Positions 1 through 64,000 of a stretch of 64,000 nucleotides of DNA are shown here, in pieces (positions within the stretch are counted from its first letter, which is position 1; each line of letters begins with the position of its first letter). The DNA comes from Desulfuromonas sp. Its GTDB lineage: Bacteria; Desulfobacterota; Desulfuromonadia; Desulfuromonadales; Geothermobacteraceae. Under the pieces are notes generated by a model, which did not search any database, was not told the DNA's origin, and was given only the letters and a program-made list of their open reading frames with translations. The stretch lies in assembly GCA_002868905.1 (NCBI GenBank), contig PKUA01000031.1, positions 1 to 64,000 of the forward strand, written 5' to 3'. The position numbers and the translations under genes were made by a program.

Positions 1-706
1 AATGACATGCCCAGCGCAGCGCAGGTCGTTTCTTTGGTGACTTTCTTTGGACCAGCAAAGAAAGCCACCCGGCTGCCGGCCGGGACCGGCGACCTTGATC
101 TTGACTGTATCGAATGCTCATCTAACGGGGACAGGCACCTTGGGAGCCAGTCCCCTGAACTCCAACAGCAACACCCCGGGGTTGCGCCCCCGGTCGGCGC
201 CTGACTCTTTTTGCCTGCCCAAAAAGAGTCAGCAGAAAAAGGGCACCCGATGCCTCAGCCCACCATAGCCCAATGGGCGACGGCGGGTCCCCTCCGCGCC
301 GCGAAGTCCGGGCGGCCGGACCAAAACTCGCTACGCTCGGACAGTGGTCCGGCTTTTTCGCCAGCCCCTCACTCTGCTCCGGCTGTGGCAAACGGGACCA
401 AAAAACGACTTTAGATTTTACCTCTCTAGTAGCGGCGGTGTTCGCAACGGCCAAGTAGCCAAGCCTGCGAACCACCACCGCCGGCAAAAGCGAACCTACG
501 AAGAGGTGCCGCTTGTCCCGAAACGGTATCTTGCCACACCGCACCGACCTTCGCGAATGACATGCCCGCCGCGGGCGAAGGCATTTTTTGCTTACTTTTT
601 GTTGCCTTCAGGACAAAAAGTGAGTCGGCTGTCGGGCCGAGACCCGACGGTTTGGATTTCTGTATCTCTAAAGGGGACAGGCAACTTCGGAGCCAGTCCC
701 CGAAAC
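1..706. repeat. Non-coding mosaic of hairpin repeats downstream of the pigment operon
   Basis: No open frame here looks like a real protein. Two diverged direct copies of a block of about 160 bases are visible, at 1-165 and 556-713. Each begins AATGACATGCCC and ends with a stretch reading GGGGACAGGCA..GGAGCCAGTCCCC. Three hairpins of related design lie inside: 37-68 (13-base arms GTGACTTTCTTTG/CAAAGAAAGCCAC), 201-232 (perfect 13-base arms, CTGACTCTTTTTG and its complement, loop CCTGCC) and 591-624 (12-base arms with one G-T pair). The shared arm pattern suggests one mobile or REP-like family. The last hairpins lie just past the stop codon of the final pigment-operon gene and could serve as its transcript end, but there is no clean U-tract. 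Confidence 0.6.
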
Positions 707-1639
707 TCAACTCTCCCCTTCACTCCACATATCATGAAAATTAAAGAACTGGTAGGGGTAACGCTCCACGTAATCTTCCAGCATCACCGCCATCTGTCGC
801 GCATACGGGGCAAACTCCCCCGCCTTGCGGCCGAGCCCGGCCGGCACCCGGATCGTTCCGGCCAGGTCGAGTCTGTAGCTTGTGCCGCCGGTCTTGGCCG
901 AGAGCAGCAGGGCGATCGGCGCGCCGGTCGCCGCGGCGATCTTGTACGGGCTGACCGGAACCTGGATCGGAGCGCCGAGAAAGTCGACCGCGACGCCGTT
1001 GCGGTCACTGCCGAGCATCCGGTCGGCCATCACCGAGAGGACCTCCCCCCGCTTCAAAGCGCCGACCATCTCGAGGGCGCCGCCGAAATCGCCGCGCGGG
1101 TCGATAATGCGGAACGGGCTCTCCTCCCCCCGGTGCTCGAAGTAATGCCGGTCGAGATCTCCCTCATCCTGCTGCATCAGCAGGTGAACCGGTTTCTTCA
1201 GGTAGCCGAGGGCCGACATCGCCGCCTGCCAGCAACCGACGTGGGCGGTCAGCAGGATCAACCCCTTCCCCTCGTTCAACAAGGCGAGCAGCTCGTCCCG
1301 CCCATGCAGGGTCACGTCGGTCGAACCGGTGCCGAGAATGCCGACCACGGCCCGGTCGATCAGGGACTGGCCGAGGGCGTAGCTCATCCGGTAGCTGTGT
1401 CGCCACAGGGCAAACCCCGACGCATCCGGGAAGCGGCGTCGCAGGTAGTATTCGCTCTTGCGCCGCTGGTCCGGTCGCAGCACCATGTAGTAGGCAACGA
1501 CAAAACGGAGGACCAGGTAGGCGATCCCCCGCCCGCCGCAGCGGATCAGGGCATAGAAGAAGCGATGCTGCCAGGCGGCACCGACGCTCCGGCTGCTCCA
1601 GCGCTCTGCCCCGGCCGGAGTCGTCTCAGGCTTCGGCAC
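707..1639 (-). CDS. LPLAT-superfamily acyltransferase (LpxL/HtrB-like) of the aryl polyene operon
   Basis: 310-residue membrane-associated acyltransferase of the lysophospholipid/lipid A acyltransferase superfamily. It has a hydrophobic N-terminal stretch (about 38-55) and an acyltransferase core with AHVGCWQ at 132-138. In LpxL-type enzymes the motif is H-X4-D/E; here the His (133) is kept but the acidic residue is Gln (138). A second conserved block, MADRMLGSDRNG, lies further on. Aryl polyene clusters usually carry such a protein, thought to attach the polyene to a lipid or glycolipid anchor in the outer membrane. It starts at a GTG with GAGG 8 bases upstream and overlaps the preceding glycosyltransferase by 14 bases, implying coupled translation. 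It is the last gene of the operon. The family is clear; the acyl acceptor is inference. Confidence 0.85.
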   Translation of the reverse strand: MPKPETTPAGAERWSSRSVGAAWQHRFFYALIRCGGRGIAYLVLRFVVAYYMVLRPDQRRKSEYYLRRRFPDASGFALWRHSYRMSYALGQSLIDRAVVGILGTGSTDVTLHGRDELLALLNEGKGLILLTAHVGCWQAAMSALGYLKKPVHLLMQQDEGDLDRHYFEHRGEESPFRIIDPRGDFGGALEMVGALKRGEVLSVMADRMLGSDRNGVAVDFLGAPIQVPVSPYKIAAATGAPIALLLSAKTGGTSYRLDLAGTIRVPAGLGRKAGEFAPYARQMAVMLEDYVERYPYQFFNFHDMWSEGES

Positions 1640-2831
1640 GACGATCCCTCAGCAGCATGCCGGCGAGCAGGTAAACCACCAGGCCGACGACCAGTCCGAG
1701 CAACGGCCCGACCACCAGCGAACCGAGCAGCCATTCCCAGAGACGCTCCAGCCCCTGGTTGCCGAGGGTCTCCCATGAGATCTCGGTCAACCATTCCCCG
1801 TGACGCATATAGTAGCCGATCTCGATGCAGAGTGCCGGGACCAACGGCGGCATGCAGAGCTGGCTGGTGGCGATGCCGAGCAGCTTGTTAAGTCCGAAGA
1901 AACCTGCCACGAACAGGATAGCGATGGTGTGGCAGGCGATCAGCGGAGCCGCACCCAGGATCACCCCGAGGACGGCGGCGGCGGCGAGCTGCAGCGGGGT
2001 GGTCTCCTCGCTCAGCAAAAGACGCAGCGACTGCAGCGGGCGCAGGACGCTGATCTTCTCCTGTTCATCCCGCACCAGGCGACGGTGCGGCCAGGGGAGG
2101 AACGAGCGCAGGGTCAGCCGGGTGTTGAGCAGGGTCAGCCTGAAATTATCCATGAAACCGCGAAAATGGGAGACCCGCTCCGCGCTCGGCGGGTAGTGGA
2201 CGCTGATCGGCGCATCCTTGAGCGGCACCCCGGCCCAGGCCGCCTTGACCAGCACCTCGACCTCGAAGGAGTAGCGGGTCTCGCCGAGACGCAACCGCTC
2301 GAACAGCTCGACCGGGTAGATGCGGAACCCGCTCTGGGTGTCGCCGAGGCGTTTGCCGGTCTGGACCCGGAGCCAGAAGTTGGAGAACTGCCGGCCGAAG
2401 CGGCTCGATCCCGGCACATTCGCAACGCTGAAATCGCGCATACCGACCACCACGGCGAGCGGCACCGGCGCGAGGACGTCGATGAGACGGTCGAGGTCGG
2501 CCGGGTCGTGTTGGCCGTCGGCATCGATGGTCGCCAGGTGGGTCATGCCCTGCTCGCGCGCCACTGCGGCGGCAGTCAGGATCGCCACACCCTTACCGCG
2601 GTTGACCGGGTGACGCCGCACCTCGACCGGCAACCCGGCCAGTGTATCGGCGCCGCCGTCGCTGCTGCCGTCGTCCACCACCAGCACCCGGTCGTGAACG
2701 GCCAGGGTCTGCTCCACCACCCGCCGCACCGTGGCGGCGTGGTTATAGAGCGGAATGACCACCAGCAGTTTCTCCTTCAGCAGCCGGCTGCTCGCCTCTG
2801 ATCCGAGCGTGCCGTGACCGACGCCGCTCAT
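1626..2831 (-). CDS. Family 2 glycosyltransferase fused to a DUF2062 membrane domain
   Basis: 401 residues. The N-terminal half is a GT-A/GT2 glycosyltransferase: VVDDGSSDGG at 51-60 and TIDADGQHDP at 101-110 are the nucleotide-sugar and metal-binding motifs of polyprenol-phosphate or processive-type transferases. The C-terminal part (about 265-390) is a DUF2062 domain with several hydrophobic helices. This fusion is often found in aryl polyene clusters, where it probably glycosylates the anchor or the aromatic head at the inner membrane. Start and stop overlap both neighbours; the ATGA with the upstream radical SAM gene shows tight coupling. The sugar donor cannot be read from the sequence. 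Confidence 0.88.
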   Translation of the reverse strand: MSGVGHGTLGSEASSRLLKEKLLVVIPLYNHAATVRRVVEQTLAVHDRVLVVDDGSSDGGADTLAGLPVEVRRHPVNRGKGVAILTAAAVAREQGMTHLATIDADGQHDPADLDRLIDVLAPVPLAVVVGMRDFSVANVPGSSRFGRQFSNFWLRVQTGKRLGDTQSGFRIYPVELFERLRLGETRYSFEVEVLVKAAWAGVPLKDAPISVHYPPSAERVSHFRGFMDNFRLTLLNTRLTLRSFLPWPHRRLVRDEQEKISVLRPLQSLRLLLSEETTPLQLAAAAVLGVILGAAPLIACHTIAILFVAGFFGLNKLLGIATSQLCMPPLVPALCIEIGYYMRHGEWLTEISWETLGNQGLERLWEWLLGSLVVGPLLGLVVGLVVYLLAGMLLRDRRAEA

Positions 2832-4264
2832 TCCTTCACCAGCCTTTCGTTGCTCCGGGCGAAGCGGAGGAAGGAGCCGAGGTTGCCGAGGAAACGTTTC
2901 CAGCTGTCGGGCGACTTCCAGAGCATCGCCAGGTAGCCGAGCAGGACCCGTGGCTGCTGGAAGTGCCGCTTGTAGAACTCGATGAACAGCTGCTCGAGCC
3001 GCTCGCGGCTGATACCGTGGGGGACGAACTGGAAGTGCATGCAGTCCATCTTCTCCCAGTCCTCCTCGAAGGAGCCGAGATCATGAATGCTCTCGTACAG
3101 TGGCGTACCGGGGAACGGCGTGAACTTGGCGAGGTTAAAGTCATCGAGGCGCAGAGACCTGACGTAGGCCATCGAGCGGCGGACGCTCGTTTCGGTCTCT
3201 CCCGGCAGGCCAAGCATCAGCAGCCCCTTGGTCCGGATGCCGGCCCCGCGGATCTGCTCCACCGCCTCGCGCAGCATCTGCAGGTCGGCGTTCTGCCGGT
3301 GCTGTGCGAGCAGGTCGGGGTCGCCGGTCTCGATGCCGAGGCTCGCCATCCAGCAGCCGGCCTGTTTCATCAGCTGCAGCAGCTCCGGGTCGATGTGCTC
3401 GGCCCGGACCGCGCAGTTGAAACTCATGCCGAGCGGCTCTTCAATCAGCCGGGTACAGACCTCCACCACCCGCTGGCGGTGAAAAGTGAACTGGTCATCG
3501 TAAAAGTTGATGTGGCGGATGCCGAAACGTTCCCGCAGGTAGCGCAGGTGCTCGTAGAGATAATCGGCCGAGTTGTAGCGGAAGGTCCGCCGGAACACCG
3601 AGCGGTCGCAGTAGCTGCAGGCGTAGGGGCAGCCACGGCTGGAGATACAGCTGGTGTTCGGGGTGGTCGGGTAGTTGAAAATCGGCAACTGGTAGGCGTC
3701 GGGGAAGCCGGCCAGCTGCTCGTAGGCCGGCAGCGGGAGCTGATCGAGCACCAAAGCCTCGCGGTGACCACCGAACTCGGTCCCGCCGTCGCACCGCCGC
3801 ACCACCCCGGGGAGAACGTCCCCCTCCCCGCCTCCATCGATCAGCTGGCGCAGGGTCTCCTCCCCCTCGCCGACCACGAGGTAGTCGATGGCGGGGAACT
3901 GCGTGAGCAGGGTGTCGGCGAGGGCCGACGCATGCGGTCCGCCGAAGACAGTGCGGATGCCGGGCGACTCCGCCCTGGCCATTTCGGCGAGGCGGACACC
4001 GTCGAGGAAGTTCGGCGTGGTACAGGAGAAGCCGATCCATCCCGGTCGCCGGTCGCGCAACAGCTCCAGCAGTCGGGCGTCGCTGTTCGGCCAGGCGTTG
4101 CAGTCGAGAACCGCGGTGCGCAGCCCGGCCCGCTCCAGGTAGGCCGCGATGCTGGCGAGCCCAAGCGGCGGCAGCAGGTTCGCCTTGCGGGCGATGTCCC
4201 GCTCGGCGGCTTCGGTGCTGAAGCCGAGCGGCTGCACCAGCAGGATGTCGAGCCGGTCAGTCAT
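2828..4264 (-). CDS. B12-binding radical SAM protein 1 (BchE/HpnJ-like)
   Basis: About 478 residues. An N-terminal Rossmann-like cobalamin-binding domain (about 1-150, with FGGPHAS and VVGEGEETL) is followed by a radical SAM domain with the cluster-binding CPYACSYC at about 212-219 (CX3CX2C). The classic DxHxxG cobalamin ligand motif is not visible, as in many class B enzymes of this type. The family includes methyltransferases and ring-forming enzymes acting on unactivated carbons. In this operon it most likely modifies the polyene chain, the aromatic head or the lipid anchor; that is inference. A GTG at 4267 is possible, but ATG 4264 has GGGAGG four bases upstream. It overlaps the next radical SAM gene by 8 bases. 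Confidence 0.88.
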   Translation of the reverse strand: MTDRLDILLVQPLGFSTEAAERDIARKANLLPPLGLASIAAYLERAGLRTAVLDCNAWPNSDARLLELLRDRRPGWIGFSCTTPNFLDGVRLAEMARAESPGIRTVFGGPHASALADTLLTQFPAIDYLVVGEGEETLRQLIDGGGEGDVLPGVVRRCDGGTEFGGHREALVLDQLPLPAYEQLAGFPDAYQLPIFNYPTTPNTSCISSRGCPYACSYCDRSVFRRTFRYNSADYLYEHLRYLRERFGIRHINFYDDQFTFHRQRVVEVCTRLIEEPLGMSFNCAVRAEHIDPELLQLMKQAGCWMASLGIETGDPDLLAQHRQNADLQMLREAVEQIRGAGIRTKGLLMLGLPGETETSVRRSMAYVRSLRLDDFNLAKFTPFPGTPLYESIHDLGSFEEDWEKMDCMHFQFVPHGISRERLEQLFIEFYKRHFQQPRVLLGYLAMLWKSPDSWKRFLGNLGSFLRFARSNERLVKE

Positions 4265-5642
4265 CACGCCTCCCCCGCGAGCGGCGCCGCTCGCGGCCAG
4301 CCACCTTCAGCAGCTGATCCCAGAGCAGGCCACGGTAGCCGAAGCGTCGCATGACTTCGATCTTCTTCTGCCCTTCGGAAGGGGGGAAGATACGATCCGG
4401 GCGTCCCTTGAACGACTGGAGAATCGCCCCGTTCATCTGCTCCTGGTCGATCTGCGGCGAGAGGTAGTAGCGTGGCCTGAGCAGGTCGGTGTCATCGTCG
4501 ATCAACCCGTCCTGCAGGGCCCGTTGCGCGATGCCGGTCCCGGGAAGGATGCGGATGCCGGAGAAGCCGAACACGACACAGCGCCCCAACGCCTCGATGT
4601 TGGCAAGCCCTGCGGCGAGGGTCTGCTCCGTCTCCCCCGGTCCGCCGAAGATGATGAAATGAGCCGCCGGGATGCCGAGTTCGCTGCAGGACGCCTGGGC
4701 CCGGACCACGTCATCAAAAGCGAACCCCTTGTCGAGCCCGCCCAGAGTTGCGTCGCTGGCGGCGTCGGTCCCGAACTCGACCGCCTCGAGGCCGGCGCGC
4801 TGCAGCAGGCGGAACTGCTCCGGGGTCGTCCCCTGCGGGCGAAAATAAGCACTCCAGGCGATCTCAAGCCCACTGGCGAGCATCGCCTCGGCCAACTCGA
4901 GATAACGGCCCTGGGCGTCGTTGAAGATCGAGTCGCAGAAGAAGACCCGCTCGATGCCGTACTGCTGCCGGGCCTCCCGCAGCTCGGCGACGACATCCCG
5001 CGGATCCCGCACCCGGAAACGGCTCCCCTCGATGGCCGGGTAGGTGCAGTAGCTGCAACGGAACGGGCACCCCCGCTTGGTCTGCAGATTGAGCAGGCCG
5101 CTTTCGGCCTGATAGAAGTCGACCAGGACCTGCTCACGCAGCGGTCGACCGAACTCGGGCCCGGTCAACGGCTGCGCGGAAGCCTGATAAAGACGCTCCA
5201 CCGATTCGCCCCGCTCCAGGTCGGCAACGATCTGCGGCACCAGCCGCTCCCCTTCACCGACCACGCCGATATCGGCCCCGACGAAATCGAGAATCGCCTC
5301 CGGCATGATGGTGAATCCGGGCCCGCCGACAAGGATCGGCGCGGCGCTGGCGGCGCGGACCCTGGCGACGGTCCGCTGCGCCTGATCGAGGTACCAGGCC
5401 TCCTCGCCGACAAAAGAGTCGATGTTGTCGATGTTGCGCAGGCTGATCCCGACCACCTCCGGCTCGAAGGAAGCGAGCTCCCGTTCGAGCAGGTCACCGT
5501 CGTCGCCGGCGGCGAGCAGGTCGACCTGACGGACCGTGTGACCGGCCCGCTCCAGGGCACCGGCGACGATCGCCATGCCGAGCGGGTAGACCGGATACGG
5601 TTCGACGGTCAAGTTGGTGGAGATCAGCAGAACGCGGCTCAT
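4257..5642 (-). CDS. B12-binding radical SAM protein 2
   Basis: 461 residues with the same two-domain plan: a cobalamin-binding-type domain (about 1-150, VGGPGFTIMPEA and VVGEGERLV) and a radical SAM domain with CPFRCSYC at 192-199. A basic tail rich in Arg ends the protein. It is clearly paralogous to its two neighbours in organisation but quite different in sequence, so the three probably catalyse separate steps rather than being redundant. It starts at ATG three bases after the stop of the upstream gene. Substrate unknown; membership in the pigment operon points to a lipid or polyketide substrate. Confidence 0.87.
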   Translation of the reverse strand: MSRVLLISTNLTVEPYPVYPLGMAIVAGALERAGHTVRQVDLLAAGDDGDLLERELASFEPEVVGISLRNIDNIDSFVGEEAWYLDQAQRTVARVRAASAAPILVGGPGFTIMPEAILDFVGADIGVVGEGERLVPQIVADLERGESVERLYQASAQPLTGPEFGRPLREQVLVDFYQAESGLLNLQTKRGCPFRCSYCTYPAIEGSRFRVRDPRDVVAELREARQQYGIERVFFCDSIFNDAQGRYLELAEAMLASGLEIAWSAYFRPQGTTPEQFRLLQRAGLEAVEFGTDAASDATLGGLDKGFAFDDVVRAQASCSELGIPAAHFIIFGGPGETEQTLAAGLANIEALGRCVVFGFSGIRILPGTGIAQRALQDGLIDDDTDLLRPRYYLSPQIDQEQMNGAILQSFKGRPDRIFPPSEGQKKIEVMRRFGYRGLLWDQLLKVAGRERRRSRGRRDD

Positions 5643-5645
5643 CGT

Positions 5646-6905
5646 TTACCCTTTCGCCGCCTCGAAGCCACGGCGGCGTTTCGGGTTGTAGCGCCGGTAG
5701 GTGCCGTCGTCCATCTCGCGCCGGATCACCTGCTTGAACAGCTCACCCATGCGGAGCTGATGCCCGCTGCCGGCATAGAAGGTGTCCCAGGCGTAGTGGT
5801 AGAGCTCCTGTAACTTCTCCGGGCTCATGCGGGCCGGCTGGAACACCACCTTGTCGGCGGTGTAGTCGATCCAGTTGCTGTGCAGGATCCGCCCCTCCTT
5901 CTCAAGCTTGCGCCGGATCGGTGACTGGGGGAATGGCGTCAGCACGGTGAACTCGGCGACATCGAGTTCAACCTCGATCAGGAAATCGACCAGGCGCTTG
6001 ATGCCGTCCTCGTCCTGATCGTCGGTGCCGAGGATGATGGTCCCCTCGACGCCGATGCCGTGGTCTTTCAGCCGCCGGATGCGGCGCCGGATAACATCGG
6101 AGGTGTCGAAAACCGCCTGGTAGACGTACCAGCACCCCGCTTCGGCCGCCAGGGCGAGCACCTCGTCGTCGTCGAGAATCGGATGGGAAACCCACTTGCG
6201 CTTGAGCGGGATCAGAGCGGTGAACAGCTCCTTGAGCCACTCCTTGTCCTGGGCGAGGGAGTTGTCGACGATGAACAGCCGGTTGTTCGCGATGGTTTCG
6301 ATCTCCTCCACCACCTTCTCGACCGGTCGGGGGCGGAACGTCTTGCCGCCGAGAAAACCGGTGCAGCAGGGAAAGCAGTCGAACTTGCAGCCGCGCGAGG
6401 CATGTACCAGGTCGAGCATCTGCACGCCTCGGTAATTGTACTTCTCCCGTTGCAGGATTTCGCGTCGGGCCGGCCCGACGCTGCCGATCGGCGGGGGATC
6501 CTGCATGAAGTTGTAGACCGGCTGCAATTTCCCGGCGGCAAAATCGTCGAGCAGGGTGCCGATGCGCCCCTCCGCTTCGCCGAGGAACACCGCGTCGGCA
6601 TGCTCGGCGACTTCCTCCGCATGCAGCATGGTCGAGATGCCGCCGAAGATGACCGGCACCCCGCTGGCGCGGTACTCACGGGCGATCTCGAACGCGCGCG
6701 GCAGCTGACAGGTCAGCATGGTGGAAAGAGCCACCAGGTCGGGGCGGTCGTCGGTCGTCAACGCCTCGATATTCTCGTCGACAAATTCCAGGACGACGTC
6801 ATCCGGCAGGGTGGCGGCGAACACCACGGGACCGTGCGGAGGGAGGTGGAATTCGGTCTGCTGCTGCAGCTTCGGCCACTTCGGGTAGATCAGTTTGATA
6901 CGCAT
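5646..6905 (-). CDS. B12-binding radical SAM protein 3
   Basis: Read from ATG 6905 the protein has about 419 residues (MRIKLIYPKW...). A longer reading from 6959 would overlap the upstream gene, whereas 6905 has AGAGAG upstream and leaves a 22-base gap. A cobalamin-binding-like N-terminal domain (FGGISTMLHAEEV, VFLGEAEG) precedes the cluster motif CKFDCFPC at 173-180 and a TIM-barrel with EGTIILGTD. The C-terminus is Arg/Lys rich. It is the most divergent of the three radical SAM genes. Of the three, it is transcribed first. Function probably in aryl-polyene tailoring (inference). Confidence 0.86.
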   Translation of the reverse strand: MRIKLIYPKWPKLQQQTEFHLPPHGPVVFAATLPDDVVLEFVDENIEALTTDDRPDLVALSTMLTCQLPRAFEIAREYRASGVPVIFGGISTMLHAEEVAEHADAVFLGEAEGRIGTLLDDFAAGKLQPVYNFMQDPPPIGSVGPARREILQREKYNYRGVQMLDLVHASRGCKFDCFPCCTGFLGGKTFRPRPVEKVVEEIETIANNRLFIVDNSLAQDKEWLKELFTALIPLKRKWVSHPILDDDEVLALAAEAGCWYVYQAVFDTSDVIRRRIRRLKDHGIGVEGTIILGTDDQDEDGIKRLVDFLIEVELDVAEFTVLTPFPQSPIRRKLEKEGRILHSNWIDYTADKVVFQPARMSPEKLQELYHYAWDTFYAGSGHQLRMGELFKQVIRREMDDGTYRRYNPKRRRGFEAAKG

Positions 6906-6927
6906 GGGACAACTCTCTTTCGTTGTT

Positions 6928-7626
6928 TCAGGTCCGTTGCAACCGCACGGCAGCGGCAACCAGTTCCGGCCAGCCGCTGACGGGGACGCCCGCCAGCTCG
7001 ACGCTGCGGTCCGGCAACACCTTTATCTCTTTCATGTTTTTTCCCGGTCGATCCGGGCCAACCACCAGAAACGCTGCGCCGGGCGGTTCGTTCGAGCCTC
7101 GCGGCGGCAGGTCGCAGAACCCGGCGACGCTCGCTTCGAGGCCGTCCCAGACGAGGCCCTCCAGGGCAGCGACGAGGCTCTCCAGGGGTGCGTTACCCCC
7201 CTCGTTGATCGCCACTCCCGGCCCGGTCAGGCCGAAGCGGATCGCCGCCTCGCCGAGAAAGGTGTTGGCCAGGGTGTAGGCGAACAGGTTGGGGCTGGCG
7301 AGCCTCCCCTGCTCCGGCAACACCGTGGCGAAATAGTCGCTGTCGGTTCCCAGCGAGCCGAAGCGGGTCGCGGCGAACAGGCCGACGCGACGCTTCTGCT
7401 CCCACCGATCGAGTCCGGCATCCTGCAGTGCCAGGGCCATGGCGAGGACACCGAGCCGGGAGAAGCGGTCGAGACGGCCGAAGCGTCGGTCCGGCTCGGT
7501 GAAAGCGAGCTGGCGCCGCAGCTCCGACAACTCCCCCGGCACGAGAGCGAACTCCGCCGCATCCCGGCCGCGTCCCGTACCGGCTGCGGTCAACCAGCCG
7601 ATGCCGAGCAACTCCCCCTTCAGCAT
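6928..7626 (-). CDS. Ketosynthase-like chain length factor lacking the active-site Cys
   Basis: 232 residues, about 60% of a full ketosynthase. It keeps the thiolase fold core (DRFSRLGVLAMALAL; PNLFAYTLANTFLGEAAIRF), but where active enzymes have a Cys nucleophile this protein reads AINEGGNAPLES (139-150) with no Cys. Such short KS-like proteins pair with a true ketosynthase and set chain length in aryl polyene systems, as ApeC does with ApeO in E. coli. The partner is almost certainly the adjacent ketosynthase, with which it overlaps by 7 bases. The catalytic loss is seen directly; the pairing is inferred from gene order and from known homologous complexes. Confidence 0.85.
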   Translation of the reverse strand: MLKGELLGIGWLTAAGTGRGRDAAEFALVPGELSELRRQLAFTEPDRRFGRLDRFSRLGVLAMALALQDAGLDRWEQKRRVGLFAATRFGSLGTDSDYFATVLPEQGRLASPNLFAYTLANTFLGEAAIRFGLTGPGVAINEGGNAPLESLVAALEGLVWDGLEASVAGFCDLPPRGSNEPPGAAFLVVGPDRPGKNMKEIKVLPDRSVELAGVPVSGWPELVAAAVRLQRT

Positions 7627-8744
7627 CGCTCCCCCTTGCCGAGCAGCAGGGCTCCGTTGATCCCGCCGAAGCCGGAGTTGGTCGAGAGCAGCAGCCCCTC
7701 ATCGAGCGATAACGGTTCGGCCGAAACAGGCCCGGCCGCCAGCGGGTCGGGCGTTCGCAGTCCGATTGTCGGCGGCAGTTGACCCGACGCGAGGGAGCGA
7801 ACCGCCATGGCCGCCTCGATCACCCCGGCCGCGCCGAGAGTGTGGCCGAGCGCCCCCTTGACTCCGTGCAGTGGAACAGGCCGGTCACCGAACAGGGTCC
7901 GGAAAGCGGTCAGTTCCATGGCATCGTTGAACGGGGTGCCGGTCCCGTGAGCGCTGATTCCGGCGACCGCTTCAGCCTCTGCACCGGCGACCTGCAGCGC
8001 CTGCCGGACCGCCTGGACCAGGCCGCAACCGTCACGCGCCGGGGCGGTGACGTGGTGGGCGTCGCTCGCCACACCCCACCCCGAAAGCAGCGCCTTCGGC
8101 TCCCTGCCTCCAGACTCCGCTGCCTCCCGTGCCATCAACAACACCGCCCCTCCACCTTCTCCGAGGGTCAGGCCGTCCCGCTCGGCATCGAACGGTCGAC
8201 ATGGGGTCGGGGACATTCCCTTCAGGGCGGAGAAACCGCTGAAAACGAACTCACTGACGATATCGACACCGATGACCAGCACCGCCTCGGCGGCGCCGTG
8301 AGCGATCATCCCCGCTCCTCGCGCCAGGGCGATGGTCGAAGAGGCGCAGGCCGCGTTGATGTTGACACCGCCGACAACGCCGAGACGGCGCTGCAGATCA
8401 TCGAGCAGAGGCGTGACTTCGGCGTTCCCCGTAGCACCTGCGGTGCGCAGACCCCGCTCGAGCAGGTCGATGCGCCCCTTGGTCGTCGCCAGCAGCAGCC
8501 TCGTCTTAGCGGGCAGCGGGGGCAGATCAGCCAGCAATCGATCAAGCAGCGTGTCGAGGCGCGACCGGTCGCCGGTCGCTTCCAGGCCAGCGATCGTGGC
8601 GGCACGGTCAGAGACGTAACCGTCGACAGAAAAGTGACCGACCGGCCCGATGCCGCTCTCCCCGGCGAGCAGGCGCTCCCAGGTCGACTCGAGGTCGCCG
8701 AGGGAGGTTGAAACCGCCATATCGGTAAGCCAGACCTGCTTCAC
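7620..8744 (-). CDS. Beta-ketoacyl-ACP synthase, aryl polyene type, partner of the chain length factor
   Basis: 374 residues of the KAS I/II family with an intact Cys-His-His triad: Cys133 in NAACASSTIA, His266 in AHGTGTP and His301 in GALGHTLGAAG. It carries out decarboxylative Claisen condensation of malonyl-ACP onto the growing polyene. It begins at GTG overlapping the thioesterase stop (GTGA) and overlaps the chain length factor, so the two subunits are probably made together. One of three active ketosynthases in the operon. Confidence 0.92.
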   Translation of the reverse strand: MKQVWLTDMAVSTSLGDLESTWERLLAGESGIGPVGHFSVDGYVSDRAATIAGLEATGDRSRLDTLLDRLLADLPPLPAKTRLLLATTKGRIDLLERGLRTAGATGNAEVTPLLDDLQRRLGVVGGVNINAACASSTIALARGAGMIAHGAAEAVLVIGVDIVSEFVFSGFSALKGMSPTPCRPFDAERDGLTLGEGGGAVLLMAREAAESGGREPKALLSGWGVASDAHHVTAPARDGCGLVQAVRQALQVAGAEAEAVAGISAHGTGTPFNDAMELTAFRTLFGDRPVPLHGVKGALGHTLGAAGVIEAAMAVRSLASGQLPPTIGLRTPDPLAAGPVSAEPLSLDEGLLLSTNSGFGGINGALLLGKGERC

Positions 8745-9202
8745 GCGATCTCCCCGGTTTTCCAGCGGTTCCGGAAGGTCTCCATGAACGGCGGCACCAC
8801 CAGCAGCGGCAGCTGCTGGTGCGGGTCGGTCAGCAGCTGTACGGTGTAGCCGGTCGTGGTAACCTCACCCTCCCGGTTGCGTAACAGGTATTCCATGTTG
8901 ATCCGGGCGGCGTCACACCAGTGGAGGATCGCCTCGATGGTGAAGGTCTCCTCAAAGTGCAGCGGTTTGCTGTAATCGACGTGGATCTGCTTGATCGGCG
9001 TCGCCACCCCGGCTGCGTAGCAGTCGCGGTAGCCGATGCCGATCCGGTTGCAGAGCGCCAGGCGGGCATCCTCGAAATAGCTCGGGTAACGCCCGTGCCA
9101 GACAATCCCCAAAGGATCGACCTCCTCGAAGCGGACGGTCCGCTCCACCACCTGCCGTAGTGGCTGCGGTCCCGGCTCAGATCGAAAATAACGGTGTCGC
9201 AT
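8741..9202 (-). CDS. Hotdog-fold acyl thioesterase (4-hydroxybenzoyl-CoA thioesterase family)
   Basis: About 153 residues. FEEVDPLGIVWHGRYPSYFE matches the 4HBT catalytic helix region, in which the Asp of VDPLG is the usual catalytic residue. In aryl polyene clusters this enzyme is thought to release stalled or finished acyl chains from the ACP. ATG 9202 is preferred over GTG 9205 because GGAGGAG lies five bases before it. The gene overlaps the dehydratase stop by one base. Confidence 0.85.
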   Translation of the reverse strand: MRHRYFRSEPGPQPLRQVVERTVRFEEVDPLGIVWHGRYPSYFEDARLALCNRIGIGYRDCYAAGVATPIKQIHVDYSKPLHFEETFTIEAILHWCDAARINMEYLLRNREGEVTTTGYTVQLLTDPHQQLPLLVVPPFMETFRNRWKTGEIA

Positions 9203-9585
9203 CACATCTCCTCCAGAAGGAAAACCTGCCTGAACCTGCCGGCTGTCGCGCCGGCGGCTGCGATAGCGACCTCCGCCCTGAGCGAGGTGCCCTGTTCGAC
9301 CAGGGAGACCTCGACCCGGACAACCTCTCCCGGACGAATCGGCCGGGTAAACTTGGCATTCTCGACCCGCCGCAGGGTAAGACTCCGCTGTCGATCTTCC
9401 TCGATCATGGACTGGGCCAGCAGCATCTGGCCGACGGCAGGCAGGATCGAAAAACCGGGAAAATGTCCGGCAAATCCGATAAAACTCTCCGAGAAGAGAA
9501 ACTCCCGGACAAGTTCCCCGGCGGCAGGACGCTGTAACGGCGTCCTGGCCGATTTTTGAATCTGTTCGCGCATGTTTCCGTCCAT
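9202..9585 (-). CDS. Hotdog 3-hydroxyacyl-ACP dehydratase (FabZ-like; ApeI type)
   Basis: About 127 residues. GHFPGFSILPAVGQMLLAQ is the FabZ-type signature with the catalytic His of GHFPG. It dehydrates 3-hydroxyacyl-ACP to trans-2-enoyl-ACP; with no enoyl reductase in the operon, the double bonds stay and conjugate. Longer readings from 9612 or 9666 run into the exporter gene upstream; ATG 9585 has a GAGGGG/AGGG purine run just before it and lies 16 bases after the exporter stop, so I prefer it. Start confidence is moderate. Confidence 0.82.
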   Translation of the reverse strand: MDGNMREQIQKSARTPLQRPAAGELVREFLFSESFIGFAGHFPGFSILPAVGQMLLAQSMIEEDRQRSLTLRRVENAKFTRPIRPGEVVRVEVSLVEQGTSLRAEVAIAAAGATAGRFRQVFLLEEM

Positions 9586-9601
9586 GATCCCTACCGTCCC
9601 C

Positions 9602-11971
9602 TCAGTTTTCATCCGCCCGCCCGAGCAGGGCCGGCACCACCCAGTATGCGGTCGGCAGGGCCGCACCGACGCCGAGCAGAACCGTCAGCCCGATGGAGAA
9701 GAGCGCCGGATGTTGTCCCAGCACCAGGGAACCGAAACCGGCCAGGGTCGTCAACCCGGAGACAACGACCGCCCGCCTCGTGGCGTGATCGACCTTCCTG
9801 GTCTGACTCCAGACCATGAAGATCCCGTAATCGACCGTCAAACCGAGGACAAGGACAACGGCGACCACGTTGAACAGGTTGAAACTGAGTCCATATCCCC
9901 CCATGACACCGAACATGACACCGAGTCCGGTCAGGGCGGGCGCCAGCGCCGCCAACGTCGTCCGGATGCGACGAAACAGCACCAGCAGCAATGCCACGAC
10001 CAATACGGCCCCCCAACTGACAAAGCGGATCAGGTCGGCGCCGATCGATGCGTTGAGCTGCCGGGAAAACTCCATCGGCGAAACCAGATGGACCCCCAGG
10101 GATTCAAGGTCGAGGCGCTGCGCAAGGTCTGCCTGGTCGGGAGCGAGGCTCAGCACCCTGACCGGCCCGGCAGCCGCCATAATCATCTCTTCCATCAGGG
10201 GAGCGAAGCCCGCCTCCAGCAACCGCTCCTGATCCACCCCCGGCATCTCCCCCACCAGGCTCTGGTAAAACGGCTCGAACGCCATGGCTGAAAATCCGTG
10301 GTCACCCTGCCGCCGCTGCATCTCTCCGCTCAGCAATTGGCCATCCGTCCCGTTCCAGAGATTCTGCCACTGCAGACGGCGCCGCTCCTGCAGGTGTGCG
10401 GACGGGAGCAGAGGGGCCAGCGAAGCGGCCTCGCCGGGCGGAAATTCCCGGGCGAGCCGACGGAACAGCTTGTCGTTCGTCTGCAAGGCCTCCTGCAGGT
10501 TGTCTCCTTCGCTGAAGAGCAAAGCCCGCCCGCGCAGGTCGCCCCAGACATCTTTAAGGCGCTGCTCCGCCGCAGCCAGCTCCGGCGTCACCAGGTTAAG
10601 GCTGCGCAGATCACCATCGATCCTGACCTGGACCGCCTGCCAGAGAGCGAGGCCGAGCAGCAACAACCAGACCGCGATCACCAAACCACCATGCTTCATC
10701 GACCTCGGCGCGGCCGGTTCCCTTCGCGCGACCGCCATCGGCCTTGACTGTTGCGGCAGCAACTGCGGCAGCAGGACCAGGGCGAGCAACACCGAGATGC
10801 TCAAACCGCAGCCGGCGAACAGGGCAAGCTGCCGTTGCAGCGGCAGGGACGACCCTCCCAGGACCGCGAAAGCGCCGATGGTGGTCAATGCACCGTAAAG
10901 GACCGGTCTGGCGATCTGTCCAACCGCCGTTGCCGGGTCGCTTTTCTTGCTCCGCAAGGCGTAAAAGACATGGACGCCGAAATCGACCGCCATGCCAAGG
11001 ACCACAGCCGCGAAACCGATGGTGATCCCGGAAACCGGGATTTTGAGCAGCGCGAACAGTCCGATGGTCAACACCACCGCCGCCAGGGGAAGCAGCAGCG
11101 CCGGGAGGGCGGCGAAGCTCCGTAGCAGCAGCAACAACAGCAGCAGCAGCGCGACAGTGACCGTCGGCAGGATCAGCTTCAGGTCCTGTTGGACCGTCTC
11201 GGCGTTGCCGAGAGTGTAGCGATGCCCGCTGATCAGGTCTGCTTCGAAACCGGGCGGTAAATCAGCCGCGACCGCACGGAACCGCTCAACCAGCCTCCTC
11301 GCGCCTGCGGCGTCGGTCATCGGAATATCCGTTTCCCCGAACAGCAACAGGTGTCGTCCGTCCGCACTCACCATCTGTCCCTGGCGGATCTCGGCCCCCA
11401 CGGCGAGATTCAGATAACGGAGCCGCTCCAGGGTGGAACGATGCAGGCCGAGCGGGTCGAGGCGCAACGCCTCCTTCATCCCCCAACCGTCCGGGCCGAG
11501 CAGTTCCCGGCGTGCCTCGCGCAGGCGCTGGTCGATCTCGACGGCAGAATAACGGGAGGTGAGTGCGTCGAGGTCCTCCTCCTCGAGCAGCAGCGGATAA
11601 CTTTGCAGCAGCAACGAGTAGATTTTCCTGCCGTCGAGCGGCAGGTTGGCGCTGATTCGCATCGAGCCATCCCGGCTCAGCTCCTCGGCCAATTCCCGTC
11701 CGACTGCAGGCAGACGCTCCGGCGATGTCTCCCCGGTCGCGGCGAGTGAAACCACCAGTTTGCGGGCGAGCGGCCCCTGCTGCAACAACTCGAAGTCGCG
11801 GGCAACCCGTGAATCGTCATCCGGCAGGAACACCCTGGCGTCTTCGCTCTGGCGCAGTCCCGTCATCGCCCAGCCGCCCCCCAGCAACAGCAGCAGGGCG
11901 ACGCTCAACAACAACGGGCGGCGGAGGCGCAAGTATCGGTATAGTGCTGCGAAAACAGTTTCGAGCATCAT
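9602..11971 (-). CDS. MMPL/RND-family lipid exporter
   Basis: 789 residues. It has an N-terminal transmembrane segment (about 18-36), a large periplasmic loop, a block of five to six helices including SGITIGFAAVVLGMAVDFGVH, a second periplasmic loop and a second block with FNVVAVVLVLGLTVDYGIFM. The two GMAVDFG/GLTVDYG motifs in helix four of each half are the proton-relay signature of MMPL transporters. The usual role in such clusters is moving the aryl polyene lipid out of the inner membrane, in partnership with the LolA-like carrier encoded just upstream (ATGATG overlap). Cargo is inferred from context. Confidence 0.92.
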   Translation of the reverse strand: MMLETVFAALYRYLRLRRPLLLSVALLLLLGGGWAMTGLRQSEDARVFLPDDDSRVARDFELLQQGPLARKLVVSLAATGETSPERLPAVGRELAEELSRDGSMRISANLPLDGRKIYSLLLQSYPLLLEEEDLDALTSRYSAVEIDQRLREARRELLGPDGWGMKEALRLDPLGLHRSTLERLRYLNLAVGAEIRQGQMVSADGRHLLLFGETDIPMTDAAGARRLVERFRAVAADLPPGFEADLISGHRYTLGNAETVQQDLKLILPTVTVALLLLLLLLLRSFAALPALLLPLAAVVLTIGLFALLKIPVSGITIGFAAVVLGMAVDFGVHVFYALRSKKSDPATAVGQIARPVLYGALTTIGAFAVLGGSSLPLQRQLALFAGCGLSISVLLALVLLPQLLPQQSRPMAVARREPAAPRSMKHGGLVIAVWLLLLGLALWQAVQVRIDGDLRSLNLVTPELAAAEQRLKDVWGDLRGRALLFSEGDNLQEALQTNDKLFRRLAREFPPGEAASLAPLLPSAHLQERRRLQWQNLWNGTDGQLLSGEMQRRQGDHGFSAMAFEPFYQSLVGEMPGVDQERLLEAGFAPLMEEMIMAAAGPVRVLSLAPDQADLAQRLDLESLGVHLVSPMEFSRQLNASIGADLIRFVSWGAVLVVALLLVLFRRIRTTLAALAPALTGLGVMFGVMGGYGLSFNLFNVVAVVLVLGLTVDYGIFMVWSQTRKVDHATRRAVVVSGLTTLAGFGSLVLGQHPALFSIGLTVLLGVGAALPTAYWVVPALLGRADEN

Positions 11972-12603
11972 CTCTGCTGAAACAGGGCCGCTTCCATCGG
12001 CCCGTTGATCTCCACCGCCGAAAAGGCGAGGCGCATTTCATCGCCGTCCCACTGGCGCAGCTCCAACCGTTCGAGGTGCGTTTCGTCCGACGTGAACACG
12101 ATGGTCAAATTGCGCACGGGACCATCATCCCCGGCGGGAGTCAGCTTCAGGCGGATCGGCTGCTCATTTTCCAGTTCAATGGCGTAATGGGCCTCCAGCC
12201 AGGCATAATCGCCCCGCAACCAGGCCAGCAACTGTTCGCTTAAAGCCTGGAGCCCGGGAGCCTCCGCCAAGCGGAAGGTTTGACTCGCGCCTTTCTCTCC
12301 GCGCCAACGCACGGCCGCTGCACCGTCGACGGCAAATCCCCGGCGAAACGGGTGGAGAAGCTCCCAGCGCAGGCGTTCCGGCCGCTGAAACAACATCTCG
12401 CCCTTCCCCTCCTGCTCCTCCTCGAACATGGCGGAATAGGTCGTCTGTTCGAACCGGCAACGCAGGGTCTCGATCTTTTCCGCCCGCTGTTCGAGACGGG
12501 AGAGGATCACTTTTAATCTGTCGCCGTCCAGAGCATGACTCGGCCCGGCAAACAATGTCGCGACCAAAGCGGCAACGATAAACAGGAGAATAAAATTTTT
12601 CAT
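11968..12603 (-). CDS. LolA-like periplasmic lipid/lipoprotein carrier
   Basis: 211 residues with a cleavable signal peptide (MKNFILLFIVAALVATLFAGPSHA). The mature part fits the LolA fold: an N-terminal helix (LSRLEQRAEKIETLRCRFEQTTYSAMF), then strands with GKGEMLFQRPERLRWELLHPF. It probably ferries the hydrophobic product across the periplasm after extraction by the MMPL protein. ATGA overlaps with genes on both sides. It is not expected to be the housekeeping LolA because it sits inside the pigment operon. Confidence 0.86.
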   Translation of the reverse strand: MKNFILLFIVAALVATLFAGPSHALDGDRLKVILSRLEQRAEKIETLRCRFEQTTYSAMFEEEQEGKGEMLFQRPERLRWELLHPFRRGFAVDGAAAVRWRGEKGASQTFRLAEAPGLQALSEQLLAWLRGDYAWLEAHYAIELENEQPIRLKLTPAGDDGPVRNLTIVFTSDETHLERLELRQWDGDEMRLAFSAVEINGPMEAALFQQR

Positions 12604-13049
12604 CCCCTCCCTCCGTCCTCCGGCGGAGCGATCCAGACCTTGAACTTACCCCTGGCCAGCAGTTCCTCACCGCGTCGGACCTCACCGTCGACCACGGCGA
12701 AGCTCTCGACTATCGCCTGCGGCCGGAGATGAATTTCCAACCTGTCGCTGATACCGGGCGCGTTGAACACTTCGACTTTCCGCACACCGACCAGAAAACC
12801 CATCTGTACCGGTTTCCCGGCGCGCCGATCGAGGAAGCCCTGCAGGGCCGCGTACCCCTGGGCGAGCAGCTCGACCAGGCCGACTTCCTCCAGGTGACCG
12901 TCCGGACCGGTCAGGGGACCCTCGGTGATCGTCGCCGTGACGATGCCGCCATTCCCATCCTCGGCCAATAACCGATCGACCAGCAGCATCGGGGGACGAT
13001 GGGGCACCAGCTCGGACGCCGCCATCGGCAGGGTGAAGGACGCACCCAT
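12600..13049 (-). CDS. Second hotdog dehydratase (ApeP-like 3-hydroxyacyl-ACP dehydratase)
   Basis: 149 residues. LVPHRPPMLLVDRLL is the signature of the aryl-polyene/FabA-like dehydratase group, with the His of PHRPPM in the active-site position; VELLAQGYAALQGFL forms the central helix. It probably forms a heterodimer or works alongside the FabZ-like protein at 9202-9585, as proposed for ApeI/ApeP. It overlaps the ammonia-lyase stop by one base and the LolA gene by ATGA. Confidence 0.85.
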   Translation of the reverse strand: MGASFTLPMAASELVPHRPPMLLVDRLLAEDGNGGIVTATITEGPLTGPDGHLEEVGLVELLAQGYAALQGFLDRRAGKPVQMGFLVGVRKVEVFNAPGISDRLEIHLRPQAIVESFAVVDGEVRRGEELLARGKFKVWIAPPEDGGRG

Positions 13050-14671
13050 CAGCCCGCCTCCCGCCAGTAGACTGCAAGATCATCGAAAAGCTGACTGGAA
13101 AAGAGCAGCTTGCGAAAACGGACCAGGTCGTCGTGGAATACGCGCTGGTTGTCATAAACCCGGAAGTCCCGGTTGAGAATCGTGAAAATCCGCCCGGTCC
13201 CGGCGCCGAGACCGTCGGCGTTGCGAAACGAAAGCGCCTGCAGGTCGGCCAGCACTTCAAGCGTGAGGATATGCTTGGCGTTGCTGATCGCCTTGAACGC
13301 CTTGCGCGCGGCCACAGTCCCCATGCTGACCACGTCCTGGTTGGAGGCATTGCAGGAGATGGAGTGGGTGCTGACCGGGCCGGCCAGCTGCCGGTTTTCG
13401 GCCGTGGTCGAGGTGGCAAGGTACTGCGCCCCCATGAACCCCATGGTCAGCCCGATGGTCCCCGGAATCAGGTGCTCCGGCAGCCCCTCGTTCAGCTTCG
13501 GGTCGAGCAGCTTGTTGATCCGCCGCTCCGACAGGTTACAGAGGGTGGAAATCGCCATGCTGAGGGCGTCCATGCAGAAGGCGATGCTCTGACCGTGGAA
13601 GTTGCCGCCGTGGATGATCTTTTTTCGCTCAGGAATGATGATCGGGTTGTCGTTGGAGGAATTCGCCTCGGTCTCGACGGTCCGGACGGCGAGGTCGATC
13701 GCCTCGGAGACCGGCGCCAAAACCTGCGGCGTGCACCTGACCGAGTAGACGTCCTGCACGTTGATGGTCGTCTCGAACACCGGTCCGTCCTGCTGCTGCT
13801 GCCGGATCCGCTCGTGCATCTCGCTGCGCGGGGTGATATTGGCCGAACCGTGATAGAGACGCCGGACCGTCTCCGCGATGCTCACCTGGCCCGGATGGGG
13901 CTTGACGGCGTGCAGGTCTTCGTCGAAGGCGTCGTCGATGCCGCCGAAGATCTCCAGGGAAAAGGCCCCGGTCACGCAGGCGAGGCGGAGCAGCTTCTTC
14001 GCGCCGAACAGGGCGAACGCGGCCAGGGAGGTCATGGCGCTGGTGCCGTTGATCAGGGCGATCCCCTCCTTGTAACTGAGCCGCATCGGCGCAAGGCCAT
14101 GCGCTTTGAGCACTTCGTCGGCCGGCTTGAGCGTTTCGCCGTCGTAGAGTCTCCCTTCGCCGATGAGGCCAAGCGCCATATGGGCGAGGTGGATCAGGTC
14201 GCCGGACGCGCCGACACTGCCGCACTCCGGGATGAATGGGGCGATACGATGATTGATCATCTCCCGCATCAATTCGAGCAGTTCGATACGGACGCCGCTG
14301 AACCCCTTGAGCAGGGTGTTGAGCCGAATCACCAGCACGCCGATGGCGATATACGGCTTGAGCGGTTCGCCGAGCCCGGCGGCATGGCTCCTGATCAGGT
14401 TGACCTGCAGGGCTTCCACCTCGCTGTCTTCGATGATCTTGTTGCACATCGGGCCGAAGGAGGTGTTGACCCCATATATGATCCTGCGCGCGGCGATCTC
14501 CTCTTCCAGAAAGGTCCGGCTGGCCCGGCAGCGCTCGAGGGCGTCAGCAGCCAGGGCGACCTGCTTGTCGCCGATGCCGATCGCCACGATATCTTCGATG
14601 CTCAGGCTGTTGCCGTCGAGAAGAATCACTGGTTTTTCATCTGGTTTCACTGTATTCACACACCCTTTCAA
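13049..14671 (-). CDS. Aromatic amino acid ammonia-lyase, probable tyrosine ammonia-lyase making the p-coumaroyl starter
   Basis: About 540 residues of the HAL/PAL/TAL family. The MIO cofactor forms from Ala-Ser-Gly at 155-157 in CGSVGASGDLIHLAHM. YGVNTSFGPM (66-75) holds the catalytic Tyr. The selectivity loop reads NLIRSHAAG (91-99), the same IRSH found, as I remember it, in the tyrosine-specific lyase of Flavobacterium johnsoniae, rather than the His-Leu of Rhodobacter TAL. Deamination of Tyr would give p-coumarate, the aryl starter for flexirubin-like polyenes; Phe or His cannot be excluded. The start codon is uncertain: TTG 14671 directly follows the previous stop, while GTG 14659 has AAAGGG close upstream. 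Confidence 0.88.
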   Translation of the reverse strand: MKGCVNTVKPDEKPVILLDGNSLSIEDIVAIGIGDKQVALAADALERCRASRTFLEEEIAARRIIYGVNTSFGPMCNKIIEDSEVEALQVNLIRSHAAGLGEPLKPYIAIGVLVIRLNTLLKGFSGVRIELLELMREMINHRIAPFIPECGSVGASGDLIHLAHMALGLIGEGRLYDGETLKPADEVLKAHGLAPMRLSYKEGIALINGTSAMTSLAAFALFGAKKLLRLACVTGAFSLEIFGGIDDAFDEDLHAVKPHPGQVSIAETVRRLYHGSANITPRSEMHERIRQQQQDGPVFETTINVQDVYSVRCTPQVLAPVSEAIDLAVRTVETEANSSNDNPIIIPERKKIIHGGNFHGQSIAFCMDALSMAISTLCNLSERRINKLLDPKLNEGLPEHLIPGTIGLTMGFMGAQYLATSTTAENRQLAGPVSTHSISCNASNQDVVSMGTVAARKAFKAISNAKHILTLEVLADLQALSFRNADGLGAGTGRIFTILNRDFRVYDNQRVFHDDLVRFRKLLFSSQLFDDLAVYWREAG

Positions 14672-16012
14672 TCAACTGGAAGAGCGCAATTTTTGCGCAC
14701 GATAATCAAAAAACAACTGCGGTTTGCGCCGGCCGGAACGCCATGTCATCTCTCGCCAGATATCCGGAGTCACGATCCGGACCTCGGGCCTGACCCGGGT
14801 CCGGGCAGAAATCACATCGGCGATGGACGCCGCATCCCCGTTCCCGTCCGGCAGTCCGACCACCACGGTCAGCAGGTCGGACTGTTCGTAATCGCTTCTG
14901 ACCTCGAGACAGCATCCCGCCAGACCCTCCAGATCCTGCAACGCCGTGTGAATCGCCTGGGGAAAGACCGTCACCCCTTTGACCTTGAGCATTTCGGCCT
15001 TGCGACCGACGATCGGTCCGAGACGCGGTGTCTGTCGTCCGCAGGCGCACGGTTCACTGTGCAATCTCGCCAGATCGCCGGTGCGGAACCTGAGCAGCGG
15101 CATGCCGGTGACCTGCAGCGGGGTCGCGACCACCTCGCCGACTTCACCCGGCGGCAGAGGAAGTCCGTCTTCGTCGACGATCTCGACGATCATCAGGTCC
15201 GGCAGGAGGTGGCCCCCGATGCCGTATTCGCAATCGGTGAATGCCGTCGCCATCTCGGTGCTGGCGTAAGTGCCGAACACGGTCGCCCCCCACGCCTCGG
15301 CCAGTTTTCCTCCGAGCCGTGACAGCTTCAGGTCCGCCCCGCGCACCGGCTCTCCGATACAGATCATCCGCCTGACGCCGAGAGCCGCGACATCGACCCC
15401 CTGGGCCTCGAGGTCGGCGGCAAGGCGCAGGAGCAGGGTCGGCACACCGACAATGGCGGTCGGCCGCTGTTTCAACACAAGTTCGGCCAGGGCCGGCAGG
15501 AGAGCGGTACCGGCTCGAATCGCCAGGGCACCGATGCGGGCCAGGCCGAGAAAATAGGCGAGACCGGCCATGAAGCAGCGATCGAGCGCCACCGCGAGCA
15601 GGACCCTGTCATCGGCCGACACTCCCGCCATCCTGAACGCCGTCTCCTCGTTGTAGGCGACCCGCTCCAGATCCCGGCGACTCTGCTGCAAGGCGACGGC
15701 GGGACCGGTGGTCCCTGACGTAAGACAGAGGTCGACCAGGTCGACGTCCGGCACGGCAATCATTTTCGCCGCGTGACGCGCCAGGTCTTCTTTGCCGGTC
15801 AAGGGAAGGCGCGGAAGATCAGTCAGGGTCCGGATGTCTCGCGCATCGAGGCCCAACTCGGAAAACCGTTGCCGATAGTAGGGGGAGTTGGCTGCCAGGA
15901 ACTCGATATGCTGACGCAGCAAACCGCCCTGCTGCTCGGCGATTTCCTCGCCCGTCGCGAAACCGAGTCGCGGGGATTGAACCAGGTTCGGACCCGACGA
16001 TACCGCGTTCAT
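14672..16012 (-). CDS. AMP-forming acyl ligase (PaaK-like), starter activation
   Basis: 446 residues of the phenylacetate-CoA ligase branch of ANL enzymes. LCLTSGTTGPAVAL is the P-loop adenylate motif, FGTYASTEM the A5-type motif, and RFRTGDLARL the ADP-binding hinge region; a CACGRQTPRLG block resembles the PaaK C-terminal junction. It would adenylate the aryl acid made by the neighbouring lyase and load it on CoA or directly on the ACP. It overlaps the PlsC-like gene by four bases and abuts the lyase with no gap, supporting a coupled starter pathway. Confidence 0.9.
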   Translation of the reverse strand: MNAVSSGPNLVQSPRLGFATGEEIAEQQGGLLRQHIEFLAANSPYYRQRFSELGLDARDIRTLTDLPRLPLTGKEDLARHAAKMIAVPDVDLVDLCLTSGTTGPAVALQQSRRDLERVAYNEETAFRMAGVSADDRVLLAVALDRCFMAGLAYFLGLARIGALAIRAGTALLPALAELVLKQRPTAIVGVPTLLLRLAADLEAQGVDVAALGVRRMICIGEPVRGADLKLSRLGGKLAEAWGATVFGTYASTEMATAFTDCEYGIGGHLLPDLMIVEIVDEDGLPLPPGEVGEVVATPLQVTGMPLLRFRTGDLARLHSEPCACGRQTPRLGPIVGRKAEMLKVKGVTVFPQAIHTALQDLEGLAGCCLEVRSDYEQSDLLTVVVGLPDGNGDAASIADVISARTRVRPEVRIVTPDIWREMTWRSGRRKPQLFFDYRAQKLRSSS

Positions 16013-16806
16013 CGGTCTCCCTCGGCAAGGGCCTCACTCATCCTTTTTTTCACCTCGATACGGAGAGATCGGACGGTATCATCCCCCTCGAACCCGGCCG
16101 GATCAACCGGGGCGAGCACCCGCATGGTGATATGAGTCGGCTGCATCCACCACCTCTCAGGCGGCAACAACTCCCCGGTGCCGGTCAGGCAGAGGGGCAC
16201 GACCGGCCGACCGGATTCGACCGCCATGCGAAATGCACCGTTGTAAAACCGCTGCAACTTCCCATCGCGACTCCGGTGCCCTTCCGGGAAAAACAGCAGG
16301 TTGCCCCCGGCGTCGAGGACCTTTCGTCCCTTGGCGGAGATATCTTCCCAGGAGTCATCCTCGACGTTGAGATACCGGGCCAGCAGCATGAAACGGCGGT
16401 ACCACCACATCTTGAACGGCCAGGAGCGGACGGCGAAGGCGATGTCGAAAACCGGCAGCAAGCCCATGCAGTAGGTATCGAAGAACGAACAGTGATTCAC
16501 GACGAAAATTGCCGGCTCCTGCCAGTTTCGACCCTCAACATCCTTACCATCGAAACGGAACCGGACGAAAGGTCGCATCAACAGCAGCCAGCCCCGACCA
16601 TAGAGCCAGATAAAATGGCGGACAATCTTCGCTGTCGGCCAACCGGTGAAATAATACCAGCCGGCAAACAGCAACGGAAACAGCAGGATGCCGAGCAACG
16701 TCCAGCCGATCATCAGCGGATAGGCCGTCATCGTCATCAACAGCGCTCCGAGAGAGAGCCCTGTCACCGTTTTTGCCTTGTAAGGTTGTGAAGCTGTTTC
16801 GCGCAT
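16009..16806 (-). CDS. PlsC-like 1-acylglycerol-3-phosphate acyltransferase
   Basis: 265 residues with two N-terminal hydrophobic segments (about 14-55) and the AGPAT motifs NHCSFFD (HX4D) and FFPEGHRSRDG (EGxRS-like). It is the second acyltransferase of the operon; unlike the LpxL-like protein at 707-1639 it keeps a canonical catalytic pair. It may acylate the anchor lipid or transfer the polyene from ACP. It starts at an ATG eight bases after the ACP stop. Confidence 0.88.
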   Translation of the reverse strand: MRETASQPYKAKTVTGLSLGALLMTMTAYPLMIGWTLLGILLFPLLFAGWYYFTGWPTAKIVRHFIWLYGRGWLLLMRPFVRFRFDGKDVEGRNWQEPAIFVVNHCSFFDTYCMGLLPVFDIAFAVRSWPFKMWWYRRFMLLARYLNVEDDSWEDISAKGRKVLDAGGNLLFFPEGHRSRDGKLQRFYNGAFRMAVESGRPVVPLCLTGTGELLPPERWWMQPTHITMRVLAPVDPAGFEGDDTVRSLRIEVKKRMSEALAEGDR

Positions 16807-16814
16807 GGGGCAGG

Positions 16815-17075
16815 TCAGTTCTCAGCCTGGTCCTGGAGTTTGCCGGCGACGAACCGGTAGATGTCACCCAGGGTCCGAATCTCACGCACAGCCTGGTCCT
16901 CACGAATTTTGAAACCGAATGCCTGCTCCAAAACCACGACCATGTCGACCGCATCAAGACTGTCGAGGCCGAGGTCTTCGTAAAGATTCGCCTCCGCGGT
17001 CATATCGTCAGGCTCGAGTTCAAACTCCTCGGCCAGGGCGTTATTGATCAGGTCAATCATCTCCTGCTCGTTCAT
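16815..17075 (-). CDS. Acyl carrier protein of the aryl polyene pathway
   Basis: 86-residue acidic protein with the phosphopantetheine site LGLDSLDAVDM, Ser39. It is the only ACP seen in the operon, whereas the E. coli ape cluster has two. It carries starter and growing chain between the ketosynthases, ketoreductase and dehydratases. ATGA overlap with the preceding ketosynthase. No phosphopantetheinyl transferase is encoded nearby, so a housekeeping one must serve. Confidence 0.93.
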   Translation of the reverse strand: MNEQEMIDLINNALAEEFELEPDDMTAEANLYEDLGLDSLDAVDMVVVLEQAFGFKIREDQAVREIRTLGDIYRFVAGKLQDQAEN

Positions 17076-18313
17076 ATCTCCATCTCCTTGATAACTATCG
17101 AAGAATTGACTCCGCCCAGGGCGAAGCTGTTTTTCATCATCGCGCGAGCCTCCGGCGCCGGCGCCACGTCTTGCAGGTAATTCAGCGGAGCGCAGGCGGT
17201 ATCGACATGCTCCAGGTTAAGGGTCGGAATCAACCGTTTCTCCCGTAACATGCCGACGGTCGCGATCAGTTCGAGGGAACCGCTGGCGGCCATGGTATGT
17301 CCCATGTGCCCCTTGAGACTGCTGACGGCGATGTCGCAGCCGAACAGCTCCCGGATCGCCTCGCTCTCGGCGATATCCCCCTGGACCGTCGCCGTGGCGT
17401 GGGCGTTCACGTAACCGATCTCCGACGGGTCGAGGCCGGCATCATTGAGCGCCGCCCCCATGCAGGCCGCCATGGCGGAGCCGTCAGGGTTGGCGATACT
17501 CCCCGGATCGCTGCTGGTGGCAAAACCGCCGATTTCGGCAATGACCGTGGCGCCCCGCGCCCGGGCCGAGTCGAACGATTCAAGCAGGAGGATACCCGCT
17601 CCCTCCCCGCAGACGATGCCGTCCCGGTCCCGGTCGAAGGGCCTCGGGGTCTTTTCGGGTTGTTGATTGAACTCTCTCGACGCCGCGTTCATGACATCGA
17701 ACGTGCCGATGGTCAGTGGATGGAACTCGTCGCTGCCGCCGCACAGGACCATCTCGGTCCTGCCGGCCGCAATCTGTTCGTACCCGAGGCCGACGGCCAG
17801 GCAGCCGGTGGCACACGCTGCCGCCGGCGCCAACACCCGCCCGGTGACACCGAGGGACTGGGCGACATTGGAGGCCGCGCTATGATTCATCAGCCGGAAA
17901 AAAGTGGTCGACTTCATCCGCTCCAGGCTTTGGTCCTTGAAAAAATCCCGGAAAAAGTCTTCCGAGGTTTGAACGCTGCCGAGGGTCGAACCGATCGCCA
18001 GGCCGAGACGGCCGCTGCCGCAGATCTCTTCGCCCAAACCGGCGGCCGCCAAAGCTTCCCGGCAGGCCAACAACGCATAGATCGACTGACCGGACATGGA
18101 GCGGCGATGTTTGCGGGGTATCTTCCTGGCATCCTGTTCGATATCAGGGACACGGGCGGCCACGAAACTGTGCATGCCACCGATAGTGGCCAGTTCGGGA
18201 TAGTTGCGGACAGCACTCGATCCGGCGAAAAGCTCTGCAAGCAATCGGTCCGCGCCGATTCCGTATGGGGAAACCGCTCCAACTCCGGTGATAACGACCC
18301 GGTTCACTGCCAT
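17072..18313 (-). CDS. Beta-ketoacyl-ACP synthase (FabF-like) of the aryl polyene operon
   Basis: 413 residues, full-length KAS II-type enzyme. Nucleophile Cys167 in AAACATGCLAVG; His residues in NAHATATVQGD and LKGHMGHTMAASG. It overlaps the FAD oxidoreductase upstream by 10 bases and the ACP downstream by ATGA. One of three catalytically intact ketosynthases; the likely division of labour (initiation on the aryl starter versus elongation) cannot be assigned from sequence alone. Confidence 0.92.
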   Translation of the reverse strand: MAVNRVVITGVGAVSPYGIGADRLLAELFAGSSAVRNYPELATIGGMHSFVAARVPDIEQDARKIPRKHRRSMSGQSIYALLACREALAAAGLGEEICGSGRLGLAIGSTLGSVQTSEDFFRDFFKDQSLERMKSTTFFRLMNHSAASNVAQSLGVTGRVLAPAAACATGCLAVGLGYEQIAAGRTEMVLCGGSDEFHPLTIGTFDVMNAASREFNQQPEKTPRPFDRDRDGIVCGEGAGILLLESFDSARARGATVIAEIGGFATSSDPGSIANPDGSAMAACMGAALNDAGLDPSEIGYVNAHATATVQGDIAESEAIRELFGCDIAVSSLKGHMGHTMAASGSLELIATVGMLREKRLIPTLNLEHVDTACAPLNYLQDVAPAPEARAMMKNSFALGGVNSSIVIKEMEI

Positions 18314-19785
18314 GCATCCACCTCGCTGCTGACGCGGTCATGCCCGACGATCTCTCCGCAGCAGAGCAGGGCGGATACGGCAGTACCGAACAAACCGGGC
18401 GAGGTGACCCCCTGACCGGCGAGATAGAGGTTCCTGACCCGGGTCTTCAGGCCCGGACCGGCATGCTTCATGTGGTGCATTGCTCCGTAAAGACTGCCGT
18501 AAGGACTGTTGGCATAACGTCGAAACGTGCGTGGCGTTGCCGTAGCGAGAGAGTCCAACCCGGTGCCAAATTCCGGTACGCTATGCTGAATATAGTCGAT
18601 CATTTCCTTCATCAGAACCTGTTTCGTCTCCTGGTAACGGGTGTCGTCCGCCATCGCGAGCAGCTCCGCTCCGAACGAGCCGTTTCGGACCGCAAGTGGC
18701 GACAGAGCCATGAATCCCTGACGACCCTGCTTTTCTCCACCGGCGGCTCCGCTCAGGTAAACCGAATCGAGGGGGAACCTTGCGGCCGGATCCCCGGATG
18801 GATTTTCCCGGCAGAGGAAAATATTACTACGGGTCAGCGGTGATGTGCCAGCACCAAAGGTCCCGAAAAGCATCATCGCGCTGTCTGTTTCAGGGAGGGA
18901 GACAAGACGCCTTCGATACCCTCTGCGCAGCGCCGATTCCGGGACCATATCCAAGAACTGGTGGGGGTGGATCGTCACCACGCATCCGCGACCTTCCAAG
19001 GTGGTCCCGTCTGTGCAGGTCACCCCGGCAAAATCGCCGCCGGGAGAAACGGACACCCTGCTGACATCGCGCCCGAGACGCACATCAACCCCGCTGCGGG
19101 ACAACTCCCGCTCCAACAACATGACCAACGCCTCGCCACCATCCAGCAAACGGTGAGCTGACCGGTAGAAAAAACCGACGTTGCTGGCATGATAAGCAAA
19201 CGAAACCTGGTCCGGGGTCCCCCCGTAGAGCAGGCCATGAATGGCCAACAAACGGCGCAGGCGATCATCACGGAACAATCGCTGCAACTCACCGCCGAGA
19301 CTGCGACAGCTGAAACGCGAAAAGAGCTCGCCGCCGGCTATGGAGTTCCCGGGCCGGACGTAGGGGATCTCGTTACAGATCCCCTCGACCAGGCGAAGAT
19401 ATTCATCGATCCCCCCGGACTCTTGCGGAAATCTTTGTTTCAGGGCATTCCCGAGGGCTGTGAACCCGATCGGGAAAGCGAATTCCTCACCGCTGTCGAC
19501 CTCCCGGATACGATCGAAGCCGACCGGATCCAAAGACTCCACCCGGAGGTCGTCTCCGATCCCAAGATACCGGAACATCCTCGAGATGACTCCGGTTTCA
19601 TCAAGTCCTCCCGAATAATGCAGCCCGGTGTCAAACCGGCATCCCCCACTCGAGAAACCTCTGACAACCGGAGCGAGACGAGGCGCCTTCTCCAGCAGCG
19701 TGACCTCGTAACCGTAGCGGCTGAGCAGCAGGGACGTGAAAAGCCCGGTCAATCCTCCGCCGACGACGAGGAAAGGCTTGTTCAT
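18304..19785 (-). CDS. FAD-dependent oxidoreductase of the phytoene desaturase/CrtI type
   Basis: About 493 residues. The N-terminal dinucleotide-binding motif is FLVVGGGLTGLFTSLLLSRYGYEVTLLEK-like (GxGxxG then an acidic residue about 20 further on). GGCRFDTGLHYSGG and the C-terminal LYLAGQGVTSPGLFGTA fit CrtI-like desaturases/isomerases. ATG 19785 is chosen because it overlaps the previous stop as ATGA and directly precedes the FAD motif. Similar proteins occur in other polyene pigment clusters, with a possible role in double-bond oxidation or isomerisation. Substrate not determined. Confidence 0.85.
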   Translation of the reverse strand: MNKPFLVVGGGLTGLFTSLLLSRYGYEVTLLEKAPRLAPVVRGFSSGGCRFDTGLHYSGGLDETGVISRMFRYLGIGDDLRVESLDPVGFDRIREVDSGEEFAFPIGFTALGNALKQRFPQESGGIDEYLRLVEGICNEIPYVRPGNSIAGGELFSRFSCRSLGGELQRLFRDDRLRRLLAIHGLLYGGTPDQVSFAYHASNVGFFYRSAHRLLDGGEALVMLLERELSRSGVDVRLGRDVSRVSVSPGGDFAGVTCTDGTTLEGRGCVVTIHPHQFLDMVPESALRRGYRRRLVSLPETDSAMMLFGTFGAGTSPLTRSNIFLCRENPSGDPAARFPLDSVYLSGAAGGEKQGRQGFMALSPLAVRNGSFGAELLAMADDTRYQETKQVLMKEMIDYIQHSVPEFGTGLDSLATATPRTFRRYANSPYGSLYGAMHHMKHAGPGLKTRVRNLYLAGQGVTSPGLFGTAVSALLCCGEIVGHDRVSSEVDAWQ

Positions 19786-21008
19786 TGCGACAGGTCCAGA
19801 ATCAGGCAGGAATTCGTCCCGCCGAATCCGGCAGAATTGCACAGAACCTTGCGAGGGGGGAACGGCAGGGTCTCCCGCACGATATTCAATCCCTCGGTGT
19901 CAGCATCGCCGGCGACGAAATTCAGATTGGGCGCAATGAACCCGTCCCGCGCCATCAGGGCCGAGTAGACGACCTGGGAGGCTCCGGACATCCACAGCTC
20001 GTGCCCCGTCATCGATTTAAGCGAAGAGACGTGCGGTTGCTTCTCACCGAACACGTTCTTGATCGCCCTCGCCTCGGCGGCATCCCCGGCCGGGGTGGAG
20101 GTCGCGTGGGCACAGAGATAATCGATCTCCCTCAATTCGAGTCCGGCGCGCTGGACCGCGTCTGTCATGGCCCGCTCCAGTCCTTCGCCGCTCGGCACCG
20201 ACAGGTGGGAGCCATCGGACGAGAAGCTGTAGGAGAGCACCTCCCCCAGGATCGTCGCGCCGCGGGCAGTTGCGATGTCATACCGCTCGAGTATCACCGC
20301 CGCCGCGCCGCCGCTCGGAACCAGCCCGTCCCGCTCGGCGTCGAACGGCCTGCACGCCTGCGCCGGGGAATCGATCCGCCGGGAAAAGGCGCCGATCGCA
20401 TCGAAGCTGCACATCGACTCCCAGTTGATCTCCTGGGCCGCCCCGCAGATGACGCGCTCCTGCCGGCCAAGGGCGATCAGGTCGGCTGCCTGGCCGATGG
20501 CATGCCCTCCGCTGCTGCAGGCCGAACTGAGACTCCAGGAGGCTCCCTGGGTGCCTAACAGGGTGTTGAGGTTCATGGTGACCGTCGAGGTCATGGAGCG
20601 GAAGATCAGGCCGCTTTTGATGCCGGCCGTCTCTCCGGCCCGGCGAACCTGGTCGGTCTGCTCGATCGCCGCGATACAGCTTGAATCACACCCGAACAGC
20701 AGTCCGGTTTGCGGATTGCGCAGCTGCTCGTCTTCCAGCCCCGCCGTGTCGAGGGCATCGCGAGTCGCCGCATAGGCCCAGACGCCGAAATCGGTCATGG
20801 TCTTGCGCTGCTTGCGCGACAAGCCCGCTTTTCCGTCAAAATTCCGGATCTGTCCGGTCAGGGGGCTGCGGAAACCGACTTCAATCCGCTCAGGATCGAC
20901 GACGATGCCCGACTCTCCCCCGCGCAGGGCTGCAGATACGGAATCCAGGCTGGTGCCGAGACTCGAGACGATACCGATACCGGTGATAGCAACACGATGC
21001 AATGACAT
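19782..21008 (-). CDS. Beta-ketoacyl-ACP synthase (third active ketosynthase)
   Basis: 408 residues. Active-site Cys164 in LSSACSSGGHA; His in CAHATSTPAGD and LKSMTGHELWMSGA. The last motif departs from the usual GHT/GHxxGA (GHELWMSGAS), a feature of the FabB-like subgroup seen in polyene clusters. Second gene of the operon, 19 bases after the ketoreductase and overlapping the oxidoreductase by ATGA. Confidence 0.9.
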   Translation of the reverse strand: MSLHRVAITGIGIVSSLGTSLDSVSAALRGGESGIVVDPERIEVGFRSPLTGQIRNFDGKAGLSRKQRKTMTDFGVWAYAATRDALDTAGLEDEQLRNPQTGLLFGCDSSCIAAIEQTDQVRRAGETAGIKSGLIFRSMTSTVTMNLNTLLGTQGASWSLSSACSSGGHAIGQAADLIALGRQERVICGAAQEINWESMCSFDAIGAFSRRIDSPAQACRPFDAERDGLVPSGGAAAVILERYDIATARGATILGEVLSYSFSSDGSHLSVPSGEGLERAMTDAVQRAGLELREIDYLCAHATSTPAGDAAEARAIKNVFGEKQPHVSSLKSMTGHELWMSGASQVVYSALMARDGFIAPNLNFVAGDADTEGLNIVRETLPFPPRKVLCNSAGFGGTNSCLILDLSQ

Positions 21009-21027
21009 GAGTTCCTCGAATACCCCG

Positions 21028-21756
21028 TTACATGTAAGCGCCGCCGTTGACCGACAGAACCTGTCCGGTGATATAGGCGGCAGCGGGTGAACAGAGGAAC
21101 GCGGTTACGGCGGCGACTTCCTCCGCCGTGCCGAATCTCCCCATCGGAATCATCGGCAGCACCCGCTCTTTCGGGATATCGGTCGTCATCTCGGTTTCGA
21201 TAAACCCGGGGGAGACGGCATTGACCAGGATTTTGCGCCTGGCCACCTCGGCGGCGAGGGAACGGGTCGCTCCGATCAGGCCGGCCTTCGCCGCTGAGTA
21301 ATTGACCTGTCCCGGGACCCCGGTTTCACCCGATGTGGAGACGATGTTGATGATTCGACCGCGACGCCGTTTCAACATCGCCGGAAGGAGCTGTCGCGTG
21401 ACATGAAAGAACCCGCCGAGATGAACGTCGAGGACGGACTGCCAATCCGTTTCGCTCATCAACGCCATCAGGCCATCACGGGCAAACCCGGCGTTGTTCA
21501 CCAAAACCTCCGGCGTCTCTTCGGCCAACAGACTTTCAAGCCCGCTCGCGACCGCCTCCGCGTTTGCGACATCGAAACACAGCAGAGAACAGGCTCCACC
21601 GAGCCGTTCGATCTCCGCGGCAATGGTGGAAGCACCGGCATCATCGGACCGATAATTCAGCCAGATATCGTACCCCTGGCGGGACAGTTCCACGGCAATC
21701 GCCGCGCCAATCCCTTTGCTCGCTCCGGTCACCAGGGCGACAGGTTTTTTGCTCAT
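21028..21756 (-). CDS. 3-oxoacyl-ACP reductase (FabG-like SDR; ApeQ-type role)
   Basis: 242-residue classical short-chain dehydrogenase. TGASKGIG (10-17) binds NADPH, NNAG at 87-90, and the catalytic Tyr153/Lys157 lie in NYSAAKAGL. It reduces 3-ketoacyl-ACP to 3-hydroxyacyl-ACP so that the dehydratases can form each double bond. It is the first gene of the pigment operon, with GGAGG four to five bases before the ATG and a good promoter candidate upstream. Confidence 0.92.
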   Translation of the reverse strand: MSKKPVALVTGASKGIGAAIAVELSRQGYDIWLNYRSDDAGASTIAAEIERLGGACSLLCFDVANAEAVASGLESLLAEETPEVLVNNAGFARDGLMALMSETDWQSVLDVHLGGFFHVTRQLLPAMLKRRRGRIINIVSTSGETGVPGQVNYSAAKAGLIGATRSLAAEVARRKILVNAVSPGFIETEMTTDIPKERVLPMIPMGRFGTAEEVAAVTAFLCSPAAAYITGQVLSVNGGAYM

Positions 21757-21827
21757 TTAACCTCCAGGACCCGTTCCCCCGAATGTCACCGGGGAGAGGG
21801 TCTGAATCACAATTTGATGAACTTGGT

Positions 21828-21856
21828 AATTTAGCCCAAACTGGTCATTTTTTCAA
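21828..21856 (-). promoter_or_regulatory. Predicted sigma70-type promoter of the aryl polyene operon
   Basis: Read on the minus strand, TTGAAA (21856-21851) and TAAATT (21833-21828) are 17 bases apart, about 70-100 bases ahead of the ketoreductase ATG. It is the best match in the 200-base divergent gap. No regulator gene lies next to it. Confidence 0.5.
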
Positions 21857-21909
21857 CAACAGGGTATGAGGTAACGACCATTTTACTGATCGGGAAAAGA
21901 TCTGTCTTG

Positions 21910-21938
21910 TTGTGCTCGACCGACCTCTCGACTAGACT
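21910..21938 (+). promoter_or_regulatory. Possible promoter for the SLC13-type transporter
   Basis: TTGTGC (21910-21915) and TAGACT (21933-21938) are separated by 17 bases and lie 25 bases before the ATG. Weak match; the short leader makes it plausible but not compelling. Confidence 0.25.
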
Positions 21939-21962
21939 TGAAACAACACCGGGGGCGTGCCA

Positions 21963-23666
21963 ATGGACGTTGCTCTTGTACTGATAATACTCACTGCTGC
22001 CATTTTCCTGTTCGCCACCGATTTCATCCGGATGGACGTGGTCGCCCTGCTGGTGCTGCTTGCCTTGGTTCTCACGGGACTTGTCAGCGTCGAGGAGGCA
22101 TTCGCGGGATTCAGCAACCCGGCCGTCGTCACCGTCGCGGCGATGTTCGTCCTGAGCGCCGGCATCTCCAGCACCGGCGCCATCGGCCGACTCGGTGAAC
22201 GGCTGATCGACCTGACTGATCACAGCGAGAAGATGGTCACCATTATGGTCATGGTGACCGTGGCCTGCTTCTCTTCCTTCATCAACAATATCGGCGCCAC
22301 CGCCATTCTGATGCCGGTGGTCCTCACCGCTTCGAAAAAACTGAAGATCGCCCCGAGCAAACTGCTGATTCCGCTCGCCTTCGGCGCCCTGCTCGGCGGA
22401 GTCTGCACCTTGGTCGGCACCCCGCCGAACATCCTGATGAATATCATGCTGCAGGACTATGCCGGCGAGAGCTTCAGCATGTTCGACTTCGCCCCGGTCG
22501 GTCTGGTACTGCTGGCCGTCGGTATCGGTTACATGGCGCTGGTCGGCCGCCACCTGCTCCCCTCCCGGAAATCGGGGACCCTGACCGAGGCGTACCAGGT
22601 CAAGGAGTACGTCACGCAGGTGGAAATTCTCGAGGAATCTCCCCTGATCGGCAAGACCATCTCCCAGAGCGCTCTCGACCGCGACTTCGGCATGAAGATC
22701 CGTTCCATTCAGCGAAGCGGCACCAAGATTCCTCAGCCGCGCCGCAACCGAAAATTGCAACAGGGGGACATCCTGTTCCTGGAGGGAAACCCCGAGGCGA
22801 TCCTCAAGGTCAGGAAGAGCAAGGGGTTGACCGTCATACCGGAGCGGGACAACCCGCTCCCGGGCGTCAGCGACCGGGAACTGGTCGTGGTCGAGGCATC
22901 CCTCACCCCGACCAGCAACATGGTCGGCAAGACCCTGCGTCAGGTCAAATTTTCAGAGACCCACGGCCTGACGGTGCTGGCGATCTGGCGTAGCGGCGCC
23001 ACCGTGGTCAAGAAGGTCGACCTCGTCATGCTCCGCTTCGGGGACGTGTTGCTGCTGCAGGGGTCGGAGGAACGGATTCGCCATCTCGGACGCGAACACG
23101 ACTTCCTGTTGATGGGCGGGGTGGAAACCATTCCCTACCGACCGCGCATGGCCCCGATCGCCACGGCGATCCTCGCCGGGGTCATCCTGCTGAGCGCGAC
23201 CGGCATTCTGCCGATCATGGTCGCGGCGACCCTCGGCTCGGCACTGATGGTCCTGTTTCGCTGCCTGAGCACGAAAGAGGCGTACGAAAGCATCGATTGG
23301 TCGATCATCATCCTGATCGCCGGCACGCTGCCGCTGGGACACGCCATGGAAAACAGCGGCGCCGCGCACATGCTGGCGGACCTGGTGATCGGTGGGGTCG
23401 GCCCCTTCGGGCCATGGCCGGTCCTGTTTGCCGTCTTCCTGATGACCTTCTGCCTGACAGAAGTGATGAGTCACGCCGCGGCAGCGGTTTTGATCGCGCC
23501 GATCGCCTACAACATGGCGACGGAACTCGCCGTCTCGCCAAAGCCGTTCTTCATGGCGGTAGCCATCGCCGCCTCAATGTGTTTCATGACCCCGATCAGC
23601 CACCAGAGCAACGCCCTGGTGATGGGCCCCGGCGGTTATCGTTTCTTCGATTACACCAAGGTCTGA
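21963..23666 (+). CDS. SLC13/DASS-family anion transporter with two TrkA-C domains, interrupted near its 3' end
   Basis: 567 residues to the first stop. N-terminal helices carry NNIGATAILMPVVL and GTPPNIL, the DASS sodium/anion signature. Two RCK/TrkA-C domains occupy about 205-370 (EYVTQVEILEESPLIGKT; LVVVEASLTPTSNMVGKT). A second helix bundle follows, ending SHQSNALVMGPGGYRFFDYTKV. Substrates in the family include sulfate, dicarboxylates and citrate. ATG 21963 has GGGGG seven bases upstream; GTG 21957 is too close to it. A TGA at 23664-23666 precedes 23 more in-frame codons that encode the expected last helix (see separate entry). It stands alone between the pigment operon and ald. Confidence 0.88.
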   Translation: MDVALVLIILTAAIFLFATDFIRMDVVALLVLLALVLTGLVSVEEAFAGFSNPAVVTVAAMFVLSAGISSTGAIGRLGERLIDLTDHSEKMVTIMVMVTVACFSSFINNIGATAILMPVVLTASKKLKIAPSKLLIPLAFGALLGGVCTLVGTPPNILMNIMLQDYAGESFSMFDFAPVGLVLLAVGIGYMALVGRHLLPSRKSGTLTEAYQVKEYVTQVEILEESPLIGKTISQSALDRDFGMKIRSIQRSGTKIPQPRRNRKLQQGDILFLEGNPEAILKVRKSKGLTVIPERDNPLPGVSDRELVVVEASLTPTSNMVGKTLRQVKFSETHGLTVLAIWRSGATVVKKVDLVMLRFGDVLLLQGSEERIRHLGREHDFLLMGGVETIPYRPRMAPIATAILAGVILLSATGILPIMVAATLGSALMVLFRCLSTKEAYESIDWSIIILIAGTLPLGHAMENSGAAHMLADLVIGGVGPFGPWPVLFAVFLMTFCLTEVMSHAAAAVLIAPIAYNMATELAVSPKPFFMAVAIAASMCFMTPISHQSNALVMGPGGYRFFDYTKV

Positions 23667-23738
23667 ACCCCATTGAACCTGTTGGTCTGGATTCTGGCGA
23701 GCCTGTTGATCCCCCTCGTTTTTCCGTTCCACCCGTAA
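23667..23738 (+). other. In-frame continuation of the SLC13 gene after TGA (last transmembrane helix)
   Basis: In the same frame as the transporter and directly after its TGA, 23 codons read TPLNLLVWILASLLIPLVFPFHP and end at TAA 23736-23738. Homologous transporters, as I know them, continue from FxDYxxV through a Gly into a helix like this. A single change GGA to TGA would explain the stop. It may be a nonsense mutation, a sequencing error or a readthrough site. Confidence 0.7.
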
Positions 23739-23768
23739 ACTGAGTCGGATTCAACCGCGCGAAAATCC

Positions 23769-24881
23769 TCAGGAGAGAAGCTTGTTCGGATCGACAAATT
23801 CGAAGTCGAACGCTTCCGCCACACCAAGGCAGGTCACTTTACCCTCCACTACGTTCAGACCGGTACGGATTGCCGGACGTTGCAGGGATGCAAGCCGCCA
23901 ACCCCGATTGGCAATCTCCAGAGCGTACGGGAGGGTCGCATTGGTCAGGGCGATGGTCGACGTGAGAGGAACCGCCCCCGGCATGTTGGAGACGCAGTAA
24001 TGGACGATGCCGTCAACCATGTAGATCGGATTCTTATGGGTCGTCGGCCGGGAGGTCTCAAAGCACCCCCCCTGGTCGATAGCGACGTCGACCAGGACCG
24101 CCCCCGGCTTCATGGTCGCGAGCATCTCCCGCGTCACCAGCTTCGGGGCCTTGGCGCCATGCAGCAGGACCGCCCCGATCACCACGTCCGCCTCGGTCAG
24201 CAACTGCCTGATGGTCGCCGGGGAGGACATCATCGGGAAACAGTTCTTCGGCATCACCTCAGCCAGGTGGCGGAGTCGATCGAGATTGGTATCGAGCAGG
24301 TAGACCTTGGCCCCGAGTCCGCACGCCATCTGCGCGGCGTGGGCTCCGACCGTCCCCCCCCCGAGAACCAGCACTGCCGCCGGAGGAACCCCCGGCACGC
24401 CGCCGAGCAGGATGCCCCGCCCACCCTGCGAGCGCTCCACATACTTGGCCGCCTCCTGCACCGCCATCCTCCCTGCGACCTCACTCATCGGCGTCAGTAA
24501 CGGCAGGTGCCCGTCCGCCTCGATCGTCTCGTAGGCGATACAGACCGCATAGCTCTCAAGCATGGCCCGGGTGAGCGATTCGGACGCGGCGAAATGAAAG
24601 TAGGTAAATACGATCTGCCCGGGTCGGATCATCTGGTATTCGGACGGCTGCGGCTCCTTGACGTGTATGACCATCTCGGCACGGGCGAAAACCTCTGCGG
24701 CGGTCGCCACGATCTCGGCGCCAGCCTCGCGGTAGTCCCCGTCGCAAAAACCGCTGCCGTCACCGGCCGTCGACTCGACCAGGACCTCATGTCCCGCAGC
24801 AACTAAAATCTCGACACCCGACGGCGTCATGCAGACCCGGTTCTCTTCCGGTTTAATCTCCTTGAGGATTCCAACGATCAT
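23769..24881 (-). CDS. ald: Alanine dehydrogenase
   Basis: 370 residues, the normal length. Start MIVGILKEIKPEENRVCMTPSGVE is diagnostic for Ald/PntA N-terminal domains; HVKEPQPSEY holds the substrate-binding Lys, and VLVLGGGTVGAHAAQMACGLGAKVYLLD is the NAD Rossmann motif. It catalyses reversible oxidative deamination of L-alanine to pyruvate and ammonium in the cytoplasm. GGGAGG lies five bases before ATG. It is convergent with the SLC13 gene and divergent from the superoxide reductase gene, so it is probably monocistronic. Confidence 0.96.
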   Translation of the reverse strand: MIVGILKEIKPEENRVCMTPSGVEILVAAGHEVLVESTAGDGSGFCDGDYREAGAEIVATAAEVFARAEMVIHVKEPQPSEYQMIRPGQIVFTYFHFAASESLTRAMLESYAVCIAYETIEADGHLPLLTPMSEVAGRMAVQEAAKYVERSQGGRGILLGGVPGVPPAAVLVLGGGTVGAHAAQMACGLGAKVYLLDTNLDRLRHLAEVMPKNCFPMMSSPATIRQLLTEADVVIGAVLLHGAKAPKLVTREMLATMKPGAVLVDVAIDQGGCFETSRPTTHKNPIYMVDGIVHYCVSNMPGAVPLTSTIALTNATLPYALEIANRGWRLASLQRPAIRTGLNVVEGKVTCLGVAEAFDFEFVDPNKLLS

Positions 24882-25139
24882 CGCAACCTCCCTGATATCA
24901 TTAATGTCACTTCAAAAATTCTACCATTGCTCCTCAGGGTACGCCACTGTTTGAAATTGACGCCTCAATGCCTGACAGTATTGGTCACACTTCTGTCTTG
25001 CATCATCAACGACATGTGGTAGTCTTTGCAACTGATTCGAGTGAATTCATGGCAGCACGTTCTGCCCGACACCTTCGATTCCAAAACTTAAAACTGAAAC
25101 AGAAACCTTCGGGAAAACCGACAGCAAAGGAGAGGATTC

Positions 25140-25520
25140 ATGGCCAAACTGAATGAAGTCTACAAGTGTGAGCTCTGCGGGAATATCGTCCAGGTCATCC
25201 ATAGCGGCGCCGCCCCGCTGGTCTGCTGCAACCAGAACATGACCCTGATGACCGAGAACACCGTCGATGCCGCGGTCGAAAAACATGTCCCGGTCATCGA
25301 GATCGGCTCAGACAGCATCGTGGTCAAGGTCGGCAGCGTCGCTCATCCGATGACCGACGAGCATTACATCGAGTGGGTCGAGTTGATCGCCGACGGCAAG
25401 TCCTACCGCCAGTTCCTCAAGCCGGGCGAAGAACCGCAAGCGACCTTCCCGGTCATCGCCAAGGAAGTCACCGCCCGCGAGTACTGCAACCTGCATGGGC
25501 ACTGGTCGGCCAAGTCCTGA
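25140..25520 (+). CDS. dfx: Desulfoferrodoxin (two-iron superoxide reductase)
   Basis: 126 residues. The N-terminal desulforedoxin domain binds Fe(SCys)4 through Cys10, Cys13, Cys29 and Cys30 (CELC...CC). The neelaredoxin domain has the catalytic square-pyramidal iron with His49 (in EKHVP, including the active Lys48), His69, His75, Cys116 and His119. It reduces superoxide to peroxide in the cytoplasm of anaerobes without releasing oxygen. AGGAGAGG-like purines precede the ATG, and a strong terminator follows. Monocistronic. Confidence 0.97.
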
Positions 25521-25545
25521 TTGGACTTTCTGACCCGAAAAAAGC

Positions 25546-25575
25546 AAATGGCCTCCCAATCGGGGGGCCATTTTT
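25546..25575 (+). terminator. Rho-independent terminator of dfx
   Basis: Stem of nine pairs, TGGCCTCCC with GGGGGGCCA (one T-G pair), loop AATC at 25558-25561, flanked by AAA and a run of five T. It lies 25 bases after the dfx stop. Confidence 0.9.
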
Positions 25576-25752
25576 CGTTGGGCTTTATTTAAGTCTGTTC
25601 CCTCTTATTTTGAAACCCCATGAGTCCTCAGGACTTGTGGGACCTCCCTGTGTCAGGACAGTTGTCGTCTCACCCCTCTCAAAAAATGCAGCAACCCTGC
25701 AAACGGAACTCGGCTTTTCAGTATATATTTAGGTAAATATGGAGGAACTATT

Positions 25753-27027
25753 ATGCATATCCGTCTCAAGTATGGTGAAAAGGGATTGGACCTTGATTAC
25801 CCCGCGACGGCAAACTTCGTCGGTGTCCTTTTTCCGGATGAGGCCGAGGTTCTTTCGGTGCCAGAAGATGCTGTCCAGCAATCTCTTCTAAGGCCGATCG
25901 AGTCCAAGCCACTTAAGGAATTGGGTCGGGACAAATCGGATGCGGTCATTGTTATCAGTGACATAACCCGACCGGTACCGAATGCCCTGCTGCTGCCGAT
26001 TATTATTCAGCACCTGGAAGAGGCGGGCATTCCCTCCGACAAGATCACCATCCTGATTGCGACCGGAATCCATCGTCCCAACGAGGGACAGGAACTTGAA
26101 CGTCTGGTCGGCAAGGAGATCGCCTCTTCCTACCGAATTATCAACCATTTCTCTAAAAACCAGGACGATATGGCCCTGGTCGGGCATATCGGCGATGGAG
26201 TTCCGGCCCTGGTCAACAAGAATTACCTGGAGGCCGACCTGAAAATCCTGACAGGCTTCATCGAGCCGCATATGTGGGCCGGATTCTCCGGTGGGCGCAA
26301 ATCGATTTTGCCTGGGATATCATCGATAAAAACTCTTGAATTCATGCACGGCCCGGAGATGGTGGCCCATCCGCAGACCCGCTACGGTGTCCTGAAAGGG
26401 AACCCGTTCCATGAAGCCGGGCTCGCCATCATGGAACAATCAGGGGCCGACTTCATCGTCAACGTGACTCTCGATACCAGCAAAAACATCACCGGGGTTT
26501 TTGCTGGTCACCCGGTCAAAGCCCACCTTGAGGGGGTCGAGTTTCTCTCCCGCCATTGTGTCCGGACTTTGGATGAACCGCTCGATTTTGTTGTGACCAC
26601 CAACGCGGGAGCGCCGCTTGACTGCAACCTGTATCAGACCGCAAAAGGGATCTCAGGTGTAGCCGGTGCGACCCGCGAGGGCGGGGTGATCCTGATTGCC
26701 ACTGAGTGCCTGGAAGGGTTTGGCAGTGAAGAGTACAGGGCGGTTTTCGAGCATGCCACCACACCACAGGTCTTTATTGAAAAACTTATGAAGAAGGACT
26801 TCTTTCTCCCCGACCAGTGGTGTGCCCAGGAAACTTACCAAGTGATGCTAAAGAATGAAATCTGGGTGCACACCCAGGGGATCGACGCCGACACACTGCG
26901 GCGGTTTCATTTCAGGCCGGTCAAAAACATCAGTGAGGCGATCACTGAGCTCCTCGACAGATTCGGCCAGGATGCACGCTGGGCGATTGTTCCGGACGGC
27001 CCGCTGCTGATCCTCAAGGTCGACTAA
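25753..27027 (+). CDS. larA: LarA-family nickel-pincer racemase/epimerase
   Basis: 424 residues. Residues matching lactate racemase LarA are present at almost the same numbers: His107 in TGIHRPN, His173 in EPHMWAGFSGG, Lys183 in GGRKSILPG (attachment site of the pyridinium nickel pincer cofactor) and His199 in FMHGPEM. LarA homologues racemise or epimerise various 2-hydroxy acids, so lactate is only one possibility. GGAGG precedes the ATG by seven bases. The cofactor genes larB, larC and larE are not in the window; they must lie elsewhere if the enzyme is active. Symbol given for the family. Confidence 0.87.
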   Translation: MHIRLKYGEKGLDLDYPATANFVGVLFPDEAEVLSVPEDAVQQSLLRPIESKPLKELGRDKSDAVIVISDITRPVPNALLLPIIIQHLEEAGIPSDKITILIATGIHRPNEGQELERLVGKEIASSYRIINHFSKNQDDMALVGHIGDGVPALVNKNYLEADLKILTGFIEPHMWAGFSGGRKSILPGISSIKTLEFMHGPEMVAHPQTRYGVLKGNPFHEAGLAIMEQSGADFIVNVTLDTSKNITGVFAGHPVKAHLEGVEFLSRHCVRTLDEPLDFVVTTNAGAPLDCNLYQTAKGISGVAGATREGGVILIATECLEGFGSEEYRAVFEHATTPQVFIEKLMKKDFFLPDQWCAQETYQVMLKNEIWVHTQGIDADTLRRFHFRPVKNISEAITELLDRFGQDARWAIVPDGPLLILKVD

Positions 27028-27047
27028 AAGGCAAGATCGGAAACTGA

Positions 27048-27227
27048 TCAGGACCCCATGCAGGCCATGACAGCAGAAGATATGGAGTCGATTTCGCTCT
27101 GAACCGCGATCAAGTCATGCACAACAACCGGATCGCTGATTTCGACACTTGCCAGCGACGTCGTGCCAAACAGGCCGGTCAATACCAGGGCCAGACTCAT
27201 CAGGCAGCATACACGTCTCTTGGTCAT
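27048..27227 (-). CDS. Small exported protein downstream of the PAS histidine kinase
   Basis: 59 codons, reading MTKRRVCCLMSLALVLTGLF then GTTSLASVEISDPVVVHD and ending AVMACMGS. The basic N-terminus, hydrophobic core and ALAS-type end give a clear signal peptide; the mature peptide would be only about 32 residues with one Cys. Its ribosome site GGAG is embedded in the last codons and stop of the kinase gene (stop at 27235), so it looks co-transcribed and translationally coupled. No family recognised. Confidence 0.6.
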   Translation of the reverse strand: MTKRRVCCLMSLALVLTGLFGTTSLASVEISDPVVVHDLIAVQSEIDSISSAVMACMGS

Positions 27228-27234
27228 GGTGGGA

Positions 27235-29061
27235 TTACTCCATTTCGATCAATGGCAACCAGAACGATGCCTTTGTCCCCTCCCCTTTTCGGCTATCCAT
27301 CCAGATCTCTCCACCATGCGCTTCGACAATCTGTTTGGCGATACTCATACCGAGGCCGAGTCCACTCACCGCCGTATCCGATGAGTCGGCGCGGTAGAAC
27401 TTGTCAAAGACCTGACTCAGTTGCGTCTCGTCCATCCCGATCCCGTGGTCGACAACAGAAACCTGACAACTCTTTGACTTGAACCTGGTTTCTACAATGA
27501 TGTCACTGTCGGAGGGTGAATACTTGGCTGCGTTACTGAGGAGGTTTTCAAGGACCTGGGCAAGGCGCTGCGGATCGAATTTGAGCGCTGCTCCTGGATC
27601 TGTTTCCGGGACATGATGAATAAAGTTCCGGTCCGACATTTTGATCCGATACCGATCCATGATTCGGTTGATCAATGCAACAATGTCGCTCCGCTCCACC
27701 TCCAGGGCAATCGGCTGGCCACTCTCGATGCGGCTGATATCGAGCAAATCATCGACAATCCGGGTGAGGGCTTCACCCGTATCGAATATTTCCTGGAGAA
27801 ATGCGCGTTTCTGTCCCTCCTCGAATTCTCCGAATTCACCACGGCTGAGCAGAAGTTCCGTATATCCCAACATGGTGCTCAGGGGAGTCCGCAGCTCATG
27901 GGCCGCCGTTGAAATAAATTCACTTTTCACCTGGTCCATCTGCAGGAGAGCTTTCTCCGCTTCCTTTTCGGTCGATATGTCACGAATAATCGCGATCAGG
28001 TGGGGTTCATTGCCGATATCGAAGACTTTTGCAGAGACCTTGCATGACTTGACTAGATTTCCCCTGACGCGAAATTTCGTCTCGAGATTGATCATCTCAC
28101 CATGAACCTGCAGCTGATGACGGAACAGTTCGCGCATTGCAGGATCGTCCCAAAGCCCCAGGTCGTCTGAGTTGTGCCCGATGGCGGTAACTCGCGGTAT
28201 CCCGGCAATCTCCTCGAAGGCCTGGTTCACATCGAGGATTTTTCCATCGGAGAGTCTGGCCAGCACGACCGGATCGGGAATCGTCACAAAGGCAGAGCGA
28301 AACCGAACCTCACTGTTTTTCAACTGATTCTCAATCTCGATATGCTCTGTCACGTCGAGAAAAACACAGGCGAAACAATCCTGCCTGGGACGATAAACCT
28401 TGACTTCGTAATGTCGCCCGAGTTCCTTGGAAAAGTGCCGGAAGTGCACCTTCTCACCGGTCAAGGCGACCCTGCCAAACGTCTCGATCCAAAATTGCTC
28501 GATGGTCGGCAAAACCTCGGAAACTTTTCTACCGACAATTTCGGAGGCCTTCAGGCCGGTCATGCGTTCGAAGGCGGGGTTGACTTCCAGGAAACGATAG
28601 TCGACCGGGTTACCATCCTCATCACGAATAATCTGGTGGTAGGAAAAGGCATCCATCATCTCATTGAAAAGTTGCTGGAATTTTGTTTCTGCCAGGCGTT
28701 GTGCCGTAACGTCCCGATCGATTCCCCGATACCCTCTGAAAGTTCCATCCTCGTCGAAAATCGGCGTCCCACTCGACTCGATGATGACTTCCCGACCATC
28801 CTTGTGGATGTTGGTGTTTTCCAGGCAGGAGAACGGCTGGTACTTTTTTGCGATGGGATCAAAGTGCTGGTGAACCCGGTCGGCTTCCTCGGGAGACATC
28901 AGGTCGAAGGCGTTCTTGCCGAGGATTTCATCCGGTTCATAGCCGAGAAGATCCTTTATTCTCGGGCTGACATAAGTGAAAATCGCATTTTCGTCAAACT
29001 CCCAATGCCAGTCCGGAGAACTTTCGACCATTTCCTTAAATCTGTCTTCGCCAGAGGACAT
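27235..29061 (-). CDS. Soluble PAS-PAS-PAS sensor histidine kinase
   Basis: About 608 residues from ATG 29061 (GAGAGG five bases upstream; a GTG at 29067 is less likely). Three PAS domains: about 8-120 (WHWEFDENAIFTYVSPRIKDLL), 130-250 (VNPAFERMTGL) and 255-375 (VVLARLSDGKILDVNQAFEEIAG). HisKA follows with the phospho-acceptor His in STAAHELRTPLSTML, then HATPase_c with NLLSNAAKYSP (N box), DHGIGMDE (G1) and GLGLGMSIAKQIVEAHGG (G2). No transmembrane segment, so it senses a cytoplasmic signal. No response regulator is adjacent. Confidence 0.9.
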   Translation of the reverse strand: MSSGEDRFKEMVESSPDWHWEFDENAIFTYVSPRIKDLLGYEPDEILGKNAFDLMSPEEADRVHQHFDPIAKKYQPFSCLENTNIHKDGREVIIESSGTPIFDEDGTFRGYRGIDRDVTAQRLAETKFQQLFNEMMDAFSYHQIIRDEDGNPVDYRFLEVNPAFERMTGLKASEIVGRKVSEVLPTIEQFWIETFGRVALTGEKVHFRHFSKELGRHYEVKVYRPRQDCFACVFLDVTEHIEIENQLKNSEVRFRSAFVTIPDPVVLARLSDGKILDVNQAFEEIAGIPRVTAIGHNSDDLGLWDDPAMRELFRHQLQVHGEMINLETKFRVRGNLVKSCKVSAKVFDIGNEPHLIAIIRDISTEKEAEKALLQMDQVKSEFISTAAHELRTPLSTMLGYTELLLSRGEFGEFEEGQKRAFLQEIFDTGEALTRIVDDLLDISRIESGQPIALEVERSDIVALINRIMDRYRIKMSDRNFIHHVPETDPGAALKFDPQRLAQVLENLLSNAAKYSPSDSDIIVETRFKSKSCQVSVVDHGIGMDETQLSQVFDKFYRADSSDTAVSGLGLGMSIAKQIVEAHGGEIWMDSRKGEGTKASFWLPLIEME

Positions 29062-29133
29062 CTTCACCTCTCCGAGCAGGGTTCAACCCTGCGATGTCAG
29101 CAAACTCCATTACAAAAGGGCACAAAAATTCCG

Positions 29134-29799
29134 TCAGGGCTTTTTCGTCCCCGGCTCCTTCTCCAGGCGCAGATCGTCATACCAGGCCAACGCCTCACCA
29201 CCGGTATTGTCGGTGTCGGTCATGATGGCGATGGCGCCGACCTCGGACGGTTCCTCCCCCCAGATACGGCGGTAGTCTTGCAGCACGTTGCGCCGTTCCT
29301 CGACCCACTGCCCGGCTTTGGCGACGCCGCTTTCGACCGCGAGCATCTGGGCGTTGGCGGTGAACGGGTTGTCGATCACCTCTCCCTGCGGCAGCTTGTT
29401 GGCCCAGATGTAATTGATAGTGCGGGTTTTCCAGAACAGCCAATGTGGAAAAACCACGTAAAGGCGGGCGGCGTAGTCGTCCCCCTCCTTGCGGGTGGCA
29501 TCACCGTTCGGCAGGGTACCGGCAATTTTCCAGCGCCAGGCGAGGACCGGCCAGTCGGCAAGATGAAACTTGCGCTCCATGAACAGGCCACTGGCGGCAT
29601 TTTTGCTCTGCGCCTGCAGCACCTGCCCGCCCCGCGTGTCGGAAATGGTGGAATAGTGGGTGTCGCCCTGGAAACTCTTGCGCTGCCAATGTGATCCGAT
29701 CCCTTGGTCGAAGTCATCGATCAGCCACGGTTCATCGGCCGCCACGACAACAGCCGGCCAAAGCAGCAGTCCAATCAGCAACAGGCTAAACCCACGCAT
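29134..29799 (-). CDS. Exported DUF3047 protein, last gene of the beta-helix/carboxypeptidase-like cluster
   Basis: 221 residues, signal peptide at the N-terminus (about 1-21, ending VVVAA) and a DUF3047 body (FDQGIGSHWQRKSFQG, WRWKIAGTLPNGDATRKEGDDYAARLYVVF, YIWANKLPQG). The family is predicted to be a periplasmic beta-sandwich, often found with carbohydrate or envelope genes; its function is unknown. ATG 29799 has GGAGG seven bases upstream and overlaps the polyferredoxin stop by 14 bases. As the end of a 17.5-kb gene run it is presumably part of the same periplasmic system. Confidence 0.85.
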   Translation of the reverse strand: MRGFSLLLIGLLLWPAVVVAADEPWLIDDFDQGIGSHWQRKSFQGDTHYSTISDTRGGQVLQAQSKNAASGLFMERKFHLADWPVLAWRWKIAGTLPNGDATRKEGDDYAARLYVVFPHWLFWKTRTINYIWANKLPQGEVIDNPFTANAQMLAVESGVAKAGQWVEERRNVLQDYRRIWGEEPSEVGAIAIMTDTDNTGGEALAWYDDLRLEKEPGTKKP

Positions 29800-31318
29800 C
29801 ACGCTTCCTCCGGCTCTCCCCCTCGTTGGTGACGCGAATGGCCGAAGCGCCCTCGAGCGGGCACTTGGTCTCGCAGATGCCGCAGCCGATGCAGCGATCC
29901 TTGACCACTCGGGGGATCTTCAGGGTCCTCACCTCGCTCTTGACCAGCACCTGCTGTTCGTCGAAAACGATCGCCTTCTCACCGGTCGGGCAGTGCTCTT
30001 CACAGACCAGGCACTCCTCGCGGCGAGCGAAAGGCAGGCAGCGATCCTTGTCGAAAACGGCGATGCCGATCACTTCCTTCTTTTTCTGTTCAAGGGGCAG
30101 GTGGCGAATCGCCCCGGTCGGGCAGACCTGACCACACAGGGTGCAATTATACTCGCAGTAACCGTGGCGCGCCACCAGCAGCGGGGTCCAGAGACCAACC
30201 GGGCCGGCCTGCAGCAGCGCGGGTTGCAGGGCGAGACCGATGCAGACCTTCATGCACTCGCCACAGCGGACGCAGCGCTGCAGGAATTCCTCTTCGTCGA
30301 CCGCGCCGGGGGGACGGAGCAGGTATTGGTTGCTGCGCCAGGTCGGCGGGCCGGTCATAACCGACGGCGCCAGCAGGGCGCCGCAGGCGAGGGATGTCAC
30401 CACCCCGCGACGCTGCAGATCGACACCGGCAGAGGGAGCCTTCTTGCCGAATCCGAACGAGACCCGCTCGGACGGGCAGTAGCCGGTGCAGTCGTGACAG
30501 AGAATGCACTCGCTGCGGGCATGGCCCGCTTCGTCGGTCGCCGCCATCCGGCAGGCGCTGGTACAGAGCTTACAGTCGCCGCACAGCTCGACCGGCTCAC
30601 GCCGGTAGAGAGCGTGGCGGCTGCAGATGCCGAGCAGGGCGCCGAGCGGACAGAGGTTGCGGCACCAGAAACGACGCTCAACCTTCTCCAGCAACAGGAT
30701 GACAACGAACACCAGCAGGGTGAACAGGCCAAGCTGGAAAGCGGGAGGATGAAACGCCATCAGGTGATCGCGCCAGAACGGGTAAAGCCTGTTGACCGCG
30801 TCGGAGACCACCGGCACCTGGTGCACATAGAAGAAATCGAACAGCCCGTTCGCCCCGCTGTTGTAGGCGGGATAAAGAGCAAAAGTCAGGCTGCGCAGGA
30901 AGATGGCGAGGGGATCGAACAGACCGAGCAGTTGCACCCCGAACAGGGACGCCGCCGCCAGGGTCAGCAGCAGGTAGTATTTCGCCTTACGCCAGCCGGG
31001 ACGCGGCTTCGACCGGGGAGATTTAAGCAGGGCGGAGCTGCCGTCGAGGGTGGTCCCGAGGGGGCAGATCCAGCCGCAGAAGAAGCGGCCGAGAAAAATG
31101 GTCAGCACCACAAGGAGCAGGGCGGGCCAGAGGCTGGCCCAATGAAACGGGCCGGGGGCGAACAGGTCGGCGAGAGCGGCGAGCGGGTCGATACGGAACA
31201 GCAGTCCGACCGGATACGGCAACTCGTCAAGACCGCGGTACTCGGTGGCGACGAACAGCCAGAGAAATCCGGCGAGGCAGATCAGCTGCGATGTCCGGCG
31301 CCAGCCGCGCGTGCCCAC
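29786..31318 (-). CDS. Membrane polyferredoxin (NapH/NosR-C-like) with multiple 4Fe-4S motifs
   Basis: 510 residues. N-terminal helices include LGRFFCGWICPLGT, the NapH/CcoG signature, and a second membrane-proximal NLCPLGALLGICS. Then come soluble ferredoxin motifs: CGDCKLCTSACRM, CILCHDCTGYCP, CVRCGECMKVC, CTLCGQVCPTG, CLVCEEHCPTG and CIGCGICETKCP. A protein like this passes electrons from the quinone pool to a periplasmic partner, as NapH and NosR do. No obvious terminal reductase is encoded nearby; the DUF362 protein and the beta-helix proteins are the candidates for partners. GTG start with GAGG upstream. Confidence 0.88.
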   Translation of the reverse strand: MGTRGWRRTSQLICLAGFLWLFVATEYRGLDELPYPVGLLFRIDPLAALADLFAPGPFHWASLWPALLLVVLTIFLGRFFCGWICPLGTTLDGSSALLKSPRSKPRPGWRKAKYYLLLTLAAASLFGVQLLGLFDPLAIFLRSLTFALYPAYNSGANGLFDFFYVHQVPVVSDAVNRLYPFWRDHLMAFHPPAFQLGLFTLLVFVVILLLEKVERRFWCRNLCPLGALLGICSRHALYRREPVELCGDCKLCTSACRMAATDEAGHARSECILCHDCTGYCPSERVSFGFGKKAPSAGVDLQRRGVVTSLACGALLAPSVMTGPPTWRSNQYLLRPPGAVDEEEFLQRCVRCGECMKVCIGLALQPALLQAGPVGLWTPLLVARHGYCEYNCTLCGQVCPTGAIRHLPLEQKKKEVIGIAVFDKDRCLPFARREECLVCEEHCPTGEKAIVFDEQQVLVKSEVRTLKIPRVVKDRCIGCGICETKCPLEGASAIRVTNEGESRRKRDAWV

Positions 31319-31325
31319 CCCGACC

Positions 31326-32240
31326 TCAGACCTTCCGGACCTTCTGCAGGTCCATCACCCCGAGACCGCGCCGGGCGCCGGCGGCGATGGAAGAGATCTC
31401 TTGCGGCTCCAGGCCGAACAGGGTCGCCGCCATGGCGTCGGCTGCGACGATGTCAGGCGAGGCGATCAGCGTGTTACGCACCTCGACGTCTTTGAGCCGT
31501 CCCCCCTGCGGGCCGTTGGCGACCAGGATGCGGGTGGCGTCGACGATGGTCAGGTCGGACTGCACCACCAGGTTGATGTCGGCGAGCGCCTCGTCGATCC
31601 GCTGGTGCAGCACACCGCGATTGCCGCCGATCACCCCCATGACGTTCTTCATGCCGAGGGTCAGACGGGAGATACCGTGATCCTTGGCGATCGGCAGGTT
31701 GATAAAGCGGTCGGCTTCGAGGGCGGGACGATAAAACGGCCATTTGTCAAAAACGATACCGCCGCGGATCGCGACATCGCCGTAGGCGCGGCGGTCCATG
31801 TGCTCAAGCACGGCGCGCTTGTCGCCGAAGGCGGCGAACATCTTCTCCAGGCCGCTGCTGTGGTAGCAGCGCCGCGGGTCGTTGCAGGTCCGGTCAAAAA
31901 CCCGCACCTTCTTCGCCCCCGCCTCGAGGCAGAGCTCGATGACGGTTTTGACCACGTCCGGGTGGGTGTTGGCGGCGTATTCCGGCGCCCGGTCCCAACC
32001 TATATTCGGCTTGACCACAACGGTCTCGCCCGCCTTGACGAATGTCCCCATGCCACCGAGGGCGGCGACCGTCTCTCGCACCAGCGCCGGGATATCGGTC
32101 CCCTTGCGCAGAGCGACCGGCGGCGCGTCGGCCGCCAGCGCCGGCAGGGCAAACAGGTCGACCAGCGGCAGCCCGCCGAGGGCAAACGCGCCCCCCTGCA
32201 GGCTGCGACGGATAAAGGTGCGACGGTCGATGCCGGTCAT
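31326..32240 (-). CDS. Tat-exported DUF362 protein
   Basis: 304 residues. DRRTFIRRSLQGGAFALGG is a twin-arginine signal, consistent with export of a folded, cofactor-bearing protein. The DUF362 core follows (VVVKPNIGWDRAPEYAANTHPDVV; CLEAGAKKVRVFDRTCNDPRRCYHSSG; PIAKDHGISRLTLGMKNVMGVIGGNRG). DUF362 proteins are often linked to iron-sulfur proteins, and here the gene directly precedes the polyferredoxin by seven bases. AGGAG lies seven bases before ATG. Role is unknown; a redox partner is the simplest guess. Confidence 0.87.
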   Translation of the reverse strand: MTGIDRRTFIRRSLQGGAFALGGLPLVDLFALPALAADAPPVALRKGTDIPALVRETVAALGGMGTFVKAGETVVVKPNIGWDRAPEYAANTHPDVVKTVIELCLEAGAKKVRVFDRTCNDPRRCYHSSGLEKMFAAFGDKRAVLEHMDRRAYGDVAIRGGIVFDKWPFYRPALEADRFINLPIAKDHGISRLTLGMKNVMGVIGGNRGVLHQRIDEALADINLVVQSDLTIVDATRILVANGPQGGRLKDVEVRNTLIASPDIVAADAMAATLFGLEPQEISSIAAGARRGLGVMDLQKVRKV

Positions 32241-32250
32241 GGCGAAACTC

Positions 32251-32856
32251 CTAGATCAGACGGTTCTGCTTGAGGAAACCGCGCGCCACCTTATGCGGCG
32301 GCTGCCCGGCCGCTTGCTTTTCGAGTTGCTCGATGGTGGCGTCGTCGATCCGACCTCCAAGCTTGTTGATCAACCGCGCCAGGGCCGGAAACTTCTTCAA
32401 TGTGTCCTTGCGCACCACGGGGGCCGCATCGGCCGGAGCACCGGCCGGTGCCTCCTGCTTGTTGGCGAAACCGAGCGGCTTGAGCCAGATCAGGTTGAGG
32501 TCCTGGTTGTAGACTTCCTTGACCGCCTTGAACAGCGCATCGGAGTCGGCAATCGCCTCCTTGCGCAGAATCTCGACCTGGCCGACGCCGGTGTATTCAA
32601 CGTACATGTCGATGTCCGCCTTGACCAGCGCCTCGTGCACCGCCGCGTGACCGCTGAAATCCGCCACCTTGACGCTGGTGCCGGTCCGCTCGGCGATCAG
32701 CACGGCCAACAGCTGCGCCAGCACCTGCTGCTGCACCGTGCCGGTCGAACCGATGACCAGGGTCTTGCCGACACAAGCGGAGCCATGTGGCACGCCAATG
32801 CTCAACGCGAGCAGCAGCGCCAGGCTGCCACAGAAAAATCGGGTCAAATACTTCAT
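32251..32856 (-). CDS. Shortened OpuAC-like substrate-binding protein with a missing central lobe
   Basis: 201 residues with a signal peptide (about 1-27). Residues about 30-135 match the first part of glycine betaine/choline-type binding proteins (LVIGSTGTVQQQVLAQLLAVLI, HEALVKADIDMYVEYTGVGQVEIL, NLIWLKPLGF). About 145-201 match the very end of the same family (APVVRKDTLKKFPALARLINKL..IDDATIEQLEKQ..AGQPPHKVARGFLKQNRLI). The roughly 80-100 residues expected between them are replaced by a short Ala/Pro linker. ABC permease and ATPase genes are absent. It probably does not serve transport; it may be a binding or scaffold subunit of the cluster. ATGA overlap with the beta-helix lipoprotein gene. 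Confidence 0.75.
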   Translation of the reverse strand: MKYLTRFFCGSLALLLALSIGVPHGSACVGKTLVIGSTGTVQQQVLAQLLAVLIAERTGTSVKVADFSGHAAVHEALVKADIDMYVEYTGVGQVEILRKEAIADSDALFKAVKEVYNQDLNLIWLKPLGFANKQEAPAGAPADAAPVVRKDTLKKFPALARLINKLGGRIDDATIEQLEKQAAGQPPHKVARGFLKQNRLI

Positions 32857-33719
32857 GGAACCTTCTCCTCTCTCCACCGGGAGATATCAACCGGCCCTGT
32901 GAGTGGGGCGGGCGTCAACACCCGGCCGAGTTGGGGATCGATGCGCCGGTCGAGAATACCGGCGGCTATTTGCTCGCCATCGGTCGTCCCCCACCAATTA
33001 TACGGCAAGGTGACGTCCTCGCGCTGCTCGATCCCGAGTTTTACGCTGTAATTCCTGTTATCCACCAGGTTATTTCGTGCAATGGTCGCCTTGTCTTTCG
33101 ACCTCGTCACCGCAAAGATACCGATGTCGTTGTTGCGGATATCGTTGTGGTGGACGCTTGCCACGCTGCCGCGCTCCTCGTAGCGCAACCCGTGGGTGTT
33201 GTGTATCATCCGGTTCCCCGCCACCTCGATATTGACGGTCGAGAAGCGGACCCCGTCGACATTGTACCGAAAGACCGAATCCCGAACGGTCGCCCGGCAG
33301 AAGTGGACCTGGACGCCGCTGTAGGCATACTCCGAGACGACATGTTCCAGGACCGCCTCTTTGGCGAAATCGAAATAGAGGTACTTCCAGTCCTGCGGCT
33401 TCGGCTCGGCCGCCCCGCTGGTGAACAGGATCGGCGCCTCGGCCGTCCCGCGCGCCAGCAGCGCCCCTTCGACCAGCAGCTCGCTGTCGCCGATGCCGTC
33501 GCCGTCCCGGTCTACAGGTTCGAAAACAATTTTCGTGCCGGGGAGGATCACCACCCGCCCCTGTTTTTTTACCGTGACCACCCCGCGAATCCGCACCTCC
33601 CCCTGCCAGACGACATCGGCCTCAACGACAGCGTCGACAAGGTGCAGCGATGGTTTCGTGCCGAGGCAACCGGCCGGCAGCAAAGCGCCGAGCAGAAGGA
33701 TGACAAAGCTTCGTCGCAT
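32853..33719 (-). CDS. NosD-like right-handed beta-helix lipoprotein (module 4)
   Basis: 288 residues. Lipoprotein signal with lipobox LPAGC (Cys18). The opening motif VWQGEVRIRGVV...RVVILPGTKIVFEP is shared with the other three beta-helix proteins of the cluster, and DRDGDGIGDSELLVEGALLARGT is shared closely with the PQQ fusion. Repeats such as VAGNRMIHNTHGL, VHHNDIRNNDIGIF and IARNNLVDNRNYSV are PbH1 coils; YNWWGTTDGEQIAAGILDRRIDP closes the helix. NosD, the best known relative, helps assemble the copper centre of nitrous oxide reductase; the present protein's substrate is unknown. Confidence 0.85.
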   Translation of the reverse strand: MRRSFVILLLGALLPAGCLGTKPSLHLVDAVVEADVVWQGEVRIRGVVTVKKQGRVVILPGTKIVFEPVDRDGDGIGDSELLVEGALLARGTAEAPILFTSGAAEPKPQDWKYLYFDFAKEAVLEHVVSEYAYSGVQVHFCRATVRDSVFRYNVDGVRFSTVNIEVAGNRMIHNTHGLRYEERGSVASVHHNDIRNNDIGIFAVTRSKDKATIARNNLVDNRNYSVKLGIEQREDVTLPYNWWGTTDGEQIAAGILDRRIDPQLGRVLTPAPLTGPVDISRWREEKVP

Positions 33720-33754
33720 ACGTTCCCTGGGAAAACGGCTATCCGCCGCTTTGA

Positions 33755-34066
33755 TCAGTGATACTTGCCGACGGTCTTCGCGTCGGGGACGGGTCCGAGA
33801 TCAATCTGACCGAACTGCTCCTCGAATTTGCGAACGTTCTCATGCAGGCTCGCCAGCATCCTTTTCGCGTGGCGCGGCGAGGTGACCACCCGGCTTCGCA
33901 CCTTGGCGCGCGGGGCCTGCGGCTGTAGAAAAACGAAATCGAGTATGAACTCGCTGTCGCTGTGGTTGGTGACCAGCAGGTTGGAATAAACCCCCTGCGC
34001 CGTCTCCTCGTCGAGCTGGATCTCGATCTTGATCTCCTTGGTCTCCTGCTGTTTCTTTTCCGCCAT
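33755..34066 (-). CDS. DUF3467 protein
   Basis: 103 residues without a signal peptide. EETAQGVYSNLLVTNHSDSEFILDFVFLQPQAPRAKVRSRVVTSPRHAKRML is the DUF3467 core, a small cytoplasmic beta-protein of unknown role found in many bacteria. It interrupts module 4, between the carboxypeptidase-like gene (17 bases upstream) and the beta-helix gene (35 bases downstream). Its presence as a lone cytoplasmic product in a cluster of exported proteins is odd. Confidence 0.85.
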   Translation of the reverse strand: MAEKKQQETKEIKIEIQLDEETAQGVYSNLLVTNHSDSEFILDFVFLQPQAPRAKVRSRVVTSPRHAKRMLASLHENVRKFEEQFGQIDLGPVPDAKTVGKYH

Positions 34067-34083
34067 GACTCCTCCTTATCGAC

Positions 34084-35124
34084 TCAGAACAGTTGAATGG
34101 TTTCCACGGTGATTGAAATCTCCTCGATGCTCGCACCGGTTTCGACCTGCAGCCCGTGGTCGGCGGTCTCTTCGTACATGCCGAACCGCTCTCCCGGCGC
34201 GGGAGAATCGCCGTAATTTTCACGGGCACCGACAAAGTATGTTCCTCCGCCGGGGAGATGCAACAAGAACCTGCCATCAGGCCCGGTCGGTGCCGACAGG
34301 GCTGCGGGACGCTGGTGACCGATGACCCGGTCAGTGTAGGCAAAAACGTGCAGGTTGGCTACCGGTTTCCCGGCAGTGTCGACCACCCGCCCACGCACCA
34401 GGGTGTTAGATGAGCGGCCGAAAGTCTCGCTCGAGGCGGCATCCTGTTGTTTGACCACAAGCGGCAGCTCGACCGCGACCACCTTGCCCGCCCTGGCCGA
34501 CAGCGGGTTGCCGGAGAAGATGCCGTAGAGATCGCCGGAGCGGACCGGACCCTGGCGTGAACCGTCCTCCCGCTTACGCGCAACCAGGTGGTAGTCGCTC
34601 TCCGGCAGGTTGTCGAAGGCGAAAAAGCCGTCCGGTCCGGTCGGAGCCGACATCCGGTAACCCTGTCCCTTCAACGCCTCGGCCACGTCGAGGTAGAGAT
34701 AGACCAGGGCACCTGCGACCGCCTGTCCGCCATGGCGGACGGTCCCCTCGATCGCGGCGCTGTATTCGTCATCATACGGTTCCAGCTTGATTGTCCCGAC
34801 CCGGACCGCCTGCAGTCCGGCCCAGACCTTCTCGGTTCCCACGGTCAAGGGATTACGCCCGTAAAAGGCGAACAGACCGCGCCCTGCATCCCTGGCGAAC
34901 AGGGCGTAATCGCCTGGCGGCAGGTCAAGATGAAAGATCCCGTCGCCACCAGTCGGTGCGGAGCTCGCCACCGGCTCACCGGAGAAATCGAGGTCGGACC
35001 AGGCCGCTACCGTGACCCCGGCCAGCGGGTCATCCTGCAACACCACCCTGCCACTCACCTCGGCCCCGAATACAAGGGTCGAGCCGAGCAGAAGCAGCAG
35101 CAGAGTACGGAACAGGATCATCAT
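34084..35124 (-). CDS. Exported three-repeat carboxypeptidase-regulatory-like protein (module 4)
   Basis: 346 residues, signal peptide ending LVFGA at about 21. Three transthyretin-like CarboxypepD_reg repeats of about 105 residues. Each has a G(D/T)Y-x-L-x-AR turn followed by a (Y/F)-x-G-x-NPL/V-type strand: GDYALFARDAG..FYGRNPLTV, SDYHLVARKRE..GIFSGNPLSA and GTYFVGARENYGDSPAPGERFG. The second repeat begins ALVYLYLD...ALKGQGYRM, a hallmark of the second repeat in all four paralogues. Probably a periplasmic or surface adhesion/scaffold module. It overlaps the beta-helix gene upstream by ATGATGA. Confidence 0.82.
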   Translation of the reverse strand: MMILFRTLLLLLLGSTLVFGAEVSGRVVLQDDPLAGVTVAAWSDLDFSGEPVASSAPTGGDGIFHLDLPPGDYALFARDAGRGLFAFYGRNPLTVGTEKVWAGLQAVRVGTIKLEPYDDEYSAAIEGTVRHGGQAVAGALVYLYLDVAEALKGQGYRMSAPTGPDGFFAFDNLPESDYHLVARKREDGSRQGPVRSGDLYGIFSGNPLSARAGKVVAVELPLVVKQQDAASSETFGRSSNTLVRGRVVDTAGKPVANLHVFAYTDRVIGHQRPAALSAPTGPDGRFLLHLPGGGTYFVGARENYGDSPAPGERFGMYEETADHGLQVETGASIEEISITVETIQLF

Positions 35125-36482
35125 TTCTGCGGGCCCGCCTTTTCGACCGCAGTCGGCAACGGCGGCCGGAACACCACCAGGTCGAGGACGTACTCGTCCG
35201 GACCGAATCCCTCGTAAACCACCTTCGGCTGGTCATGCCGATCCCAGAACAGGTCGAGGTTGGCGTCGTCCCGGGCAGCCGCGATTCGCTGGTTCTGGTC
35301 CCCCCAAAAATTCTCGGCGACATCGACCTTGTCGACGAATTCGGTCGGGGCCTGGGTCAGCATGGTGTTACGCGTCTTGCGCGCCTGGGACTCGGCCATC
35401 ATCAAACGCTTCGACCCGCTGCGCTTCTCCCAGTCAGCGCTCTGGTAGATACCGAGCCTGACCACCTCGGGGTTGGAGAGGAAGTTATTCTGTCGCACCA
35501 GCGGATAGGACGAGTAGTCGCAGAACAGCACCAGTTTATTTTGCTCGAAGTTATTGTGCCTGATTTTCGGGTTGGATTTCCGGTTATTGTAGATCGCGGT
35601 TTCGTTCTTGCTAAACGCGTTGAACTCGATCAGCGCCGAACCGTACTGGTCGTTGTGCACCGCCTTGTCGTTGCCGACAAATCGGTTGTTGGTCAGAGTG
35701 GGGTAGGCAAAGGAGAAGTTGACCACACCTTTCTCGTTGTTCTCAAACACGTTCCCATCGATCTGCGGGGTGTTCTTGGTCTGGTTGCAGAAGATACCGA
35801 CCTTGTTGTCAACGAAATGATTGCGCAGAACCCGGTCGGGATACGGTTGGGTGATCTGGACGCCGACCTGGCAGCCACTGATCTTGTTCTGTTCGATGAG
35901 TCCCTTGCTGTTGTGCGAGGCATAAATCGCCACCTTCGACAATTGTTCGAACCGGTTCCCCGTGACCTTGGGATAAGATCGCATCTCGATGTCGATCCCG
36001 ATCTCACCGCCGCTGAAATGGTTACCGGCGATCAACGGACCCGATTCACGCAGCAGGTTAATCCCATGTTTGCAGTTGTCGAAACGGGAATCCTTGACGC
36101 TGAAACGGGCGGCAATAGCGCTTATGGCGGTTTCGGCGTTCTCGAAGTGAACATGGCTGAACCGGGATTCGCCCCGCGGTTCCACCAGGTGAATCCCGAC
36201 CCAGCCGGGCGCCTCGAACCGAACCGGACGGTCGGCGGTTCCGAGCGCCTGGAGTCCTCCGCCGATTGTCAATTTCGCCTGCGGGTTGAGGACCTGGACC
36301 CGGGTTCCGGCCTTTATAGTCAGGGAGGCATCCGCTTCGACGATGGTCGCTTCCTTCAGGACCACGTCCCCTTCCCAGACGACCTCCCCTTTCAGGCGGA
36401 CATCAGCCTGAGAATTAAGCGGGAAGACCGACAGCAGACAGCAAACCAGCAGGGTCTTAATGAGCCTGTTTATGATCCACAC
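35121..36482 (-). CDS. NosD-like right-handed beta-helix protein (module 3)
   Basis: 453 residues with signal peptide (about 1-26, ending SQA). The N-terminal VWEGDVVLKEATIVEADASLTIKAG repeats the shared motif of the four paralogues. A long array of PbH1 coils follows, each near 22-24 residues with N-x-F/I patterns: ITGNRF-like, LIEQNKISGCQVGVQ, VLRNHFVDNKVGIF, IDGNVFENNEKGVV, LTNNRFVGNDKAVH, LIEFNAFSKNETAIY and IRHNNFEQNKLVLF. It ends with AENFWGDQNQ and a tail with DEYVLDLVVFRPP. GTG start with AGGAGGT eight bases upstream; overlaps the previous gene by 26 bases. Confidence 0.85.
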   Translation of the reverse strand: MWIINRLIKTLLVCCLLSVFPLNSQADVRLKGEVVWEGDVVLKEATIVEADASLTIKAGTRVQVLNPQAKLTIGGGLQALGTADRPVRFEAPGWVGIHLVEPRGESRFSHVHFENAETAISAIAARFSVKDSRFDNCKHGINLLRESGPLIAGNHFSGGEIGIDIEMRSYPKVTGNRFEQLSKVAIYASHNSKGLIEQNKISGCQVGVQITQPYPDRVLRNHFVDNKVGIFCNQTKNTPQIDGNVFENNEKGVVNFSFAYPTLTNNRFVGNDKAVHNDQYGSALIEFNAFSKNETAIYNNRKSNPKIRHNNFEQNKLVLFCDYSSYPLVRQNNFLSNPEVVRLGIYQSADWEKRSGSKRLMMAESQARKTRNTMLTQAPTEFVDKVDVAENFWGDQNQRIAAARDDANLDLFWDRHDQPKVVYEGFGPDEYVLDLVVFRPPLPTAVEKAGPQK

Positions 36483-37515
36483 GAATCGTCACCTCCTCCA
36501 CGTCGTCCCCTTCCTCGATGGTTATCCCACCCTGCTCTTCCTGACCGTAGCGGCCATACAGTTCACCGTCCGCGGCCGGGCCGCCGAACGATTCGCGCGC
36601 CAGCAGGTAGTAAACCCCCGTCACCGGCAGGGGGAGAGAGAACCGTCCGTCGGCATCGGTCGGGGTCGAGAAATAGTCCGGAGTCCCGGTCATCGCCGGG
36701 TCGCTGTAGGCGAAAACATGCAATCGTGGCGCCGGGCGACCGTCGTTCGTGACGACCCGCCCGCGCACCCCCTGGAACGGCAGATCCCCTTCCCCCCGTT
36801 CGAGCATCTCGAGCCGGGTGATGGTTTCGAGATTGATCTGGCGGATCTCCCCTTCGCGAATGGAGACCGGGTTGCCGAAGTAGTAGTTGAAATAATCGCC
36901 GATCTCGATCGGACCGAACCGTCCCCCCTTGAGCCGTTTTCGGGCCAGCAGCCAGTAGTCTCCGGGGGGGAGTCGGAGCCTGAAGTGCCCCTTCTCCACC
37001 GGCAGGATGTTGTAGCCCGGCCCCTTGAAACCGTCATCGGGTGAACGGTAGACGTAGAGGTAAACCCGTTCCAGCGGTTCCCCCTGGAAGGTGATTTCCC
37101 CTTCGATACCGGAGCGTTTTGCCTGTCGGGGCGGGTCCTCCTGCGGAATACGGACCAGGTTGAAACCGACGTTGGTGAAGCGGTCGGGATAGACTGTCAC
37201 CGGGCTGCCGCTGTAGTAACAGAAGTAATCCCCCGGCTTCGGTTTCCCGGCGAAGCTGCGTGCCGTCAGGACATATTGACCCGGCGGCAGCGCAAGGGTG
37301 TAGGTTCCATCAAGCCCGGTCGGCTCGGAGACCGCGACCGCCTTGTCGGCAGGGATGTCGACAATCTGCCGATAGGCCCGCACCTTGAGTCCCGGAATCA
37401 GTTCCCCGCGCCAGGAGATCCGTCCCTTGACGCCGGAGTCAGCCAGGGAAGGACCGGCCGCCAGGGTCAGCAGCAGGGCCAATAACAGAATGCGAATCGG
37501 AGCCGGAAACTTCAC
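36457..37515 (-). CDS. Exported three-repeat carboxypeptidase-regulatory-like protein (module 3)
   Basis: 352 residues, signal peptide ending SLADS near 27. Repeats: GQYVLTARSFAGKPKPGDYF with YYSGSPVTV; GDYWLLARKRLKGGRFGP with YYFGNPVSI; GVYYLLARESFGGPAADGELYG. The second repeat opens RVYLYVYRSPDDGFKGPGY, matching its paralogues position for position. GTG start; only a weak GAAAG upstream, four bases after the beta-helix gene of module 2 ends. Same inferred role as the other members. Confidence 0.82.
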   Translation of the reverse strand: MKFPAPIRILLLALLLTLAAGPSLADSGVKGRISWRGELIPGLKVRAYRQIVDIPADKAVAVSEPTGLDGTYTLALPPGQYVLTARSFAGKPKPGDYFCYYSGSPVTVYPDRFTNVGFNLVRIPQEDPPRQAKRSGIEGEITFQGEPLERVYLYVYRSPDDGFKGPGYNILPVEKGHFRLRLPPGDYWLLARKRLKGGRFGPIEIGDYFNYYFGNPVSIREGEIRQINLETITRLEMLERGEGDLPFQGVRGRVVTNDGRPAPRLHVFAYSDPAMTGTPDYFSTPTDADGRFSLPLPVTGVYYLLARESFGGPAADGELYGRYGQEEQGGITIEEGDDVEEVTIRVDHKQAH

Positions 37516-37519
37516 GTTG

Positions 37520-38707
37520 TTATTCTTTCAGCCAGTCGATGGGAGAGGTGCGCCACGGTGCGTAACGCACCTTGTCGAGCGGCCAGCTCCCGTCCCCATC
37601 CTCGAAAACAGGTCGGTCGCGACCGTCATCGATGAAGGAGAGGTTGCCGTCGGCGCCTTTGCGGGTCAATTCATCGAGCGCGGTCTCCCCCCACCAGTTG
37701 TCGGTCGCGTCGATGGACCCGTCGAGCTGATGCGGTTTCCGCTCAGACTCGCTGACGCTCTGGCGCGGCTGCGATCCAAACACACTTTTGCCGGCCTCAA
37801 GCTCACGGGTGGCGGAGCCGAGCTGCTCCTCCCACTGGCGGGACTGGTGTTCGAGATAGACCGCCGCCTTGTTCCCCGACAGGTCGTTGCCGTGCAGCAC
37901 CGGATAGCTGGAGAACGCAATGCTGACGCCGATATCGTTGGAGCTGACCCGGTTCTGCTCGACCACGGCGTCGGAACGCCGATGGATCTTCAAACCGACC
38001 TTGTTGTCGCGGATGTCGTTACGCCGCAGGGTAGGTCGCGCCGCCTTGTCGACCAGGACGGCAACCTCGTTGCCGGTCAAACAGTTCTCGACCAGCTCCG
38101 GATCGCTGCCGAAGTGACTGATCATCAGGCCGGTCGGGTTATCGTTGAAGATGTTGCCGACAAATCGGCGCGGGGTGGAGCGATAGATATAGACGCCGAA
38201 TTTGCCGTTGCGCTCGAAACGGTTGTCGACCACACCGGCGGTGCTGCCGTCTTTCAGGAACAGACCGACCCGCAGATTGTCGCGGAACAGGGAGCCGCTG
38301 ACCGTCGCGTCGCTCTTCTGGCGCAACTCCAGCCCGATCCGGTTGTTTCTGAAAGTCACCCCTTCGATGCGGGGCGAGCCCCCGCCGACCGTGAGGCCGG
38401 TTCGGGCGCCGGAAATTTCACCGCCGACGACCATGGTGTCGATGCCGACCCCCTTGAGGGTAATCCCGGTCCATTGATCACCGGTCAGCACCGCATCCCG
38501 CACCACCAGTCGGCCGGCCACCTCGAGGCCGACCCCGTCGAAGACGATGCGACTGTCCGGTTGAATCCGCAGGGTCGCGCCTGCCTCGACCCGGACTTGC
38601 TCCCTGATGGTTTTTTCCCCCTGCCAGACCGTCTCGCCGGTGAGACTCAGGCTGAAAGCGCTCGCAGGGATCATGCATATTAAGATGGTTACCAGGAATT
38701 TCACCAT
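37520..38707 (-). CDS. NosD-like right-handed beta-helix protein (module 2)
   Basis: 395 residues, signal peptide (about 1-19). Shared opening VWQGEKTIREQVRVEAGATLRIQPDSRIVFDG, then PbH1 coils such as IEGVTFRNNRIGLEL, VSGSLFRDNLRVGLF, VVDNRFERNGKFGVYI, FVGNIFNDNPTGLM, LVENCLTGNEVAVLV, LRRNDIRDNKVGLKI and VEQNRVSSNDIGVSI. The closing NWWGETALDELTRKG corresponds to the NxWG caps of the other three. Overlaps the carboxypeptidase-like gene upstream by 7 bases. Confidence 0.85.
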   Translation of the reverse strand: MVKFLVTILICMIPASAFSLSLTGETVWQGEKTIREQVRVEAGATLRIQPDSRIVFDGVGLEVAGRLVVRDAVLTGDQWTGITLKGVGIDTMVVGGEISGARTGLTVGGGSPRIEGVTFRNNRIGLELRQKSDATVSGSLFRDNLRVGLFLKDGSTAGVVDNRFERNGKFGVYIYRSTPRRFVGNIFNDNPTGLMISHFGSDPELVENCLTGNEVAVLVDKAARPTLRRNDIRDNKVGLKIHRRSDAVVEQNRVSSNDIGVSIAFSSYPVLHGNDLSGNKAAVYLEHQSRQWEEQLGSATRELEAGKSVFGSQPRQSVSESERKPHQLDGSIDATDNWWGETALDELTRKGADGNLSFIDDGRDRPVFEDGDGSWPLDKVRYAPWRTSPIDWLKE

Positions 38708-39768
38708 ATCTCCCTCACCGTGATGACACCGAGATCGACCGTCCTACCTGACGCGATGTCGGCTCGATGGTCGGCCCGGCCGTCGAAGGTGCCGACCCAT
38801 TCGCCCGGTTCGAGCGGACCACCGAAATTGCTGCGCGCACCGATATAGTAGCTGCCACCACTGCCGAGATTGATCCGGAAGCGGCCGTCACCACCGGTCT
38901 GCGCGGAGATGTAGCTCGGCTTGCCGACCATGCCGCTGTCGATGTAGGCGAACAGGTAGATGCCGTCAACCGGTTCTCCGTCCCCATTGGCGACCAGGCC
39001 GACGAAAGCGGTTTCGGTCGTGGCGAACTTACCCGCAGCCTGCTGCTGTTGAAATGATTCGTTGCTGACCGGGCGGAGCGTCAGGTCAGCCAACCTGCTC
39101 TCGCTGCCACGCGAGAGTCTGACCGGGTTGTCCGGGTGGACTCCGTTGAGATCGCCCGGTGTCGGTTCGCCGAGGCGCCCTCCGACGCCCCTCTTTCGCG
39201 CTGCCAGCCAGTATTCTCCCTGCGGCAGCGGAATACGATAGGTCCCGGCATCATCGGTTTGGACCGAGGTTGCATAGGACGGCCCTTTCAGATCGACGCT
39301 CGCTTCGGTGTAGACATAGACGAACGCTCCGGTGACCGGCTCCCCCTCCGAGACCACTCGACCCAGCAGGGCGGTACCCGGTTCGGGAACCAGCTTGCCG
39401 CTCCGTCCCATCTCCTGCAGGGCAAACGGCGGCACCTCGACCATGCCGTTTTCCACCGCGACCGGGTTGGTCGGGCATTCCGCCATCAGCATGCGGGGGC
39501 GGCCATCCTCCCCGTTCTCCCGCTTTTTGCCGATGATGAAGTAATTTCCACTCGGCAACTCGAGTTGATAACGGCCATCCTGACCGGTTTCTCCGACGAC
39601 AAACGGCTGGGTCTTGCGATCCTTCCCCGACTTCAGGTAGACCTCGACCGTGGCACCGGAGATTGCGGACCCTGCAAACCGCAGTTCTCCCGAAATGCCG
39701 CTGCCGCTCTCCGTGGTACAACCTGCCAGAAGCAGGAGGGAGGAGAATAACAGACCGAGACGTTTCAT
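38701..39768 (-). CDS. Carboxypeptidase-regulatory-like lipoprotein (module 2)
   Basis: About 355 residues. ATG 39768 is preferred to TTG 39771 because it overlaps the preceding stop as TGATG. Lipobox LLLAGCTTE (Cys near 17). Three repeats: GNYFIIGKKRENGED with CPTNPVAV; GEYWLAARKRGVGGRLGEPTPGDLNG with PDNPVRL; GSYYIGARSNFGGPLEPGEWVG. The second repeat opens AFVYVYTEASVDLKGPSY. It would be anchored to the outer or inner membrane facing the periplasm. Confidence 0.82.
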   Translation of the reverse strand: MKRLGLLFSSLLLLAGCTTESGSGISGELRFAGSAISGATVEVYLKSGKDRKTQPFVVGETGQDGRYQLELPSGNYFIIGKKRENGEDGRPRMLMAECPTNPVAVENGMVEVPPFALQEMGRSGKLVPEPGTALLGRVVSEGEPVTGAFVYVYTEASVDLKGPSYATSVQTDDAGTYRIPLPQGEYWLAARKRGVGGRLGEPTPGDLNGVHPDNPVRLSRGSESRLADLTLRPVSNESFQQQQAAGKFATTETAFVGLVANGDGEPVDGIYLFAYIDSGMVGKPSYISAQTGGDGRFRINLGSGGSYYIGARSNFGGPLEPGEWVGTFDGRADHRADIASGRTVDLGVITVREIW

Positions 39769-42188
39769 CAATTCTCACTTCTCCAGCCGAGCAGGGCGAG
39801 TGCGCCCACGGCGTAGACCGCACCACCGCTCAGCAGAGTGACGGTAAACCCGGCGTTCATGGCGATGACCACCGCCAGCAGGGCGCCAAAAACACTGGTC
39901 GCGCCGTTGACTCCCCAGCTCCAGGCAACCGCAGCGGCGTCACCGTGCAGCAACCGCATCCCGAGCGGAAGCGGAAATCCGAGCAGCAGCCCGAGCGGGA
40001 CCAGCAGCATCACCGACGCAAAGCAGCGTACAAGAATCGGCGCTGCGAGCATGGAATCGAGCAGCATGGCGAGACCGTAACTGTAGAACTGACTGAGCAA
40101 GACCAGTGCCAACAGCACCGTCAGCAACCACCTCTTCTCCCGGCCGGGGGGCACCCGCGCAGCCAGCAGGCTGCCAAAACCGGAGAAGACCAGCAGGGCG
40201 CAGAGAATCACCGCCAGGGCGTAAATCGGCGGGCCGAGGAACAGGATAAACTGGCGGAGCATACCGATCTCAAGCAACATGAAGCCGAGACCGAGGCAAC
40301 TGAAATAGAGCAGGCGACGCCATCCTCCCCGGGCGAGCAGAGCTCTCCCCCGCAACAGGCTCAGGGGGAGGAGCAGACAGACGAGGACGAGGGCCGTCAC
40401 CACCACCAGCAGATTGCGCAGGGTCAAAATCGCCCGGTCCGAAAACGGAATCTCAGTCGGGAAGAAAAAGAGGTTGAGGAAGTCTCCCGGCTTGAACATG
40501 TAGTAAAAAAACGGCTTATCATCGCTGGTCGGCCGGACATCGAACGGGATCGAATCATAGAAGATCGGGTTGCCGTCGCTCTGAACCAGGCGGTGGAATG
40601 GGTCATTCCCGTCCCGCCGGTCGGGGAGCAGCACCTCCTGGAAAGCCAGATCCGCAGTCATTGTCCTCAGCGCGGCGATCTCTTCCGCAGTGAAGGGGCT
40701 CTTCTTCAGCATGAAGTTCGCCAGCCCCCGCTCCTTGATCACCGCAATATGCGCGGCCGGGTCAGTCACCCCCTGCTCCCGCAGAAAGGCGAGACCGAGG
40801 GAGACCAGGCGCAGGCTCTCCCGCTCGTAGATGAAACGGGATATGGTCAGGATGCCATCGTCGCTGAGGTGCTCCCAGTAGTCGCGGAACGCCTCGAGGG
40901 TATAGAGGTTGTTTTCCGACAGGGTGAAGGCACCGGCGGACGGCGGCATCCGCCCGAACACGGCCGACGCCTGAATCACGTCCCAGGCTCTTTGCTGGCG
41001 CCGAATCCAGCTTCTCCCTTCGTCAACCGCGAGCTCCACGCCAGGACGTCGATACAGCTCGCCGGTGAAGGAGCCGAACCGATCGTTGACCGCTTCGGCA
41101 ACCAGCGGGTTGAGTTCGAGCGCAGTCACCTTCGAAGCCCCTCCGGCCAGGGCCGCCAACACGTCCTTACCACCGCCGGGTCCGATCACCAGGCCGGTCG
41201 GCTGCTGCTTGATCCGGTAAGCGAGAGCGATGACATTGTGGCGGAAGAAGTCGAAATTCTCCCCGTCATCCCAGCGATACATGGTGGTGTAGCCGGTATC
41301 GTCGATCACCACGCCGAGCTGCTCGGGGATCGATCCCCGGAAGCGGCGCGACAGCCCCCAGGCCTGCTCCTCCCCCTCCCCGCGCACCGGGTAGACGGCG
41401 ACCCGGGAGAAGGAGTTCCAGCCGCTCCAGAGGATATTCGGCTCGTAGCGTCCACGCACGAAACGGACCCCGGCGTAATCATACAGATAGTTGCCGATCC
41501 CGGCGGCCAGCAGCACCAGGCCGATAATGAGCGGTACGACCCTGATTCCCCTTCCCCGATCAGGGGAGAGCAGCCAGGCGGCAAACAGTCCGACCAAACC
41601 GATGGCAAGCAGGCCGGTCATGCCGCCGACCAGCTTGAGGATCGGGATAATCAGCAGGCAGCCTGCGCCAGCTCCGAGCAGGTCCCAGCTGTAAAGCCGG
41701 CCGATCGAAGCGAGGTGCCGCCTGAGCAGCAGGGTGATACCGAGTCCGCTGCAGAAAAACGGCAGGGCAGTCAGCAGGTAAAGCAGGGTCAGGGAGAGCA
41801 GCATGTCGACCGGCAGGTCGACGTTGTTGAACCCCTGCTGAAACGGCTGGAAATGGGTCTGGTGAAAAAACGACAGGATCTTGAAACCGACCTGCGGCTG
41901 CAACCGGAACCAGACGAACAGTCCGAAGAAGAAGCTGACGCTCAAGGCGAACGCGACTCCGCAAAGGGAAGCCTGCCGTTCGGTCTTGTCGGGCGGGAAC
42001 CAGTCGGCTTTCAGGTAAACAAGCAGGGCGGCGAGGGAGATGCCGAACAGCGCCAGAGAGATCGCCATCGAGGCGAAATGGTACCACATGATGACGGCGA
42101 AGATCCGGGTCAGGATCAGCTCGTACATCAGGGTCGCCAGGGAAAGAACGAACATCCCCCAGCAGGTGCGGCGCGTCAGATCAATCAC
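39768..42188 (-). CDS. Polytopic spermidine-synthase-like membrane protein
   Basis: 806 residues. An N-terminal hydrophobic region (about 10-235) with several helices beginning MYELILTRIFAVIMWYHFASMAISLALFG, a central SAM-dependent transferase-like domain (about 260-560) with LVIGPGGGKDVLAALAGGASKVTALELNP, and a C-terminal helix bundle (about 585-800). This architecture is a known but uncharacterised branch of the spermidine synthase superfamily; polyamine synthesis by it is unproven. It sits between modules 1 and 2, with GTGA overlap to the PQQ fusion gene. It could modify a lipid, peptide or amine that the exported proteins handle. Confidence 0.85.
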   Translation of the reverse strand: MIDLTRRTCWGMFVLSLATLMYELILTRIFAVIMWYHFASMAISLALFGISLAALLVYLKADWFPPDKTERQASLCGVAFALSVSFFFGLFVWFRLQPQVGFKILSFFHQTHFQPFQQGFNNVDLPVDMLLSLTLLYLLTALPFFCSGLGITLLLRRHLASIGRLYSWDLLGAGAGCLLIIPILKLVGGMTGLLAIGLVGLFAAWLLSPDRGRGIRVVPLIIGLVLLAAGIGNYLYDYAGVRFVRGRYEPNILWSGWNSFSRVAVYPVRGEGEEQAWGLSRRFRGSIPEQLGVVIDDTGYTTMYRWDDGENFDFFRHNVIALAYRIKQQPTGLVIGPGGGKDVLAALAGGASKVTALELNPLVAEAVNDRFGSFTGELYRRPGVELAVDEGRSWIRRQQRAWDVIQASAVFGRMPPSAGAFTLSENNLYTLEAFRDYWEHLSDDGILTISRFIYERESLRLVSLGLAFLREQGVTDPAAHIAVIKERGLANFMLKKSPFTAEEIAALRTMTADLAFQEVLLPDRRDGNDPFHRLVQSDGNPIFYDSIPFDVRPTSDDKPFFYYMFKPGDFLNLFFFPTEIPFSDRAILTLRNLLVVVTALVLVCLLLPLSLLRGRALLARGGWRRLLYFSCLGLGFMLLEIGMLRQFILFLGPPIYALAVILCALLVFSGFGSLLAARVPPGREKRWLLTVLLALVLLSQFYSYGLAMLLDSMLAAPILVRCFASVMLLVPLGLLLGFPLPLGMRLLHGDAAAVAWSWGVNGATSVFGALLAVVIAMNAGFTVTLLSGGAVYAVGALALLGWRSEN

Positions 42189-44020
42189 GGCTGCGGCCCC
42201 GGCAACAGGCGCCAGGCATGCACGAAATTGTCGCGAGAGCCGACCACCAGCAGGTCATCTACAAACAGGGGGGTCCCCTGGATGGCGCCGCCGGTCTCAA
42301 CCCGGCCGATCACCTCACCGCTGGCAGAATTGAGCAGATGAAGCCAACCGGTGTTGTCCCCGATGGAGATCCGGCCGTCGGCGTAGGCCGGCGTCCCGTA
42401 GAACGGGCCGAAACCGCGGAAGCTCCACTTGGTGCTGCCGTCCCGCGGGTCAAAGGCATAAAGGTTTCCGGCGGTGGTGGCGACCAGCAGGGACCCGTCC
42501 GCATACAGCGGGGCGGAGTAGAAAACCGACTCACGCAGTTCACCGCGCCACTTGGTTTCTCCCAGCCGATTCATGACCGTCAGCACTCCCTCCTTGTTGA
42601 CCACCGCCAGACCACCGGGAACAGCCGCCGGTGAAGCGAGCAGCGGCGCCCCGAAATCCCGTGTCCACAGAAACTCTCCCTGGAGGTTGAGGGCTGTCAG
42701 TCGCCCGCTGCCGCTCCCCTGGTAAATAACATCATCAATCACCAGCGGGGTGGAACGGAGCGGATAACCGCAGTCAATGTTCCAGCGGACCGTGCCGGTT
42801 TTGGCCTCGATGCCGAGCAGTGATCCATTCCAGGCCGGCACCAGCAACAGGTCGTCAGCACGAGCGACACCCCCCTGGCGGTGATCGTCGGCAAGAGACT
42901 CGGGGTAAAAAATACGCCACTCCACCTCGCCGTTTTCCCGGTCGACCGCCAGAATTTCTCGGTTCCAACTCTGCAGATAGACCCGTTCATCGTCGAAGGC
43001 GACCGCGCTGTCTCCTTCTTCACCGAGCGCGATATTCCATCGCTCTTTGCCGTCGAGATCAATAGCGCGAAGAACGGCATCCCAACCGGCAACCACAAGC
43101 GCGTCCCCGACCTTGACCGGTGACGCATCGACGAAACTGCCGGTCTCCCGCCGCCAAACCTTGTTCAGCCTCAGGCTGTCTCGCGGACCGGCTCCGTCGA
43201 TCTGCTTAATATTCGGGTTGACCTTGATCTTCCCGATTCCGGGGTCGACGTCACGGTCGTAAAGCTTCGGCGGCTTTTCCCGTTCGCCATAACGGCCATA
43301 CCAGTTATCCCGCACCTCGATCTCACCGGTGAAAAAATCACCGAGACGGAGATGCCATTGGTTGTCGAGGAAATTGTTGTGGTGGATCGACCACTGCCGA
43401 TTGGTTTCGAAAATAAACAGGCCGGAGTCGTTGTCACGGATCAGGTTGTGATCGATTTCGACTTCGCTGTTACGGAAATTGAGTCCCTTGCCGCTGTTCT
43501 GTTCAATGACCGAATGGCTGACCCGGTACTTCCCCTCGCCGAAACGGGTGCCGTCGAGGTTGCCGCGCAGACGGCTGTCTTCGATGATGCCGTGACTGAA
43601 GTGGGCATGAAGCCCGTGGGCTGAGCCGCTGATTTCGCACCAGCGCAGTTCCAGTCTCTTGGCAAAATCGACCCGGATCTCCAGCCAGTCGGACGGGTTG
43701 CCGGGAGATGCGTCACTGACAAAACGGATCGGAGCGTCGCGGCGGCCGTTGGCGACCAGGGAGGCATGCTCCACCTTGAGCCCACTGTCGCCGAGCCCGT
43801 CCTGATCCCGATCCCGCTTGACGAACCGGACTTCGGTCCCCGGGGCGATTGTCAGGGTCGCACCACCGATCACCCTGACAGTCCCATCGACCAGGATGGT
43901 CCCCTGCCAGAGGGTATCGGTGCTGATGCTCATGTCCCCAAGCCGCTGCATCTGCGGTTGGCCGGGGAGGGAACACCCCGTCAGTACGACAACCATGATC
44001 AGCAAGAAACGCACTACCAC
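42185..44020 (-). CDS. Beta-helix lipoprotein fused to a PQQ-like beta-propeller (module 1)
   Basis: 611 residues. Lipobox VVVLTGCSL (Cys near 16). The N-terminal half (to about 265) is a NosD-like beta-helix with the shared opening LWQGTILVDGTVRVIGGATLTIAPGTEVRF, coils ISHSVIEQNSGKGLNF-like and IHHNNFLDNQWHLRL, and cap NWYGRYGEREKPPKLYDRDVDP. The C-terminal half (about 275-611) has seven or so W-docking repeats of the PQQ/BamB type (VVAGWDAVLRAIDLDGKERWNIAL, LLVATTAGNLYAFDPRDGSTKWSF, LVVGSRDNFVHAWRL). True PQQ binding is doubtful; such propellers are often protein-interaction platforms. It overlaps the carboxypeptidase-like gene by seven bases. Confidence 0.85.
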   Translation of the reverse strand: MVVRFLLIMVVVLTGCSLPGQPQMQRLGDMSISTDTLWQGTILVDGTVRVIGGATLTIAPGTEVRFVKRDRDQDGLGDSGLKVEHASLVANGRRDAPIRFVSDASPGNPSDWLEIRVDFAKRLELRWCEISGSAHGLHAHFSHGIIEDSRLRGNLDGTRFGEGKYRVSHSVIEQNSGKGLNFRNSEVEIDHNLIRDNDSGLFIFETNRQWSIHHNNFLDNQWHLRLGDFFTGEIEVRDNWYGRYGEREKPPKLYDRDVDPGIGKIKVNPNIKQIDGAGPRDSLRLNKVWRRETGSFVDASPVKVGDALVVAGWDAVLRAIDLDGKERWNIALGEEGDSAVAFDDERVYLQSWNREILAVDRENGEVEWRIFYPESLADDHRQGGVARADDLLLVPAWNGSLLGIEAKTGTVRWNIDCGYPLRSTPLVIDDVIYQGSGSGRLTALNLQGEFLWTRDFGAPLLASPAAVPGGLAVVNKEGVLTVMNRLGETKWRGELRESVFYSAPLYADGSLLVATTAGNLYAFDPRDGSTKWSFRGFGPFYGTPAYADGRISIGDNTGWLHLLNSASGEVIGRVETGGAIQGTPLFVDDLLVVGSRDNFVHAWRLLPGPQP

Positions 44021-45093
44021 ATCTCCTCCACGATAATTTCAAGTCCCTTCAGGCTGCCGCCTCTCTCGACCTTCAGGGAATGATCCGGTGTTCCGTCATA
44101 GGTCCCGAACAATTCCCCCGGCCCGGGAGCTCCACCAATAGTATTGCGCCCGGCGAGGAAATAGGTGCCGCCGTCCGGTATTGAGATAATGAACTCCCCG
44201 TCGACAGCGGTCGGCTGGGAGACCGCCAACGGGCGATTGAGCATCTGCGCATCCCGATACAAAACGGCGCGCGCCCCACTGACCGGAATCCCGGCGGCAT
44301 TGACGATCACCCCCTGCAGGGTGGTCCCGCCGAACAGGGACGCCTGCAGGCTGTCGACTTTCTCCGGCACCTCCAACAAGGGAAGATGGATTCGGCTGAC
44401 CTTACCAGACTCGATCCGGACGGGGTTGCCGGGATAGTAACCGACGAAATCTCCCGACCGCAGCGGACCGACCCCCTGACCGCTGAGCCGTTTGCGCGCC
44501 AGCAGGTAGTAGGTCCCGGCCGGCAATTCAGCCTCCACCAGGCCACCGTCATCGCTCGGACCGACCATGACGTACCCCATCCCCTTCAGTTCAGAGGTCA
44601 GGTCGAGGTAGGCGTAGAGGGTCGCCCCGGCGAGTGGCGTGCCGTCGGCGCTCAGATTGGCCATGACCCCACTGTTCAGAAAAGGCTCCCCTTCGGGTCG
44701 TTCTCCTGCGGTCCGAACCAGGCCGATACTGATATCGCGATTTTCCGACACGGAAACCGCAACTGGATTCCGCCCGTAATAGGCAAACACCCCGTCTCCA
44801 TCTGCAAAGAGGTAATACCTCCCCTCCGGCAGGACGAGCCCGAAACGGCCCTTATCATCACTCGGTGCCGAGCGGAACGGGGCCATGTTGCCGAGACGGC
44901 TCGCCTCGACCGGCCAGGCCGAGATCGTCACGCCGGCATGCGGCTTCCCGTCGAGCATGGACTGCCCCAGCAGGTTCGGGGGTTGCTGGGGTCGACCGGA
45001 GGCGGCACAACCGGTCAGGAGAAAGATTGCCAGCAGCAAAAGACCTGCCTGGCAAAAAGCCTTGGTCATTCGATTAATTCGAGCTGATTTCAT
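44014..45093 (-). CDS. Carboxypeptidase-regulatory-like lipoprotein (module 1)
   Basis: About 359 residues from ATG 45093 (TTG 45096 and a later ATG 45069 are alternatives). Lipobox IFLLTGCAASG. Repeats: GRYYLFADGDGVF with YYGRNPVAV; GTYYLLARKRLSGQGVGPLRSGDFVG with YPGNPVRI; GTYFLAGRNTIGGAPGPGELFG. The second repeat opens ATLYAYLDLTSELKGMGY. It is the first of the four paralogues to be transcribed. Its 5' end overlaps a possible 34-codon frame. Confidence 0.82.
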   Translation of the reverse strand: MKSARINRMTKAFCQAGLLLLAIFLLTGCAASGRPQQPPNLLGQSMLDGKPHAGVTISAWPVEASRLGNMAPFRSAPSDDKGRFGLVLPEGRYYLFADGDGVFAYYGRNPVAVSVSENRDISIGLVRTAGERPEGEPFLNSGVMANLSADGTPLAGATLYAYLDLTSELKGMGYVMVGPSDDGGLVEAELPAGTYYLLARKRLSGQGVGPLRSGDFVGYYPGNPVRIESGKVSRIHLPLLEVPEKVDSLQASLFGGTTLQGVIVNAAGIPVSGARAVLYRDAQMLNRPLAVSQPTAVDGEFIISIPDGGTYFLAGRNTIGGAPGPGELFGTYDGTPDHSLKVERGGSLKGLEIIVEEMW

Positions 45094-45178
45094 CAATTAC
45101 GCCCGTCAAGTCCTTGCTGATGCCGGATGAACGGCAGAAAGCCGTCGAAGCTGCTTCGATCTGCCGACGGAGTTTCAT
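45074..45178 (-). CDS. Possible small protein between the permease and module 1
   Basis: A 34-codon frame, MKLRRQIEAASTAFCRSSGI then SKDLTGVIDEISSN, begins 15 bases after the permease stop and overlaps the start of the module 1 lipoprotein by 20 bases. An AAGGG lies about 12 bases ahead of the ATG, which is far. It could be a translated coupler or an artefact; no family recognised. Confidence 0.3.
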   Translation of the reverse strand: MKLRRQIEAASTAFCRSSGISKDLTGVIDEISSN

Positions 45179-45192
45179 CAAATCTCATCCCT

Positions 45193-46149
45193 TCAGGTCC
45201 CCAGCAGCTGGTATCCCCATCCAAGCAGAATCGACACCGCCAGGCTGACCCCGAGAAACAGGCCGAGCACCCGCCTTCGGAACATCCCGCTCAGGGCGAT
45301 GATCGCCGGCAGACTCGACACCGGCCCGGCCAGCAGCAGGGTCAGGGCGGCGCCCTGATCAATGCCGCGTTGCAACAGGCCGTTCAAAATCGGGATCAAC
45401 GGAATCTGGTTGGTCGGCAGCGGCAACCCGATGAAGGCGGCCACCAACGGTGAAGTCACGCTGCGACCTCCGATCAGGGAAACGATCCACTCGGTCGGGA
45501 CCAGTGTCACCAGGACTGCTTCGAGGAAGATCGCCAACAACAGAAACTTACCGGTGAACAGGGCGGCATCGAGGGACCGGTCAAATATAAAACGAAGCCG
45601 GCTCGCCCGCGGCACGATGGTCATGCTCTTGACCTTGATCCCCGCGTCGGCACCGATCTCAGCGGCGCTCGCCAGGCTTCCGTCCTCGCGATAAAGCGGC
45701 TTAAGCAACAGATCGTCATTTTCCCCGTTGCGACCGAAAAACCAATGAGCGCCAAGTCCGACCGAGAGGCCGAGCAACCCGGAACCGACCACCTTCAACA
45801 CCGCCCACTCCGGGCCGAGCCAGGTCCAGGTCAGCAGCAGGGCGTCGGGTCCCATGGTCGGCGAGGTGGCGAGGATCGCCAGCAACGGCGCCAGCGGGGT
45901 GCCGATCATCGCCAGGGAGATCACCACCGGCAGGATGCCGCAGGCGCAGAGTGGCGAGACCATGCCGACGCCGATGGCGATGAGGATGCCGAGCAGGCCG
46001 CTGCGCTTGACGGCGTTGCGGATGGTCAGGTCGAGTTTGTAGCCCTTGATGACACCGACGAGGAGGGCGGAGAGGAGAAATATCCACCACATCCGTCCCA
46101 GCTCGAGCAGCACGACGTCGAGCATCCGCATCCAGACCGAATCAGACAC
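45193..46149 (-). CDS. DUF318-type (YraQ/ArsP-like) membrane permease
   Basis: 318 residues. Two halves of four helices each, with SPLCACGILPVVISLAMIGTPLAP in the first (the CxC of this family) and GLPLPTNQIPLIPILNGLLQRG in the second, joined by a soluble loop (about 140-195). Family members move metalloid or organic metalloid compounds (ArsP) or have unknown cargo. GTG 46149 is chosen over TTG 46167 because GGGGGGAG is six bases upstream. It overlaps the FmdE-like gene by eight bases and leads into the exported-protein cluster. Confidence 0.85.
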   Translation of the reverse strand: MSDSVWMRMLDVVLLELGRMWWIFLLSALLVGVIKGYKLDLTIRNAVKRSGLLGILIAIGVGMVSPLCACGILPVVISLAMIGTPLAPLLAILATSPTMGPDALLLTWTWLGPEWAVLKVVGSGLLGLSVGLGAHWFFGRNGENDDLLLKPLYREDGSLASAAEIGADAGIKVKSMTIVPRASRLRFIFDRSLDAALFTGKFLLLAIFLEAVLVTLVPTEWIVSLIGGRSVTSPLVAAFIGLPLPTNQIPLIPILNGLLQRGIDQGAALTLLLAGPVSSLPAIIALSGMFRRRVLGLFLGVSLAVSILLGWGYQLLGT

Positions 46150-46624
46150 GATCGCTCCCCCCTTCAATGGTCAACAGCGTCGTGTCCGGCAGGTTCCAGA
46201 ACTGTGGCAGCAGCCGGTCGAGGGTCTGGTCCATGACCGCACGACGCTTCTGCTGTTCATCCGCCAGAAGGCTTTCCCACCCCGCTTCCAGCTCGTTGCA
46301 GAGGTCACGATAGGTCGCCGCACGACAAAGCGTCGCCTCCGGCAGTCCGACCGTGATCGAGCGCCCCGGCACCTCCAGGGTCAGAGCGTGCCGCCCGTCA
46401 TGCAGCACCCGCATTGTCCCGTCCTCTTCCCTGCATCCGGTCGCCTCGGCGATACCGTCGAGGGCGCAGGTCCGCACCCCGAAGGTGCCTCGCACCGCCT
46501 CGCTACCAGGCGCCAGGTACTGCAACGCCGCCAGTCCGAGCCGCCCGCCAAGGGTGCTCATTGGGCAACGATGGCCGTGCCGGTCGTAAATACGCTGAAA
46601 AAATGTCGGTGCGATAATAGGCAA
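46142..46624 (-). CDS. FmdE-domain protein
   Basis: 160 residues. RHGHRCPMSTLGGRLGLAALQYL matches the FmdE metal-binding signature (HGHxCP), named after a subunit of formylmethanofuran dehydrogenase but widespread in bacteria without methanogenesis. CREEDG and LTLEVPGRSITVGL follow. The start appears to be TTG with a poor ribosome site, so the N-terminus is uncertain. It is the first gene of the run that leads through the permease into the beta-helix cluster; metal or redox sensing or delivery is a reasonable guess. Confidence 0.75.
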   Translation of the reverse strand: MPIIAPTFFQRIYDRHGHRCPMSTLGGRLGLAALQYLAPGSEAVRGTFGVRTCALDGIAEATGCREEDGTMRVLHDGRHALTLEVPGRSITVGLPEATLCRAATYRDLCNELEAGWESLLADEQQKRRAVMDQTLDRLLPQFWNLPDTTLLTIEGGSDRV

Positions 46625-46685
46625 ATCAGTTCACCAAGGAAAAAGCGAATAAATTAATTTCGTACCCAAGCCCCAGGGCGAGGGA

Positions 46686-46785
46686 TTTTGGCTCAGATCA
46701 AGGCGGTCAAGGGAGAGCCGCACAGGCGTAGCGGAAGCTACGTCGAGCAGGATCGAGCGCAGACCAACGCCGAGCTGGGCCAAAA
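46686..46785. repeat. 100-base element with 11-base terminal inverted repeats
   Basis: Ends are TTTTGGCTCAG (46686-46696) and CTGGGCCAAAA (46775-46785), complementary except for one pair. The interior is GC-rich with short self-complementary stretches (AGCGGAAGCTACGTCGAGC). It lies between the AAA gene and the FmdE gene, whose upstream ends flank it. No coding frame. It resembles dispersed non-autonomous elements of proteobacterial genomes. Confidence 0.6.
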
Positions 46786-46798
46786 GAACCGCCCCTCA

Positions 46799-47680
46799 CT
46801 AAAACTCGTAGTGGTGGGGACAGTCTGTGTTTCTAATTTCCCAATACTTCCGCGTCATATCGGGAGTCAAAAACTGCCGCACCTCCTTCAGCGCCCTGGC
46901 AAAATGCTCGTCGGTCACTTCGGTCGCATCCTGCTTGATGGCGTTGATGGTCGCTCGCTTGCAGAGAGATTCGATATCCCAGCCGACATAACCCTCCGCC
47001 TGCTCGGCGATCACCTTGCGGTCGATGCCGGGAGCGAGGTTCGGCATCTTGTCCATGTAGATGTCGAGCATCCCGAGTCGGTCCTCGGCGGTCGGAGGAT
47101 GAACGAACACCTTCCGATTGAATCGTTTCTTCTCCTTGATCAGCGCCTGGTCGACGGTGTCGATCCGGTAGCAGCTGCCGAGCAACGCCACCCCCTCGAC
47201 CCCGTTGATCCGGTCGACCTGCTCAATGAACAGGCGGGTCAGATCCTTGTCGGCGAAGGTCGGCGGGATCGCACGGCGATTACCGGGACTCCAGTCGTAA
47301 TCGCAGCCGGCGCGAGGCGCCAGCCATTCACAGTCGGAGATGAACATGACGCACGGTGCCTCATGGATCGCCGTGTCGAATGCCTCTTTCAACTCGTCGT
47401 GCTTGCCGAGCATCTCCTGTCCGGAGACGTAGACAAAGCCGACACCGGCCTCCTTGGCGCACGCCTCGGCCAGCATGGTGATCCCGGTGCCGAGCGGTCC
47501 CCAGAGCATCACCCCGGCCGGCAGGCCAAGATCGTGCTGCAGGATCAACTCCGGCTTCTTGATCGGGAGACAGACCATCTCCTTGAGGGTCTCCTTGACG
47601 TCGGCGTAACCCCCAATGTCGTCCCAGCAAAGATCCGGGTCACGGACTTCATAAAATAAGTTCTGTAATTTACGGTGCAT
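46799..47680 (-). CDS. AAA-family protein with degenerate nucleotide-binding motifs (predicted pseudo-ATPase)
   Basis: 293 residues, one AAA module of the p97/FtsH-like kind with a lid domain. The Walker A reads GPLGTGIT (61-68): the essential Lys is Ile67 (codon ATC). Walker B, normally FIDE, reads FISDCE (113-118). Sensor 1, usually Thr-Asn, is Ser169-Cys170, and the arginine-finger segment is KEKKRFNRK. DDIGGYADVKETLKE and the C-terminal helices (LCKRATINAIK) remain well preserved, so the fold is under constraint although ATP hydrolysis is very unlikely. It may act as a binding or regulatory subunit. No adjacent partner is obvious. Confidence 0.85.
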   Translation of the reverse strand: MHRKLQNLFYEVRDPDLCWDDIGGYADVKETLKEMVCLPIKKPELILQHDLGLPAGVMLWGPLGTGITMLAEACAKEAGVGFVYVSGQEMLGKHDELKEAFDTAIHEAPCVMFISDCEWLAPRAGCDYDWSPGNRRAIPPTFADKDLTRLFIEQVDRINGVEGVALLGSCYRIDTVDQALIKEKKRFNRKVFVHPPTAEDRLGMLDIYMDKMPNLAPGIDRKVIAEQAEGYVGWDIESLCKRATINAIKQDATEVTDEHFARALKEVRQFLTPDMTRKYWEIRNTDCPHHYEF

Positions 47681-48045
47681 GCGTCATCTGTCCTAGGTTG
47701 TGGATTGAAGGTTCCCGCGCAGGGAAAACCAAGCTTGACAAGAGCAACAACTATGCCACCACCTGGTGCAAATTAACGAAGCAACGGAATGAGCAAGGTT
47801 GCCCTGAGGCATCGGGCGAGGCGAGGCTTAAACTGACATGCCCCTCATCCGCCCTTATGGGCACCTCTCCCTCGGGGAGAAGGATGGTGTGTTGCAACTG
47901 GAAAGCTTTGGATAAAAGCGATGATTTTGAACCAGCATGTGGAAACATTCAACCGGCCACGGTGTCAATCGATGCAGAACGGATGTTGTCGGATACAATA
48001 GGAAAGCAGGTTCTCTCAGAGGGGATTACCGACCCAGGCCAGAAC
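47681..48045. other. Intergenic region with a dispersed repeat
   Basis: Between the AAA gene and the DUF2817 gene. It holds repeat copy A (47805-47950). The open frame running through it in phase with the DUF2817 gene is dominated by repeat sequence and is not considered coding. No convincing promoter was seen. Confidence 0.5.
47805..47950. repeat. Dispersed hairpin repeat, copy A
   Basis: Contains CCCCTCATCCGCCCTT..GGGCACCT, a hairpin CCTCTCCC/GGGAGAAGG (one bulge, 47862-47883) and a tail ending GCATGTGGAAACAT. It aligns over more than 100 bases with copy B at 58228-58380. Confidence 0.75.
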
Positions 48046-49161
48046 ATGACCCAGGATTCAACCAACATTCCAGAGCAGGACAATGCCGAACGATTCTTTT
48101 CGGCCAATTATGCCGAAGCTCGAATCCGGTTTGTCGCAACGGCCAAAAAAGCCGGTGCGTCCCTGTTGTCCTACTCTATCGACGAGGAAACCTGCCCCGG
48201 CCTGAGCATCGACATTGCGACCATCGGCGGGAGCAACGCCCCGACTCTGTTGATCACTTCGGGTGTACATGGCGTTGAAGGCTATGCCGGTTCGGCCATC
48301 CAGTTCGCCCTGCTCGAACAACTGATGGCGAATGACCAATTCAGAAAACTGAGAACGGTCCTGATTCATGCGGTCAACCCGTACGGGTTTGTTCACGGAC
48401 GAAGGGTCAACGAAGAGAACGTCGATCTCAATCGCAATTTCCACGCATCGCAGGAAGACTATGCCGGAGCACCCGAAACCTATTCCCGGCTTGACCGGTT
48501 TCTTAATCCAACCACCCGGTCACGTGCATTCGACCTCTTTTATCCGCAGGCCCTCCTCACGATAGCACGTTACGGCCAGCCGGCATTGCGACAGGCGGTC
48601 GCCGGGGGGCAATACGCCTTCCCCCGTGGCCTGTTTTTTGGTGGTAAGGGACCTAGCCGGCCGGCTCGCATCATCCAGGAACATGCTGCGTCATGGCTTT
48701 CGGGAGCAGATGGGGTTCTCCATCTCGACCTGCATACCGGACTCGGGTCATGGGGAGCAGCGAAAATGTTGCTGGAACCGGAGGAATCACGCCATGCAGC
48801 CTGGTACGCGGAGAACTTCGGTGCCGAAACGATTGTCTCGGGCGGGCAAACAGGTCGCTCAGCCTACGAGGCTTCCGGTCTGTTCGGTCTCTGGATGCAG
48901 CGACTTTTCGGTAAGTACCACTACCGGTTTGCGACTCTCGAATTCGGCACCTACCCGGTTCTCCGTGTCTTGCAGGCGCTGCGGGCGGAAAACCGAGCTC
49001 ACCATTATTCCGGGCCGGGAAAGAAGGATTACGCCAAATCCAAGGCGCAACTCATCGAATGTTTCTGTCCGGCATCACCGGCCTGGCGAAGCAAAGTGGT
49101 TCAAACCGGCATTCATCTGATCGGGCGAGGTTACCGCGCAATGTCCAGTGGGGACAGCTGA
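48046..49161 (+). CDS. DUF2817 M14-like zinc hydrolase
   Basis: About 371 residues from ATG 48046; ATG 47983 is an alternative, and anything further upstream is repeat sequence. ITSGVHGVEGYAGSA has the His75/Glu78 pair of the M14 zinc site, NVDLNRNFH the substrate-binding Asn-Arg, and HLDLHTGLG a further His. The family is related to succinylglutamate desuccinylase/carboxypeptidases; substrate unknown. No signal peptide, so cytoplasmic. Monocistronic, convergent with the TonB receptor gene. Confidence 0.85.
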   Translation: MTQDSTNIPEQDNAERFFSANYAEARIRFVATAKKAGASLLSYSIDEETCPGLSIDIATIGGSNAPTLLITSGVHGVEGYAGSAIQFALLEQLMANDQFRKLRTVLIHAVNPYGFVHGRRVNEENVDLNRNFHASQEDYAGAPETYSRLDRFLNPTTRSRAFDLFYPQALLTIARYGQPALRQAVAGGQYAFPRGLFFGGKGPSRPARIIQEHAASWLSGADGVLHLDLHTGLGSWGAAKMLLEPEESRHAAWYAENFGAETIVSGGQTGRSAYEASGLFGLWMQRLFGKYHYRFATLEFGTYPVLRVLQALRAENRAHHYSGPGKKDYAKSKAQLIECFCPASPAWRSKVVQTGIHLIGRGYRAMSSGDS

Positions 49162-49183
49162 GAGGAACGCATCTTCCGGACCT

Positions 49184-51265
49184 CTAGAATCTGAAGCTCA
49201 CCTCACCCCAGAAACTCCGCCCCTCGAGCGGATAATCGTCCGGAATCCTCTCGGTGCTCGGCTCGCGGGCGTCCTCGTCGAACAGGTTGCGACCGGCCAG
49301 GGCCACATCGAGATTGCGCACAAACAGGTTCTTCCAGCGCAGGGTCAGGTCGACCAGCACGTAATCGTCGATCTCGTCACGGCTGTCGCCGGGGAAGCGT
49401 GCCCGGTCCATGACCCAGTTGACGGTCGGGTGAATCGAGCCGTTACCAAGGAAGGTGTAATGCGCGCCGAGGTAGAGCTGCTGGCGCGGGGCGTCAGGAA
49501 CGGCCCGGTCGGTCTTTTCGTTGATAGAGTGTTGGTAGGCGTAGTTGCCGGACAAGCGCAGATCCTCAGTAGCATCCCAGTTGATTTCGACCTCACCGCC
49601 GTACCCTTCCTGGTCACGTGCATTTTTGGCCGTTGCTGTGTCCGCACCGAGGTCGGGGACGGTATCTATCAAACCATCAATTTTGTAATAAAACAGACTG
49701 GCGACCAACTGTAGATCGAAGGTCGGGCGATAATCGAATACCAGTTCGCCGGTATCGATGACCTCAGGGTCGAGGGACTTGTTCCCTAAAGCAATTGGAT
49801 TCTGATCCGCGTAAAACTCCGCGAAGGAAGGTGCCCGAAAAGCCCTTCCGTAAAGTATTTTTGCTGTCAGATCGTGCCGGGCATTCCAGACGAGTGCGAG
49901 CCTGGGATTAAGGGTACTGCCGAAATCGGAATACCGGTCGTAACGCAAACCGGCCGTCAGCTCCCAATCTGCCGTTATCAACCACTCATCCTGAAAAATG
50001 AGATACCAGAGATCGCGATTCTGATTCTGAATATACACATAAGGAGTTCCGCTTACATCGGTCAATTGCCCGTCAATGGCGCCGGGGCCGAAATTCTTTT
50101 TCTCTCCGGCCTCCATTTCCTGGTGCTGAAAGCCGGTTCCGAACAGCAGCCGGTGATCAGTGAACCCGCTCCATGCGGCACTGAACCTCCCTTCAAAATA
50201 GCGGATGATCCCACGCGGCTGTCCAACCATCCCATCTTCAAATCCAGCCGTACCGGGAGGAAGAATAACGAATTCCGTATCATCATCCAGGTGCATGTAG
50301 CTCAGAACGGTATCGAACTCGAAATTTTCAACCAGGTCGTTGTTGTTCCATAAAAGATCGGCTCGCCAGATGGAATCGTCCTGTCTTCCAACCGGGTCGA
50401 GGGCCTGGGCCGCCCCGGCTCCCTGACCGGCATCCATCAGCTGCCAGTGCCAGAGCCGAAAATCGACATCGTCGTAACGCAGGTCAAGATGACTGTTCAG
50501 CATTTTATACCGCGTACTGAGCGGACCCGGCGCCAGCGAGGCATCGGTCCCCGTCATTTGGTCGAGGATGGACTGGAAGTCCGATTTGACGATCCGGCCG
50601 TCGTCCCCGTCGGTCTGCCTCCATTCCAAAGAGAAACTCCCCTCCAACTCGCCCCATTCCTGGCCGACCTGCAACCACGCATCACGGTTGTCGAACGACC
50701 CGAGGCGGGCACCGACATCAACCCCATCGATTTCGTTCCCCTGCTTGGTGATGATGTTGATCACACCGGAAAAAGCATCCGCTCCGTAGATGGCCGAACC
50801 GGGGCCTCGCAGGACCTCTATCCGGGAGACATTCTCCAGCGGAAACCGGAACAAATTGGGTGTTCCCCCTGACCAGGAGAAAGGAAACGGCAAACCATTC
50901 AACAGGAACAGCACATGCGGATTATGTCCGGTGTGAATACCTCGGATAGAATAGATCGGCCTGGTCCGGTTCAGGTTCGAAAGAGAGACATGGAGACCGG
51001 GAACCGACTCGAGTGCCTCCATGACGGTGCGAGCCCCCATCTCCTCGATGTCCCGCGCCGTGATCAGGCTGGCGACCGCCGGCGCCCTGGAGACCGGCTT
51101 GCTGCTGCCGGTGGCGATAGTGATGAAAGCCTCGTCACCATAGAGATCGCTCAATTCGGCATCGACATCGGCCATTGCAACGAGGTCTTTGGCCGAAACG
51201 GCCAAGGGAGTCAATACTGCGACGAGGAAGGGGAGTACGACGACAACAACGGTGAACCAGCGCAT
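49184..51265 (-). CDS. TonB-dependent outer-membrane receptor
   Basis: 693 residues. Signal peptide (about 1-25, ending VSA), an N-terminal segment with EAFITIATGSSKPVSRAPAVASLITARDIEEMG (TonB-box/plug start), a plug domain to about 175 (IEVLRGPGSAIYGADAFSGVINIITK) and a 22-strand barrel ending SFWGEVSFRF with the terminal Phe needed for Bam insertion. ATG 51265 is preferred to 51271 because AAGGAG is six bases away from it. A perfect 7-7-7 palindrome upstream may be an operator. The ligand is unknown; no exbB/exbD/tonB or ABC genes nearby. Confidence 0.92.
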   Translation of the reverse strand: MRWFTVVVVVLPFLVAVLTPLAVSAKDLVAMADVDAELSDLYGDEAFITIATGSSKPVSRAPAVASLITARDIEEMGARTVMEALESVPGLHVSLSNLNRTRPIYSIRGIHTGHNPHVLFLLNGLPFPFSWSGGTPNLFRFPLENVSRIEVLRGPGSAIYGADAFSGVINIITKQGNEIDGVDVGARLGSFDNRDAWLQVGQEWGELEGSFSLEWRQTDGDDGRIVKSDFQSILDQMTGTDASLAPGPLSTRYKMLNSHLDLRYDDVDFRLWHWQLMDAGQGAGAAQALDPVGRQDDSIWRADLLWNNNDLVENFEFDTVLSYMHLDDDTEFVILPPGTAGFEDGMVGQPRGIIRYFEGRFSAAWSGFTDHRLLFGTGFQHQEMEAGEKKNFGPGAIDGQLTDVSGTPYVYIQNQNRDLWYLIFQDEWLITADWELTAGLRYDRYSDFGSTLNPRLALVWNARHDLTAKILYGRAFRAPSFAEFYADQNPIALGNKSLDPEVIDTGELVFDYRPTFDLQLVASLFYYKIDGLIDTVPDLGADTATAKNARDQEGYGGEVEINWDATEDLRLSGNYAYQHSINEKTDRAVPDAPRQQLYLGAHYTFLGNGSIHPTVNWVMDRARFPGDSRDEIDDYVLVDLTLRWKNLFVRNLDVALAGRNLFDEDAREPSTERIPDDYPLEGRSFWGEVSFRF

Positions 51266-51383
51266 CGGCATCTCCTTGAAGGGTCGTAATGGCCCTGCAC
51301 CACTGCATTCCCCCTCAGCAGAGTTGGATCATAGTCGATGTCTTAGCTTTGGATACAACGATTGCCGAACGGCATGGCATAGA

Positions 51384-51404
51384 ATCATTAAAAAATATAA
51401 TGAT
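51384..51404. promoter_or_regulatory. Palindromic operator candidate upstream of the TonB receptor
   Basis: ATCATTA, seven bases AAAAATA, TAATGAT: a perfect 7-7-7 inverted repeat about 120 bases before the receptor start. AT-rich half-sites of this kind are typical of repressor operators and recall part of a Fur box (ATCATTA/TAATGAT), but spacing differs from the canonical 19-mer. Confidence 0.45.
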
Positions 51405-51528
51405 CAATCTCTCATCTTTGTCTCATTAAGTCAACAGGAAACGACCGCAAGCATCTTGACTTCATTGCTTCAAATAGAACCGGGCCGAATCACCGGCCAC
51501 AAAACCTGCGTTGCTCGCCGAGCGCTGC

Positions 51529-51534
51529 TATAAT
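51529..51534 (+). promoter_or_regulatory. -10 element of the glpK promoter
   Basis: A consensus TATAAT lies 40 bases before the glpK ATG. No good -35 is found at 16-18 bases, which suggests activator dependence. Confidence 0.5.
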
Positions 51535-51573
51535 AGTTTGCAATAAATGACCAACTCAAGGCCCGGAGGGAAC

Positions 51574-53052
51574 ATGCCCGACTATATCCTCGCCATCGAC
51601 CAGGGGACGACCGGCAGCACTGCCCTGCTGATTGATCATGACCTCACCATCCAGGGAAAAAACAATATTGAATTCCCGCAGCACTTCCCCCAACCGGGGT
51701 GGGTTGAGCACGATGCGGAGGAGATCTGGGGATCGGTCCGAGAGGCGGTGTCAGGATTACTTGAGAGCACGAAGGTGAAGCCGACCAGCATCGCGGCGAT
51801 CGGCATCACCAACCAGCGGGAGACCACCCTGATGTGGGACCGGGCCACCGGCGACCCGGTCGGCCGGGCCATCGTCTGGCAGGACCGGCGCACCGCCGAC
51901 ATTTGCCAGGAGCTGAAGGAGCGTGGGCTGGAACCGTATTTCCGGGCACAGACAGGCCTGGTCTTCGACCCCTACTTTGCGGGGACCAAGCTGACCTGGA
52001 TGCTCAGGGAGAATGACTCCCTGCGACAGCACGCGTCCGCTGGGAAACTCGCCTGCGGCACCATCGACAGTTTCCTGGTCTGGCGCCTCTCCGGCGGCAA
52101 AGCCCACGTCACAGACGTCTCCAACGCATCGCGCACCCTGTTGATGGACCTCGATTCCCTCGCATGGGACTCCGGATTGGCCAAACAGTTGGAGGTCCCG
52201 CTCCCACTGCTGCCGGAGATTCACCCCTCGTCAACCGAATACGCCAAGACCGCAGGGCTCGATTTCCTGCCTGACGGCCTCCCGATCGCCGGCATGGCGG
52301 GTGACCAGCAGGCCGCTCTGTTCGGCCAGGCCGGTTTCGACGTCGGAAACGGCAAATGCACCTACGGCACCGGAGCGTTCCTGCTGGTCAACACCGGCGA
52401 AAAACCGGTGCCGAGCGACAGCGGGCTGCTCACCACCGTCGGCTTGCAGGTTGAAGGCAAAACCAGCTATGCCCTGGAAGGGAGCGCCTTCATCGCCGGC
52501 GCCGCCGTTCAATGGTTGCGTGACGGCCTGAACTTTATCGAGGATTCGCCTGAGGTTGAAGCTCTTGCCAGCCAGGTCGAGGACAACGGCGGTGTGGTGT
52601 TCGTCCCCGCGCTGACCGGACTCGGCGCACCGCATTGGCGACCGGAGGCGCGCGGTCTGATCTGCGGCCTGACCCGCGGCACCACCCGCGCCCACTTGGC
52701 GCGTGCGACGCTGGAAGGGATCGCCCTGCAGATTCACGACCTGGCCGAGGCGATGACGCAAGACCTGGGTCAGCCGCTTGCGGAGTTCAAGGTCGACGGC
52801 GGCGCCGCCGCCAACGACCTGCTGATGCAGATTCAGGCCGACCTTCTGCTGACCGACGTCGTGCGACCGCAGACAGTCGAAACCACCTCACTCGGTGCGG
52901 CGATGCTGGCAGGATTGGCAGTCGGTTTCTGGAACGGGCTGGATGAGTTGCGGGCAAGCTGGCGCGAGGAGAGGCGATTCAAACCGACAACCTCGGCAAA
53001 GAAACGAGAGACATTGCTGCAACAGTGGCGGGATGCCGTCGGGAAGACCTGA
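51574..53052 (+). CDS. glpK: Glycerol kinase
   Basis: 492 residues, normal length. AIDQGTTGSTALL is the FGGY phosphate 1 motif; QDRRTADICQELKERG, GMAGDQQAALFGQAGF (adenosine region) and KVDGGAAANDLLMQIQADLL complete the signature. It phosphorylates glycerol to sn-glycerol-3-phosphate. ATG 51574 has GGAGG five bases before it; the reading could extend upstream to 51547, but without a site. No glpF or glpD neighbour. Confidence 0.97.
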   Translation: MPDYILAIDQGTTGSTALLIDHDLTIQGKNNIEFPQHFPQPGWVEHDAEEIWGSVREAVSGLLESTKVKPTSIAAIGITNQRETTLMWDRATGDPVGRAIVWQDRRTADICQELKERGLEPYFRAQTGLVFDPYFAGTKLTWMLRENDSLRQHASAGKLACGTIDSFLVWRLSGGKAHVTDVSNASRTLLMDLDSLAWDSGLAKQLEVPLPLLPEIHPSSTEYAKTAGLDFLPDGLPIAGMAGDQQAALFGQAGFDVGNGKCTYGTGAFLLVNTGEKPVPSDSGLLTTVGLQVEGKTSYALEGSAFIAGAAVQWLRDGLNFIEDSPEVEALASQVEDNGGVVFVPALTGLGAPHWRPEARGLICGLTRGTTRAHLARATLEGIALQIHDLAEAMTQDLGQPLAEFKVDGGAAANDLLMQIQADLLLTDVVRPQTVETTSLGAAMLAGLAVGFWNGLDELRASWREERRFKPTTSAKKRETLLQQWRDAVGKT

Positions 53053-53083
53053 TCAGGTACGTGGCAGGCGGCCGGTCGGGAAT

Positions 53084-53404
53084 TCAGAGGTCGTTAAGCA
53101 AACGGTAAATCTTCTGTTCCAGTGCCCAGAGCTTGGCGGCGGTCGCCTGGTCACCCATTTCCTCAAACATCAGCCGTCCCCGGTCGTAGGAGGCGTGAGT
53201 CCGTAACAGAGGTTGACTTAACTCCTTGACCAGCTTGTTCTGCGGAATCTCCCCGACCGTCTCTTCGAACGGCTCCAGTTGCTGCAATCCCTTTTCCAGC
53301 TCACGCAACGCCCTCCCCTGATCATCGTTGGTCTGCCGGCCGTGTGATTCCATCAACTGTTCGGTTTCGCTGATCAAAGCACGAAAACGGGTCGAAATAC
53401 TCAT
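53084..53404 (-). CDS. Conserved-looking helical protein of unknown function
   Basis: 106 residues, strongly helical and charged (RALISETEQLMESHGRQ; ALRELEKGLQQLEPFEET; AAKLWALEQKIYRLL). No signal peptide, motif or recognised family. GAGGAA lies six bases before ATG, and the length, codon use and good ribosome site support a real gene. It is convergent with glpK and divergent from the thiamin operon leader. Confidence 0.6.
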   Translation of the reverse strand: MSISTRFRALISETEQLMESHGRQTNDDQGRALRELEKGLQQLEPFEETVGEIPQNKLVKELSQPLLRTHASYDRGRLMFEEMGDQATAAKLWALEQKIYRLLNDL

Positions 53405-53525
53405 GAGTTCCTCGCATCACCTGGTAGGTCCGAAAGCTCGACATGGTAAGCGATGGGGGCGCACGGCGCAAGGGGAAAAGAGTTGACGCTGGCCAGCCTC
53501 TGCTGCTAGGGTTATCCGGCATTAT

Positions 53526-53612
53526 GCCCTAGGGGAGTCGACGACTGAGAGCTGCGCCACCGCGCGGTGACCCTTTGAACCTGATCCGGATGATACCGGC
53601 GTAGGGAAGCGG
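53526..53612 (+). promoter_or_regulatory. TPP riboswitch (THI element) ahead of the thiamin operon
   Basis: The conserved blocks are clear: AGGGGAGTC (53531-53539), CTGAGAG (53545-53551), GACCCTTTGAACCTGATCCGGAT (53569-53591) and ACCGGCGTAGGGAA (53595-53608). It senses thiamin pyrophosphate in the nascent transcript. The downstream terminator at 53640-53667 gives the off state. Confidence 0.95.
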
Positions 53613-53639
53613 CAGACCAGGGAAAGAGATCAATTCCGG

Positions 53640-53667
53640 GGCCGCTTGTTGCGGCCTTTTTGTTTTT
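53640..53667 (+). terminator. Riboswitch-controlled intrinsic terminator
   Basis: GGCCGC (53640-53645), loop TTGTT, GCGGCC (53651-53656), then a T-rich run TTTTTGTTTTT. It lies about 30 bases after the TPP aptamer and about 180 bases before the first thiamin gene. Confidence 0.88.
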
Positions 53668-53692
53668 GAACAGCGGATGCAAACCAATGTAG

Positions 53693-53833
53693 AGACGTCC
53701 CGCCGGGACGTCTTGCCGAAAAACCCATCGGTTCTTAATAACCGAGTAGAGACGTAGCATGCTACGTCTCTACTGATTATAAATCTGGGCTTGATGACCC
53801 AAACGGTAGAGACGCATTGCAACGCGTCTCTAC
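53693..53833. repeat. Three GTAGAGACG-type palindromes in the thiamin leader
   Basis: 53693-53713: AGACGTCCC, loop GCC, GGGACGTCT. 53746-53773: a perfect 28-base palindrome beginning GTAGAGACGTAGCA. 53806-53833: arms GTAGAGACGC/GCGTCTCTAC with an 8-base loop. Their shared outer arms GTAGAGACG/CGTCTCTAC mark one repeat family inserted in tandem, about 35-60 bases apart, between the riboswitch terminator and thiF. Confidence 0.85.
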
Positions 53834-53849
53834 GAAACAATCAGACAAC

Positions 53850-54662
53850 GTGAACATTTATCTCAACGAAAAACCGCAGCTCATCGGACCGGAAACGACT
53901 GCCGGGGAGGTCCGCGACCTGCACAAGCCGGATGCCGACCTGATGATCTGCAACGGATTCCCGATCCCGGCCGAACAGCTATTGCAGGAAGGTGATCGTC
54001 TGGTCTTGATCCGTCGGGGAGAAATTCCACCGGACGATGAGCTTGAAGCGCTGCTCACGGCGCGCCACACTCCGGGCGTCCACGCCAAGGTCAAGCAGGC
54101 GACGATCGGCATCGCCGGAGTCGGCGGCCTCGGCTCGGCCGTCTCCATCGCCTTGGCCAGGATCGGTATCGGCCGGCTGATCATTGCCGATTTCGACGTG
54201 GTGGAGCCGAGCAACCTGAACCGACAGCAGTTCTTTCTCGACCAGATCGGGTTGCCGAAGGTTGCAGCCCTGCGCGACAACCTGCAACGCATCAACCGCG
54301 CTGTTCAAGTGGAACCGATCAATCAGCGTCTGACGAGCGAAAACATCCCGGCCCTGTTTGCCGAGGCTGACATCCTGGTCGAATGCTTCGATCTCCCCGA
54401 CCAGAAAGCGATGCTGACCGAGAGCTGGCGCAGTCATTACCCCGACAGACCGCTGGTGGCGGCTTCAGGGCTGGCCGGATACGACAGTTCCAACAGCATC
54501 ACCACCCGGCGTGCCGGCATGAACTTCTATCTGGTCGGCGACCTGGAAACGGATGCCCGACCGGGTCGCGGCCTGATGGCTCCCAGGGTCGGTATTGCGG
54601 CCCACCACCAGGCCAATGCCGTCATGCGCCTGATTCTCGGAGTCGACCCGGCAGGAGAGTAA
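53850..54662 (+). CDS. thiF: ThiS adenylyltransferase with N-terminal ThiS-like domain (ThiF family 2)
   Basis: 270 residues from GTG 53850; an earlier TTG at 53817 lies inside a palindrome and is less likely. Residues 1-60 form a ThiS-like ubiquitin fold (NIYLNEKPQLIGPETTAGEV...GDRLVLIRRGE) without the C-terminal Gly-Gly. The E1-type domain follows with GIAGVGGLGSAVS (87-99), DFDVVEPSNLNRQQF and ECFDLPDQKAML. The zinc CxxC pairs of MoeB/ThiF family 1 are absent. It adenylates the ThiS C-terminus in thiazole synthesis. First gene of thiFSGHE. Confidence 0.9.
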   Translation: MNIYLNEKPQLIGPETTAGEVRDLHKPDADLMICNGFPIPAEQLLQEGDRLVLIRRGEIPPDDELEALLTARHTPGVHAKVKQATIGIAGVGGLGSAVSIALARIGIGRLIIADFDVVEPSNLNRQQFFLDQIGLPKVAALRDNLQRINRAVQVEPINQRLTSENIPALFAEADILVECFDLPDQKAMLTESWRSHYPDRPLVAASGLAGYDSSNSITTRRAGMNFYLVGDLETDARPGRGLMAPRVGIAAHHQANAVMRLILGVDPAGE

Positions 54663-54664
54663 AT

Positions 54665-54865
54665 ATGCAGATCACCCTCAACGGCCACTGCAAGGAAGTT
54701 ACCGACAACACGACGGTAGCTGAGTTATTAACGTCCCTCGGTCTCGACCCGACTCGCGTCGCGATTGAGTTGAACCAGCAAGTGATAAGCCGAGAGAGAT
54801 TCGGCGACACCCTGATCAACGCCGGTGACAGCATTGAAATTGTCCAGTTCGTCGGCGGAGGGTAA
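54665..54865 (+). CDS. thiS: Sulfur carrier protein ThiS
   Basis: 66 residues, ubiquitin-like, ending VQFVGGG with the Gly-Gly that becomes the thiocarboxylate sulfur donor. Starts two bases after thiF. Cytoplasmic; partner of ThiF and ThiG. Confidence 0.95.
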   Translation: MQITLNGHCKEVTDNTTVAELLTSLGLDPTRVAIELNQQVISRERFGDTLINAGDSIEIVQFVGGG

Positions 54866-54901
54866 TATTTGTCACATCACACTTTCGATGAGGTTTTTCA
54901 G

Positions 54902-55675
54902 ATGGACAGATTGACAATCGCCGGTCGCGAGTTCTCTTCTCGCCTGATGGTCGGCACGGGAAAATTCAGTTCCAATGCAGCTATGCAGGCTGCGATCGAG
55001 GCCTCCGGCAGCGAAATCGTCACCGTCGCCCTGCGCCGGGTCGATATCGAAAACCTGCAGGACGACATGTTGGCGCACATTGACCGGGAAAAATACCTGC
55101 TGCTGCCGAACACCAGCGGTGCCCGCGATGCCGATGAGGCGGTCCGGCTCGCCAGGCTGGCGCGAGCCGCCGGCTGCGAACCGTGGGTCAAGCTGGAGGT
55201 CACCCCGGACCCGTACTACCTGCTACCCGATCCGATTGAAACTCTGAAAGCGGCGGAGATCCTGGTCAAAGACGGCTTCACCGTCCTCCCCTACATCAAC
55301 GCCGACCCGGTGCTGGCCAAGCACCTGCAGGAGGCGGGGACCGCCACCGTCATGCCACTCGGGGCGCCGATCGGCACCAACAAGGGGGTTCGGACCCGCG
55401 ATCAGATCGGCATCATCATCGAGCAGGCGCTGGTCCCGGTCGTGGTCGACGCCGGTCTCGGCGCTCCGTCCCACGCCGCCGAAGCGATGGAGATGGGGGC
55501 GGATGCCGTCCTGGTCAACACCGCTCTTGCCGTCGCCAGGGATCCAGCCGCCATGTCAATCGCCTTCCGTAAGGGGGTCGAAGCTGGCCGTGAAGCCTTC
55601 CTCGCCGGCCTCGGCAGCGAGAAGATCAAGGCCGAAGCGAGCAGCCCGCTGACAGGGTTCCTCCGGGACGAGTAA
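54902..55675 (+). CDS. thiG: Thiazole synthase
   Basis: 257 residues from ATG 54902 (a TTG at 54869 would add 11 residues). [18 protein letters not shown] start, the Lys that forms the imine with deoxyxylulose phosphate in [11 protein letters not shown], and [28 protein letters not shown] phosphate site. It builds the thiazole ring from DXP, dehydroglycine and ThiS-thiocarboxylate. Confidence 0.96.
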
Positions 55676-55705
55676 CATCCGGGTCTTAAACTATTCACTG
55701 AATCA

Positions 55706-55728
55706 CTCTGCACTGATTAAGTGCAGAG
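55706..55728 (+). other. Hairpin between thiG and thiH
   Basis: CTCTGCACT, loop GATTA, AGTGCAGAG: nine perfect pairs, 30 bases after the thiG stop. No U-tract follows, so RNA stabilisation or pausing is more likely than termination. Confidence 0.5.
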
Positions 55729-55769
55729 GTTTCTGAAAGACTGAAAGTTCTCGGACCGGTAGAATAACG

Positions 55770-55925
55770 ACAGCATTCCTTCTCCCCGTGGGAGAAGGAG
55801 GCCTCAGGCCGGATGGGAGGAACCGACGCGCCCTCTCACCCCGGCCCTCTCCCACGGAGGGGAGTGGGTGGGTGAAAAACCCGGACTGAAAGTCCATAGT
55901 TTTAACAAGCGTGTCGAAACAATAA
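55770..55925. repeat. Dispersed hairpin repeat, copy C, between thiG and thiH
   Basis: Hairpin CCTTCTCCC-CGT-GGGAGAAGG at 55778-55798, followed by CCCTCTCACCCCGGCCCTCTCCC, a widespread bacterial intergenic repeat pattern, and a tail GCGTGTCGAAACAATAAAG like that of copy B. It splits the thi operon by about 265 bases. Confidence 0.65.
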
Positions 55926-55941
55926 AGTGAAAGAGCTCACC

Positions 55942-57084
55942 ATGAGTTTTATCGACGTCATCCGTCAGTATGACCCGCAGGATGTCCGGCAGCGTATCGA
56001 AAATGCCACCGGAGATGATGTGAACCGCGCACTCGCGACTGAACATCCCGGGCCACAGGAATTGATGGCTCTCCTCTCTCCGGCAGCCGAGGAAAAGATC
56101 GAAACGCTGGCGAACAGGGCCAACCAGACGACCCTGCGCCGCTTCGGCCGAACCATCCTGCTTTACGCGCCGCTCTACCTTTCCAACGTCTGCCAGAACG
56201 GCTGCGTCTACTGCGGCTTCTCCGCCGAGAACAGTGTCCCGCGCAAGACCCTGACCGATGACGAAATCCTGGCGGATGCCAAAAACCTGCACGACCAGGG
56301 ATTCCGCCACATTCTGCTGTTGACCGGCGAAGCGAAGGGAGAGATCGGAGTCGACTTCCTCGAAAACGCCATCCGCCTGGTCCGCCCCTGGTTTTCCTCG
56401 ATCGGCCTCGAAGTCTTCCCGATGGCGGCTGACGACTACCGCCGCCTGATTGACGCCGGCGTCGACACCCTGACCATCTACCAGGAGACTTACGACGAGG
56501 GCCTGTACGCCGAGCTGCACCCCTACGGACAAAAACGGGACTACGCCTGGCGTCTCGCGACCCCCGAGCGCGGTGGCGAGGCAGGTCTGCGGCGCATCGG
56601 CATCGGTGCTTTGCTCGGACTCGGCGATTTCCGCCTGGAAGGGTTTTTTACCGGCCTGCACGCCCTCTACCTGGCCAAGCGGTTCTGGCGCAGCCAGATC
56701 ACCGTGTCGTTCCCGCGGCTGCGCCCGGCCGACGGCGGGTTCCAACCTCTCCACCTCGTCTCCGATCGCAACCTGGTTCAACTGATCTGCACCCTGCGCC
56801 TGATAATCCCTGATGCCGGACTGGTGCTCTCGACCCGGGAGAGTGCGCAACTGCGCGACAACCTGCTCCCCCTCGGCATTACCCAGATGAGCGCGGGGTC
56901 GTGCACCGCCCCCGGCGGCTATGCCAGCGGCGAACGCCATACCGAGCAGTTCGCCATCGACGACGACCGCTCTCCGGCCGACTTTGCCGCCATGCTCCGC
57001 GATAAAGGTTACGATCCGGTCTGGAAGGATTGGGACGGGCTGTTCCTCTCGAAAGAAGCTGAGCAGGCGGGAACCGGAAGGTAA
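55942..57084 (+). CDS. thiH: 2-iminoacetate synthase (radical SAM tyrosine lyase)
   Basis: About 380 residues. LYAPLYLSNVCQNGCVYCGF carries CX3CX2C for the radical SAM cluster. It cleaves tyrosine to dehydroglycine and p-cresol, the oxygen-independent alternative to ThiO, in keeping with an anaerobe. ATG 55942 has AAAGAG six bases upstream; GTG 55927 is an alternative. Five bases ahead of thiE. Confidence 0.95.
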   Translation: MSFIDVIRQYDPQDVRQRIENATGDDVNRALATEHPGPQELMALLSPAAEEKIETLANRANQTTLRRFGRTILLYAPLYLSNVCQNGCVYCGFSAENSVPRKTLTDDEILADAKNLHDQGFRHILLLTGEAKGEIGVDFLENAIRLVRPWFSSIGLEVFPMAADDYRRLIDAGVDTLTIYQETYDEGLYAELHPYGQKRDYAWRLATPERGGEAGLRRIGIGALLGLGDFRLEGFFTGLHALYLAKRFWRSQITVSFPRLRPADGGFQPLHLVSDRNLVQLICTLRLIIPDAGLVLSTRESAQLRDNLLPLGITQMSAGSCTAPGGYASGERHTEQFAIDDDRSPADFAAMLRDKGYDPVWKDWDGLFLSKEAEQAGTGR

Positions 57085-57089
57085 CCAAG

Positions 57090-57722
57090 ATGGCAGGCGA
57101 CAGGGTCGATTTCACGCTCTACCTGATCACCGACCGCACCGTTCTGCCGGCAGGCGCCACGCTCTACGACCAGGTCGAGGCGGCCCTTGAAGGTGGACTG
57201 AACGGGGTCCAACTCCGGGAAAAGGACCTGAGTGCAGCCGAAAGGCTGCCGCTGGCGATGAAACTGAGAAAGTTGACCTCTCGTTTCGGAGCGAAGCTGC
57301 TGATCAATGATCGAATCGATCTCGCTCTCGCGGTTAAAGCTGACGGGGTTCATCTCGGCGGCCACTCCCTGCCAGCAAAAGTCGCCCGGACGTTACTCGG
57401 ACCCGACATGTTGATCGGCGTATCGACCCATTCCCTTGACGAAATTGCTGCCGCGGAAGAAGGCGGGGCCGACTTCGTGACCTTTGGGCCGATCTTCGAT
57501 ACCCCGTCGAAGCGGCATCTCGGTCAACCGACCGGGGTTAAGCAACTGCAGAAGGTCGCGACGGCGTCATCCCTTCCCTTGTTCCCCCTCGGCGGGATCC
57601 ATCTCGACAATCTTTCATCTATTACCGGTTGCGGTATCAGGCGGGCCGCTTGCATCTCAGCAATTCTCGGTTCTGCGGACCCGGCGGGAATAACCCAGCG
57701 TTTTCTCGAACGATTAAGCTGA
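57090..57722 (+). CDS. thiE: Thiamin-phosphate synthase
   Basis: 210 residues. YLITDRTVLP, GVQLREKDLSAAERL, LLINDRIDLALAVKADGVHLGG, GVSTHSLDEIAAAEEGGADFVTFGPIFDTPSK are the TMP synthase motifs. It joins HMP-PP and HET-P. ThiC, ThiD and ThiM are not in the window. Near the C-terminus CGIRRAACISAIL replaces the usual (G/A)GxAxxxAI run. Confidence 0.95.
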   Translation: MAGDRVDFTLYLITDRTVLPAGATLYDQVEAALEGGLNGVQLREKDLSAAERLPLAMKLRKLTSRFGAKLLINDRIDLALAVKADGVHLGGHSLPAKVARTLLGPDMLIGVSTHSLDEIAAAEEGGADFVTFGPIFDTPSKRHLGQPTGVKQLQKVATASSLPLFPLGGIHLDNLSSITGCGIRRAACISAILGSADPAGITQRFLERLS

Positions 57723-57744
57723 GGATTTTTTCGTTTTCCGGGGA

Positions 57745-58149
57745 TCAGTTAGAAAGAGGTCGGGAGGATGATCGGCTATCCGTGGCCAACAACCAATGTT
57801 GGGCTGTTTCCGGATCCTTGAAATATCGCAACTGGTAACCGAACTTCCGGGAGAATTTTTCGAACATTTTCCTTTGGTCTTCCGCGTCCGAATAAACAAA
57901 AGCCAGCTTTGAATCGAGCTTCATGTGGATGGAACTCATATACATGATTAACTCAACTGCGCCCTCCATTGGCTCTGAAGGGTTAAAAACAGCTTGCCGA
58001 AGGTCAATAATAGCCCTGTGACAAGCATGCGTCTTCATTGCGGAGTCCACATCATGTAGAATGGCTTTCCGGATATCGTTATCGAGGTCGCCTGTGACTA
58101 CGACCTTGACGATATTGTCCGTATTGTCGAACGACACCTGGTAGTTCAT
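57745..58149 (-). CDS. STAS/SpoIIAA-like small cytoplasmic protein
   Basis: 134 residues from ATG 58149 (AGGG seven bases upstream; 58167 is possible). Alternating strands and helices (NIVKVVVTGDLDNDIRKAILHDVDSAMKTH; RAIIDLRQAVFN) resemble the STAS-like fold of proteins that read or relay signals, but no phosphorylatable Ser motif is evident. Convergent with thiE; repeat copy B and the hybrid kinase gene lie upstream. Assignment is tentative. Confidence 0.6.
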   Translation of the reverse strand: MNYQVSFDNTDNIVKVVVTGDLDNDIRKAILHDVDSAMKTHACHRAIIDLRQAVFNPSEPMEGAVELIMYMSSIHMKLDSKLAFVYSDAEDQRKMFEKFSRKFGYQLRYFKDPETAQHWLLATDSRSSSRPLSN

Positions 58150-58227
58150 CTGATTTCCCTGAAACAAATCTCGCTTTACCTTTCCGACACTAGAAATATA
58201 TCAACTACCAGAGAAAAATCATCTGCG

Positions 58228-58380
58228 GGTGGCGCGAAGCGTCGGATGAGGGAAGTTCAGAAGACATATCCCCCTCATCCGCCCTTGCGGGCACCTTCTC
58301 CCTCAGGGAGAAGGTAGAGGTGTAACAACTGAAAAGTTTGGGCCAAATCCCATGACTTTGGATCCGCGTGTGGAAAAAAT
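58228..58380. repeat. Dispersed hairpin repeat, copy B
   Basis: CCCCCTCATCCGCCCTTGCGGGCA, a perfect hairpin CCTTCTCCC-TCA-GGGAGAAGG (58293-58313), then GGTGTAACAACTGAAAAGTTTGG and GCGTGTGGAAAAAATAAA. Aligns with copy A through most of its length. It lies between the STAS-like gene and the hybrid kinase. Confidence 0.75.
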
Positions 58381-58426
58381 AAATAAAGTTTTCTGGGGAG
58401 TCTAACCGAACAACTGTTTCAGAACT

Positions 58427-59965
58427 TCAATGGCCAGAGGGCGCTGATGGAGCATCGACCAGCTCCACCCGAAAGGTGCTTCCGCCACCGGGTGTCTCAT
58501 CAATCCAGGCCTGCCCGCCAAAGAGTCTCGCGATCTTCCGCACGGTGGCCAAACCGATCCCGGTCCCATCCTTGGCTTTCCCTGTCATGCCCCGGTAGAA
58601 AACCTCGAATATTCGGTCACGCTCTGCGTCCGGGATGCCCGGACCATGGTCGCGAACGAAAAAGCGGACTTTATCCCCCTTTCGTTCGCCACCGACTTCA
58701 ATCACGTCTCCCGGCTTGCACCCATAGCGGAACGCATTCCCGATGAGGTTGTCAAAAACCTGGACCAGCAAGCTTTTGGGGATTCTCAAGCTCGGCAGGG
58801 AGTCAAGATTGACCGACACCCCGGCCTGGACAAGTTGTCCGGCAAGGCTACTGACGACTTCGTTAACGACCGCCCCTGAATCGACTGGGTCATCAGGGAA
58901 TTCGACCTGCCCGACCCTGGCCAGGGCAAGGAGATCTTCCATCAATGTGATCATTCTTTTTCCCGAACGACTGATGTTTTCCAGGCATTCGACATCGTTC
59001 GCACTTAACCGATCCTGAGCGTTGTCGATCAGCAAATCGGCGAAACCGATGATTGGCGTCAGGGGGCTGCGCAGATCGTGGCTGACCGTGTAAACAAAAG
59101 CGTCCAGCTCCCTGTTCGCCTTGAGAAGCTCTTCCTCGGCCTGCTTCCGTTCGGTGAGATCCCGAATCGACTCGACCGACCCGGTCCTGTTCCCTTGTTC
59201 ATCCAACAACGGAGAGGCCTTGATCCAGAGATATGCCCCTTTACCGTTGTGCAGATTCGGCACGAACCCCTCAGCGTAAAGGGTACGTCCCTCGCGCTTG
59301 AACTGGTCATAGGTCGATTCGATCTCCGGATCGGGTTTATCCAGCAGGTCGATCAACAGCGGCCGCCGGGTTTTGTAAAATGCAAAAGCGTAGTCGTAGT
59401 TGCCCCGGCCCAGCAGCTCCTCCTTCGGCACCCCGGTCATTTCCTCCATTGCCCTGTTCCAGGCGATCACCCTGTTTTCCCGGTCCGTCACGAAGGTGGC
59501 GTCCGGCAGAAACTCGATGATGTTCTGCAACTGACGGTTGGCAGCCTGCAATGCCTGTTCGGCTTTTTTCCGTTCGGCGATGTGATCCCATTCCCGCAGA
59601 ACTCTCTCGACCGTCCGCGGCATGGCGACAAGCGCCTCGGGGGATTTGGTCACGTAATCGATCGCGCCACCCTTCATGGCCTCGATCGCCGCCTCGACAT
59701 CCCCGTGACCAGTCATGATGATCGTGGGGAAATCAATCTCTTCCTGACCATTCGGCAGGAGGTCAATGCCTCTGCCATCCGGCAGAAACAAATCGACAAT
59801 TGCGAGGCAAGGTGTGAAATCCCGTAGGGTGGCACGTGCTTCGGCAAGGCTTCTGGTCACGGTCACATTGACCGGCCTGGGCCCGAAATCGAGGCTCTCA
59901 CGGATAATTGTTGCATCCGTCAGAGAATCTTCCACCAAAAGAACGTGAAACGGCCTGACATTCAT
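58427..59965 (-). CDS. Response-regulator/PAS/histidine-kinase hybrid
   Basis: 512 residues, no membrane segment. REC domain (about 6-130): LLVEDSLTDA, phospho-acceptor Asp in AIVDLFLPDGRG, Thr in IIMTGHGD, Lys in YVTKSPEAL. PAS/PAC domain (about 145-270): LPDATFVTDRENRVIAWNRAMEEMTG. HisKA with His in YTVSHDLRSPLTPIIGF, then HATPase_c (NLIGNAFRYG, DHGPGIPDAERDRIFEVFYRG, GTGIGLATVRKIARLFGG). The N-terminal receiver suggests control of its own kinase by an upstream kinase. Probably monocistronic. Confidence 0.92.
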   Translation of the reverse strand: MNVRPFHVLLVEDSLTDATIIRESLDFGPRPVNVTVTRSLAEARATLRDFTPCLAIVDLFLPDGRGIDLLPNGQEEIDFPTIIMTGHGDVEAAIEAMKGGAIDYVTKSPEALVAMPRTVERVLREWDHIAERKKAEQALQAANRQLQNIIEFLPDATFVTDRENRVIAWNRAMEEMTGVPKEELLGRGNYDYAFAFYKTRRPLLIDLLDKPDPEIESTYDQFKREGRTLYAEGFVPNLHNGKGAYLWIKASPLLDEQGNRTGSVESIRDLTERKQAEEELLKANRELDAFVYTVSHDLRSPLTPIIGFADLLIDNAQDRLSANDVECLENISRSGKRMITLMEDLLALARVGQVEFPDDPVDSGAVVNEVVSSLAGQLVQAGVSVNLDSLPSLRIPKSLLVQVFDNLIGNAFRYGCKPGDVIEVGGERKGDKVRFFVRDHGPGIPDAERDRIFEVFYRGMTGKAKDGTGIGLATVRKIARLFGGQAWIDETPGGGSTFRVELVDAPSAPSGH

Positions 59966-60384
59966 GACTTAAACCCCAAAAAACTCAACACGTGAACCGC
60001 CAATGCAATCTCTACTTCGGCGGCCAAAGTCGATGACTTCAGTCAGGTTTAAGCAGTTTTCATTCCAAAGAGGTTTTCGATCAAAAAAGTTCTTTCAACA
60101 ACAAACCCACGAATTCTCAGCTGAAACCACTCTGGAGGCACCAAAAGAACCTGACCGCATCAGGAAAACCATGTCAGGAATCGAACTGCCTGACAGCCGG
60201 AGAGATCAAGAAGCTGGTGATCGGTCAGGGTTTGAATATAATTTTTTTGACATGATGAGTGACACCATGCCATCATTTTGACTGAACCGAGGATGTTCCC
60301 TGCCAATGTCGCCAGCGACAACCTTTCGGGGGCTATGACAGCCGTCATTCAACAGCGCCCACAAACAAGTCACCAGAGAGAATC
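59966..60384. other. Leader region between the hybrid kinase and modA
   Basis: 419 bases. No credible gene; a frame at 60003-60281 has poor composition and no ribosome site. TATAAT at 60237-60242 and TTGACA at 60247-60252 are possible promoter elements but lack good partners. A short inverted repeat ATGATG...CATCAT lies at about 60254-60276. A ModE palindrome or a molybdenum-cofactor riboswitch could not be recognised with confidence. Confidence 0.4.
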
Positions 60385-61122
60385 ATGCGCATCCTCATTA
60401 TGACCCTGTCGATTATTGCAACCATGGTATCGGCCGTATCGGCTGCCGAAGTCAGGCTCTCCGTCGCGGCCAGCATGACCGATGCAACCAGAGAGCTCAT
60501 CGCCACTTATCAAAAGCAGAATGCGGGAACCACCCTGTATCCGAATTATGCAGCTTCGGGATCTCTTGCCAGACAGATCGAATTGGGAGCTCCGGCGGAT
60601 ATTTTCATCTCCGCCAACCCCGTTTGGATGACCTACCTGGTTAACAAGGGAGTCGTTGCAGCAGAGACGATTACAAACTTTGCCAGGAACAGCCTGGTCT
60701 TTGTCGGCAAGAAAGATTTGCAGGTGACTTCGCTCTCCGACTTAACCAAGCTGGAACGAATTGCCGTGGGTAGCCCGAAGAGCGTGCCGGCCGGGCAATA
60801 CGCCGAGCAGGCCCTCAAGGCTGCCGGGATATTCGATGTCCTGCAGAACAAACTGATCATGGCCAAGGATGTGCGTCAGGCGTTGATGTACGCCGATCGC
60901 GGTGAAGCGGACGGGGCGTTCGTCTACAATACCGATGCCCTGCTCGCTCGAAAGGCGAAAATACTCCTGCAAATTCCACAGTCCCTGTATGATGAGGTAG
61001 TCTATCCGGTCGGTTTAACGACTGTTGGAGAGAAAAATCGGGCGGCGGCTGACTTCTTTGACTATCTCAAGTCGGCCGAGGCGACCGGAATTTTGCAAGA
61101 ATACGGTTTCGTCGTCAAATGA
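60385..61122 (+). CDS. modA: Molybdate-binding periplasmic protein
   Basis: 245 residues with signal peptide (about 1-21, VSAVSAAE). VRLSVAASMTDATRELIATYQK, NYAASGSLARQIELGAPADIFISANPVWM and YAEQALKAAGIFD are the ModA motifs that ligate the oxyanion. GAGAGAATC precedes ATG. First gene of modABC. Confidence 0.95.
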   Translation: MRILIMTLSIIATMVSAVSAAEVRLSVAASMTDATRELIATYQKQNAGTTLYPNYAASGSLARQIELGAPADIFISANPVWMTYLVNKGVVAAETITNFARNSLVFVGKKDLQVTSLSDLTKLERIAVGSPKSVPAGQYAEQALKAAGIFDVLQNKLIMAKDVRQALMYADRGEADGAFVYNTDALLARKAKILLQIPQSLYDEVVYPVGLTTVGEKNRAAADFFDYLKSAEATGILQEYGFVVK

Positions 61123-61137
61123 ACGTCCTGATCGGCA

Positions 61138-61839
61138 ATGGATATTAAGTCGATGTTCGAATTTTCTCCAACAGATTGGCAGGCCATCAGCCTCTCCGCC
61201 CAGGTGGCAATCACCGCTACAGCGGTGTCGCTCCCGTTCGGTTTCATGGCAGCCTACCTGCTGGTCTTCTCACGCCTGCCGGGCAAGGCCCTGCTGGACA
61301 GCTTGATCAACCTTCCCCTGGTCCTGCCACCCGTTGTTGTCGGCTACCTGCTGTTGTTGTCACTCGGTAGCGAGGGGTGGCTCGGCGCCATGCTCGCCAA
61401 GGTCGGCATCCGGATCATTTTCACCTGGAAGGCGGCAGTCATCGCGTCGATGGTGGTCGGATTCCCCCTGTTGGTCCGGTCGATCCGCATCGGCATGGAA
61501 CAGATCGACGATCATTTGATTCAGGCATCCCGCACTCTCGGAGCGCACTGGCACGACACGTTGCTCAGCGTCATCCTCCCCCTGTCGGGACGAGCAATCC
61601 TGGCCGGCGCGTCTCTGATGTTCGCCCGCAGCCTCGGCGAGTTCGGCGCGACCATCATCCTCGCCGGGAATATCCCCGGGGTGACCCAGACCATCCCCCT
61701 GGCGATCTACGATTACACCAGCACGCCGGGAGGGGATCGTATGGCACTCGGCCTCTGCCTGGTCTCCATCGTCTTATCCTTCGGTGTACTGGTCTTGAAT
61801 GAAGGGCTGGTCAGACGTTTTCGGAAGGGGGTGAAATGA
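61138..61839 (+). CDS. modB: Molybdate ABC transporter permease
   Basis: 233 residues, five to six helices with LPLVLPPVVVGYLLL and the ABC-permease EAA loop EQIDDHLIQASRTLGAHWHDTLLSVILPL. ATG 61138 or 61153 may be used. Overlaps modC (AAATGATGAAG), so expression is coupled. Confidence 0.95.
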   Translation: MDIKSMFEFSPTDWQAISLSAQVAITATAVSLPFGFMAAYLLVFSRLPGKALLDSLINLPLVLPPVVVGYLLLLSLGSEGWLGAMLAKVGIRIIFTWKAAVIASMVVGFPLLVRSIRIGMEQIDDHLIQASRTLGAHWHDTLLSVILPLSGRAILAGASLMFARSLGEFGATIILAGNIPGVTQTIPLAIYDYTSTPGGDRMALGLCLVSIVLSFGVLVLNEGLVRRFRKGVK

Positions 61840-62894
61840 TGAAGATCGACGTCTCCCTGAGCAAACGTCTGGGTGATTTCGACTGGCAGGCCAGGTTTTC
61901 GGCCGAGGGAGGGCAACTGGGTGTTTTCGGTCCTTCCGGGAGCGGCAAATCGACCCTGATGAACCTCCTGGCCGGTCTGCTGAAACCTGACAGCGGGCAC
62001 ATACGCCTCGATGGCTCACCGATCTTCGAGAGCGCATCCTCGATCAATCTCCCCCCGGAGAAACGCCGGATCGGAGTGGTGTTCCAGCATGCCCACCTCT
62101 TCCCGCACATGGGAGTAAGACGCAATCTGCTCTACGGTTTCCGGCGGACCCCGGCGAACGAACGCAGAATCGACACGAACGACCTGATCGAAGCGCTTAA
62201 TCTCGGACCTTTGCTTGATCGCGGCGTTAAAAGGCTGTCAGGCGGCGAACGTCAGCGGGTTGCCCTCGGTCGCACGCTCCTCGCCTGCCCCCGATTGATT
62301 CTCATGGATGAGCCGCTCACCGGTTTGGACGAGGGGCTGAAATACCAGATCATCCCTTACCTGAAACAGGTGTTCAACCGGTTCGAAATTCCCTACATTT
62401 TCATCAGCCACTCTCTCAATGAAATGCGGTTGATGACCGACCGGGTGTTGGAATTCGCACAAGGTGAGATGACCGGAGAAGTTTCCTCCGAACTGCTCGC
62501 CCGACGCGGCATGGGAACCGGCCAGGGGGGATACAGTAACCTGATGGAGATGGGACGCCTTCGTGAGGATGACGGTCTCTATATCTACCGCTGGGGAGGA
62601 CAGGAGATCTGCCTCTCGAACGGGGGCGATCAGGATACCGGCATGTTCGAGATCATGTCCAAGGATATTACGCTGTTCAAGCGGCACCCGGAAGCTTCCA
62701 GCGCCAGGAACATGCTTCAATGCCGGGTGGTCAAGGTATTCGAGGCAGGAAATCGGATCGGAGTTGAGCTCGATTGCCATGGCCAACGGCTGATGTCCCA
62801 AGTGGTCGGTAGCGCAGTGCGAGACCTGGGGCTGGAACCGGGCAGTGCGATTATCGCGGTGATCAAGGCTTCGGCGTTTCGCCGCCTCTATTGA
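61836..62894 (+). CDS. modC: Molybdate ABC transporter ATPase
   Basis: 352 residues. Walker A GPSGSGKST, Q-loop VFQHAHLFPHM, signature LSGGERQRVALGR, Walker B LILMDEPLTGLDEG, His switch ISHSL. The C-terminal TOBE/MOP domain (about 285-352) ends ELDCHGQRLMSQV...VIAVIKASAFRRLY and can bind molybdate for feedback. Likely dimeric with ModB. Confidence 0.95.
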   Translation: MMKIDVSLSKRLGDFDWQARFSAEGGQLGVFGPSGSGKSTLMNLLAGLLKPDSGHIRLDGSPIFESASSINLPPEKRRIGVVFQHAHLFPHMGVRRNLLYGFRRTPANERRIDTNDLIEALNLGPLLDRGVKRLSGGERQRVALGRTLLACPRLILMDEPLTGLDEGLKYQIIPYLKQVFNRFEIPYIFISHSLNEMRLMTDRVLEFAQGEMTGEVSSELLARRGMGTGQGGYSNLMEMGRLREDDGLYIYRWGGQEICLSNGGDQDTGMFEIMSKDITLFKRHPEASSARNMLQCRVVKVFEAGNRIGVELDCHGQRLMSQVVGSAVRDLGLEPGSAIIAVIKASAFRRLY

Positions 62895-62916
62895 TTCACT
62901 TTTCACATATCTCCTG

Positions 62917-62942
62917 TTGATCTGGAATCCTTCCGATCAACA
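62917..62942 (+). other. Hairpin downstream of modC
   Basis: GTTGATC (62917-62923) pairs with GATCAAC (62936-62942), and inside it GGAA pairs with TTCC around loop TCC. No T-run follows, so it may protect or attenuate rather than terminate. Confidence 0.4.
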
Positions 62943-63026
62943 ACCTGTTCGTGCAAACTCCGTCATTTTGTTTAGACTTGTGTTGATCAGTTGTCAGGAA
63001 CAGTCCCTTTTTCCCTCAGGAACTGC

Positions 63027-63992
63027 ATGCGGCAATCAACTCATACCCATATGCCTTTCCTCATCGTGGTTTTTCTTCTTCTGCCATTCCTGTCAGGCTG
63101 TGGCAATGCGATGAAGTACGTGTTCCATTACACCAGGGACATAAAACAGACACCCGCAGCGATCGACCTTGATTACAGGGATGTCTACTTTCACAATGCT
63201 GATGGCACCCGGTTACATGGTTGGTATGTTCCGGGTGATCCTGAAAAACCGGTCGTTCTCTACTTTCATGGCAACGCTGCCAACATCAGCTACCGGGTTG
63301 ATAACCTTGCCTACCTTCATCGACTCGGTGTTTCCGTGTTTATTTTTGATTACCGCGGCTACGGTCAAAGTGACGGTGAACCTCTGTCCGAAAATGACCT
63401 GTACGAGGATGGGAGAGCAGCCTGCAAACAGCTGTTTCAACTGGGATGGGAGAGGGAAAATACCATTTTTTTCGGTCGTTCCCTTGGCGCCGCGGTTGCA
63501 TTGCAGATTGCGTTGGAGCTTGAACCGGCACAGTTGATTATGGAGGCTCCGTTTACGTCAATAGCCGATATAGCCTGGCACACCGCCCCTTTGAGTTTTG
63601 GAATGTTCGGACGATGGAATGGCGTCAGAGGGTTCAACAACCTGGAGAAAATCGGTCAGCTCAACTTGCCGCTGCTCATGATCCATGGTGGGAAAGACAT
63701 CGTTGTCCCAACCGAGATGGGACTTCGCCTGTTCGCTGCGGCTACCGAGCCTAAATCCTTTCTGGAAATCTCCGACGCGGGCCACAGTGATTGCCATATT
63801 GCCGGTGGAGAAAAATATCGCTCAGCCTGGCTTTCGATTATCCATCAGATACAGGAAATTTCAATGGCAGACAAGGTTCAAAGATCGTCAACTTCCTCGA
63901 ACAACGACCCCGGTTCGGCCATCAAGCGACAATCGAGCAACTCGATCAACTCCTCCGCAGCATCCCCGGGTCCCAGTGGAAGCAACCTCTGA
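63027..63992 (+). CDS. Lipoprotein alpha/beta hydrolase with a suspicious C-terminal tail
   Basis: About 321 residues from ATG 63027 (AGGA six bases before it). Lipobox PFLSGCG. Alpha/beta hydrolase core: VLYFHGNAANISYR (oxyanion HG), FDYRGYGQSDGEP, nucleophile Ser in FFGRSLGAAVA, HGGKDIVVP with the Asp and ISDAGHSDCHIAGGEKY with the His. Similar to BEM46/YfhR-type hydrolases. The last 40 or so residues after HQIQEIS are a low-complexity Ser/Asn run unlike the rest, and another frame reads better there (see findings). Reaction unknown. Confidence 0.85.
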   Translation: MRQSTHTHMPFLIVVFLLLPFLSGCGNAMKYVFHYTRDIKQTPAAIDLDYRDVYFHNADGTRLHGWYVPGDPEKPVVLYFHGNAANISYRVDNLAYLHRLGVSVFIFDYRGYGQSDGEPLSENDLYEDGRAACKQLFQLGWERENTIFFGRSLGAAVALQIALELEPAQLIMEAPFTSIADIAWHTAPLSFGMFGRWNGVRGFNNLEKIGQLNLPLLMIHGGKDIVVPTEMGLRLFAAATEPKSFLEISDAGHSDCHIAGGEKYRSAWLSIIHQIQEISMADKVQRSSTSSNNDPGSAIKRQSSNSINSSAASPGPSGSNL

Positions 63993-64000
63993 CTCAATAC

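Follow-up and report, generated by a model that had tools for sequence, protein, structure and literature searches.

The window, by which we mean the whole 64-kb stretch of Desulfuromonas sp. DNA analysed, carries between positions 29134 and 46624 a run of 16 ORFs, all on the minus strand and arranged head-to-tail with spacings of -26 to +35 nt, except for 96 nt between the permease and TTR1 genes (Table 1). A preliminary description had listed 16 tightly packed, co-directional genes, all of which are present where it placed them. Its family assignments (FmdE, DUF3467, DUF362, DUF3047, polyferredoxin and four beta-helix/carboxypeptidase-like modules) agree with Pfam, which detects FmdE, ArsP_1, four CarboxypepD_reg (transthyretin-like, TTR) and four NosD/Beta_helix proteins, DUF3467, OpuAC, DUF362, a Fer4 polyferredoxin and DUF3047. 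The proposed boundary at 46624 has to be moved, as the unit begins one gene further upstream with an AAA gene, and the 17.5-kb run is most of a 17-gene unit. The 110-bp stretch between the AAA and FmdE genes is not repeated elsewhere in the DNA searched. Four lipoproteins had been counted; lipoboxes are clear in TTR1, BHpqq and TTR2, and BH4 and the OpuAC-like protein, the latter with a conserved Cys at the end of the signal peptide, are plausible lipoproteins, giving three clear and two plausible cases. Internal promoters and terminators, several of which would argue against a single run, are not in excess inside it (3 against 3.5 expected; 16 against 15.3 expected).

Table 1. Positions of the genes and the promoter-like site of the unit in the window
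Feature	Position	Strand	Remarks
Sigma-54 (-24/-12) promoter-like site TGGCATAGTTGTTGCT	47743..47758	-	62 bp before AAA start
AAA, CDC48/VCP-like single AAA domain, dead Walker A	46799..47680	-	First gene of module A
FmdE-family protein, HGHxCPM motif	46142..46624	-	PF02663, 55 bits; conserved H16, H18, C20, C53, C64
ArsP_1-family permease	45193..46167	-	Nearest models SaoE and SO_0444, both sub-cut-off; conserved C74, C76
TTR1, CarboxypepD_reg (transthyretin-like) repeat lipoprotein	44014..45096	-	
BHpqq, NosD-like beta-helix + PQQ/BamB-like propeller fusion, lipoprotein	42185..44020	-	
SpmS, spermidine-synthase-like Rossmann domain in a membrane protein	39768..42188	-	First gene of module B
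TTR2 lipoprotein	38701..39771	-	
BH2, exported NosD-like beta-helix	37520..38707	-	
TTR3, exported TTR-like repeat protein	36457..37515	-	
BH3, exported NosD-like beta-helix	35121..36482	-	
TTR4, exported TTR-like repeat protein	34084..35124	-	
DUF3467, small cytoplasmic protein	33755..34066	-	PF11950, 98 bits
BH4, beta-helix, probable lipoprotein	32853..33719	-	Last module B gene when B is separate
Truncated OpuAC/OsmF-like binding protein	32251..32877	-	Without ABC transporter; conserved Cys at signal-peptide end
DUF362 protein, Tat-like signal DRRTFIRR	31326..32240	-	163 bits
Polyferredoxin, NapH-like membrane half + NapG-like Fe-S half	29786..31318	-	Invariant Cys
DUF3047, exported	29134..29802	-	Last gene

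Catalytic residues have been lost from two proteins of the unit. About 280 residues of the AAA protein align to D2-type AAA domains of the CDC48/VCP (p97) kind, but the protein has a single domain, and Ile invariably takes the place of the Walker A Lys (GPLGTGIT here), with Walker B (ISDCEW) and sensor 1 (GSCYRID) also changed, while KRFNR is retained in the Arg-finger region. All 18 copies, which were collected via SpmS and not via the Walker motif, carry GPLG[TV]GIT and FISDxEW where an active ATPase would have GxxxxGK[ST] in Walker A and DE in Walker B; the protein is probably a non-hydrolysing subunit or adaptor. SpmS (806 aa, without a Pfam match) has a predicted structure (pLDDT 86) in which a spermidine-synthase fold is flanked by two membrane halves. 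Its central Rossmann fold matches 1inl and 4yuv, as in SpeE, but the catalytic pair Asp170/Asp173 of the T. maritima aminopropyltransferase is replaced in the alignment (Gly, Ala region; consensus DVIQASAVFGRMAPSAG).

The permease shares its Pfam family with SaoE and the SO_0444 Cu/Zn efflux protein, but at 89 and 81 bits it lies far under their cut-offs of 325 and 300, and its neighbours differ. In relatives, an FG-GAP/ASPIC protein often sits between the permease and TTR1 or beside SpmS. The TTR and beta-helix proteins each form four ancient clades. No solved-structure relatives of DUF3467, DUF362 or TTR3 were found by phmmer, and the predicted structure of DUF3467 is poor (pLDDT 62.6).

Gene order is near-invariant in other Desulfuromonadales (AAA-FmdE in 17/17; TTR4-DUF3467 in 18/18), and the identical order in more than 20 other genomes makes the run more than chance; the homologues are linked rather than scattered singly, the pattern that would have spoken against a system. 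The run fuses two modules that are separate in other genomes. Module A comprises AAA, FmdE, the permease, TTR1 and the beta-helix/PQQ fusion and, further along, DUF3467, the OpuAC-like protein, DUF362 and the polyferredoxin; module B comprises SpmS and three TTR/beta-helix pairs. A third operon elsewhere in the same genome, module C, encodes EB_dh, TTR, HEAT, NapH, beta-helix, PhnD and YedE ('selenium transporter') proteins, as well as PqqD, the GeoRSP radical-SAM/SPASM proteins and a selenocysteine-lyase-family protein. Its order is the same in eight further genomes, and in some genomes it is shortened to EB_dh-TTR-HEAT-NapH.

Among 194 genomes of the class, A occurs in 34, B in 33, C in 33 and all three in 31 (Fisher p=3e-34 for B with C, the counts not being independent events). 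B adjoins A in 20 genomes and C in 9, and A is adjacent to C in none of the 31. Further, sister species lose the three modules together: in genus g257, G443 is without A, B and C while G417, G469 and G520 have all three, and the same joint loss sets G399 against G445 in genus g249. DUF3467 was rejected as a marker of the system because many genomes retain it alone after loss of the rest.

The sigma-54 promoter-like site upstream of the AAA gene ranks second among all such sites on both strands of the window, the top one being intragenic (coding). Of 38 distinct regions upstream of AAA genes, 30 contain an equivalent site, a count reached by none of 100 shuffles; 35 of 921 ORF upstream regions carry one in a control that still contains these very units. 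Such sites also precede stand-alone B and many C units, and an NtrC-type activator (72-80% identity) is conserved before module C, itself preceded by a GGDEF protein. No sigma-54 site was scored in the EB_dh upstream region of this genome, perhaps because the activator genes precede EB_dh. From these motifs, A, B and C are predicted to share one switch, probably sigma-54. Conserved order, near-perfect co-inheritance and one conserved promoter-like site support well the earlier proposal of a coherent new envelope system, which had not included the division into two modules, the inactive AAA protein, the unlinked third operon or the sigma-54 control. That the three modules form one system, inherited and lost as a unit and apparently co-transcribed under sigma-54, is a tentative reading that we place somewhat below even odds.

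The radical SAM protein of module C (L142:3288-4289) passes the GeoRSP model TIGR04303 (448.9 bits; cut-off 400), as part of an orphan radical-SAM/SPASM/PqqD system in NCBIfam (TIGR04302/04303/04304), and is found in module C here and in eight relatives. The adjacent PqqD (TIGR04302, 94.1 vs 100 bits) and SPASM (TIGR04304, 86.1 vs 300 bits) proteins are under cut-off, and unlike a physically linked cassette, GeoRSP lies on another contig; its tie to the window is co-inheritance. Two module C proteins, matching YedE (397 bits; cut-off 200) and TIGR01977 (451 bits; cut-off 377), belong to families associated with selenium (PMC5322559 and PMC2276186, respectively), and it is these family names that suggest a selenium link. 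Open-access full text yielded no description of the cluster (weak evidence, open-access only) or of envelope partners of GeoRSP, and nothing relevant on DUF3467, GeoRSP or SaoE.

Because the A+B run is kept, lost and probably switched on together with a radical-enzyme operon, it looks like part of an undescribed machine that builds or wires something redox-active in the envelope of marine Geobacter relatives. Our main reading, with a probability of about 0.4, is a three-module system that builds a radical-SAM product, possibly containing selenium or sulfur, into an envelope scaffold of TTR and beta-helix proteins, where NapH-type Fe-S proteins reduce it. Product, transport direction, electron flow and a role in metal or mineral respiration are given as we infer them. 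Module C would import or mobilise selenium or sulfur via YedE and the selenocysteine-lyase/cysteine-desulfurase-family protein, and the cytoplasmic product of the PqqD-assisted GeoRSP pair would be either a small redox cofactor or a modified peptide. The ArsP-family permease and the FmdE metal protein, possibly with SpmS, would carry this product or its metal partner over the inner membrane, to be assembled, within the periplasm and the outer membrane, on the paired scaffold, which is probably a hetero-oligomer given its four conserved TTR/beta-helix pair types. Electrons would come from the quinone pool by way of both NapH-type Fe-S proteins, together with DUF362 and the heme protein EB_dh. 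Two points count against this reading: a gene for a precursor peptide was not noticed, and the cluster in the window holds no multiheme cytochrome.

An accessory role in extracellular electron transfer, which we regard as unlikely, would have a surface or periplasmic scaffold dock or export multiheme cytochromes and the Fe-S proteins act as quinol dehydrogenases in mineral or electrode respiration. The system does occur in the iron reducer Geothermobacter hydrogeniphilus HR-1 (PMC5968728), which has A, and B beside the beginning of C. Multiheme cytochromes adjoin A in families f25, f88 and f99 (11-, 17- and 2-heme) and a 5-16-heme cytochrome follows B in f96, but most Desulfuromonadales versions of the cluster are without a cytochrome, and a porin-cytochrome conduit is not found in the window, where no protein has two or more CXXCH motifs. 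In addition, the system is missing from families f3, f4, f97 and f124 of the class sample; these are probably Geobacter and its kin, metal respirers that would thus manage without it.

The run does not look like a nos system. Its resemblance to nos, drawn in the preliminary description, stands only at the level of domains (NosD-like beta-helices and NapH/NapG-type Fe-S proteins), and the polyferredoxin resembles a NapH+NapG fusion rather than NosR; the absence of NosZ, NosF, NosY and NosL, also noted there, extends over 29134-47680. The likeness to NosD/NosR and clade II NosG/NosH is offset by the TTR pairs, dead AAA, SpeE-like protein, DUF3467, DUF362 and a different co-inherited operon. A nos-like principle could still apply, though we doubt it: the beta-helices and polyferredoxin would build and reduce a periplasmic metal site (e.g. 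copper) supplied by FmdE and the permease, with no need for a radical-SAM product and a merely regulatory link to C. The NosD and Beta_helix domains, the NapH/NapG halves and the nearness of the permease to SO_0444 Cu/Zn efflux suit this idea, but the cluster holds no candidate metalloenzyme and BH2, BH3 and BH4 reach 27-66 bits against the curated NosD cut-off of 300, with no match listed for BHpqq. The nos_propeller profile has no match in the genome, though a control search likewise matched nowhere. A surface structure for signalling, adhesion or biofilm, in which the TTR, beta-helix and FG-GAP repeats would be adhesins beside membrane enzymes, is very improbable. The frequent FG-GAP/ASPIC protein and the GGDEF protein ahead of the module C activator would fit it, but it leaves unexplained why genes for a polyferredoxin, DUF362, EB_dh and radical-SAM proteins are present and inherited together.

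The three-module reading unites some 30 uncharacterised genes, including GeoRSP, DUF3467, DUF362, DUF3047, the dead CDC48-like AAA and the SpeE-like membrane protein, in a single system that can be tested and for which sigma-54 is the predicted shared switch. If this system supports mineral or electrode respiration, the route would not be solely cytochrome-based, in bacteria important for marine metal cycling. Its boldest form, in which a radical-SAM-built Se- or S-containing redox cofactor or peptide is exported into a non-cytochrome TTR/beta-helix conduit of marine mineral-respiring bacteria, we consider improbable. At the distal end of the unit, DUF3047 also follows the polyferredoxin in L099, L100, L126 and L130.

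The genes described here are most safely regarded as a single system, comprising about 30 genes, that occupies three or four transcription units and is probably controlled by sigma-54. All 16 open reading frames (ORFs) of the preliminary description were found in place, with the domains claimed for them. Neighbouring genes overlap or lie at most 35 nt apart, with the sole exception of the permease and TTR1 (96 nt), and scans inside the run yielded no excess of promoters or terminators, several of which had been named as evidence against one unit. The gene for AAA, a CDC48/VCP-like single-domain protein, stands immediately 5' of FmdE in 17/17 related loci with both genes and is therefore considered a member. 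Tests for membership of the nos system failed. A TonB-dependent receptor gene lies upstream of the cluster, and its conserved membership was not seen in the related loci viewed; a LarA-like (nickel-dependent racemase family) protein of the window scores 427 bits, slightly below the LarA cut-off of 460.

Coordinates of the features discussed (C64 and C43 are other contigs of this genome, G000)
Feature	Location	Positions	Strand	Remark
LarA-like protein	window	25753-27027	plus	
Gene run	window	29134-46624	minus	16 ORFs
AAA	window	46799-47680	minus	17th gene; precedes FmdE
Sigma-54-type site TGGCATAGTTGTTGCT	window	47758-47743	minus	62 bp 5' of AAA
TonB-dependent receptor	window	49184-51271	minus	
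Module C (locus L142)	G000:C64	1028-13799	minus	14 genes; GeoRSP radical SAM, YedE, TIGR01977 proteins
Locus L119	G000:C43	7516-18000		17-heme cytochrome (1302 aa), then open frame >2190 aa

Related loci were retrieved with SpmS, an 806-aa SpeE-like membrane protein, as query and annotated by profiles built from the window families. The order AAA-FmdE-ArsP-(TTR1)-BHpqq-SpmS-TTR2-BH2-TTR3-BH3-TTR4-DUF3467-BH4-OpuAC-DUF362-polyferredoxin (TTR, transthyretin-like; BH, beta-helix; BHpqq, beta-helix with PQQ propeller) is repeated in more than 20 other genomes, which bears out the linkage of homologues, and each scorable adjacency is kept in at least 93% of cases (minima 27/29 and 14/15). An FG-GAP/ASPIC (CRTAC1-like) protein is encoded 3' of the permease in many relatives; that of this genome is solitary on a different contig (74% identity). 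Geothermobacter-like genomes and several distant families carry the run as two separate parts, module A, AAA-FmdE-ArsP-TTR1-BHpqq-[DUF3467]-OpuAC-DUF362-polyferredoxin-DUF3047 (loci L098, L100), and module B, SpmS-TTR2-BH2-TTR3-BH3-TTR4-BH4 (L059, L060, L102, L115), which are fused in the window and in most Desulfuromonadales having them. TTR1-4 are four ancient types, as are BH1-4, with positions kept across families; the sister pairs are BHpqq with BH4 and BH2 with BH3, and the nearest relative of TTR1 inside the window is TTR4. An origin of the four types in the duplication and later specialisation of a TTR-BH pair fits this pattern.

Genes for four other products run divergently from stand-alone module B: an EB_dh heme-domain protein, a TTR lipoprotein with two domains, a HEAT lipoprotein and a NapH-type protein. 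These genes also head the operon of module C in this genome, where NapH is followed by half an OpuAC protein, two beta-helices, PhnD, a TPR-like protein, YedE, PqqD, the GeoRSP radical SAM, a SPASM protein and a selenocysteine-lyase/cysteine-desulfurase-family protein, an order identical in eight other genomes. YedE (397 bits, cut-off 200), the GeoRSP radical SAM (449, cut-off 400) and the TIGR01977 protein (451, cut-off 377) exceed their thresholds; the PqqD and SPASM proteins of module C fall below theirs. GeoRSP is a named orphan cassette, and its pairing with the present envelope apparatus appears new; no published description of the cluster was found among the open-access papers covered by the search. 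YedE has been tied to selenium metabolism through gene context (PMC5322559), and the TIGR01977 family has been termed a probable selenocysteine lyase (PMC2276186). A selenium or sulfur connection of the system is a lead rather than a result. A distant version in family f89 (L117 and L070, genome G247) mixes parts of modules A and C within a single locus: AAA, then OpuAC-like, ResB-like, DUF362, beta-helices and PhnD.

Among 194 genomes of the class, markers of module A (dead-AAA motif), B (close SpmS) and C (module C NapH) occur in 34, 33 and 33, respectively, and all three modules are present in 31 of the 36 genomes having any of them. Fisher tests of co-occurrence gave p = 4e-33 (AAA/SpmS) and p = 3e-34 (SpmS/NapH), with counts that are not independent because the genomes are related. 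This co-inheritance is not accounted for by linkage: module A lies close to C in 0/31 genomes, and B has A in its vicinity in 20 and C in 9. Within genera, losses are concerted (genomes G443 versus G417, G469 and G520; G399 versus G445). After system loss, DUF3467 may persist alone at the same site; at relict sites (L125, L128, L129, L134) it lies, sometimes with DUF3047, between thiamine genes and the DAHP synthase gene, and thiamine genes are also near the window site. This retention suggests that DUF3467 may have its own role. In a different context (L132 and L136, families f3 and f97), DUF3467 homologues stand directly 3' of giant repetitive frames (>2900 aa).

Sigma-54-type sites scoring at least 20.2 of 21.7 were detected upstream of AAA in 30 of 38 distinct regions, distant family f48 among them, and 0/100 shuffles of each region reached the score; in a control that still includes these units, 35/921 ORF upstream regions did. 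Similar sites occur 5' of stand-alone SpmS and many EB_dh starts. An NtrC/AtoC-type activator (72-80% identity between relatives) and a GGDEF protein are encoded 5' of module C.

AAA aligned to CDC48/VCP D2 domains, and an active ATPase was rejected on its altered Walker A (GPLG[TV]GIT) and Walker B (FISDxEW) in 18/18 copies, which were retrieved by means other than that motif. The predicted structure of SpmS (good confidence, pLDDT 86) matches spermidine synthases at its centre. Aminopropyl transfer by SpmS is unlikely because equivalents of D170 and D173 of the T. maritima enzyme, the aspartates binding and activating the amine, are not conserved in the alignment; an active SpeE was rejected on these catalytic residues. 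The permease is closest to the SaoE and SO_0444 models, under both cut-offs, and a SaoE identity failed on score. The front part of the polyferredoxin resembles NapH and the rear part NapG, and the OpuAC-like protein, about 200 aa long, has no accompanying ABC genes. Radical SAM/SPASM proteins with PqqD usually perform peptide modification or small-cofactor synthesis, NapH-type proteins quinol oxidation, and ArsP-family permeases transport of soft metals or metalloids. The proposed mechanism combines the single-system claim with such family-level knowledge; which of these functions applies here we can only infer.

Multiheme cytochromes with 11, 17 and 2 hemes adjoin module A in families f25, f88 and f99. 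The 11-heme and 2-heme proteins are conserved upstream of AAA (L104, L105, L108, L109, L110) in three distant families, the 17-heme protein is found in f25, and a 5-16-heme cytochrome lies 3' of module B in f96. No multiheme cytochrome was found in the window cluster; a 17-heme relative is present elsewhere in this genome. Module A is present in the iron reducer Geothermobacter hydrogeniphilus HR-1 (PMC5968728), whose module B adjoins the start of C. The very large frame of L119 carries repeats resembling beta-helix repeats.
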